Below are positions 1 through 32,263 of a DNA stretch of 32,263 nucleotides, piece after piece. The stretch spans positions 1 to 32,263 of the forward strand of contig NZ_MAAX01000113.1 of the NCBI RefSeq assembly GCF_002162835.1, in the 5' to 3' direction. The position numbers were made by a program, and so were the translations under genes. The notes below the pieces were generated by a model. It saw nothing but the letters and a program-made list of their open reading frames with translations, searched no databases and was not told the origin of the DNA. The stretch comes from Nonlabens dokdonensis. Lineage in GTDB: Bacteria; Bacteroidota; Bacteroidia; Flavobacteriales; Flavobacteriaceae. Every line of letters begins with the position of its first letter. Positions within the stretch are counted from its first letter, which is position 1.

Positions 1-337
1 TAGTCGCTAATTGATAGGTTTTATTAAAACCACTACGGCTTGCTTCTATATGCATCCAGTCTGTTAAACCATATACAAATTGAAATCTAGTTACTGCGTT
101 GTCCAGACCGAAGAGATCATCTATTCCATTCTCAACACTACCGAAGCGGTGTGAAATTACAACCTGTAATTCTTTAGGAGCGACTAGTTTTGTGGTTTCA
201 AAATTGACTACTTTCAAGGATTTCCAGGTAGATGTTACCTCTTTATTTTCTTCAATTTCAATGCCTTCTAATAAGTCATCTTGAGCTGTCGCATAAGTAG
301 CGAACAGCGCAATAATTGTGGTGATTAAATACTTCAT
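1..337 (-). CDS. DUF5777-type outer-membrane beta-barrel protein (3' part outside window)
   Basis: Reading the minus strand from the ATG at 337 gives an open frame of 112 codons that runs off the left edge. The product starts with a signal peptide (MKYLITTIIALFATYATAQ). It continues with motifs I associate with the Bacteroidota DUF5777 beta-barrel family: 'KVVNFETTKLVAPKELQVVISHR', then 'FGSVENGIDDLFGLDNA' and 'YGLTDWMHIEASRS' (quoted in pieces). The family is predicted to sit in the outer membrane and has no known function. It lies 49 bp downstream of the CxxCH/T9SS gene on the same strand, with a terminator-like hairpin directly before its start. It probably belongs to the same extracytoplasmic cluster as that gene, the OB-fold protein and the divergent cytochrome/YceI pair. 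Family assignment is from memory of motifs. Partial only because of the window edge. Confidence 0.75.
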   Translation of the reverse strand, partial: MKYLITTIIALFATYATAQDDLLEGIEIEENKEVTSTWKSLKVVNFETTKLVAPKELQVVISHRFGSVENGIDDLFGLDNAVTRFQFVYGLTDWMHIEASRSGFNKTYQLAT

Positions 338-340
338 AAT

Positions 341-368
341 AATTAAAAAGCCGCCTATTAAAGCGGCT
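341..368 (-). terminator. Terminator-like hairpin between CxxCH/T9SS gene and DUF5777 gene
   Basis: AGCCGC (349-354) and GCGGCT (363-368) form a 6-bp GC-rich stem with an 8-nt loop. On the minus strand it is followed by TTTTT (344-348). It lies 18 nt past the stop of the 387-1154 gene and only 3 nt before the next ATG. It may be an attenuator or leaky terminator separating the two genes rather than a full stop. Confidence 0.6.
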
Positions 369-386
369 CCCGATAAAATTAATACT

Positions 387-1154
387 TTATTTCTTAATAA
401 ATTTTTGTGTAGATATTTTATCATCCACAAGCACTTGGCTTATATATATTCCAGTAGAAAGCGCAGATACATCAATTTGATTACGTCTATCTAGATTACT
501 TTGTAATACCGGCTGACCGTTCATATTGTAAATAAGTAATTCACCATTATCAGCATTTGCTAGCTCAATATTTATATCACTTATGGCGTGCGTAGGAAAT
601 AATTTAAAAGAACTGACTATAGCTTCTTCGTTTGTCAAAATTGCATTAGACTGACCAGAGACCATTTGATCTCCTCCATTACCATTAGCACTATTGGCTT
701 GAATTGTAGCATAGTAAAACGTTACATCACCTAAGTCTGATGCAGGAGCAGTCCAAGAAAGGTTCCAGTTATTGCTAGCGCTACCTGAGCTGTTATGAGT
801 TAATCCGTTACTATCAGATCTCAAACGTGTTCCCGTACCTGCTGTCCAGCTACCTACTTTAGTACCACCAGAAGTTTCTGCTGTGATATTAAAACCAAAT
901 TTAGATACAGAAGAACCATTTATAGCCAAGTTTAAATTATACGTTTGTCCAGCAGCATAGGCCGTAGGAACATTTGTAAGTACTGGAGTACCGCCATGAT
1001 TTGCGCCGGGAGCATGACAGTTTGTACAAGTAGAACCGCCATCTCCTGGAGATCCAGAAAACTGACCAGGCTGTCCACTAGTAAAAGCAACTAGTACAAA
1101 TAAAGCCACCGGTATTGCTGTGAGTATACTGTAATAAGAGTAATTTTTTTTCAT
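387..1154 (-). CDS. Secreted CxxCH protein, choice-of-anchor-V/reelin-like domain with T9SS tail
   Basis: 255 aa. An N-terminal signal segment (about residues 8-26) is followed by a glycine-rich stretch and one CTNCH motif (C43, C46, H47), a possible covalent heme c site. Next comes a beta-rich domain (about 55-175), typical of Bacteroidota 'choice-of-anchor V' or reelin-like secreted proteins. The last 75 residues (from 'SSFKLFP' to 'STQKFIKK') fit a type A T9SS sorting domain, so the protein is probably exported through the type IX system and cell-surface attached or released. The stop of the OB-fold gene lies 10 bp before its start, which indicates co-transcription from the divergent region near 1570-1642. 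Whether heme is really attached cannot be told from sequence: no axial methionine is obvious. Secretion and domain class are fairly sure; the biochemical role is unknown. Confidence 0.8.
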   Translation of the reverse strand: MKKNYSYYSILTAIPVALFVLVAFTSGQPGQFSGSPGDGGSTCTNCHAPGANHGGTPVLTNVPTAYAAGQTYNLNLAINGSSVSKFGFNITAETSGGTKVGSWTAGTGTRLRSDSNGLTHNSSGSASNNWNLSWTAPASDLGDVTFYYATIQANSANGNGGDQMVSGQSNAILTNEEAIVSSFKLFPTHAISDINIELANADNGELLIYNMNGQPVLQSNLDRRNQIDVSALSTGIYISQVLVDDKISTQKFIKK

Positions 1155-1164
1155 TTTATTTTGT

Positions 1165-1569
1165 TTAGGGATTATCTGTAATTATAACTGCTTGATCAAT
1201 TTTAACTTCATCTAATAAATCGTCGTAACCTAGGCAACGACCTTTGATTGTGTAAGATTGGTTTTTATTAATTACGTAATTGGAAGTCTTATAGTTTTTA
1301 GAGTCCAGTTCTATAAATATTTTATTATCTAGAGTAACAGAACCAGATGAACTACGTGTAGCTATACCAGAGACTAAAATAACTTGATCTGAAATCAGTT
1401 TATCATTTTCTTGATCTGCATCTTGAAAGATTTCAACTAGATTACTAGATTTAAAAGAATTCACAGCATCTGTGGTGCTTACATCTCTATGGTCTTGATA
1501 TAAATAAAAATAGCCAGCGATAGCAATAATTATAAAAAGGACTATTAAAAAAACTATTATTTTCTTCAT
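1165..1569 (-). CDS. Membrane-anchored OB-fold (tRNA_anti-like) protein
   Basis: 134 aa. One strongly hydrophobic N-terminal helix (about residues 4-24) anchors or exports the protein. The rest (about 35-130) has the alternating strands and the 'VSGIATRSSSGSVTLDN' and 'YTIKGRCLGYDDLLDEVKI' segments of the small extracytoplasmic OB-fold family (tRNA_anti-like) seen in Bacteroidota. Despite the family name, nucleic-acid binding is not implied for these exported versions. It is the first gene of the minus-strand arm. The 73-bp divergent gap separates it from the cytochrome-like lipoprotein gene on the plus strand, so the two arms could share control. Function unknown. Confidence 0.7.
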   Translation of the reverse strand: MKKIIVFLIVLFIIIAIAGYFYLYQDHRDVSTTDAVNSFKSSNLVEIFQDADQENDKLISDQVILVSGIATRSSSGSVTLDNKIFIELDSKNYKTSNYVINKNQSYTIKGRCLGYDDLLDEVKIDQAVIITDNP

Positions 1570-1642
1570 TTAAAGCAAAGTATGAGTAAATTTAAACTAT
1601 AAATATCACAGTGTTGTTGATATTTATGAATTATATTGCTTC

Positions 1643-1999
1643 ATGAAAAAGATTATATCACTTTTATTTACAACAGCTTTACTCATTTCCTGCAGTGAAA
1701 CAAGCCCTGAAGACCTCGTCGATAACACTCCCGTTTTAGGTCCTGTAACTTATAATGCAGACATATTTACTATAGTAGATAGTCAGTGTTTATCCTGTCA
1801 TAATGATAACAATGCGTCTGGAAATAACAGCTATAGCACTTATAGTCAATTTAGAGATGCGACAGAAAATGGAAATGTAATAGACCGTATAACGAGAAGT
1901 CCTGGTGATCCTTTGTTAATGCCTCAAGGTAATCAACTACCTCAAAATAGCATAGACCTTATCATACAATGGCAAATGGACGGCTACCTAGAAAACTAA
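1643..1999 (+). CDS. Small cytochrome-c-like lipoprotein
   Basis: 118 aa. A lipoprotein signal ends at Cys17 (LLISC). A single CLSCH heme-c motif (C49, C52, H53) is followed about 40 residues later by 'DPLLMPQGNQLP', where Met93 is a plausible second axial heme ligand. Short CxxCH lipoproteins of this layout are common in Flavobacteriia and are usually annotated as cytochrome c or hypothetical. The likely role is periplasmic or outer-membrane electron transfer, or heme-dependent sensing. The YceI gene starts 5 bp after its stop, so the two are one transcription unit, divergent from the OB-fold arm. Heme attachment is inferred from the motif pair. Confidence 0.75.
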   Translation: MKKIISLLFTTALLISCSETSPEDLVDNTPVLGPVTYNADIFTIVDSQCLSCHNDNNASGNNSYSTYSQFRDATENGNVIDRITRSPGDPLLMPQGNQLPQNSIDLIIQWQMDGYLEN

Positions 2000-2004
2000 A
2001 ACTT

Positions 2005-2565
2005 ATGAAAACTATATTACTTTCCTTCCTGACCGTTCTATTACTATCTAATAGTTCAAATACCTTTACTGAAAGATTTCAAACTCGTACTGGAACTGTA
2101 GCATTTAAAGCATCTGTAGATACTTTTGAACCTATAGAAGCTGTAAATAAAAGTACGACAATAGTCCTAGACGTTAACTCCGGAAATATAGCAGCACTTG
2201 CGCTGGTAAATGGTTTTCGTTTTCCTATTGCGTTAATGCAAGAACATTTTAATGAAAATTACTTAGAAAGTGACGAATACCCCAAGGCTGTAATAAAAGG
2301 TACGTTATCAGGATTTAAGGCTACCGCTATAACAGATAATATTACAAAAACCTACACATTAAACGGGACTCTACAATTACATGGTGTGACTCAAAATATT
2401 TCTATTCCAGTTAATGTTAATAGAACTGGTAAGAGTATACAAATTACCTCCAATTTTAAAATTAAACCACAAGATTATAACATTGTAATCCCAAAAGTTG
2501 TTTCAGAAAAAATTGCTCAAGAGGTGTTAATTGATGTAAAAGCAGAGCTATTTAAAGATTATTAG
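2005..2565 (+). CDS. YceI family periplasmic protein
   Basis: 186 aa from the ATG at 2005. An in-frame upstream ATG at 1969 would overlap the previous gene and put hydrophilic residues before the signal peptide, so 2005 is preferred (MKTILLSFLTVLLLSNSS). The mature part shows the YceI lipocalin-like pattern: 'RTGTVAFKASVDTFEPIEAV' near the start, 'FRFPIALMQEHFNENYLES' with the conserved region before 'EYPKAVIKG', then 'YTLNGTLQLHGVTQNISIPV'. YceI proteins bind long isoprenoid or polyisoprenoid ligands such as quinones in the periplasm. Together with the CxxCH partner just upstream, this suggests a role near extracytoplasmic electron carriers (inference). The 3' end overlaps the stop of the convergent serine hydrolase gene by 4 bp. 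Confidence 0.88.
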   Translation: MKTILLSFLTVLLLSNSSNTFTERFQTRTGTVAFKASVDTFEPIEAVNKSTTIVLDVNSGNIAALALVNGFRFPIALMQEHFNENYLESDEYPKAVIKGTLSGFKATAITDNITKTYTLNGTLQLHGVTQNISIPVNVNRTGKSIQITSNFKIKPQDYNIVIPKVVSEKIAQEVLIDVKAELFKDY

Positions 2566-4085
2566 TCTACTTTTTTTGCATTTAATTCTTCCATGAAAAA
2601 ATCATCATTAGGAACATCAAAGGAAATTCCTGTGACATTATTATACGCATCTTTTTCAAATTTTACAGTCCCAAAACTAAACCATACTTGTGGATAATCC
2701 CATACGATTTCATAAGCGTCGTAATTAAAATGTTTTAAAGTACTATTAAGTAAAGGACTGTGCTCCCATTCTAAGTGAAGCTTCCCTTCTTTTTCTACCA
2801 CTTCAAAATTGCCATAGATATCTGCGTGGTAAGTTCCTACAATCTCACTTGTTTTTAGAATAGACTGCGTGCCTTTAACTTGTTTCGCTTTTAAATCTGC
2901 TATTCTTGTGTCGCTCGCTTTCCAGGTGTCATAACCTTCTAGCATTTCTTTACTCCAGTCCTTTTGATCCCTACCTAAAAACCGATCAAATATATAATAT
3001 GCAATAGCATTAGTAGGCGCTTTGACACCATTAGTCAGTACCACAACACCTAGTTCTTCATCAGGTAGCATTTGTACCGTAGAAATCATTCCATCATAAC
3101 CACCACCATGTCTTACTCTATAGTGCCCATGATAATCTCCTATAAACCATCCTAACCCATATCCTGAATAATGCATACCAGCACTGTTACGATTTACTTT
3201 TTTTGTTCCAAAAGAGTTATTGATATTCCACATTCTATTGCGACTATTTGTATTAAATAATGTATCGTTTTGTGAAGTAACGCCATGATTCATATTAAAA
3301 ATCATCCATTTACTCATATCATGAACACTAGAAATAATTCCGCCTGTAGATTGTACATTATCCCAAGCTACGTGTGGCACTGCATAATTTTTACCATCTT
3401 TCATTCCGTGAGGCGTGGCAACATTTGTATTTGAACCATAATCGTTTACACTTACTACGGTACGATCCATTTCAAGTGGTTTTAAAAAACGCTCTGTGAC
3501 ATTTGCTTTAAAACTTTTACCAGTGACCTTTTCAATAAGATCTCCAGCAGTTATAAACATGAGATTAGAATATCCATAACCATCTCTAAATTCATATGCT
3601 TGAGGAACAAATTTGATACGTTTCACTATTTCTTCTGTAGTCAACTCGCTTTTATACCATATCGCATCGCCAGAAAAAGTTCCTAATCCTACGTTGTGAC
3701 TCAATAAATCTTCAATGGTCACCATCCTGCTTATGGCTGGATCATAAACTTCAAAGTAGGGTAAATAATCTTGAACTTTATCTTTCCAATCAATTTTTCC
3801 TTCTTCTACTAGTTGTGCAATGATAGCTGCTGTAAAAGCTTTTGTATTACTGGCAATGGCATAAAGAGTGTGCTCATCAGGTTTGCGACTATCGTTTATA
3901 TTCATCTTACCATAACCACGCTCAAAAACAATTTCCCCATCTTTAACTATAGCAACACTTAATCCTGGAATATTCCAGTCTTGTTGCGTTTGGGAGATGT
4001 ATTTATCTAATTTTTTATAATCTACCTTTTGAGCAAATAAAGCCGTAGAAATGAATAATGCAGATAGAAATAGAACTTTTTTCAT
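2562..4085 (-). CDS. Secreted serine hydrolase, beta-lactamase/class C-like with C-terminal DUF3471-type domain
   Basis: 507 aa. A cleavable signal peptide (about residues 1-18, ending FAQ) is followed by a penicillin-binding-like catalytic domain (about 25-375). The catalytic SxxK motif is S79-N-T-K82, a Y-x-N motif occurs as 'GYGYSN' near residue 170, and the third motif is 'VRHGGGYDG' near residue 330. The remaining ~130 residues fit the beta-barrel DUF3471-type tail often found on such hydrolases. Family members are DD-peptidases, esterases or D-amino-acid peptidases; lactamase activity is not implied. It overlaps the convergent YceI gene by 4 bp. A copy of the dispersed palindrome (4121-4136) lies 35 nt upstream of its ATG. 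Substrate unknown. Confidence 0.9.
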   Translation of the reverse strand: MKKVLFLSALFISTALFAQKVDYKKLDKYISQTQQDWNIPGLSVAIVKDGEIVFERGYGKMNINDSRKPDEHTLYAIASNTKAFTAAIIAQLVEEGKIDWKDKVQDYLPYFEVYDPAISRMVTIEDLLSHNVGLGTFSGDAIWYKSELTTEEIVKRIKFVPQAYEFRDGYGYSNLMFITAGDLIEKVTGKSFKANVTERFLKPLEMDRTVVSVNDYGSNTNVATPHGMKDGKNYAVPHVAWDNVQSTGGIISSVHDMSKWMIFNMNHGVTSQNDTLFNTNSRNRMWNINNSFGTKKVNRNSAGMHYSGYGLGWFIGDYHGHYRVRHGGGYDGMISTVQMLPDEELGVVVLTNGVKAPTNAIAYYIFDRFLGRDQKDWSKEMLEGYDTWKASDTRIADLKAKQVKGTQSILKTSEIVGTYHADIYGNFEVVEKEGKLHLEWEHSPLLNSTLKHFNYDAYEIVWDYPQVWFSFGTVKFEKDAYNNVTGISFDVPNDDFFMEELNAKKVD

Positions 4086-4120
4086 AAGTTTAATTTATGG
4101 TATGAAGATAGGAGTTGTTA

Positions 4121-4136
4121 CGCTTTCGCGAAAGCG
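4121..4136. repeat. Dispersed palindrome CGCTTTCGCGAAAGCG, copy 1
   Basis: Perfect 16-bp palindrome, intergenic, 35 nt upstream of the ATG of the minus-strand serine hydrolase gene. One of nine copies in the window. Confidence 0.97.
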
Positions 4137-4209
4137 AGAATAAAAAAATTATAGCCACCTAAACATTTTCCAGTTCTACAAAAAGATTGCGGTGGTTCAG
4201 TAGAAGGAA

Positions 4210-4572
4210 TTACCAACCAATACTTACTCTTGAATTTTTTCTTTCTAATTGATCTTTTACCTTGTTTAATAGCGGGAATGTCATCCACATTCCTATAATA
4301 CCAAAAAAAAGTAACCCTAAAACTTTACTTGTTTTAGAACCTTCTCTCAACGGTGCTACATTTAAAACATACCATATCGCATATCCAGTTATAGGTAAAC
4401 CTAAAGCAGTAATATATAAGACAGGAAAATTATCTCCAATGTGTTGCTCGTAAAATTCTGGGAATCCAAAACTCAAAAGAAATCTACTCAAAAAAATAAC
4501 AGTATAAATAATAATCAACCATTGTAGATTTCTAGCATGAAGAAGTATCTTATCTTTTTTCTCATTTTTCAT
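4210..4572 (-). CDS. Small three-helix membrane protein, unknown function
   Basis: 120 aa. Three hydrophobic segments (about residues 18-37, 50-72 and 84-103) lie between charged ends, predicting an integral inner-membrane protein. The N-terminus is lysine-rich (MKNEKKDK), the C-terminus is basic, and no catalytic motif is visible. I do not recognise the family. The start is the first ATG after an in-frame stop. It is codirectional with the serine hydrolase gene downstream but separated by 124 bp including a palindrome copy, so co-transcription is uncertain. Upstream, carB's terminator at 4750-4785 insulates it. Confidence 0.7.
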   Translation of the reverse strand: MKNEKKDKILLHARNLQWLIIIYTVIFLSRFLLSFGFPEFYEQHIGDNFPVLYITALGLPITGYAIWYVLNVAPLREGSKTSKVLGLLFFGIIGMWMTFPLLNKVKDQLERKNSRVSIGW

Positions 4573-4749
4573 ACTTAAAAATAAATACGATTACTTGATT
4601 TTCAATAAACTTAAAAAAACATTAAGAAAATACTTCTCTCCTTAAAGTAAGCTATGTAAATAGTACACTTAGTAAGTCAGTATTTAATTGTCGTTTTACT
4701 TGAACTGATAAAAACAAATAACCATTTACGCAAGCGAAACACAACGTCC

Positions 4750-4785
4750 AAAAAAAACCCTTAAGAATATAGATTCCCAAGGGTT
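4750..4785 (-). terminator. Rho-independent terminator of carB
   Basis: On the minus strand AACCCTT pairs with AAGGGTT. An inner GAAT/ATTC stem joins them through two G-U pairs around a 4-nt loop, and the hairpin is followed by a run of T (complement of the A run 4750-4757). It starts 28 nt past the carB stop. Confidence 0.85.
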
Positions 4786-4812
4786 CAATATAATGATATG
4801 TCCGTTTGAACT

Positions 4813-7665
4813 TTACTTGCTCAAATACATCCTACGTCTCGAATACAAATCGTAAAAAGCATCGTCTTTTAAACTATCGATAAATAAGATACTTTCTCCG
4901 GTAGATTTCATTTCTGGTCCTAAACGTTTATCTACGTTAGGAAATTTGTTAAATGAAAATACCGGTTGCTTGATGGCATAGCCGTCTAACTTAGGGTTAA
5001 AGTCAAAGTCTGTTACTTTATTATGACCTAGCATAATTTTTGTAGCGTAGTTCACATAAGGTTCACCATAAGCTTTTGCGATAAAGGGAACCGTACGCGA
5101 CGCACGTGGATTTGCTTCTATGATATAAACCTTATCATCTTTTACAGCAAATTGTATATTGATCAATCCTACTGTTTCTAATGCAAGAGCAATCTTCTTA
5201 GTGTGATCCTTAATTTGTTGCATCACCAGATCTCCTAAGGTAAATGGTGGTAGCAGCGCATTTGAATCTCCGGAGTGAACACCACATGGTTCTATGTGCT
5301 CCATTATACCTATGATATAAACATTCTCACCGTCACAAATAGCATCAGCCTCTGCTTCTATTGCTCCATCAAGATAATGATCTAGAAGTAATACATTATT
5401 AGGTATTTTTCTCAAAATATCTACTACATGCTCTTCTAACTCATCTTTATTAATGACGATCTTCATTCCTTGCCCACCTAATACATAGGATGGTCTTACT
5501 AGAATAGGAAAGTCTAGTTTTTCTGCTACTTGTAAAGCTTCAGCAGGTGTAGTTGCAGTTGCAAATTCTGGATAAGGAATGTTATTTTCTTGTAACATTC
5601 TAGAGAACTCTCCTCTATCTTCTGCTAGATCGAGTGCTCTGTAGCTGGTTCCCATGATTTTTATTCCGTAGCGATCAAGTTTTTCAGCAAGCTTTAAAGC
5701 CGTCTGTCCACCTAATTGCACAATGACACCTTCCGGCTTTTCATGACGTATTATGTCGTAAATATGTTCCCAGAAAACTGGCTCAAAGTATAACTTATCT
5801 GCCGTATCAAAATCTGTAGATACTGTTTCAGGATTACAGTTGATCATTATAGTTTCATAACCACATTCTTGCGCCGCATAAACACCATGCACACAACAAT
5901 AATCAAATTCAATTCCTTGACCTATACGGTTAGGGCCAGAGCCTAAAACAATTATTTTCTTTTTATCGGTAACGATACTTTCATTTTGAACGTAGCGTTT
6001 CCCGTCTGCTGTTTCAATATCAGCTTCAAAAGTAGAATAATAATAAGGTGTGTTTGCTGTAAACTCTGCAGCACAAGTGTCAACGAGTTTATAAACTCTG
6101 TTCACTTTCATCTCTTCACGTAAGTTGTACACTTCTGACTCTAGGCAACCTAGCATATGCGCGATTTGACGATCTGCAAATCCTTTTTGTTTAGCTTCTA
6201 GTAGTAGCTTTCGCGAAAGCGTGCCTACTTCATACTTCTCTATTTCTTTTTCTAGCAAGAAGAGTTCTTCAAATTGCTTTAAATACCACATGTCAATTTT
6301 TGTGATATCGTGAATGCGATTTAAAGAAATTCCCATCGCCACCGCGTCATACAACGCAAAAACACGATCCCAGCTTGCGTTAGTAAGCTTTTCAATTACT
6401 TGGTTATAGTCTGTATATCCTTTACCATCTGCTCCTAGACCGTTGCGTTTTATTTCTAAAGATTGAGTTGCTTTGTGCAACGCTTCTTGAAAAGAACGAC
6501 CTATTCCCATCACCTCTCCTACTGCTTTCATTTGAAGCCCAAGCGTACGGTCAGATCCTTCAAATTTATCAAAATTCCATCTCGGAATTTTTACGATCAC
6601 GTAGTCTAGAGTAGGCTCAAATAATGCCGAAGTGTTACCGGTGATTTGGTTATTCAACTCATCTAGGGAGTAACCTAGAGCTAATTTAGTAGCTATTTTT
6701 GCAATTGGGTAACCGGTTGCTTTACTTGCTAAAGCTGAAGAACGTGATACACGAGGATTGATCTCAATTGCAATAATTTCTTCTTTTTCATCAGGGCTTA
6801 CTGCAAATTGTACATTACATCCACCTTCAAACTCTCCTATACTACGCATCATATGAATTGCCATATCGCGCATCTTCTGAAATGTACGGTCTGATAAAGT
6901 CATGGCAGGAGCAACTGTGATAGAGTCTCCTGTATGAATCCCCATAGGATCCATATTTTCTATAGTACAAATGATTACAACATTATCGTTTTTATCTCGT
7001 AGTAATTCTAACTCATACTCTTTCCAACCTAATAAGGCCTTGTCTATCATAACTTCATGAATAGGAGATGCTTCAAGACCACGTGTTAATAATTCATCAT
7101 ACTCTTCTTCTTTATGAACAATGGCTGCTCCAGCACCACCTAACGTAAATGAAGAACGAATACATAACGGGAAACCAAATTCCTGAGCAATTTCTTTACC
7201 CTTTAAGAACGAAGTAGCAGTAGCTTGAGGAGCCATTCCTACTCCTATCTTACCCATTAATTCTCTGAATTTCTCTCTATCCTCAGTAATATTAATTGCA
7301 TCTATATCTACTCCTATAAGGTCTACATTATGATCTTGCCAAATTCCCTTTTCCTGAGCTTCAATACATAAGTTTAATGCTGTCTGTCCACCCATAGTAG
7401 GTAAAACAGCATCTATCTGAGGATGATCTGATAGTATTTTCTTTAAAGAATTTGTGGTAAGTGGTAATAAATAAACATGATCTGCCATGCTTGGGTCAGT
7501 CATGATGGTTGCTGGGTTAGAATTAATTAAAATCGTTTCTATCCCTTCTTCTCGTAGCGAGCGTAAAGATTGAGAGCCAGCATAATCAAATTCACATGCT
7601 TGACCTATTATGATAGGTCCACTACCTATTAATAATATGCTTTTGAGGTCTTTTCTTTTTGGCAT
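4813..7665 (-). CDS. carB: Carbamoyl-phosphate synthase large subunit (short form)
   Basis: 950 aa. It makes carbamoyl phosphate from bicarbonate, ATP and ammonia channelled from CarA, feeding pyrimidine and arginine synthesis. Two homologous synthetase halves are visible. The first begins with 'SGPIIIGQACEFDYAGSQ'; the second, from about residue 560, begins with 'GSGPNRIGQGIEFDYC'. Each has ATP-grasp motifs such as 'IEINPRVSRSSALASKATGYP' and 'IIEANPRASRTVPFIAKAYG', with the oligomerisation region ('VDTCAAEF') between them. The chain ends about 25 residues after 'LGPEMKSTGE'. The ~120-residue C-terminal MGS-like allosteric domain of the E. coli enzyme (1073 aa) is absent, with no frameshift and a proper terminator after the stop. 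I recall similar lengths in other Flavobacteriia. carA is not adjacent. A palindrome copy is embedded at codons 482-487. Confidence 0.97.
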   Translation of the reverse strand: MPKRKDLKSILLIGSGPIIIGQACEFDYAGSQSLRSLREEGIETILINSNPATIMTDPSMADHVYLLPLTTNSLKKILSDHPQIDAVLPTMGGQTALNLCIEAQEKGIWQDHNVDLIGVDIDAINITEDREKFRELMGKIGVGMAPQATATSFLKGKEIAQEFGFPLCIRSSFTLGGAGAAIVHKEEEYDELLTRGLEASPIHEVMIDKALLGWKEYELELLRDKNDNVVIICTIENMDPMGIHTGDSITVAPAMTLSDRTFQKMRDMAIHMMRSIGEFEGGCNVQFAVSPDEKEEIIAIEINPRVSRSSALASKATGYPIAKIATKLALGYSLDELNNQITGNTSALFEPTLDYVIVKIPRWNFDKFEGSDRTLGLQMKAVGEVMGIGRSFQEALHKATQSLEIKRNGLGADGKGYTDYNQVIEKLTNASWDRVFALYDAVAMGISLNRIHDITKIDMWYLKQFEELFLLEKEIEKYEVGTLSRKLLLEAKQKGFADRQIAHMLGCLESEVYNLREEMKVNRVYKLVDTCAAEFTANTPYYYSTFEADIETADGKRYVQNESIVTDKKKIIVLGSGPNRIGQGIEFDYCCVHGVYAAQECGYETIMINCNPETVSTDFDTADKLYFEPVFWEHIYDIIRHEKPEGVIVQLGGQTALKLAEKLDRYGIKIMGTSYRALDLAEDRGEFSRMLQENNIPYPEFATATTPAEALQVAEKLDFPILVRPSYVLGGQGMKIVINKDELEEHVVDILRKIPNNVLLLDHYLDGAIEAEADAICDGENVYIIGIMEHIEPCGVHSGDSNALLPPFTLGDLVMQQIKDHTKKIALALETVGLINIQFAVKDDKVYIIEANPRASRTVPFIAKAYGEPYVNYATKIMLGHNKVTDFDFNPKLDGYAIKQPVFSFNKFPNVDKRLGPEMKSTGESILFIDSLKDDAFYDLYSRRRMYLSK
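6206..6221. repeat. Dispersed palindrome, copy 2 (inside carB, 15/16 match)
   Basis: AGCTTTCGCGAAAGCG matches the 16-mer with one mismatch at its first base; the inner 14 bp (6207-6220) are exact. In carB it is read as Thr482-Leu-Ser-Arg-Lys486, in the linker/oligomerisation region. Confidence 0.9.
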
Positions 7666-7709
7666 TATGGGTTGTTTTTCAGGAGCTTAAATATCGTATT
7701 TTTGGGTAT

Positions 7710-7741
7710 AAAAAAAGGCGTCAATTCTAAGAATTAACGCC
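7710..7741 (-). terminator. Rho-independent terminator of rpmH
   Basis: GGCGTTAATTC and GAATTGACGCC (minus strand; + coordinates 7717-7741) form an 11-bp stem with one G-U pair and a 3-nt loop, followed by seven T (complement of A 7710-7716). It ends 25 bp after the rpmH stop and 45 bp before the carB start, so carB needs its own promoter or read-through. Confidence 0.88.
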
Positions 7742-7765
7742 TTATATATTAACAATAATTGAACA

Positions 7766-7930
7766 TTATCGTTTGTGTCTTCTTTCAGTAGAAACAGATA
7801 ATTTCTTACGTCCTTTTGCTCTACGACGTGCAAGTACTTTACGACCGCTTACAGAAGCCATACGCTCTCTGAAACCGTGCTTGTTTCTTCTTTTTCTTTT
7901 ACTCGGTTGATATGTTCTTTTCTGTGCCAT
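7766..7930 (-). CDS. rpmH: 50S ribosomal protein L34
   Basis: 54 aa, from the ATG at 7930. The product begins [20 protein letters not shown] and continues '[24 protein letters not shown]', the near-invariant core of bacterial L34. It is extremely basic, as expected for this large-subunit rRNA-binding protein, and its length fits the family (usually 44-54 aa, with slightly longer C-termini in Bacteroidota). A good TTG-19-TAnnTTTG promoter lies 57 nt upstream and a strong terminator follows. It is therefore a monocistronic unit; the usual neighbours rnpA and dnaA are not present. Confidence 0.97.
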
Positions 7931-7986
7931 AGCTTGAAATCTGTTCTAAATATAAAAAGGTTGAAACCTTAATTTTTAATCGGCTG

Positions 7987-8016
7987 CAAATATAACAGTT
8001 CTTATTTTACCTGCAA
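7987..8016 (-). promoter_or_regulatory. Flavobacterial-type promoter of rpmH
   Basis: On the minus strand, TATATTTG (7987-7994) matches the Bacteroidota -7 consensus TAnnTTTG. A TTG (8014-8016) lies 19 nt further upstream as the -33 element. The predicted start gives a leader of about 50 nt. Confidence 0.65.
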
Positions 8017-8234
8017 TAGCTAATTAAAAAATTTTTAAAATTATTTTGGCTTCATTATACAAAGTATTTCAAAAGATAGAACAATCAATCAATTGTACTT
8101 CTAATAATATCGTTCACTTACTATAATAAGAATGCTGCGATTTGTTACTACCTTTTACCTTAATTCAGTAAATTTCAACTATTGCATTATCTAAAACTAT
8201 ACCAATGACTCAAACCAAAAACCTACTAAATACT

Positions 8235-8242
8235 TATCTTTG
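8235..8242 (+). promoter_or_regulatory. Promoter -7 box of the TPR membrane protein gene
   Basis: TATCTTTG matches TAnnTTTG exactly and ends 23 nt before the ATG at 8266. No clear TTG at the -33 spacing. Confidence 0.5.
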
Positions 8243-8265
8243 CAAACTTTAAAAATGACCTTATA

Positions 8266-8781
8266 ATGTTTAACAAAAATATCAAATTAGTAATAACTGC
8301 TTTAATTGTAGCCTACGCAATATACCAATTTACTAGAAATGAGATCATGACGGGCATTTTCTTACTTCTTTTTTCTGGTATTTTTATATTTTTATATTTC
8401 AAAAATGAGTTAATTCTCCTTGCATTCTGGAAGTTAAGAAAACAAGATTTTCCTGGTGCTAAAAAATGGCTGGATAAAATTTCAAATCCAGAAACGGCTT
8501 TAGTTCAAAAACAACAAGGTTATTATAACTACCTACATGGACTAATGATTTCTCAAGAAAACATGACTAAAGCAGAGAAATACTTTAAAAAGGCGATTTC
8601 CTTAGGACTTTCTATGGATCAAGATCTAGCAGTTGCAAAGCTAAATCTTGCAGGAATATCTATGATGAAAAGACGTAAACGAGAAGCTACTATGCTTCTA
8701 ACGGAAGCAAAAAAACTGGATAAACATGGTATGCTTACCGATCAAATTAAAATGATGAAACAACAAATGAAGAAGATTTAA
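8266..8781 (+). CDS. Membrane-anchored TPR-like protein, unknown function
   Basis: 171 aa. Two hydrophobic helices at the N-terminus (about residues 7-22 and 27-46) are followed by a soluble helical part. That part contains one or two TPR-like units (for example 'GYYNYLHGLMISQENMTKAE' then 'KYFKKAISLGLSMDQDLAVA', and 'NLAGISMMKRRKREATMLLT'). TPRs mediate protein contacts, so this may be a membrane scaffold. I know this layout as a conserved hypothetical in Flavobacteriia, but not its role. It has its own -7 box and two terminators downstream, so it is a single-gene unit convergent with ndk. Confidence 0.75.
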   Translation: MFNKNIKLVITALIVAYAIYQFTRNEIMTGIFLLLFSGIFIFLYFKNELILLAFWKLRKQDFPGAKKWLDKISNPETALVQKQQGYYNYLHGLMISQENMTKAEKYFKKAISLGLSMDQDLAVAKLNLAGISMMKRRKREATMLLTEAKKLDKHGMLTDQIKMMKQQMKKI

Positions 8782-8817
8782 AAATCTATAAGCAATACTA
8801 CTACTCCATTTCATTTA

Positions 8818-8845
8818 AAAGCTCGAGCTCATGCTCGGGCTTTTT
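8818..8845 (+). terminator. Terminator of the TPR membrane protein gene
   Basis: AAAGCTCGAGC (8818-8828) pairs with GCTCGGGCTTT (8833-8843) through one G-U pair around the loop TCAT, and the T run extends to 8845. It lies 37 nt past the stop at 8781. Confidence 0.88.
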
Positions 8846-8869
8846 AATTAATTATATAACGTCTAGTAT

Positions 8870-8906
8870 AAAAAAAGCCTAATGATTAGATCATTAGGCT
8901 TTTTTT
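8870..8906. terminator. Bidirectional terminator between TPR gene and ndk
   Basis: A perfect 16-bp inverted repeat: seven A plus GCCTAATGA (8870-8885), loop TTAGA, then TCATTAGGC plus seven T (8891-8906). It is symmetric, so it can end ndk (stop at 8960, minus strand) and back up the plus-strand terminator at 8818. Confidence 0.9.
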
Positions 8907-8959
8907 CTAAGTAAAAATTCCCAATAGCGTTACAGCTATTTGAAAATTTATAAATTTAT

Positions 8960-9379
8960 TTAAAACATCTCACGACCTGAGAAATGAAATGCGCTTTCAA
9001 TTGCTGCATTCTCATCACTATCACTACCGTGAATAGCATTTTCACCCATGCTTTTTGCATACATCTTTCTTATTGTACCTTCAGCAGCATCATCAGGATT
9101 AGTAGCACCTATAAGAGTACGGAAGTCTGCAACAGCATTTTCTTTTTCTAAAACAGCAGCAACAATAGGACCTCTAGTCATAAATTCTACCAATTCACCA
9201 AAAAATGGACGTTCACTATGAACTGCATAAAATTCCTGAGCATCTGCAACAGTCATTTGTGTTTTTTTAAGAGCTACGATTCTAAAACCGCTAGCTGTAA
9301 TTTTTTCAAGTATAGCACCTGTGTGACCGTCTTCAACGCCATCAGGCTTAATCATTGTGAATGTTCTATTAGTTGCCAT
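8960..9379 (-). CDS. ndk: Nucleoside-diphosphate kinase
   Basis: 139 aa, the normal family length. It transfers the gamma-phosphate of ATP to NDPs through a phosphohistidine. The N-terminal '[13 protein letters not shown]' and the active-site 'NAIHGSDS' are both present, with catalytic His117 and the following GSDS loop. '[16 protein letters not shown]' and '[18 protein letters not shown]' complete the nucleotide site. The start at 9379 gives the expected N-terminus. A promoter matching TTG-18-TAnnTTTG lies 29 nt upstream, and a bidirectional terminator follows the gene. It is cytoplasmic and monocistronic. Confidence 0.97.
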
Positions 9380-9407
9380 TTTTGTATATCTTTTTTAAAA
9401 TGCGCTG

Positions 9408-9436
9408 CAAAAATAAGGCATTTGTGACATTTACAA
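9408..9436 (-). promoter_or_regulatory. Promoter of ndk
   Basis: On the minus strand TATTTTTG (9408-9415) fits TAnnTTTG, with TTG (9434-9436) 18 nt upstream. The predicted leader is about 20-25 nt. Confidence 0.65.
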
Positions 9437-9538
9437 TCCTGAAGTACCTTCTTTTTGTTATGAATGAATCATGAATAACTAAAATTAAGATTACAAAAAT
9501 CTCTTAACCATCTCCTTATTCTTATAATGGTAAATAAC

Positions 9539-9546
9539 TACTTTTG
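9539..9546 (+). promoter_or_regulatory. Promoter -7 box of the nrnA operon
   Basis: TACTTTTG matches TAnnTTTG and ends 7 nt before the ATG at 9554. It lies inside the longer reading frame opening at 9527, which argues that 9554 is the true start and that the mRNA leader is very short. No clear TTG at the -33 spacing. Confidence 0.5.
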
Positions 9547-9553
9547 CTCTTCT

Positions 9554-10579
9554 ATGAACAAAGACAAAATTTTACAACTTAAGGAAGAGCTTTCTGCTCA
9601 TAAAAATATTGTAATCATTCCTCATAAAAATCCAGATGGTGACGCTGTTGGATCGGTAACTGCACTTTATGGTTACCTAATTCAGTTAGGACATCAAGTA
9701 AATATGGTAAGCCCCAATGACTTTCCGTTATTTCTTAAATGGATGGAGTATAGCGAGCTCTTTATTAATTATGAACAAGATCAATCGGTAGCTGATAAAT
9801 TGTTACAAGAAGCAGATTTTATCTTCAACCTTGATCATAATGCTTTTCATAGAACAGGATCTATGGAGCAAATTTTAGGTGAGCTAAAAGGAACATTTGT
9901 TATGATAGATCATCATCAACAACCAGACGATTTTGCTAATTATATGTATAGCGATACGTCCATGAGCTCAACTTGTGAAATGATTTATCATTTTATTGAA
10001 ATGATGGAGGACACCGATAGAATAACTCCTGCTATGGCCACAGCTATGTATACCGGTATATTAACTGATACAGGAAGTTTCAAGTACAAATCTACTACCT
10101 CTACTACACTACGAGTTGCAGCACATCTTGTAGACAAAGGAGCAAATAGCGAAGATATTAATAGGAAGATTTATGATGTAAATACACCTTCTAGAATGAA
10201 ACTGTTAGGTGTTGCTTTGAGTAATTTAGTCATTCTGGAGAAATACCGAACAGCTTACATCACTCTTTCTCAAAAAGAGTTAGACGATAATAATTTTAGA
10301 AAAGGTGATACCGAAGGTTTTGTAAATTATGCGTTAAGCCTAGATGGAATTGTATTTGCTCAAATATTTATAGAAAAAGCTAGTGAATTCATTATAAAAA
10401 CATCTTTGAGATCAAAAGGAGATTTTGACGTTAACAAAATGGCCCGTGAAAACTGGGAAGGCGGCGGTCATCAAAACGCTGCCGGTGGAAAATCTGGCCT
10501 CTCTATGGAGGACACAGTGAATAAATTAATTAGTATCTTGCCTACTTATGAAAATGAGCTCCATGCAGTGGATATTTAA
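9554..10579 (+). CDS. nrnA: DHH/DHHA1 phosphoesterase, NrnA-type nanoRNase/pAp phosphatase
   Basis: 341 aa from the ATG at 9554; the in-frame 9527 start overlaps a promoter box and adds an atypical N-terminus. The DHH domain carries the metal-binding motif 'NPDGDAVGS' (D28, D30), the central aspartate 'NLDHN' near residue 94 and the signature D119-H120-H121. The C-terminal DHHA1 domain has the substrate-binding 'GGGHQNAAGG' near residue 310. Family members degrade 2-5 nt RNA and dephosphorylate 3'-phosphoadenosine 5'-phosphate. The gldI-like gene starts inside its last codons, so the two are translationally coupled. I recall this nrnA-gldI order from other flavobacteria. Cytoplasmic. Confidence 0.9.
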   Translation: MNKDKILQLKEELSAHKNIVIIPHKNPDGDAVGSVTALYGYLIQLGHQVNMVSPNDFPLFLKWMEYSELFINYEQDQSVADKLLQEADFIFNLDHNAFHRTGSMEQILGELKGTFVMIDHHQQPDDFANYMYSDTSMSSTCEMIYHFIEMMEDTDRITPAMATAMYTGILTDTGSFKYKSTTSTTLRVAAHLVDKGANSEDINRKIYDVNTPSRMKLLGVALSNLVILEKYRTAYITLSQKELDDNNFRKGDTEGFVNYALSLDGIVFAQIFIEKASEFIIKTSLRSKGDFDVNKMARENWEGGGHQNAAGGKSGLSMEDTVNKLISILPTYENELHAVDI

Positions 10580-11123
10580 AACGATATTCTTTGTTTTATT
10601 ATCAATTTTAATATCAAGTTGTTCTAATAAAGTAGAACCTAGAAAACCTATCACTAATTCTTCTAGTTCTACCATTGAGCAATCGATTGAAGATAACAAG
10701 AAAAGATATGCTGCAGAAGAAGATTTCATTGAAAACATTATTAATAAAACAGATACTGCCCGAGTGTATCAACGAAGTGCAGATGGCTTCTACTACTCTT
10801 TTATATCTAGAGATTCACTTAATGGAGATTTTCCGAAATTTGGAGATCGAGTAACCTTTGAGTATAACGTCATTGCTTTAAGTGGAGATACTATTTATTC
10901 TAAGAAAGAACTATCACCGATAACAAAAAGTTTGGATCAAGAATATGGGATTTTCAAAGGAATGCGAGCCGCTTTAAAACTTATGAAAGCCGGAGAAGAA
11001 ATGTATATTTATTTCCCATCTTATGCAGCTTATGGTTATTACGGTGATAATAATAGAATAGGTGCAAACACACCATTCAAAAGCCGAGTAAAACTTATAG
11101 GAATAAACATAGAGGACAACTAA
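10563..11123 (+). CDS. gldI: GldI-type FKBP peptidyl-prolyl isomerase lipoprotein
   Basis: 186 aa from the ATG at 10563. In-frame ATGs at 10548 and 10554 are alternatives; all overlap the end of nrnA, by 17 nt for 10563. A lipoprotein signal ends at Cys20 (LISSC). A linker ('VEPRKPITNSSSS', then 'EDNKKRYAAEEDFIENII') resembles GldI, and an FKBP-type domain occupies about residues 65-185: 'FGDRVTFEYNVIALSGDTIY', 'GIFKGMRAALKLMKAGEEMY', 'FPSYAAYGYYGDNNRIG'. GldI is a periplasmic lipoprotein needed for gliding and T9SS function in Flavobacterium, thought to help fold secretion machinery. This matches the T9SS-tailed proteins in the window. A second PPIase gene follows after 32 bp. Confidence 0.8.
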   Translation: MQWIFKTIFFVLLSILISSCSNKVEPRKPITNSSSSTIEQSIEDNKKRYAAEEDFIENIINKTDTARVYQRSADGFYYSFISRDSLNGDFPKFGDRVTFEYNVIALSGDTIYSKKELSPITKSLDQEYGIFKGMRAALKLMKAGEEMYIYFPSYAAYGYYGDNNRIGANTPFKSRVKLIGINIEDN

Positions 11124-11155
11124 ACTTAATTATCCAAAATAAATTAAATAAAAAA

Positions 11156-12277
11156 ATGAAAAAAATTAACGGACTACTAGCCATTCTATCCCTTCTTTTA
11201 ATGGCATCTTCATGTGAGGATAAATACCCAGATGTAGCAGATGGAATCTATGCAGAAATTGAGACCAATAAAGGTACCATGTTTGCAGAATTATATTACG
11301 AGGCTGCTCCTATCACGAGTGCAAACTTCGTTGCGTTAGCTGAAGGTAAGCATCCATTAGTTCACGACTCTTTAAAAGGTAAGCCTTTTTATGATGGTTT
11401 GATTTTTCATAGGGTAATGAAAGATTTTATGATACAAGGTGGTGACATAACTGGTACAGGTTCTGGTGATGTAGGTTATAAATATGATCAGGAAGTAAAT
11501 GATACCTTAAAACACGACGCAAAAGGTGTTCTATCAACTGCAAATGGAGGACCTGATACAAATGGAAGCCAGTTTTTTATCATGCATAAACCTAATGCAG
11601 GTCTGGACATGCGTTACAATGTTTTTGGAAAAGTGGTAAAAGGTCTTGAAGTAATAGACTCTATCGCTCTTACAAAGGTGAATGGACAACGTCCTGTCGA
11701 TTCTATGATAATGAAAAAGATATCTATCATCAGAAAAGGTAAAGAAGCAAGAAAATGGGATGCTGTTCAAACTTTTCTAGACGGTCAAGAAGCATCAAAA
11801 CTTAAAAAAGAAGAAAAGGCTAGAAAAGTAGCAGAGGTTACTGAAAACAAGTCTAAGGAACTTATGGAATACAAAGCCAAAGCTGTTAAATTACCCAACA
11901 GCGAGGTAATGGTTTATGTAAAAAAGAAAGGTACAAATGGTACTCCTGAAATAGATTCACAAGTTCTTTTAGATTACAGCGGCTACTTTGAAGATGGTAA
12001 ATTATTTGACACTTCAGTTCTTGATGTAGCACAGCAATTTGATAATGTAAACTTGAGAAAACAACAAATGAATGCTTACAAACCACTACCATTAAAATAC
12101 AGTCCTGAAGTAGGAATGGTACAAGGCTTTAAAGATGCTATGTTAAGCATGGAATATGGTGATGAAATTGTAGCATTTATACCATCAGGTCTAGCCTATG
12201 GCGAGCGTGGTGCAGGTGGAGTAATTCCTCCTAACACTGATCTTGTATTTGAGATGCAATTGAGTAAAAAACAATAA
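11156..12277 (+). CDS. Cyclophilin-FKBP fusion peptidyl-prolyl isomerase lipoprotein
   Basis: 373 aa. The lipoprotein signal ends at Cys20 (LLMASSC). Residues about 30-195 form a cyclophilin domain ('GTMFAELYYEAAP', 'FYDGLIFHRVMKDFMIQGGD', 'LSTANGGPDTNGSQFFI'). It includes the catalytic Arg of FHRV and the SQFFI motif. A charged, probably coiled linker (about 197-245) leads to an FKBP domain (about 250-373: 'VLLDYSGYFEDGKLFDTS', 'GMVQGFKDAMLSMEYGDEIV', 'PSGLAYGERGAGGVIPPNT'). Both domains keep core active-site residues, so the protein could carry two independent prolyl isomerases. It sits 32 bp after gldI and is followed by a strong terminator, making nrnA-gldI-this gene an operon. The likely role is folding of periplasmic or outer-membrane proteins. 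Confidence 0.92.
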   Translation: MKKINGLLAILSLLLMASSCEDKYPDVADGIYAEIETNKGTMFAELYYEAAPITSANFVALAEGKHPLVHDSLKGKPFYDGLIFHRVMKDFMIQGGDITGTGSGDVGYKYDQEVNDTLKHDAKGVLSTANGGPDTNGSQFFIMHKPNAGLDMRYNVFGKVVKGLEVIDSIALTKVNGQRPVDSMIMKKISIIRKGKEARKWDAVQTFLDGQEASKLKKEEKARKVAEVTENKSKELMEYKAKAVKLPNSEVMVYVKKKGTNGTPEIDSQVLLDYSGYFEDGKLFDTSVLDVAQQFDNVNLRKQQMNAYKPLPLKYSPEVGMVQGFKDAMLSMEYGDEIVAFIPSGLAYGERGAGGVIPPNTDLVFEMQLSKKQ

Positions 12278-12297
12278 TCTACTTTTTTAATATATTT

Positions 12298-12329
12298 AAA
12301 GTGTGCTGCAGTTTGTGGCACACTTTTTT
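12298..12329 (+). terminator. Terminator of the nrnA-gldI-PPIase operon
   Basis: AAAGTGTGC (12298-12306) pairs perfectly with GCACACTTT (12318-12326) around an 11-nt loop, and the T run reaches 12329. It lies 20 nt past the stop. Confidence 0.9.
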
Positions 12330-12383
12330 AATTTTAAATTAGACTCTTTTTAAAATTGAAACTTCCTAACTTAAATTATCCTC

Positions 12384-12782
12384 ATGAAAACCATAATTTA
12401 TACAGATCTCGCACCGCAACCTATAGGTCCATACAATCAGGCTGTTTTTTATAAAAATAATTATGAAGCCACGTTATATACTAGTGGTCAGATTGCTATA
12501 GACCCAAAATCTGGAGAATTAAAGATAAACAACCTTATAGAAGAGACGCATCTAGTAATGCAACATTTAAATAGCTTATTGAGTCAGGTAGGAATGACTT
12601 TTGAGCATGTTCTTAAAACAACTATTTTTTTAAGTGATATGGGTAATTTTGCTACGGTTAACGAAGTTTATGGAAGCTATTTTAATGAATCTACTGCTCC
12701 TGCACGAGAAACGGTAGAAGTGGCAAACCTACCTAAGTATGTAAACGTAGAAATTTCTCTCATCGCAAAATTAGAGTTGTAA
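12384..12782 (+). CDS. RidA family enamine/imine deaminase
   Basis: 132 aa, the usual Rid length. RidA-type proteins hydrolyse reactive 2-aminoacrylate and other enamines made by PLP enzymes. The family pattern is complete: 'APQPIGPYNQAV' with Tyr17, 'LYTSGQIAIDPKSGEL', 'VLKTTIFLSDMGNFATVNEV', and 'APARETVEVANLP' with Arg108. Glu123 ('VNVEISLIA') corresponds to the catalytic-site Arg105 and Glu120 of E. coli RidA. This suggests an active deaminase rather than a Rid paralogue that has lost the arginine. The next gene starts 1 bp after its stop, so the two are co-transcribed. Cytoplasmic. Confidence 0.92.
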   Translation: MKTIIYTDLAPQPIGPYNQAVFYKNNYEATLYTSGQIAIDPKSGELKINNLIEETHLVMQHLNSLLSQVGMTFEHVLKTTIFLSDMGNFATVNEVYGSYFNESTAPARETVEVANLPKYVNVEISLIAKLEL

Positions 12783-12783
12783 T

Positions 12784-13650
12784 ATGGCCATAGCAAATTC
12801 TGAGTTAATTATCAATCCAGATGGTAGTATATACCACCTCAATTTAAAACCTAATCAGTTAGCCCAGACAGTTATTACAGTAGGTGATCCTGAACGAGTA
12901 AAAGAGGTTTCTAAGTACTTTGATATTGTAGAATGTAAAGTAGGAAAAAGAGAATTTCATACACATACTGGGGTTTATAAAAATAAACGTATCAGTGTAA
13001 TTTCTACTGGAATAGGTACTGATAATATTGATATTGTATTTAACGAGTTAGATGCGTTAGTAAATGTAGACTTTAATACCAGAGAAGTAAAAAATACACA
13101 TACATCACTAGACATTATACGAGTAGGGACTAGTGGCGCGGTGCAAAGCGACATTCCTGTGGATAGTTTTTTATTATCTCAACGAGGTATAGGTTTTGAC
13201 AGTTTATTTCATTGGTACGAAAATGATGGTGGTGATCTCGCTTTCGCGAAAGCGGTTTCTCAACAAATCAATAGATCGCAATTACATGCTGCACCCTATG
13301 TAGTATCTTGCAACAAAGATCTTGCAAAAAAATTCCAAACCATAGAAATGCAAAATGGTAATACGATCACTAACGTAGGTTTTTATGGGCCCCAAAGTCG
13401 TAAAATAAGATTAGAGCCTTCAGAAAAAAACTTGAATATGCAAATAAGTGATTTTAACTTTGAGGGAAGTAAAATCACTAATCTTGAGATGGAAACCGCT
13501 GGGATTTATGCCATGTCATCACTTTTAGGACATCGAGCAATTTCACTTAATGCTATTTTGGCAAATAGAGTAACCGGTGAATTTTCAGAAAAACCCAACG
13601 ACATTGTAGAAAAATTAATCAAGTTTACACTTGATCGTATCGTAGCTTGA
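12784..13650 (+). CDS. Nucleoside phosphorylase (uridine phosphorylase-like)
   Basis: 288 aa. PNP/UDP superfamily enzymes split nucleosides with phosphate. Motifs in order are 'VITVGDPERV' (phosphate loop), 'RISVISTGIGTDNIDIV', 'DIIRVGTSGAVQSDI' and 'ITNLEMETAGIYAMSSLLG' (ribose/base-site Glu-Met-Glu). 'VGDPERV' with 'EMETAG' favours the uridine phosphorylase branch, but base preference cannot be fixed. It is about 35 residues longer than E. coli Udp; the extra length lies mainly in the middle. The dispersed palindrome (13239-13254) encodes Ala153-Phe-Ala-Lys-Ala157 in this stretch. It forms a two-gene unit with the RidA gene. Confidence 0.88.
   Translation: MAIANSELIINPDGSIYHLNLKPNQLAQTVITVGDPERVKEVSKYFDIVECKVGKREFHTHTGVYKNKRISVISTGIGTDNIDIVFNELDALVNVDFNTREVKNTHTSLDIIRVGTSGAVQSDIPVDSFLLSQRGIGFDSLFHWYENDGGDLAFAKAVSQQINRSQLHAAPYVVSCNKDLAKKFQTIEMQNGNTITNVGFYGPQSRKIRLEPSEKNLNMQISDFNFEGSKITNLEMETAGIYAMSSLLGHRAISLNAILANRVTGEFSEKPNDIVEKLIKFTLDRIVA
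13239..13254. repeat. Dispersed palindrome, copy 3 (inside nucleoside phosphorylase gene)
   Basis: Perfect 16-mer. Read in frame as Ala153-Phe-Ala-Lys-Ala157, between 'GGDL' and 'VSQQINRS', in a region not part of the catalytic motifs. Confidence 0.97.
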
Positions 13651-13678
13651 TAATTATTGAAAAATTTATTAGAGAGCT

Positions 13679-13720
13679 GTGTATTAAGTACACTCAGTCT
13701 AGCTGTCTATTTTAATACAC
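13679..13720. repeat. Inverted repeat GTGTATTA/TAATACAC after the nucleoside phosphorylase gene
   Basis: Perfect 8-bp arms (13679-13686 and 13713-13720) separated by 26 bp, in the 190-bp gap before ppk1. There is no T run, so it is not a typical terminator; it could be an operator or chance. Confidence 0.35.
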
Positions 13721-13840
13721 TGATGCTGCTGCAAGTAGAAGTTGAGATAGATAAAGTTTGCATGTATTTTATAGAAATGATAATGATTTTTTAACTTCTC
13801 TTTATCTGTACAACCTTTAAAGTATATTTAATTTCAATTT

Positions 13841-15892
13841 ATGAATAAAATAGGTAAATACCCATTACAGCATCGTGATATCAACTGGTTAAGCTTTAAT
13901 GATCGCGTGCTACAAGAAGCTGCAGATGAGAGCAATCCACTCTATGAGCGTTTGAAATTTATTGCCATTTTTTCATCAAATTTAGATGAGTATTTTAGGG
14001 TTAGAGTATCACAACTGCGCCAGCTCAAACGCGTGGATAAAAGTATAAGAAAAAAGCTAGCTTTAAGACCTTCTAAATTTGTAAAACAATTACTCGCCAA
14101 AGTAGCGATCCAACAAGAAGAATTAGGTGCTATTTTCTTTGACCAGATCATTCCAGAGCTCAAGAAAAATAACATCCACTTATTAAACTTTGAAGCACTC
14201 TCACAACGTTTTAAACATCAGTCTCTAAATTATTACAATGAGTTTATCAAAAATGACATTACTGTAGAACTGGTAGAAGCTTCTAAAAGCAGTGAGATTT
14301 TCTTAGAAAACCAGCATTTATATTACCTAGTTACTTTTAACGACGAGAAAGTTTATGGGATTGTAAATATACCTTCTCACGATCACAAAAGGTTTATAGA
14401 GCTTACAGATAGTGACAATAACAATAACATTGCTTTTCTTGATGATATAGTAAAGCTGCATCTCAATGACCTTTTCCCAAATAAGGTGATTACTGATTGT
14501 TATGAGATTAAATTATCTCGTGATGCAGAGCTGTACCTAGATCAGGAGCTAGAAGGTACCCTTGCAGATTTGATACATGAATCTCTATCGCAACGTGAAG
14601 AAGGTCAAGCGACACGTCTATTATATGATAATAGAATGCCTAAAAAAGTTAGAAAAAACCTGAGAAAAAGTCTAGGTTTAGGAAAAATAGACATGGTGGC
14701 TGGTGGCACTTATCACAATTTTGATGACTTTTTTGGTTTTCCTGACCCTACAAATAACCCTAAATTACATGCTCCAGCACTGCAAACAATTAAGCATAAA
14801 GAGTTAGAAAACACAGGTTCATATTTTGATTTAATAGCTAGCAAAGACCAGCTTGTTCATTTTCCTTTTATGTCTTTTGACTATGTTCAAAAATTTATTG
14901 ATCAAGCTTCTAAAGATAATGATGTAGAAGAAATTAAAATATCCTTATACAGAGTTGCAGATGAGTCTGCCCTTACTGACGCACTATTAAGAGCTTTAAA
15001 AAATGGTAAAAAAGTAACCGTTTTTGTTGAGGCAAAAGCAAGATTTGACGAAGAGAACAACATTAAATGGGGACGTATTTTTGAAGAACATGGGGCAAGA
15101 GTTATTTATAGTTATCCTAGAATTAAAGTGCATAGCAAGGTTCTATTAGTACTGAGAAGAGAAAAAGGAAAACTAAAAAGATATGCTTACATAGGAACTG
15201 GTAATTTTAATGCCAAAACCTCAAAGATATATTGTGATCACGGACTGTTTACCGCTCATAAGAAGATTACTAAGGATCTTTTAAGGACCTTTAAGGTTCT
15301 TCAAGGTGAACTTATTATTCCTAGAGCAAGCCACTTATTGATAAGTCCATTTACAACAAGAAGTACCATAGAAAGTCTTATAAGAAGAGAAATGGATCTG
15401 GCTAAAAATGGCAAAGGCGGATTTATAACCGCAAAAATGAATCAGCTTGAAGATCCTGGAATTATCAAGCTTCTCTATCAAGCTAGTGAAGCTGGAGTAA
15501 AAATCAGATTAATAGTAAGAGGTTTCTCATGCCTAATACCGCAATTAGAAGGCTTAAGTGAGAATATCAAAATTACATCTATTGTTGATAGATTTTTAGA
15601 ACATGGTAGAATTTACAAATTCCATAATGAAGGAAATCCAGTAATGTACATGGGAAGCGCAGACTGGATGAGTAGAAATCTAGATCGCAGAATAGAGGTA
15701 CTTGCACCTATTTATGATCAAGACATTTTCAAAGAGCTCGATGATATATTAGACATTCAGCTAAGCGACAATGTTAAGGCTAGAATTCATACACCTGAAG
15801 AAAACAATCCTGTGGTAAAAAGGTCTCCTGATAAAACCATCATAAGATCCCAATCTGAGATCTATGATTATCTTCTTAAAAAACATAAATAA
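13841..15892 (+). CDS. ppk1: Polyphosphate kinase 1
   Basis: 683 aa, the usual PPK1 length. It makes polyphosphate from ATP by a phosphohistidine intermediate. Domain order is intact. The N-terminal domain starts at 'DINWLSFNDRVLQEAADESN' and 'LDEYFRVRVSQLRQLKR', followed by the head domain. Two PLD-like catalytic domains follow, with His431 ('RIKVHSKVLLV') and His588 ('IVDRFLEHGRIYKF') at the places of E. coli His435 and His592. 'YIGTGNFNAKTSKIY' and 'SADWMSRNLDRRIEV' are also conserved. There is no ppx neighbour; the gene stands alone, followed by a 479-bp gap without a strong terminator. Cytoplasmic or membrane-associated. Confidence 0.96.
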   Translation: MNKIGKYPLQHRDINWLSFNDRVLQEAADESNPLYERLKFIAIFSSNLDEYFRVRVSQLRQLKRVDKSIRKKLALRPSKFVKQLLAKVAIQQEELGAIFFDQIIPELKKNNIHLLNFEALSQRFKHQSLNYYNEFIKNDITVELVEASKSSEIFLENQHLYYLVTFNDEKVYGIVNIPSHDHKRFIELTDSDNNNNIAFLDDIVKLHLNDLFPNKVITDCYEIKLSRDAELYLDQELEGTLADLIHESLSQREEGQATRLLYDNRMPKKVRKNLRKSLGLGKIDMVAGGTYHNFDDFFGFPDPTNNPKLHAPALQTIKHKELENTGSYFDLIASKDQLVHFPFMSFDYVQKFIDQASKDNDVEEIKISLYRVADESALTDALLRALKNGKKVTVFVEAKARFDEENNIKWGRIFEEHGARVIYSYPRIKVHSKVLLVLRREKGKLKRYAYIGTGNFNAKTSKIYCDHGLFTAHKKITKDLLRTFKVLQGELIIPRASHLLISPFTTRSTIESLIRREMDLAKNGKGGFITAKMNQLEDPGIIKLLYQASEAGVKIRLIVRGFSCLIPQLEGLSENIKITSIVDRFLEHGRIYKFHNEGNPVMYMGSADWMSRNLDRRIEVLAPIYDQDIFKELDDILDIQLSDNVKARIHTPEENNPVVKRSPDKTIIRSQSEIYDYLLKKHK

Positions 15893-16371
15893 TCGTTATT
15901 TATAGAACCGTTTAACTTTTGTTAAGAATTGTAATTCAGTCAATTAACAATTGTTAACCGACGAAATGCAGCAAATTTTAACAACCGTTTTGTTTATGCT
16001 TAAATTATTTTCATCTTTTGAAAGATTTTTTTAAATAATTAATAATTGAATTATAAATACTAAATACATCTAAATTTTAATTATAATAGATTGGAAAACA
16101 GTTTTTTAAACTAATTATTTTAAGCTATATCTTTAAAATATCTGTAATCCAAAGACTCAATTTTGTTTAGCTTTTATTGATTTTAAACATATTTAATGAA
16201 ACATAATACAAAATTTTAAGAATTATATACTCAGATTTTATAGCCATTATACATATCTTAATTGAACAATTAGTATAAGTTGAGAATCCCCTACTCATAA
16301 AACTAATTTAAAAGTGAAAAAAGTAGAACCATCTACTTGTCAAATCATGTTTAAATTAAAAGGTTTTAGCT
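15893..16371. other. 479-bp very AT-rich intergenic region
   Basis: No ORF, tRNA or clear RNA gene. The first 100 bp hold a cluster of TTAAC/GTTAA sites: a 14-bp palindrome TTAACAATTGTTAA at 15944-15957, and AACCGTTT twice at 15906-15913 and 15983-15990. A weak AT-only hairpin (ATCTTT/AAAGAT followed by T) near 16013-16032 might end ppk1 transcripts. The remainder to 16371 is featureless apart from TATCTTTA-like -7 variants. It may contain a long leader or the control region of the 16372 gene. Confidence 0.5.
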
Positions 16372-17082
16372 ATGAGAAATTCGATTATCAAAATTTTGTT
16401 TGTAAGTGTGACATTGATTTGTCAAGGTCAAGTAGGTATTAACACACAAACACCTAATGCTACATTAGAAATAGAAGCGTCTAACTCTGCAAACCCATCA
16501 AATGTTGATGGTATTTTAATACCTAGAGTTGATAAGTTTCCCGATACTAATCCTGCTGCTGTTAGCGATAGCATCTTACTTTATCTAACCACAGCAGATG
16601 GCAACAACCTACCTGGTTACTATTTTTGGAATCAGAGCAATTCTCGCTGGTGTAGATTATTGACTAATGTAAACATGATATTAGCCACAGAAACAGGTTC
16701 TAGTCTTAACCTTTTAGGAAGTATTTTCAATTTCCCGTCGATGCTATATAATGACATACCAGGTGCATCTATGAATAGCAGTCATCAACTGCAGCTTCCA
16801 GTAGGCGTTTATGAAGTAGAGTCCAGCTTTAAATCAAGTACTGGTGTTTTCATAGAGTGGAATATGAGATTAAACGGTACTGTATACGCTGGATCCATAC
16901 CTGGTAACTCTTCAGTAATAAGTGTACTTGGTATAGGCATTTCTACAAGTACTCCACAAAGGGCTATTGTAGTAATTAATGATGATACTGATTATATTGA
17001 TTTCCAAATCACTTCTGGATTGGGTTTAGGTATTAACTTAGTACCTAACTCATGTTACTTAAAGATCAAGAAAGTGGGATAG
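16372..17082 (+). CDS. Secreted protein with 'VGINT' N-terminal repeat motif and beta-rich C-terminus
   Basis: 236 aa. A signal peptide (about residues 1-19, ending CQGQ) leads directly into 'VGINTQTPNATLEIEASN', a motif common at the mature N-terminus of Bacteroidota surface and fibre-like proteins. 'GILIPRVDKFP' and 'YYFWNQSNSRWCRL' follow, as in that group. The C-terminal half (about 130-236: 'QLPVGVYEVESSFKSSTGVF' and 'NMRLNGTVYAGSIP') has the alternating strands of a C1q/TNF-like jelly roll, but this is only a fold guess. There is no T9SS tail. The gene is preceded by the 479-bp AT-rich gap and followed by no clear terminator. Function unknown; an adhesin or surface-layer role is possible. 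Confidence 0.7.
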   Translation: MRNSIIKILFVSVTLICQGQVGINTQTPNATLEIEASNSANPSNVDGILIPRVDKFPDTNPAAVSDSILLYLTTADGNNLPGYYFWNQSNSRWCRLLTNVNMILATETGSSLNLLGSIFNFPSMLYNDIPGASMNSSHQLQLPVGVYEVESSFKSSTGVFIEWNMRLNGTVYAGSIPGNSSVISVLGIGISTSTPQRAIVVINDDTDYIDFQITSGLGLGINLVPNSCYLKIKKVG

Positions 17083-17225
17083 TTTTAAAATCTTAAACTT
17101 ATTTAATTTGATTACTTCAAAAGACAGCTCGATGTGTCCATTAAATGAAATGTGCTGCAAGGCTGTGAAAATAAAATACTCTTTTTAAAATGTTAACGAT
17201 AAGTACTAAGCTACCACATCTGTAC

Positions 17226-17233
17226 TATCTTTG
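17226..17233 (+). promoter_or_regulatory. Promoter -7 box before the substrate-binding-like gene
   Basis: TATCTTTG fits TAnnTTTG and ends 5 nt before the ATG at 17239, so the transcript would start at or next to the start codon. No -33 TTG is clear. Confidence 0.45.
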
Positions 17234-17238
17234 TGGCA

Positions 17239-18120
17239 ATGGATAAAAAGACAACCATAAAAATAGGTGGCGTCCCTGAACACTTCAATTTACCATGGCA
17301 TTTGGCTATTGAGGATAACGCTTTCGCGAAAGCGGGAATAGATCTAATCTGGGAAGATATTCCAGAAGGTACTGGTAGAATGAGCAAATTGCTACGAGAA
17401 GAAAAACTTGACGTGGCTTGCATCCTTACTGATGGTATAGTAAAAGATATAGTTGCTGGAAATAAATCTAAGATTTTACAGGTATACGTCTCTTCTCCTC
17501 TACTTTGGGGAGTACATGCACCAGGCAGTATCGAAGCAGATCGTACAGAACAACTTGAAGATGGTAAGATAGCGATAAGTCGTTACGGTAGTGGTTCACA
17601 TTTAATGAGTTACTTACTTGCCAAAAAACATGGTTGGGATACAGACGAAATTGAGTTTGAATTAATTAACACATTAGACGGTGCTGTAGAAGCGCTAAGC
17701 GCAAACAAAGCTCAACTCTTTTTATGGGAGCGTTACATGACACAACCCATTGTAGATCAAGGTATATTCAAAAGATTAGAAACTATTGCGACGCCGTGGC
17801 CTAGTTTTGTTATCGCTGCTACTGAGCAATGCATAAAAGAAAAAGAAGAAGCACTTTCTAAAATGCTGTATATAATCAATACCTACACAGCAGACTTTAA
17901 ATACATCCCTAGCATCGATAAAACTATTGCCTCACACTATGATCTTCAAGTAGGTGATGTACAGCAATGGTTATTACGCACAGAATTTAGTGATGACCAG
18001 CTATGGGAAAGCACTGTAGATACTATACTAGAAGAATTTACAGCTGTAGGAATTATAGAAAGAAAAGTTGCATTAAAAGATTTAATCTATGATTTATCTA
18101 AATTTGATGAGGAAGAATAA
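17239..18120 (+). CDS. Soluble periplasmic-binding-protein-like protein (no signal peptide)
   Basis: 293 aa from the ATG at 17239; a GTG at 17233 is possible but overlaps a -7 box. The fold is that of NMT1/THI5- or SsuA-like substrate-binding proteins. It starts 'TTIKIGGVPEHFNLPWHLAI', then 'GTGRMSKLLREEKLDVACIL', 'ISRYGSGSHLMSYLLAKKHG' and 'FELINTLDGAVEALSANKAQ' follow the two-lobe pattern. There is no signal peptide or lipobox, and no ABC transporter gene nearby, so it is probably cytoplasmic and may bind or act on a small metabolite. The dispersed palindrome encodes Ala28-Phe-Ala-Lys-Ala32. Family membership is reasonably clear; the ligand is unknown. Confidence 0.75.
   Translation: MDKKTTIKIGGVPEHFNLPWHLAIEDNAFAKAGIDLIWEDIPEGTGRMSKLLREEKLDVACILTDGIVKDIVAGNKSKILQVYVSSPLLWGVHAPGSIEADRTEQLEDGKIAISRYGSGSHLMSYLLAKKHGWDTDEIEFELINTLDGAVEALSANKAQLFLWERYMTQPIVDQGIFKRLETIATPWPSFVIAATEQCIKEKEEALSKMLYIINTYTADFKYIPSIDKTIASHYDLQVGDVQQWLLRTEFSDDQLWESTVDTILEEFTAVGIIERKVALKDLIYDLSKFDEEE
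17319..17334. repeat. Dispersed palindrome, copy 4 (inside substrate-binding-like gene)
   Basis: Perfect 16-mer, read as Ala28-Phe-Ala-Lys-Ala32 in 'EDNAFAKAGIDL'. Here the AFAKAGI segment sits where binding-protein relatives have an 'A.xxGl' helix end, so the peptide is compatible with the fold. Confidence 0.97.
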
Positions 18121-18158
18121 TCTCTTCTCTAGACCTCATTAGTTTTTTAACAGCATTC

Positions 18159-18530
18159 ATGATTAAAAAAATTTTATTTAAACTGCCTGAATATTATTTC
18201 ATTATTATATTATTTCTGGCTGGTTTCACACCTCCATTTTATGTTCACTATTTAAGTTTAATTTTTATTGCAGTTTTGGTACTGCAAATCGTATTTAAAA
18301 ATAAAACAAGTGGATTACTATTAGGTGGCATAGCCTTTTTTGGGAACTTGTTTTTTCTAGCAGCATTATTTTCAGAATTTAATGACTTTACCGAATTCAA
18401 TAGCGAGGCTCAAAGATTCATCATTATAGGTATTACCATCTGGGTTTTGAATCTTATAGCTTCGGTTACTATGATTTATAGATACGTGAAAATAAAAACG
18501 AGAAGTAACCAAAGAATTAAGTATTATTAA
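18159..18530 (+). CDS. Small four-helix membrane protein, unknown function
   Basis: 123 aa. Four hydrophobic segments (about residues 12-28, 29-46, 52-72 and 87-109) and a basic C-terminal tail (KIKTRSNQRIKYY) predict an integral inner-membrane protein. No catalytic or ligand motif is visible and I do not recognise the family. It begins 38 bp after the substrate-binding-like gene and ends 52 bp before the Dus gene, all on one strand, so it may be part of a run with them. The link in function is not evident. Confidence 0.7.
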   Translation: MIKKILFKLPEYYFIIILFLAGFTPPFYVHYLSLIFIAVLVLQIVFKNKTSGLLLGGIAFFGNLFFLAALFSEFNDFTEFNSEAQRFIIIGITIWVLNLIASVTMIYRYVKIKTRSNQRIKYY

Positions 18531-18582
18531 ATATTTAAGTACTAGCTAGTCATTTTAATTATTGTTGTTGTAATACAAGTAC

Positions 18583-19533
18583 ATGTCTTTTACCTTATTA
18601 TCATCGCCGCTACAAGGCTTTACAGAATTCCGTTTTAGAAATGCGTTTAATAAATATTTTGGAGGAATAGATACGTTCTATGCACCTTACATAAGATTCA
18701 ATAACAAGCCAGAAATAAGCGCTAAGTACCAACGTGATTTACAACTCGAGAACAATCGTGTTCCAGAATTGATACCGCAAGTGATGACTAATAGCGCCGA
18801 CGAGTTTATTACCGCCGTAAAGTATATCAGATCTTTAGGTTACAAAGAACTCAATTGGAATCTAGGTTGCCCCTATCCTATGGTGACTAAAAAAGGTATG
18901 GGAAGCGGTTTGATTTGTGAACCATCTAAAATAGATGCCATTCTCGATCAAGTTCATGCAGAAACAGATGTGATCGTTTCTATGAAAATGAGAATGGGTT
19001 ATTTAGAGCCTACAGAAATTCTAGGTACTTTACCTATCCTAGAAAAATATCCTATTAAAAGTATAGCCATTCATGCGCGCATAGGTAAGCAATTGTACAA
19101 AGGTGGCGTAGATTTAGAATCTTTCCAGCGTTGTCTGGATACTTCTAAAACCAAGCTTTATTATAATGGGGACATCACTACGGTTGCCGGTTTTAGAAAA
19201 ATGCAGGAACAATTTCCACTAATAGATCATTGGATGATAGGTCGTGGACTCATCGCAGATCCTTTCTTGCCTAGCATGATTAAGGCAGACACAGAGATTT
19301 ATCCAGAGAATCGCTGGGAAATCTTCCGTAAATTTCACGATACTATTTATCAAGAGTATGATGCTTTTCTACAAGGTCCTACACCTATAAAAATGAAAAT
19401 GCAAGGATTCTGGGAATACTGGTCGCAGACATTTCCTAATCCGCAAAAAGCTTTTAAGGCGATTAAAAAAGCTAATAATCCTAAAGCTTATAATCAGGCT
19501 GTGAATGATAATTTAAAAACGGTAAATAGATAG
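18583..19533 (+). CDS. tRNA-dihydrouridine synthase family protein
   Basis: 316 aa, typical for Dus. FMN-dependent Dus enzymes reduce specific uridines in tRNA D-loops. The TIM-barrel start 'LLSSPLQGFTEFRFRNAF' corresponds to the FMN-binding 'APM.G.td..FR' motif. The catalytic cysteine is Cys96 in 'WNLGCPYPMVTKKGMGS'. 'VSMKMRMGY', 'IAIHARIGKQLYKGGVD', 'LYYNGDITT' and 'WMIGRGLIADPFL' line the flavin phosphate site. The C-terminal helical tRNA-binding domain is present. Subtype (A, B, C) cannot be assigned; the C-like short form is possible. A palindrome copy lies 9 bp after its stop, before the radical-SAM gene. Confidence 0.9.
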   Translation: MSFTLLSSPLQGFTEFRFRNAFNKYFGGIDTFYAPYIRFNNKPEISAKYQRDLQLENNRVPELIPQVMTNSADEFITAVKYIRSLGYKELNWNLGCPYPMVTKKGMGSGLICEPSKIDAILDQVHAETDVIVSMKMRMGYLEPTEILGTLPILEKYPIKSIAIHARIGKQLYKGGVDLESFQRCLDTSKTKLYYNGDITTVAGFRKMQEQFPLIDHWMIGRGLIADPFLPSMIKADTEIYPENRWEIFRKFHDTIYQEYDAFLQGPTPIKMKMQGFWEYWSQTFPNPQKAFKAIKKANNPKAYNQAVNDNLKTVNR

Positions 19534-19542
19534 TTTGTTTCA

Positions 19543-19558
19543 CGCTTTCGCGAAAGCG
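19543..19558. repeat. Dispersed palindrome, copy 5
   Basis: Perfect 16-mer, intergenic. It ends 14 nt before the -7 box of the radical-SAM gene, so it covers the expected -33 region. Confidence 0.97.
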
Positions 19559-19572
19559 AAACCATAAAAACC

Positions 19573-19580
19573 TACTTTTG
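19573..19580 (+). promoter_or_regulatory. Promoter -7 box of the radical-SAM gene
   Basis: TACTTTTG fits TAnnTTTG and ends 11 nt before the ATG. The palindrome at 19543-19558 sits where the -33 element should be; no separate TTG is seen. Confidence 0.5.
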
Positions 19581-19591
19581 TAACCTGCTTT

Positions 19592-21787
19592 ATGGAACAA
19601 AGAGATCTACTGCTTATAACACCACCGTTTACCCAACTGAATACACCGTATCCAGCGACGGCTTATATCAAAGGTTTCTTGAATACCAAAGATGTCAGTG
19701 CATTCCAGATGGATTTAGGTATAGAAGTAATTCTTGCTTTATTTTCAAAAGATGGTATGGAATTAATGTTTGAAAAAGCATTTGATAATCATAGCATTAC
19801 ATCTCAAAACAGCCAGCGTATTTATGCCTTACAAGATCAGTATTTACAAGTTCTAGAACCTGTAATTTCATTTTTACAAGGTAAAAATGAAACGCTTGCA
19901 CGGCAAATTTGTTCTCATAATTATTTACCTAGAGCGTCTCGATTTGAGCAGTTAGATGATATGGAATGGGCTTTTGGGAATATGGGAATGCAGGATAAAG
20001 CTAAGCATCTCGCTACTTTATATTTAGAAGACCTATCAGACTTCATCAAAGAATGTGTGGATGAAAATTTTGGTTTCAGCCGTTATGCAGAACGTTTAGG
20101 AATGAGTGCCAATAGCTTTGACGAGTTATATGAACATCTCGAGAGTGACCTCACTCCTATTGATCAAATCACTTTAGATATTCTAGAAAAAAGAATTCAA
20201 GAAGTACAACCAAAACTGGTTTGTTTATCTGTACCATTTCCTGGAAATCTATACAGTTCTCTGAGATGTGGTCAATATATTAAAAAGCATTATCCACATA
20301 TCAAAATAGCTTTCGGTGGTGGATTTGCTAATACCGAATTGCGCTCTGTTACTGATGTGCGCGTGTTTGAATTCATAGATTACATCGCACTCGATGATGG
20401 AGAATTGCCGTTAGAGTTAATAGTAAATGATGTTTTAAATTGTGAAAAACAACGTGTTTTTAAACGCACCTTTATTTTAGAAAACAATAAGGTGGTTTAT
20501 AAAAACAACTGCACGGCTAGCGATTACAAACAAAGTAAAGTTGGCACACCAGATTATAGTGATTTACTACTGGATGAGTATATATCTGTCATAGAAATTG
20601 CAAATCCTATGCATAGTTTATGGAGCGATGGACGCTGGAATAAACTGACTATGGCTCATGGCTGCTATTGGGGAAAATGTACTTTTTGCGATGTCTCACT
20701 AGATTATATCAAACTTTATGAACCAGTGGCTGCTGAAATATTAGTAGATCGCATGGAGCAGTTGATTGCTCAAACTGGAGAGAGTGGTTTTCACTTTGTA
20801 GATGAGGCAGCGCCACCAGCATTAATGCGCGCTGTAGCACTAGAGATTTTAAAAAGAAAACTATCCGTCACCTGGTGGACCAATATCAGGTTTGAAAAGA
20901 ACTTTACTCAAGATTTATGTCACTTACTAAAAGCGAGTGGTTGTATAGCCGTTTCTGGTGGACTAGAAGTAGCGTCAGATCGATTGTTGAAATTAATTGA
21001 TAAAGGAGTTACCGTTGCTCAAGTAGCCCAAGTCACCAGAAACTTAACTGAGTCTGGTATCATGGTACACGCTTACTTAATGTACGGTTATCCTACTCAA
21101 ACGGTTCAAGAAACTGTGGACAGTCTGGAAATGGTGCGACAACTATTTGAATTAGGAATAATACAAAGTGGATTCTGGCATCAATTTGCGCTTACAGCAC
21201 ATAGTCCTGTAGGTATGAATCCTGAGGAATTTGGTATTACTCCGCAGCTCAATCCTATATCATTTGCTAATAATGATGTACAGTTTGATGATCCTACTGG
21301 AGTAGATCACGAGCAGTTTAGTTATGGATTGAAGAAATCTTTATTCAATTATATGCACGGAATAGGTTTTGAGCTAGATTTACAAGATTGGTTTGATTTT
21401 AAAGTTCCTCAAAGTCAAATTGATCCTCATTATATAGAAGATTGTTTAAATCAAGATGCTTATCGTTCACCTAAGTCTAATCATAAATTGGTATGGTTGG
21501 GTAATGCACCACTTGTTGCTGCTTCTACAATTCATAAAAAGGGTAAAGAAATCAGCTCTTTAAAACTTCAATTTCACCAACCAACTGATTGGTTTGAAAT
21601 TGAGCTAGAAGCATCTAAAGCTGACTGGTTGATGGATCTATTAGACCAATCTACACCTACTGCCAGTCCTGTAATGACCTACGGTGTTATGAAGAAAAGT
21701 TATGAATCAAGATGGGATCAGTTTGATACTTTCTGGTTTTCAGAACCTATGGAAGAACTTAAAGCAAATGGGTTTCTAGTTCTTTAG
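19592..21787 (+). CDS. Large B12-binding-type radical SAM protein with CX4CX2C cluster motif
   Basis: 731 aa. The N-terminus ('DLLLITPPFTQLNTPYPATA') and residues about 200-280 ('VQPKLVCLSVPFPGNLYSSL', 'IKIAFGGGFANTELRSV', 'FIDYIALDDGELPLELIV') follow the Rossmann-like B12-binding domain of class B radical-SAM enzymes. However, the DxHxxG cobalamin motif is missing. The radical-SAM core starts at 'TMAHGCYWGKCTFCDVS', with Cys358, Cys363 and Cys366. That is CX4CX2C, one residue longer than the usual CX3CX2C. 'GFHFVDEAAPPALMRAVALE', 'WWTNIRFEKNFTQDLC', 'GGLEVASDRLLKLIDKGVT' and 'VHAYLMYGYPTQTVQETV' continue the barrel. The C-terminal ~180 residues have no recognised domain. Substrate unknown. 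It is monocistronic, with its own -7 box and a terminator beyond. Confidence 0.85.
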   Translation: MEQRDLLLITPPFTQLNTPYPATAYIKGFLNTKDVSAFQMDLGIEVILALFSKDGMELMFEKAFDNHSITSQNSQRIYALQDQYLQVLEPVISFLQGKNETLARQICSHNYLPRASRFEQLDDMEWAFGNMGMQDKAKHLATLYLEDLSDFIKECVDENFGFSRYAERLGMSANSFDELYEHLESDLTPIDQITLDILEKRIQEVQPKLVCLSVPFPGNLYSSLRCGQYIKKHYPHIKIAFGGGFANTELRSVTDVRVFEFIDYIALDDGELPLELIVNDVLNCEKQRVFKRTFILENNKVVYKNNCTASDYKQSKVGTPDYSDLLLDEYISVIEIANPMHSLWSDGRWNKLTMAHGCYWGKCTFCDVSLDYIKLYEPVAAEILVDRMEQLIAQTGESGFHFVDEAAPPALMRAVALEILKRKLSVTWWTNIRFEKNFTQDLCHLLKASGCIAVSGGLEVASDRLLKLIDKGVTVAQVAQVTRNLTESGIMVHAYLMYGYPTQTVQETVDSLEMVRQLFELGIIQSGFWHQFALTAHSPVGMNPEEFGITPQLNPISFANNDVQFDDPTGVDHEQFSYGLKKSLFNYMHGIGFELDLQDWFDFKVPQSQIDPHYIEDCLNQDAYRSPKSNHKLVWLGNAPLVAASTIHKKGKEISSLKLQFHQPTDWFEIELEASKADWLMDLLDQSTPTASPVMTYGVMKKSYESRWDQFDTFWFSEPMEELKANGFLVL

Positions 21788-21861
21788 AAAACGTGTTACA
21801 CAAAATTTTATGTAACTACATTCCTTTAGGTAATAGATTCAATCTACATTAGATTTGAGGC

Positions 21862-21891
21862 AAAAAAAAAGAGAGGACTCCTCCTCTCTTT
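21862..21891. terminator. Strong terminator, best on the minus strand
   Basis: AAAGAGAGGA (21868-21877) pairs with TCCTCTCTTT (21882-21891) around loop CTCC. On the minus strand the hairpin is followed by nine T in total (complement of A 21862-21870). On the plus strand the T run is short. It can end the radical-SAM transcript (stop at 21787) and anything coming from the minus strand. Confidence 0.88.
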
Positions 21892-21961
21892 CTAAGCGAT
21901 CTCCACCGCTTTATTTTAATAAACAACTTGTCTTTAAACTAATTTGCTTATTTACTTAAAC
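21862..21961 (-). ncRNA. Candidate small RNA (about 100 nt)
   Basis: A promoter-like TTG-16-TATATTTG (21967-21993, minus) would start transcription near 21961 and run into the strong terminator at 21862-21891. The ~100-nt product has no ATG and no sizeable ORF. It would fold a small AAGCG/CGCTT hairpin (21894-21911) just before the terminator hairpin. I recognise no known RNA family. It could instead be the processed 3' end of the gene ending at 22111, for which no closer terminator is visible. Confidence 0.4.
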
Positions 21962-21966
21962 CGTTA

Positions 21967-21993
21967 CAAATATATTAGAATTGCCCTGCTCAA
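21967..21993 (-). promoter_or_regulatory. Promoter-like TTG/TAnnTTTG pair in an intergenic region
   Basis: On the minus strand TATATTTG (21967-21974) matches TAnnTTTG, with TTG (21991-21993) 16 nt upstream, slightly shorter than the usual spacing. It points into the candidate small RNA, not to a coding gene. Confidence 0.45.
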
Positions 21994-22110
21994 TTACTAA
22001 AAAACTAGGTGTTTCAACGATAAAATATTCAATTAAACATTATATAACACATTATCAAGTATTTGTAAAACCTTTTAAAATGCATTTCGTCGATGTTTAA
22101 TTAAAAATCT

Positions 22111-23181
22111 TTATTCAAGAGAGAAGCTGCTGACTATATTACGACCAGCTAGAAAACCTTCTTTCTTATTAATCATTCTAACTGTATAAAAACCTTCATT
22201 AGATAGTTTTTTCCATATATTACCTTGATCACCACTCCACCATATTCCTTCAGAACCTACAGCCAGTAACTCTTTTCCATCTGTTTCTGGAATAAATATG
22301 ATATCACTACAATACCCAGGACCACTACCAGAACTCATAAGTTTCCAGTTTTTTCCACCATCATAAGTGATAGCCTTATTATATAAATTATCTTTTTTCT
22401 TATTCCAGTCACCACCTATCATCACACCACGGTTCTCGTCTATAAAATCTATAGCAAATATTCCTGCCATTTCACTACCTGCTATCATAGGAGTTGCATA
22501 TTCTTCCCAGGTAGAACCACGATCTTTACTATGTAGGATGCGCGCAGCAGCTCCACCAGTAGCAAGCCATACATTATCCTCATAGATAGAAATATTAGAA
22601 TTACTTGCTGCAAATGCTGCCTCATCTTTAATAAATTCTGGTAGATAAGTACACTTGCACTTTGCCCAGCTTTCTCCGCCATCAAAAGTTTTAATTACAG
22701 ATAAGCAGTCTTCTGTAGGATCACCAAAAGCAATTCCTTCTTGATCGTTCCAGAACTTCATACTGTCATAAAAAACACGCTCTTCTACCTCAGTATAAAC
22801 TAGTTTTACGTCATTATTTGCATGGGTAATTTTATATACTAATGCAGGATTACCAGCACTTAAGATGTAAGTATATTGGTCGGTTACAGCAATGGATCTG
22901 TATTCGATGCTTTCGTTTTCATCAAATGTTACCTTTGACATTTCTGTCTTTCCTGTTGCTGCATCTATTCTTCCATATTGCCCATCATTACCAGAAAACC
23001 AGTAGTCGCCATCACCATAGTCTAGCGCTCTTATACTTATTGAGTCTGTTAAAACTTCCGTCATTTTAATGGTGACGTCAGTTCTACTCTCGTTTTGAGT
23101 TTCATTGATTTTAGAAGTTTGAGGATTGTCCTTACAAGCTGCGCTCAAAATGATAAGAGCTAATATTAATATTTTCTTCAT
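22111..23181 (-). CDS. Beta-propeller (BNR/Ycf48-like) lipoprotein
   Basis: 356 aa from the ATG at 23181. The longer open frame to 23358 would bury the lipoprotein signal (MKKILILALIILSAAC, Cys16) and overlap the divergent gene, so it is rejected. After a short linker, repeated BNR/sialidase-like blades are seen: 'DGGESWAKCKC', 'DRGSTWEEYA', 'DGGKNWKLMSSG' and 'DQGNIWKKLS', spaced by about 50-70 residues. This is typical of Ycf48/Hcf136-type propellers, often labelled 'oxidoreductase' in flavobacterial annotation. No enzymatic motif supports that label. It is a surface or periplasmic lipoprotein, probably binding or scaffolding. A palindrome copy lies 45 nt upstream in the divergent region. 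Confidence 0.82.
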   Translation of the reverse strand: MKKILILALIILSAACKDNPQTSKINETQNESRTDVTIKMTEVLTDSISIRALDYGDGDYWFSGNDGQYGRIDAATGKTEMSKVTFDENESIEYRSIAVTDQYTYILSAGNPALVYKITHANNDVKLVYTEVEERVFYDSMKFWNDQEGIAFGDPTEDCLSVIKTFDGGESWAKCKCTYLPEFIKDEAAFAASNSNISIYEDNVWLATGGAAARILHSKDRGSTWEEYATPMIAGSEMAGIFAIDFIDENRGVMIGGDWNKKKDNLYNKAITYDGGKNWKLMSSGSGPGYCSDIIFIPETDGKELLAVGSEGIWWSGDQGNIWKKLSNEGFYTVRMINKKEGFLAGRNIVSSFSLE

Positions 23182-23226
23182 GCAGTAAAAATAGGACAGA
23201 AAATGTAAATAGGATGGTTGAGATCT

Positions 23227-23242
23227 CGCTTTCGCGAAAGCG
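23227..23242. repeat. Dispersed palindrome, copy 6
   Basis: Perfect 16-mer in the 134-bp divergent region between the propeller lipoprotein (start 23181) and the RsmB-like gene (start 23316). Upstream of both starts, so it cannot be a terminator for either. Confidence 0.97.
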
Positions 23243-23303
23243 GAATTCCAATACAAATGCCGAAAAAAAATATTCCTTCTCATGTGTTCCATAGGAATAA
23301 ACG

Positions 23304-23311
23304 TATTTTTG
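23304..23311 (+). promoter_or_regulatory. Promoter -7 box of the RsmB-like gene
   Basis: TATTTTTG fits TAnnTTTG and ends 4 nt before the ATG at 23316, implying a nearly leaderless mRNA. No clear -33 TTG. Confidence 0.5.
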
Positions 23312-23315
23312 CAAA

Positions 23316-24524
23316 ATGAGATTTCACCACAATTTAGTGCTCGCAACTGTTGATGCATTGCACAATATATTCAATGACGGCAAGTATGCCGATCAAGCTA
23401 TTCAAAAGATTTTAAAAAGAGATACTCGATGGGGTTCTAGAGATAGAGGCTTTATTGCAGAAACTACTTATGATATTGTAAGGTATAAAAGACTATTTGC
23501 TTCTATTGCTAAGGTAAGTGAACCTTTTAATAAGCAAGATTTATGGAGACTTACTAGTGTCTGGATCGTTCTAAAAGGTCATGATTTACCAGCCTGGGAA
23601 GAATATTTCAACACACCAGTAAGACGTATAAAAGGTGGACTGGACGAAGTACGCAACAATCGTAAAATGCGAGAATCTATTCCAGACTGGCTGGATGAAA
23701 TGGGTGTTGAGGAATTAGGAAACATTTGGGAGCAGGAGATTACTGCTTTAAATGAACAAGCTCCTGTAGTACTACGAGCAAATACTTTAAAAACAGACGT
23801 TGCCACTTTAAAAGAAAAACTAATTGCAGAAGAAATTCTAACAACGACTCACGAGCGTTTTCCTGATGCCCTTATTTTAAATGAACGTGCAAACGTTTTC
23901 CGTACAAAGTTGTTTACCGATGGTTTTTTTGAAGTTCAAGATGCTGGATCGCAACTTATTGCTGCATATCTGGAGCCTAAACCAGGAGAACGTATTATGG
24001 ATGCTTGTGCTGGTGCTGGTGGTAAAGCATTACATCTTGCCGCTATGATGGAAAATAAAGGTCAAATTATTGCGACTGATATTTACCAAAGTAAATTAAA
24101 TGAATTGAAAAGACGAACGCGTCGTGCTGGAGTTCATAATGTAGAAACGCGATTGATCGACTCTACAAAAGTGATCAAAAAACTCCATAATAAAATGGAT
24201 GCTATCCTTATAGACGCGCCATGTAGTGGATTAGGTGTTTTAAGACGTAATCCTGATGCAAAATGGAAATTGCAACCAGAATTCATTGAAAATATTAAGG
24301 AAACTCAACAAGAGATCCTGCAATCTTATAGCAAGGTTGTAAAATCTGGTGGCCGAATGGTTTATGCTACCTGTTCCATATTTCCGTCGGAAAATGAGAT
24401 GCAAGTAGAAACCTTTTTAAAGTCAGAAGCTGGTACTGATTTTGAGCTAGAAAAATCTCAAACATTATATGCTCATAGAGATGGCTTTGATGGTTTCTTT
24501 ATGGCAAGAATGAAGAAAAAATAA
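23316..24524 (+). CDS. RsmB/NOP family rRNA (cytosine-C5) methyltransferase
   Basis: 402 aa. These SAM-dependent enzymes make 5-methylcytosine in rRNA or tRNA. The N-terminal NusB-like helical domain (about 1-130: 'RDTRWGSRDRGFIAETTYDI') is RsmB-like. The Rossmann domain has the SAM motif 'MDACAGAGGKALHLAAMM', then 'IIATDIYQSKLNELKRR' and motif IV 'IDAPCSGLGVLRRNPDAKWK' with Cys303. Motif VI 'YATCSIFPSENEMQVE' carries the catalytic Cys353. The 50-residue spacing between the two cysteines equals that of E. coli RsmB (325/375). A putative SAM-dependent m5C967-type activity is likely, but the target position is not proven. Near-leaderless promoter. Cytoplasmic. Confidence 0.92.
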   Translation: MRFHHNLVLATVDALHNIFNDGKYADQAIQKILKRDTRWGSRDRGFIAETTYDIVRYKRLFASIAKVSEPFNKQDLWRLTSVWIVLKGHDLPAWEEYFNTPVRRIKGGLDEVRNNRKMRESIPDWLDEMGVEELGNIWEQEITALNEQAPVVLRANTLKTDVATLKEKLIAEEILTTTHERFPDALILNERANVFRTKLFTDGFFEVQDAGSQLIAAYLEPKPGERIMDACAGAGGKALHLAAMMENKGQIIATDIYQSKLNELKRRTRRAGVHNVETRLIDSTKVIKKLHNKMDAILIDAPCSGLGVLRRNPDAKWKLQPEFIENIKETQQEILQSYSKVVKSGGRMVYATCSIFPSENEMQVETFLKSEAGTDFELEKSQTLYAHRDGFDGFFMARMKKK

Positions 24525-24555
24525 CTACCATCTCGTTTAAAATGTAAACATCTAT

Positions 24556-24577
24556 AATTTCTTAAGACTAAGAAATT
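24556..24577 (+). promoter_or_regulatory. Perfect 9-bp hairpin just upstream of the secreted nuclease gene
   Basis: AATTTCTTA (24556-24564) pairs with TAAGAAATT (24569-24577) around loop AGAC, ending 14 nt before the ATG at 24592. There is no T run, so it is not a normal terminator. It might be an operator or a 5'-UTR structure. Confidence 0.35.
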
Positions 24578-24591
24578 TACAACACACATAT

Positions 24592-26613
24592 ATGAAGAAT
24601 ATTACCCTATTGTTCTTATTACTTTCTGTAGTGGGAATTGCTCAAATCCCACCAGGATACTATAATAGTGCAAACGGACTTACAGGATATCAGCTAAAGT
24701 CTGAGTTAAGTATTATAATTTCTACTGGCTATAATGCCCAAAGTTATGGTTCATTAATTACTTTATACAACACATCTGATAACGATGAGTATTTTGATAA
24801 CGGTACACAAACGAATACGATCCTAGACATGTATTCTGAGAATCCTAACGGTGCAGATCCTTATAACTATGTCATAGGTGTCAACTCTAATTGTGGAAAT
24901 TTTAATAGCGAGGCAGATTGCTATAATCGAGAACATATTTATCCGCAAGGTTTCTTTAGTCAGAATGAGCCTATGCGTAGCGATGCTCACCACGTTATTC
25001 CTACTGATGGATGGGTAAATGGTGGTAGAAGTAATTTACCATTTGGAGAAGTAAACCCTAATGGCGCATCTATTACTACTTACATGAACGGTAGTAAAAA
25101 GGGACCTTCTATAACGACTGGTTTTAATGGGCAAGTTTTTGAACCTCTTGACGAGTTTAAAGGAGACATTGCTAGAATGTTACTTTATTTTGCTACTAGA
25201 TATGAAAACAACATAAACGACGCTGGCTGGGATGCTGCAAATGCTAGTGCAAACAATCCTCGTGATGGCTCAAGCGATCAATTCTATGAGCAATGGTATA
25301 TTGATTTACTTCTAGACTGGCATGCTCAGGATCCTGTAAGTCAAAAAGAGATAGATCGCAATAATGACATCTATGTACATCAAAATAATCGTAATCCTTA
25401 TGTGGATAATCCGCAGTATGTGACTATGATCTGGACCAGTAGTAATAATCCTTCGGGAAGAATGTTTGTTACTCTCAAAGATACATTTGTAGATCTTGAT
25501 ATGGATGGTTTTGCAAGTGCTGGAGATCAAATTACTTATGAATATGAAATTAATAACATAGGTACTACAGATTTATATAATGTACGAGCTGTAGCAGATT
25601 TTGGATCATTTACCTCTCCAGGTCAAATTCCGCAGCTCAACGCTGGTATTAATACGACTGATCCATTTGGAACACTTGCGTACACATTAACTCCAGCAGA
25701 TGTTTCAAGTTCTTGTAGTTGTGTTATCAATAAAATTACAGTCACTGCAGATTTTAATGCTACTGGTACAAATGGTAGTTTTTCAAAAGAAAGCGACGAT
25801 CCTGATAATTTTGCAAATGTGGACGGAAACGGTGACATGTTACCTGATGACGATACTAGAACAAACCTCAATGTTCAAATGCCATCTGGGGCCGCAACAG
25901 AGTTGTTTATATCAGAATACATTGAAGGTGGCGGAAATAATAAAGCTTTAGAAATTGCAAACTTCACTGGAACTGCTGTCAACCTAGCTGACTATTCTAT
26001 CCAATTAAGTCAAAATGGTAGCGGTACCTGGAACGTTTCAGAGACACTATCTGGAACGCTACAAGATCAAGAGGTTTATGTATTAGCAAGAGGTAACGCA
26101 AATGCAGCTATTCTAGCTGAAGCAGATTTATTATTAGGTAGTAGCAGTGTGTTAAATTTTAATGGTAATGATGCCATCGGTTTATTTAAAGCTGGGATTT
26201 TACTGGATCTTGTAGGTGATCCTAATAGTAATGCAGACGATATTCAAAATGAAACCTTAGTGCGTAAATCTAATATAACTGGACCTAATACCACATTTGA
26301 TAAAGTGGGAGAATGGAACATTTTTGCTCAAGACAATTCTAGTGACTTAGGTATGCATACTTTCGACAATACAGCGAGCAATGATGATTTTGTATTCCAA
26401 GATATTAGCATCTACCCTAACCCATCTACAGGTGCTTTCTATATCGGGAATCTAGAAAATGAACTGGAGCAACTAGACATTTATGATTTGTCTGGAAGAC
26501 AATTAGAAATTGCTTTAAACAACAATTATTTTTATATAAATAGAACTGGTGTTTTTATTGCACGACTACAAATAAACGGTGTTTCAAAAACATACAAACT
26601 TATAGTCAAGTAA
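24592..26613 (+). CDS. Secreted endonuclease I with lamin-tail domain and T9SS sorting tail
   Basis: 673 aa. Signal peptide (1-18), then an endonuclease I/NucM-type catalytic domain (about 20-285). The His-Me motifs are 'NREHIYPQGFF' (H115) and 'MRSDAHHVIPTDG' (H133/H134), followed by 'RSNLPFGEV', 'GDIARMLLYFATRY' and 'NRNPYVDNPQYV'. A beta-rich spacer (about 290-430) resembles surface-protein repeat domains. A lamin-tail domain follows (about 432-590: 'LFISEYIEGGGNNKALEIAN', 'GNDAIGLFKAG'). The C-terminal 70 residues ('DISIYPNPSTGAFYIGNLEN' to the end) are a type A T9SS domain. The likely role is an extracellular or cell-surface DNase/RNase for nutrient scavenging. A bidirectional terminator follows the stop. 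Confidence 0.92.
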   Translation: MKNITLLFLLLSVVGIAQIPPGYYNSANGLTGYQLKSELSIIISTGYNAQSYGSLITLYNTSDNDEYFDNGTQTNTILDMYSENPNGADPYNYVIGVNSNCGNFNSEADCYNREHIYPQGFFSQNEPMRSDAHHVIPTDGWVNGGRSNLPFGEVNPNGASITTYMNGSKKGPSITTGFNGQVFEPLDEFKGDIARMLLYFATRYENNINDAGWDAANASANNPRDGSSDQFYEQWYIDLLLDWHAQDPVSQKEIDRNNDIYVHQNNRNPYVDNPQYVTMIWTSSNNPSGRMFVTLKDTFVDLDMDGFASAGDQITYEYEINNIGTTDLYNVRAVADFGSFTSPGQIPQLNAGINTTDPFGTLAYTLTPADVSSSCSCVINKITVTADFNATGTNGSFSKESDDPDNFANVDGNGDMLPDDDTRTNLNVQMPSGAATELFISEYIEGGGNNKALEIANFTGTAVNLADYSIQLSQNGSGTWNVSETLSGTLQDQEVYVLARGNANAAILAEADLLLGSSSVLNFNGNDAIGLFKAGILLDLVGDPNSNADDIQNETLVRKSNITGPNTTFDKVGEWNIFAQDNSSDLGMHTFDNTASNDDFVFQDISIYPNPSTGAFYIGNLENELEQLDIYDLSGRQLEIALNNNYFYINRTGVFIARLQINGVSKTYKLIVK

Positions 26614-26628
26614 GATCTTACACTACTT

Positions 26629-26660
26629 AAAAAAAAAGAGCCTTAACAGGCTCTTTTTTT
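26629..26660. terminator. Bidirectional terminator between nuclease and alcohol dehydrogenase genes
   Basis: GAGCCT (26638-26643) pairs with AGGCTC (26648-26653) around TAAC. Nine A precede the stem and seven T follow it, so both convergent genes (stops at 26613 and 26685) can use it. Confidence 0.9.
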
Positions 26661-26684
26661 AATCGTACTAATGGTGATGATGTT

Positions 26685-27692
26685 CTATTTAGACATATTT
26701 AAAACACCTCTGAAACGCAATTCATTATTCATCATTTTATCAAAACCTTCTTTGGCATTATCTAGTGAGAATTCTTCAATCATAGGCAATGCTCCTGTAC
26801 GCTCGCTAAACTTTAATGTATCTTCACTGTCTGGTGCTACTCCACTAGGCCAACCTTTCAATGATTTTCTAGCTTGTAATAATTGCATTGGTGAAACTTT
26901 TACGTCATCGCCGGCAGCAGCGATTAATAACATCGTACCATCTATTCCTAAACCGTCGATAACACTCGATATAGCATCAGCGTGCGGTGCTGTGGCGACT
27001 ATGAGATCTGCGCCACCTAGTTGTTGTAATTGTTCTACGGCATCTTCATCTTTAGTAGCAATAAAATGATCTGCTCCTAGATCCATTGCAAGGTCCTTTT
27101 TATCATCTGTAGTACTTAGAGCGATGGTTCTCATTCCCATTTTATGAGCAAATTGTATCGCCAGGTGTCCTAGTCCACCTATTCCTTGAACTGCAACTGT
27201 ATCGCCAGCTCTCAATCCTGCATTACGCATCCCATTAAATACAGTAATACCTGCACATAAGAGTGGTGCTGCCTCAGTACTTTTTAAATCTTCAGGAACT
27301 CTCGCCGCTGCCTCATAAGGCGCTGTCATATATTCTGCATAACCACCATCGTAAGAAATACCAGAAACTTTGGCATTTTCACAGTTAATAAATTTACCTC
27401 TACGGCAAGGGTCACAGTCAAAACAATGTCCACCATGCCAGCCTATTCCTACTCGCTCTCCTTTTTCAAATAATGTTACATTATCTCCCAATTCTTCAAT
27501 AATCCCTATCACTTCATGACCTGGCGTTCTAGGAAAATCATTTCCCATAGCACCAGCTTGCGTAAAAGCATCACTGTGGCATATTCCACAAGCTTCTACT
27601 TTTAATAAAATCTCATTGGCTTTTGGAGAAGGCTTATCCATTTCTACGATGGTTAAATCGCCGCCTTGTTCTAAAAATCTTGCTGCTTTCAT
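26685..27692 (-). CDS. Zinc-dependent alcohol dehydrogenase
   Basis: 335 aa, medium-chain dehydrogenase family. The catalytic zinc site has Cys35 ('EACGICHSDA') and His59-Glu60 ('TPGHEVIG'). The structural zinc loop is complete ('GHCFDCDPCRRGKFINCENA', four cysteines). The cofactor Rossmann motif is 'VQGIGGLGHLAIQFAHKMG', and the following 'ALSTTDDKKDLAMDLGADHF' suggests either NAD or NADP. The overall pattern ('GIGWHGGHCFDC', 'DGGYAEYM') is close to bacterial AdhA/cinnamyl-alcohol-type dehydrogenases active on primary alcohols and aldehydes. It is monocistronic, divergent from the 27919 gene across 226 bp that carries a palindrome copy. Substrate not determinable. Confidence 0.93.
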   Translation of the reverse strand: MKAARFLEQGGDLTIVEMDKPSPKANEILLKVEACGICHSDAFTQAGAMGNDFPRTPGHEVIGIIEELGDNVTLFEKGERVGIGWHGGHCFDCDPCRRGKFINCENAKVSGISYDGGYAEYMTAPYEAAARVPEDLKSTEAAPLLCAGITVFNGMRNAGLRAGDTVAVQGIGGLGHLAIQFAHKMGMRTIALSTTDDKKDLAMDLGADHFIATKDEDAVEQLQQLGGADLIVATAPHADAISSVIDGLGIDGTMLLIAAAGDDVKVSPMQLLQARKSLKGWPSGVAPDSEDTLKFSERTGALPMIEEFSLDNAKEGFDKMMNNELRFRGVLNMSK

Positions 27693-27825
27693 AAGTTTTC
27701 GGTTTTAGTTTTCAATATAGATAAAATGCCTCTTAGAACATGTTAGAGATAGGTTAAGACTTAACAGTAAATCAATACTGATATATACGTTGCATCAGTG
27801 AAAAAAAACAGGAGCTTTATGATGT

Positions 27826-27841
27826 CGCTTTCGCGAAAGCG
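27826..27841. repeat. Dispersed palindrome, copy 7
   Basis: Perfect 16-mer, extended by T...A to 18 bp (27825-27842). It sits in the divergent gap upstream of both the alcohol dehydrogenase gene (133 nt) and the 27919 gene (77 nt). Confidence 0.97.
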
Positions 27842-27918
27842 AAACAATAACAAATCTTTTACCGGCGTTATATATTAAAGAAGTTTATATCTTTAATATT
27901 GCAATAATCAACCATCCT

Positions 27919-29139
27919 ATGAAATTATCTTACACAGTCTTATTTCCATTATTACTGATAGCCTTTAATAGCTATTCTCAAGATAGCTACCAGATGTACG
28001 GACCAGATGTAGAAGCATCTTTAAAACCTAAAGCTGGCTTACCAGAATTTACCTATGACTCACAATTGATGTCTAGTTTCATTTACAAAAGAGAGACTTA
28101 TGAAGATGATAAATTACAGTCCACAGAAACTATAAATAGACTCACTCGAGATGTTCAAGAATTAGATTATTTTCCTGTTATTGATGTTCAAAAATCTAAT
28201 TCTACCAGCTCAGATAAAGCTTCTATGGCTATTAAGAAGTCGGATACTGTTGCTTACACTCCAAAAAATGACGAGATCATATTTAATCATTCTTTGAGTC
28301 AGGAGCTGTTCCCAACTCCTACAAGAACAGAGCTTCTGGAAGAACTGGTCTTTGTAAATAAAGGTAAAATCATAGCGATTCAAGATATGAATATGTTTAA
28401 AAAATACAGTTATGATGCAAATGAAAATATAACTGAAATAGTAAGCTATCAAACGATATTAGAATTAAATGAAAGGAGTGAAAATCCAGTTCCCGTATTC
28501 ATCATGAGTCCATTATCCTATGTAAAAATTAGTTACGACTCGTCTAATAGAATGACCGATAAATGGATATACAGCAATCAAGAACTTTATTTTGAAAACG
28601 AAAACTCAGAATATAATGAAGCTTTAATAGTTCATCATGAAAAATATAAATACAATGATCGTGATCTATTAGATCAATCAACCCTTTCTACCTTTTTCAT
28701 TAAAAGTTTTCAAGAAAATGATCCAGCTGCCAAAGAATATGATAAACTTACTAATGATGTAGATACTATAGATTTTAATAAACTACTTAAATTCCTTCAT
28801 TCTAAAGATGTCTACCTAAAGAGTTACACTTATAACACCGGTAACCAAATCACAAAAAAGAGTGTAAATAAAGAGCAATGGCGTTTTAGAAATAATGAAT
28901 TGATAAAGACTAACAGTTTAGAAGTATCTAACATATCAATTGCCCAAAACGACAATAAAATAACCGTCGATGAGGAAATTGTTATAGACAATAACACATC
29001 TGATAAACAAAGATATAGAACCATTTTTGTAACCGATCAAAATTCTTATTTAACAGAAAAAACCACCTACTCAAATAAAACTAAAAAAGGGGAACTTACC
29101 TTAGAAACAAAGGAAACCATGAGTATCACCTACAAATAG
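27919..29139 (+). CDS. Secreted protein with YD-like repeats, unknown function
   Basis: 406 aa. A signal peptide (about 1-20, ending NSYSQ) precedes a hydrophilic, charged chain without transmembrane segments. Four irregular units resemble RHS/YD-type strands ('YSYDANENITEIVSYQ', 'ISYDSSNRMTDKWIYS', 'YKYNDRDLLDQSTLST' and 'YTYNTGNQITKKSVNK'). Each has an aromatic-x-Y-D/N turn followed by a polar strand. There is no toxin core, T9SS tail or lipobox, so it is probably periplasmic or loosely exported. The DNA is markedly AT-rich, as in its neighbours. I do not recognise a named family. A palindrome copy lies 77 nt upstream and another 41 nt downstream. Confidence 0.7.
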   Translation: MKLSYTVLFPLLLIAFNSYSQDSYQMYGPDVEASLKPKAGLPEFTYDSQLMSSFIYKRETYEDDKLQSTETINRLTRDVQELDYFPVIDVQKSNSTSSDKASMAIKKSDTVAYTPKNDEIIFNHSLSQELFPTPTRTELLEELVFVNKGKIIAIQDMNMFKKYSYDANENITEIVSYQTILELNERSENPVPVFIMSPLSYVKISYDSSNRMTDKWIYSNQELYFENENSEYNEALIVHHEKYKYNDRDLLDQSTLSTFFIKSFQENDPAAKEYDKLTNDVDTIDFNKLLKFLHSKDVYLKSYTYNTGNQITKKSVNKEQWRFRNNELIKTNSLEVSNISIAQNDNKITVDEEIVIDNNTSDKQRYRTIFVTDQNSYLTEKTTYSNKTKKGELTLETKETMSITYK

Positions 29140-29180
29140 TTTACGTAATATATTTATTGTAAATAAGACGTTAATAATTC

Positions 29181-29196
29181 CGCTTTCGCGAAAGCG
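29181..29196. repeat. Dispersed palindrome, copy 8 (extended)
   Basis: Perfect 16-mer whose symmetry extends by TTC on the left and GAA on the right to 22 bp (29178-29199). Intergenic, 61 nt upstream of the purL ATG and 29 nt upstream of its -7 box. Confidence 0.97.
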
Positions 29197-29225
29197 GAAA
29201 CAACTAAAATAAGCCCCTAAAAAAG

Positions 29226-29233
29226 TATCTTTG
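29226..29233 (+). promoter_or_regulatory. Promoter -7 box of purL
   Basis: TATCTTTG fits TAnnTTTG and ends 24 nt before the ATG at 29258. No clear -33 TTG; the palindrome lies just upstream. No purine riboswitch is visible in the short leader. Confidence 0.5.
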
Positions 29234-29257
29234 CAATAGCCCATAAAAGCGCTCACA

Positions 29258-32200
29258 ATGATTCATTTTTACGGAAATCCGTCCAAGTCAGTTTACGCAG
29301 TACAAACCCAAGCACCGATCTCTACAGAAGATGATCAAAAATTACAATGGCTTTTTGCCGATGCTCCAAAACTAGAAGCCGATGCTTTATCGGGATTCTT
29401 TACGGGACCACGTGCAACCACCATTACTCCATGGTCTACAAATGCTGTAGAGATTACTCAAAACATGGAAATTAAAGGAATTCTAAGAATCGAGGAATTT
29501 CATGCTTGTGAGGAGAACTCGCAGTATGATAAAATGTTGTTGCAAAAGTTTGATGGACTCAATCAATCGCAATTTGATATTAATGTAGAAGCTGAAGGCG
29601 TCCTAGAAATAGATGATATTCCTGCTTATAATATGCAAGAAGGATTATCACTTAGCGATGATGAGATCGATTACTTGATCCAGCTTTCTGAAAAATTAGA
29701 TCGTAAATTAACTGATAGTGAGGTATTCGGTTTTTCACAAGTAAACTCTGAGCACTGCCGCCACAAAATATTTAATGGAACTTTTATCATTGATGGTGAA
29801 GAGATGCCTACTTCCCTATTCAAACTCATTAAAGAAACCTCTAAACGCTGGCCTAACGGAATCGTAAGTGCATACAGCGATAACGTAGCCTTTGTAAAAG
29901 GACCACAAGCAGAACAGTTTGCGCCTAAAACTGCAAACAAGCCAGACGTTTATCAAACCAGTCTTTTTGATTCGGTAATATCATTAAAGGCCGAAACACA
30001 CAACTTCCCTACTACCGTAGAGCCATTTAATGGTGCTGCAACCGGTTCTGGTGGAGAAATACGCGATAGACTTGCTGGTGGACAAGGTTCTTTACCACTT
30101 GCAGGAACTGCGGTTTATATGACCAGCTACTCGAGATTAAATGAAGAACGACCATGGGAAAATGGCTTTGAAGCTCGTAAATGGCTCTATCAAACACCTA
30201 TGGATATCTTAATCAAAGCATCAAATGGTGCGAGTGATTTTGGTAACAAATTTGGCCAACCGTTAATCACAGGTTCTGTATTAACATTTGAACATCAAGA
30301 AGGTGATCAAAACTTAGGCTTCGACAAAGTCATCATGCAAGCTGGCGGAATAGGTTATGGAAAGAAAGAACAAGCCTTAAAGAAAACTCCAGACGCAGGC
30401 GATGATATCATCGTTATGGGTGGAGATAATTACCGTATTGGAATGGGTGGTGCTGCCGTAAGTAGTGCAGACACTGGCGCACTAGATTCTGGTCTAGAAT
30501 TAAACGCTGTACAACGCTCTAATCCAGAAATGCAAAAACGTGCTGCAAACGCGATACGTGGACTCGTAGAAAGTGATAACAATCCTATTAAATCCATCCA
30601 CGATCACGGTGCTGGTGGGCACTTGAATTGTCTATCAGAATTAGTAGAAGAAACTGGCGGAATCATAGATATAGAGAAATTGCCAGTTGGTGATCCTACA
30701 CTATCTCGCAAAGAACTAATCGGTAACGAGTCCCAAGAACGTATGGGATTAGTGATGGATGCAAAAGACTCACCTGTACTGGAAGAAATAGCCGCTCGTG
30801 AGCGTGCACCTTTATATAAAGTAGGTAAAGTTACCGGAGATAATAAGTTCACGTTCAGTGAAAAAAATGGTCGCAGCCCTATGGATCTAGCGCTGGAAGA
30901 TATGTTCGGTTCTAGTCCTAAAACCATAATGGATGACAAGACCATCGAGCGCATTTATGATGCGGTTCCTTATGATGGTAAAGATTTTAAGCTCTATTTA
31001 TACAACGTATTACGCATGGAAGCTGTCGCTTGTAAAGACTGGCTGACTAATAAAGTAGATCGCTGTGTAACAGGTCGCGTTGCCAAACAACAGACTTGTG
31101 GAGAACTGCAACTACCATTAAATAACGTAGGTGTTATGGCGATGGATTATAACGGTAAAAATGGAGTAGCGACCACAATAGGTCACGCGCCAGTTGCCGC
31201 ATTAATCGATCCAGCTGCTGGTTCTCGCAATGCTATTGCAGAGTCGCTGACTAATCTTGTTTTTGCACCATTAGAAAAAGGCCTTAAAGGCGTGAGTCTA
31301 AGTGCTAACTGGATGTGGCCATGTAACAATCCTGGTGAAGATGCTCGTTTATACAACGCTGTAAAAGCCGTGAGCGATTTTGCCATTGAATTAGGAATCA
31401 ACATTCCTACTGGTAAGGACAGTCTTTCTATGAAGCAAAAATATCCAGACATGGATGTATTGGCTCCTGGAACGGTCATCATCAGTACGGTAGGTGCTTG
31501 TGATGATATTTCTAAAGTCGTAGAACCGGTATTGCAACGCGATTACAAGGCTCCTATTTATTACATCAATATGAGTGGCGATGACCATAAACTAGGTGGC
31601 TCTAGCTTTGCACAAACACAAAATAAAATTGGTAATGAATGTCCTACGATTGTGGATAGTTCCGCTTTCGCGAAAGCGTTTACCGCTATACAATCTTTGA
31701 TAAAATCAGGCAAAGTGCTCGCAGGGCACGATGTTGCTAGTGGTGGATTAATTACCACTTTACTAGAAATGTGTTTCCCTTCACAAAACGTGGGAATGGA
31801 ACTGGATCTGGCTACGGTAGGTCATGATATGGTCAAAGTTTTGTTCTCAGAAAATGCTGGAATCGTGCTACAAGCTACCGATGATAGCGTAGAAGAAGAA
31901 TTGGCTAAAACAGGCGTTCCTTTCTTTAAAATAGGAAACGCCATAGACGAAGCCGTTTTAGACATCAATGAATTCATCATAGACGTAGATGACATGCGTG
32001 ATGTTTGGTATGAAACTTCACATTTATTAGACCGCAAACAATCATTTAACGGCACCGCAGATGAACGTGCGTTAAACTATGTGAACCAGCCGCTGGAATT
32101 TAAATTTCCTGAGCATTTTACAGGAAAACTACCAGAATTACCTCAAAAACGCATCAAAGCAGCCGTAATACGTGAAAAAGGAAGTAATTCTGAACGAGAA

Positions 32201-32263
32201 ATGGCACGTGCGATGTACCTCGCAGGCTTTGAAGTTATAGACGTTCACATGACCGATTTAATA
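29258..32263 (+). CDS. purL: Phosphoribosylformylglycinamidine synthase, large fused form (3' end outside window)
   Basis: 1002 codons are present from the ATG at 29258, and the frame is open to the edge. It converts FGAR, glutamine and ATP to FGAM in purine synthesis. This is the long single-chain type of about 1220-1300 aa. The N-terminal PurS-like part ('HFYGNPSKSVYAVQTQ') is followed by 'FSQVNSEHCRHKIFNG' near residue 165. The synthetase core has 'SLKAETHNFPTTVEPFNGAA' near 245 and 'GSGGEIRDRLAGGQG'. Later motifs are 'DHGAGGHLNCLSELVEETGG', 'ALSAGMGGAA'-type loops (here 'NYRIGMGGAAVSSAD') and 'PTGKDSLSMKQKY'. The chain reaches the start of the glutaminase domain ('KAAVIREKGSNSEREMARAM') before the edge cuts it. 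The palindrome encodes Ala803-Phe-Ala-Lys-Ala807. Confidence 0.95.
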   Translation, partial: MIHFYGNPSKSVYAVQTQAPISTEDDQKLQWLFADAPKLEADALSGFFTGPRATTITPWSTNAVEITQNMEIKGILRIEEFHACEENSQYDKMLLQKFDGLNQSQFDINVEAEGVLEIDDIPAYNMQEGLSLSDDEIDYLIQLSEKLDRKLTDSEVFGFSQVNSEHCRHKIFNGTFIIDGEEMPTSLFKLIKETSKRWPNGIVSAYSDNVAFVKGPQAEQFAPKTANKPDVYQTSLFDSVISLKAETHNFPTTVEPFNGAATGSGGEIRDRLAGGQGSLPLAGTAVYMTSYSRLNEERPWENGFEARKWLYQTPMDILIKASNGASDFGNKFGQPLITGSVLTFEHQEGDQNLGFDKVIMQAGGIGYGKKEQALKKTPDAGDDIIVMGGDNYRIGMGGAAVSSADTGALDSGLELNAVQRSNPEMQKRAANAIRGLVESDNNPIKSIHDHGAGGHLNCLSELVEETGGIIDIEKLPVGDPTLSRKELIGNESQERMGLVMDAKDSPVLEEIAARERAPLYKVGKVTGDNKFTFSEKNGRSPMDLALEDMFGSSPKTIMDDKTIERIYDAVPYDGKDFKLYLYNVLRMEAVACKDWLTNKVDRCVTGRVAKQQTCGELQLPLNNVGVMAMDYNGKNGVATTIGHAPVAALIDPAAGSRNAIAESLTNLVFAPLEKGLKGVSLSANWMWPCNNPGEDARLYNAVKAVSDFAIELGINIPTGKDSLSMKQKYPDMDVLAPGTVIISTVGACDDISKVVEPVLQRDYKAPIYYINMSGDDHKLGGSSFAQTQNKIGNECPTIVDSSAFAKAFTAIQSLIKSGKVLAGHDVASGGLITTLLEMCFPSQNVGMELDLATVGHDMVKVLFSENAGIVLQATDDSVEEELAKTGVPFFKIGNAIDEAVLDINEFIIDVDDMRDVWYETSHLLDRKQSFNGTADERALNYVNQPLEFKFPEHFTGKLPELPQKRIKAAVIREKGSNSEREMARAMYLAGFEVIDVHMTDLI
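31663..31678. repeat. Dispersed palindrome, copy 9 (inside purL)
   Basis: Perfect 16-mer read as Ala803-Phe-Ala-Lys-Ala807 ('VDSSAFAKAFTAIQSL'), at the start of a helix in the second synthetase half, not at a catalytic motif. Confidence 0.97.

Follow-up and report, generated by a model that had tools for sequence, protein, structure and literature searches.

The window analysed here is a 32,263-nucleotide stretch of Nonlabens dokdonensis (Flavobacteriaceae) DNA that carries carB, a nucleoside phosphorylase gene (PNP), a gene for a substrate-binding-like protein (SBP) and a purL-like ORF, with nine copies of a palindromic word lying within and between genes (Table 1). When up to two mismatches were allowed, nine matches to CTTTCGCGAAAG were found, all of them exact (mean expectation 0.88 and maximum 4 in 100 shuffles), and each of the nine extends to the 16-letter DNA palindrome GCTTTCGCGAAAGC. 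The 3.04-Mb genome contains 701 copies of the word and none of the same pattern read backwards, which served as a control. The palindrome reported in the preliminary description is confirmed as real.

Table 1. Copies of the palindromic word and the genes that hold them, in positions of the window
Feature	Position	Strand	Remarks
Palindrome copy 1	4122..4135	.	Intergenic; exact 14-mer
Palindrome copy 2	6207..6220	.	Within carB (minus strand), reads T-L-S-R-K
Palindrome copy 3	13240..13253	.	Within nucleoside phosphorylase, reads AFAKA 153-157
Palindrome copy 4	17320..17333	.	Within substrate-binding-like protein, reads AFAKA
Palindrome copy 5	19544..19557	.	Intergenic; 10 bp past one gene, 34 bp ahead of the next
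Palindrome copy 6	23228..23241	.	AFAKA in an over-extended ORF; probably divergent intergenic region (from start-codon inference)
Palindrome copy 7	27827..27840	.	Intergenic, divergent genes on either side
Palindrome copy 8	29182..29195	.	Intergenic, ahead of purL-like ORF
Palindrome copy 9	31664..31677	.	Within purL-like ORF, reads AFAKA 803-807
carB, carbamoyl-phosphate synthase large chain, holds copy 2	4813..7665	-	Pfam CPSase domains
Nucleoside phosphorylase (PNP_UDP_1), holds copy 3	12784..13650	+	Pfam PF01048, E 2e-21
Ca3427-like periplasmic-binding-type protein, holds copy 4	17233..18120	+	Pfam PF22384, E 1.4e-14
purL-like ORF, holds copy 9	29258..32263	+	Open ORF past window end; name purL from the preliminary description

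The earlier observation that three unrelated genes (PNP, SBP and purL) carry the element in the same frame, giving the pentapeptide AFAKA, was reproduced; in SBP the peptide begins at residue 30 from the GTG start at 17233, equivalent to residues 28-32 when the in-frame ATG two codons downstream is taken as the start. The carB copy is read as TLSRK, as had been stated, at residues 482-486 (the G of GTLSRK is residue 481). In the ORF at 22111-23358, AFAKA precedes the likely true start MKKILILALIILSAACKD, judged to open a lipoprotein-like signal, and copy 6, which the preliminary description omits, is therefore probably intergenic. The codons GCG, TTC and TCG are indeed in the minority, accounting in the G000 genome sample for 11.5% of Ala, 21% of Phe and 4.6% of Ser codons, respectively.

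AFAKA is a shadow of the DNA word and not a protein motif. In the G000 and G401 samples, 86 of 90 AFAKA occurrences are written with the motif codons, for which codon usage predicts approximately 1%. Among AFAKA-bearing species (G414 excluded), codon identity is 0.938 and 0.856 at the motif vs 0.56 at other Ala, Phe and Lys positions. The preliminary description had named AFAKA encoded by other codons in distant species as the finding that would overturn its reading, and 76 loci of other genera, with 694 kb of coding sequence between them, contain no AFAKA at all; in Nonlabens, AFAKA peptides spelled differently at the PNP and SBP sites differ from the word by one to a few silent changes. The converse idea, that conservation acts on AFAKA as a protein feature, with the DNA word as its consequence, could appeal to the presence of the peptide in three unrelated enzymes, yet 151 of the 310 copies sampled in G401, G000 and G206 (~49%) lie between genes, the searched loci of other genera lack the peptide and its codons are fixed; contradicted on all three counts, it was rejected and retains next to no probability.

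Comparison of syntenic loci (G407 and G408 excluded) revealed the word in 12 of 21 Nonlabens rows at the PNP site and 10 of 20 at the SBP site, the remaining rows showing EFADA, KFTDA, AFEKA, AFEKE and similar peptides in locally gap-free alignments. AFAKA thus replaces aligned residues at both sites and does not add five. The word at the PNP and SBP sites is shown to arise by point substitution in resembling codons, without insertion, and to be kept at the codon level. Of the two origins first offered, conversion of resembling sequence, with selection acting on the DNA, is supported, and insertion is rejected at these two sites, each compared across about 20 species. For carB, the compared loci included one orthologue (G400), in which the word is also present. 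The lack of insertion at both sites also weighs on a mobile palindromic repeat (REP/RAYT-like or another palindromic element) tolerated in the AFAKA frame, which would fit the many dispersed palindromic copies and their intergenic enrichment. Y1_Tnp is moreover unmatched in six of 22 motif-rich genomes (G397, G401, G402, G404, G410 and G190), and such a repeat is scarcely credible; REP/RAYT repeats were rejected, neither a consistently accompanying Y1_Tnp gene nor spread by insertion having been found and the two compared sites contradicting them.

Reading frames of coding copies were tabulated on samples of four genomes, with AFAKA as frame 0, and this frame is preferred overall: frames 0/1/2 contain 27/6/9 copies in G000, 59/16/17 in G401, 17/1/7 in G206 and 5/3/2 in G190, or 108/26/35 in total. 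The G000 counts (27/6/9, with 24/66 copies intergenic by midpoint) include open-ended ORFs, without which they become 25/5/8 and 28/66. After exclusion of the first 15% of each ORF the bias persists (70/23/27, chi-square p = 4e-8). In G401, coding copies crowd toward ORF starts (31/92 in the first fifth), partly because ORF starts are over-called. The suggestion that this frame is used for avoiding stops or for a helix-compatible peptide does not hold, all three frames being stop-free (AFAKA, xFRES and xLSRK). In motif-free genomes, near-matches to the word are distributed over the frames as 27:3:4 (three mismatches) and 147:53:36 (four mismatches); since they share the bias, the location of resembling codons can account for it. 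Overall, the earlier interpretation is partly supported.

The word lies at the centre of a dyad-symmetric element of approximately 50 bp, consisting of the exact core and C-poor flanks in which T is favoured every third base. The same C-poor pattern, with T at positions 11, 14, 17 and 20, is seen on both sides, intergenic copies included. Left and right flank scores are correlated in G401 (rho 0.23, p 0.0009), with rho 0.14 (p 0.26) in G000 and 0.24 (p 0.12) in G206. Complementary flank pairs number 841 vs 816 expected in intergenic copies and 596 vs 626 in coding copies, and thus indicate no clear extended hairpin; RNA folds of five copies are also modest (z -0.07 to -2.43), and a hairpin function was set aside. 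An intrinsic terminator was likewise rejected, as the 15 terminator-like sites in positions 13000-32263 include none of the seven copies present there and G401 shows no convergent excess.

Copies are spread evenly. The coefficient of variation (CV) of gaps in G401 is 0.49, compared with 0.93 under a class-preserving null (0/1000), and gaps below 500 bp number 0 vs 25.8 expected; a simpler null gives a CV of 0.89 and 20.9 such gaps. The G401 sample spans 800 kb, of which approximately 9.8 kb is masked N, and its longest apparent gap is largely masked. In G000 the CV is 0.51 vs 0.88 expected. No gap below 500 bp occurs in the G401, G000 or G206 samples; in G397, another Nonlabens with a full listing, pairs lie 270 and 223 bp apart. 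Among 40 G401 windows, none is empty and the variance-to-mean ratio of counts is 0.45. Copies are enriched between genes in G401 (108/200 intergenic vs 23.8% of bases). Their density per type of intergenic region is uneven and inconsistent between genomes: per kb, G401 has 1.11 copies in divergent, 0.67 in codirectional and 0.58 in convergent regions, whereas G206 has 0.33 in divergent regions vs 1.22 and 1.28 in the other types.

All 23 Nonlabens genomes searched carry the word, with 288-857 copies each and about one copy per ~4 kb over the sampled chromosome, and it also occurs outside the genus, in Dokdonia sinensis and in one other genus. Single-mismatch and exact forms stand at 6/66 and 25/200 in Nonlabens samples (one per 8-11 exact) and at 15/44 in the less sharp D. 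sinensis. Sites turn over between Nonlabens species, being present in some rows and absent in others, which implies that none of them is essential by itself. The word is missing from two Nonlabens phages and from one plasmid-like contig. Among small contigs, five with the word (1-4 copies) look chromosomal, and contigs of 5.65 kb and 29 kb (two loci) lack it, a mobilisation gene being shown only on the 29-kb one; in viral contigs, 41 stretches, of phage, prophage or bacterial-flank origin, contain the word, including six copies in one 37-kb contig. When 80 loci, none longer than 10.9 kb, were searched for 12-mer palindromes occurring at least twice per locus, only this word, in both Dokdonia loci, and the low-copy, clustered ATCGTATACGAT came up; the test is weak, as both Nonlabens loci held a single copy and would be missed.

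We propose, with a probability of about 0.5, that the CGCTTTCGCGAAAGCG elements are chromosome-wide sites of a putative dimeric protein and that they entered genes through point mutation. CGCTTTCGCGAAAGCG within the ~50-bp dyad would be recognised by a sequence-specific DNA-binding protein acting as a homodimer, a reading suggested by the palindromic core, the flanks alike on both sides and the correlated flank scores in G401. Such a binder may require sites evenly spread over the chromosome, for its organisation, repair or recombination; a site would be favoured where the nearest copy is far off but not with another copy within ~1 kb, and coding copies would form where codons already resembling the word are turned into it by point substitution. 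Uptake sequences that spread through transformation should also show even spacing and intergenic enrichment, which counts against the dimer reading, and no binding protein was found among the families searched. Site turnover, the lower sharpness in D. sinensis, the uneven intergenic densities, the crowding of G401 coding copies toward ORF starts and the copies in viral contigs were also counted on that side.

More speculatively, the word might represent a new class of genome-saturating element, in which exact, evenly spaced 50-bp dyads would be read by a putative dimeric system that moves horizontally, in at least two or three flavobacterial lineages, as an anchor grid or as two-way recombination-initiation sites. 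In the latter case, the strands that lead into the core, poor in C and rich in G and T with a T at every third base, would be well suited to the loading of a triplet-reading recombinase. If this tentative idea were true, the proteome of the genus would be undergoing rewriting at hundreds of sites to fit the element. The word shows cleanly how demands at the DNA level rewrite proteins: unrelated enzymes share a pentapeptide as a result of a DNA word that recurs every few kilobases along the chromosome. The purpose of genome-saturating words (drive, repair or chromosome structure) could be tested in a culturable marine genus, since the element is longer and sharper than the compared HIP and uptake sequences and close neighbours are rare. 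Text search of the open-licence literature, by titles, abstract openings and term counts, found no paper describing the word; PMC8034619 contains TTTCGCGAAA, in passages dealing with words that human and other animal genomes lack.

Several known systems resemble the word in part. The sites of parS, Noc and SlmA are palindromic dimer sites, tens at most and regionally placed, and parS has TTTC and GAAA half-sites, whereas the Nonlabens word occurs in hundreds over the chromosome. That it consists of parS/Noc-type partition or occlusion sites, as its 14-16-bp palindrome with TTTC and GAAA half-sites might suggest, is very improbable: copies occupy all 40 sampled chromosome windows, the canonical parS-like GTTTCACGTGAAAC exists in G401, and 19 of 22 motif-rich genomes have exactly one ParB_N match (extra genes only in G398, G401 and G411). 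A ParB family with an altered recognition helix was also rejected, no alignment column among 30 ParBs separating motif-rich from other genomes (12 vs 18 sequences).

USS and DUS are accommodated in tolerant protein positions and in a preferred reading frame. A similar molecular drive, in which word-bearing DNA is taken up or recombined and the word accumulates at roughly fragment-length spacing, is rather unlikely here, though not far-fetched. Even spacing, a mix of genic and intergenic copies, and the word-free phages and plasmid-like contig agree with it. USS/DUS of Pasteurellaceae and Neisseriaceae likewise number hundreds of exact copies, dispersed at even spacing and in excess between genes (PMC1939737, PMC2397512), DUS spacing reportedly matches conversion-fragment length (PMC2397512), and uptake sequences show orientation bias within reading frames, with a bias to gene termini in Pasteurellaceae (PMC2346458). 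However, these sequences belong to a different phylum and are said to be non-palindromic (PMC1939737), whereas the Nonlabens word has a palindromic core with both flanks alike and hence no orientation. It is also sharper (25:200 vs 764 singly mismatched to 1471 exact H. influenzae USS in the same source), and USS pairs 69 and 230 bp apart are described in PMC7811141, compared with no gap below 500 bp in three samples, although G397 has its two closer pairs; a literature search on DNA uptake sequences in Bacteroidetes yielded no paper about such a motif, judged by titles and abstract openings. Chi has a similar density (1008 in 4.64 Mb of E. coli) but is asymmetric and not sharp, with 8855 one-mismatch forms (PMC1939737), and Chi with RecBCD was rejected, RecC (PF04257) matching in 0 of 40 genomes tested.

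Finally, a HIP-like site made and kept by an orphan DNA methyltransferase with methyl-directed repair would suit a dispersed palindrome with the restriction-like core TCGCGA, which ranks first among over-represented 6-mer palindromes of the G401 sample, and under the HIP model copies would saturate at a fixed spacing (PMC4390886, section 3.4). It is nevertheless improbable, a 50-bp footprint seeming long for a single methylase. Of the two methylase families covered, C5 methylase PF00145 is matched in 12 of 22 motif-rich genomes (unmatched in ten, including G000 and G190) and in 12 of 26 others, and PF01555 in 13 of 22 (12 above cut-off, G000 below it; nine unmatched); neither is universal in motif-rich genomes, which speaks against a link to these two families. 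Gross genome-wide over-representation is shared with HIP (701 copies vs 0 backwards; 23/23 Nonlabens), and the word, of another sequence and phylum, is neither the cyanobacterial GCGATCGC nor a known alternate HIP. HIP1 (GCGATCGC) is likewise a short palindrome with hundreds to thousands of copies, clade-wide with occasional low-frequency genomes (PMC4390886). Unlike HIP1, the Nonlabens word has a 14-16-bp core in a 50-bp dyad, lies ~4 kb apart with near neighbours rare, and is accompanied universally by neither methylase family; it is sharper than the Synechocystis 10-mer HIP, given as 5648 exact and 1830 one-mismatch copies in PMC1939737, to which the D. sinensis word (44:15) is approximately equal in sharpness.

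The palindrome GCTTTCGCGAAAGC has nine exact matches in the window (see table) and 701 copies in the whole genome of Nonlabens dokdonensis (G000), where the backwards control has none. The outer C and G that extend this word to a 16-mer are present in 59/66 sampled copies from G000, 37/44 from Dokdonia sinensis SH27 (G206) and 7/15 from G190, a motif-rich genome of one more genus. The 23 Nonlabens genomes searched (including Nonlabens antarcticus JCM 14068 and N. ulvanivorans JCM 19298) carry 288-857 copies each. Among 397 genomes of the family, only four Nonlabens (G000 included), G190 (408 copies) and D. sinensis (857 copies) are motif-rich, the remainder having 0-19 copies; a 10.9-kb locus of an uncultured Dokdonia holds three. 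In a phylum sample of 395 genomes, G000 is the sole rich one and the runner-up has six copies. A FastTree phylogeny of two proteins, nucleoside phosphorylase (PNP) and ParB (midpoint-rooted, shown without supports), places Nonlabens apart from Dokdonia and G190.

Positions of the palindromes and of one associated reading frame
Feature	Sequence	Location	Position
Word	GCTTTCGCGAAAGC	window	4122
Word	GCTTTCGCGAAAGC	window	6207
Word	GCTTTCGCGAAAGC	window	13240
Word	GCTTTCGCGAAAGC	window	17320
Word	GCTTTCGCGAAAGC	window	19544
Word	GCTTTCGCGAAAGC	window	23228
Word	GCTTTCGCGAAAGC	window	27827
Word	GCTTTCGCGAAAGC	window	29182
Word	GCTTTCGCGAAAGC	window	31664
ORF with AFAKA		window, minus strand	22111-23358
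Second palindrome	ATCGTATACGAT	L149, L155, L156, L167, L173, L181, others; G201, G172, G227	near 5564
parS-like site	GTTTCACGTGAAAC	L206 (G401)	13237

The DNA word drives the protein sequence where it is read as AFAKA. The preliminary description had reported this peptide in PNP, a substrate-binding-like protein (SBP) and purL, and TLSRK in carB; these readings were reproduced, and the residue numbers agree apart from a two-residue offset that depends on the start codon. The AFAKA of the tabulated minus-strand ORF is probably not translated because this longest ORF begins upstream of a likely lipoprotein signal. AFAKA is encoded by the motif codons in 86 of 90 cases in samples of G000 and G401 (another Nonlabens genome), against about 0.7-1% predicted from codon usage, and in 17/21 and 5/5 cases in D. 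sinensis and G190. Sharing of AFAKA by distant species, which would point to conservation of the protein, was looked for and none was found in 694 kb of called coding sequence from 76 loci of other genera. In pairwise counts across related AFAKA-bearing species, where events are not independent, codons are identical in 366/390 comparisons at PNP and 334/390 at SBP, compared with 0.56 at other conserved A/F/K residues.

Two origins had been proposed for these copies, namely insertion and conversion of resembling sequence under selection for the DNA, and the alignments bear out the latter. The motif is present in 12/21 Nonlabens rows at PNP and 10/20 at SBP (the G414 row being a truncated match), and motif-free rows have the same length, with EFADA, EFTDA, KFTDA, TFADA, KFAAA, TFIDA or KMAQD aligned at PNP and AFEKA, AFEKE, AFEKV, AFKEA or AFAKE at SBP, which speaks against insertion. 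In other genera the PNP position reads DFSEA, DFSKA, DFAQA or the like, ungapped at those residues, with gaps lying a few residues upstream; D. sinensis and G190 lack the word at this site. AFAKA is kept with at least one silent change in G242, G394 and G407 at PNP and in G242, G406 and G010 at SBP, which looks like motif decay.

The proposed significance of the AFAKA frame proved ordinary once near-matches were counted. Frames pooled over samples of four genomes stand at 108:26:35, or 70:23:27 after excluding the first 15% of every ORF, a part in which start sites are frequently over-called. The same skew is seen among near-matches from motif-free genomes, which divide 27:3:4 with three mismatches and 147:53:36 with four. 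The availability of codons resembling the word, in A-F-E/A-K-A-like stretches with GCT TTT GAA AAA, can therefore account for the preference. Shuffled palindromes likewise show frame tilts of their own. Stop avoidance is no argument either, since no frame contains a stop.

The word is the core of a dyad-symmetric element of about 50 bp. From 9 to ~25 bp on both sides of the centre, flanks are C-poor and T/G-rich in G000, G401 and D. sinensis and more weakly so in G190 (15 copies), with about 4 bits of information per flank. T is preferred at positions 11, 14, 17 and 20 from the centre, intergenic copies included, its frequency at this phase versus the other two being 0.74 vs 0.35-0.47 in G000, 0.50-0.55 vs 0.33-0.36 in G401 and 0.57-0.68 vs 0.33-0.49 in D. 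sinensis. Complementary flank pairs number 841 against 816 predicted from composition in intergenic copies and 596 against 626 in coding copies; pairing at best barely above composition favours DNA recognition and argues against a long hairpin. Bases 9-11 bp from the centre vary among G000, G401 and D. sinensis (position 9 being C/T, mostly T and mostly A, respectively), like a lineage-specific dialect of one element.

Copies are evenly spaced. Under a null holding coding and intergenic positions within their own class, the coefficient of variation of gaps is 0.493 vs 0.929 in G401, 0.511 vs 0.876 in G000 and 0.631 vs 0.883 in D. sinensis, with 0, 0 and 4 of 1000 null draws, respectively, giving values as low. 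None of these samples has a gap below 500 bp (expected 25.8, 6.3 and 5.0 for G401, G000 and D. sinensis), yet the pattern has exceptions, since the first places listed in G397, another Nonlabens, include pairs 270 and 223 bp apart. Word counts are even along the G401 chromosome. By a simple ORF caller, which makes the fractions approximate, 108/200, 24/66 and 19/44 copies are intergenic in G401, G000 and D. sinensis, where intergenic bases make up 24%, 11% and 11%; word density has no consistent preference by intergenic type. Among the six longest motif-free stretches of the G401 sample, two lie within one metal-resistance/conjugation region (L212), one adjoins a multicopper oxidase (L225) and another consists mostly of masked sequence.

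A homodimeric protein that would require sites across the whole chromosome is suggested by the palindromic core, the symmetry of its extended flanks, the even spread of the copies and their sharp maintenance. The main rival, an uptake or recombination signal, predicts the same spacing. Tests for methylase, ParB, RAYT and RecC, each in 40-48 chosen genomes (22 motif-rich), found no supporting gene.

Other palindromes were also observed. ATCGTATACGAT (often AATCGTATACGATT) has 1-10 copies in 58/249 Flavobacteriaceae genomes, is absent from the three Nonlabens among them, is often clustered within tens of kb, recurs inside a phosphorylase gene and resembles a site of the origin-proximal or parS type. 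The canonical parS-like GTTTCACGTGAAAC of G401 sits within a long motif-free stretch, directly upstream of an ORF identified by eye as mnmG/gidA-like.

No copies occur in the Nonlabens phages P12024S and P12024L, of 35 kb each (about eight each expected at host density), nor in a 29-kb contig with a Mob_Pre gene in the Nonlabens genome G404 (contig 2, L362). This contig is plasmid-like, also encoding an AbiEii-type protein and a CAP12/Pycsar TIR-domain protein. The 16-mer nevertheless occurs in 41 stretches of viral contigs, some of which may include bacterial flanks, with six copies in the 37-kb IMGVR_UViG_3300040781_000495 (L254, L271, L274). Metal-resistance islands of other flavobacterial genera (L052, L053, L054, L055; G160, G215), with P-type ATPases, CzcA/CusA-like pumps and multicopper oxidase (largely named by eye), hold a few copies at conserved places: G160 and G215 have four in common with identical spacing, and G087 and G337 two, at 72-74% DNA identity. 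We infer that these are traces of motif-rich donors.

We found no description of this genome-saturating 50-bp dyad of Nonlabens in the literature searchable here, and it is worth pursuing. Exact versus one-mismatch copies (42 single changes possible) number 66:6 in G000, 200:25 in G401, 44:15 in D. sinensis and 15:2 in G190. The figures taken from PMC1939737 are 1471:764 for the uptake signal (USS) of H. influenzae, 438:947 for that of A. pleuropneumoniae, 1008:8855 for Chi and 5648:1830 for HIP in Synechocystis. In this rough comparison, in which word lengths differ, the Nonlabens word is sharper than the USS, Chi and HIP of that source, and the D. sinensis word is about as sharp as HIP.
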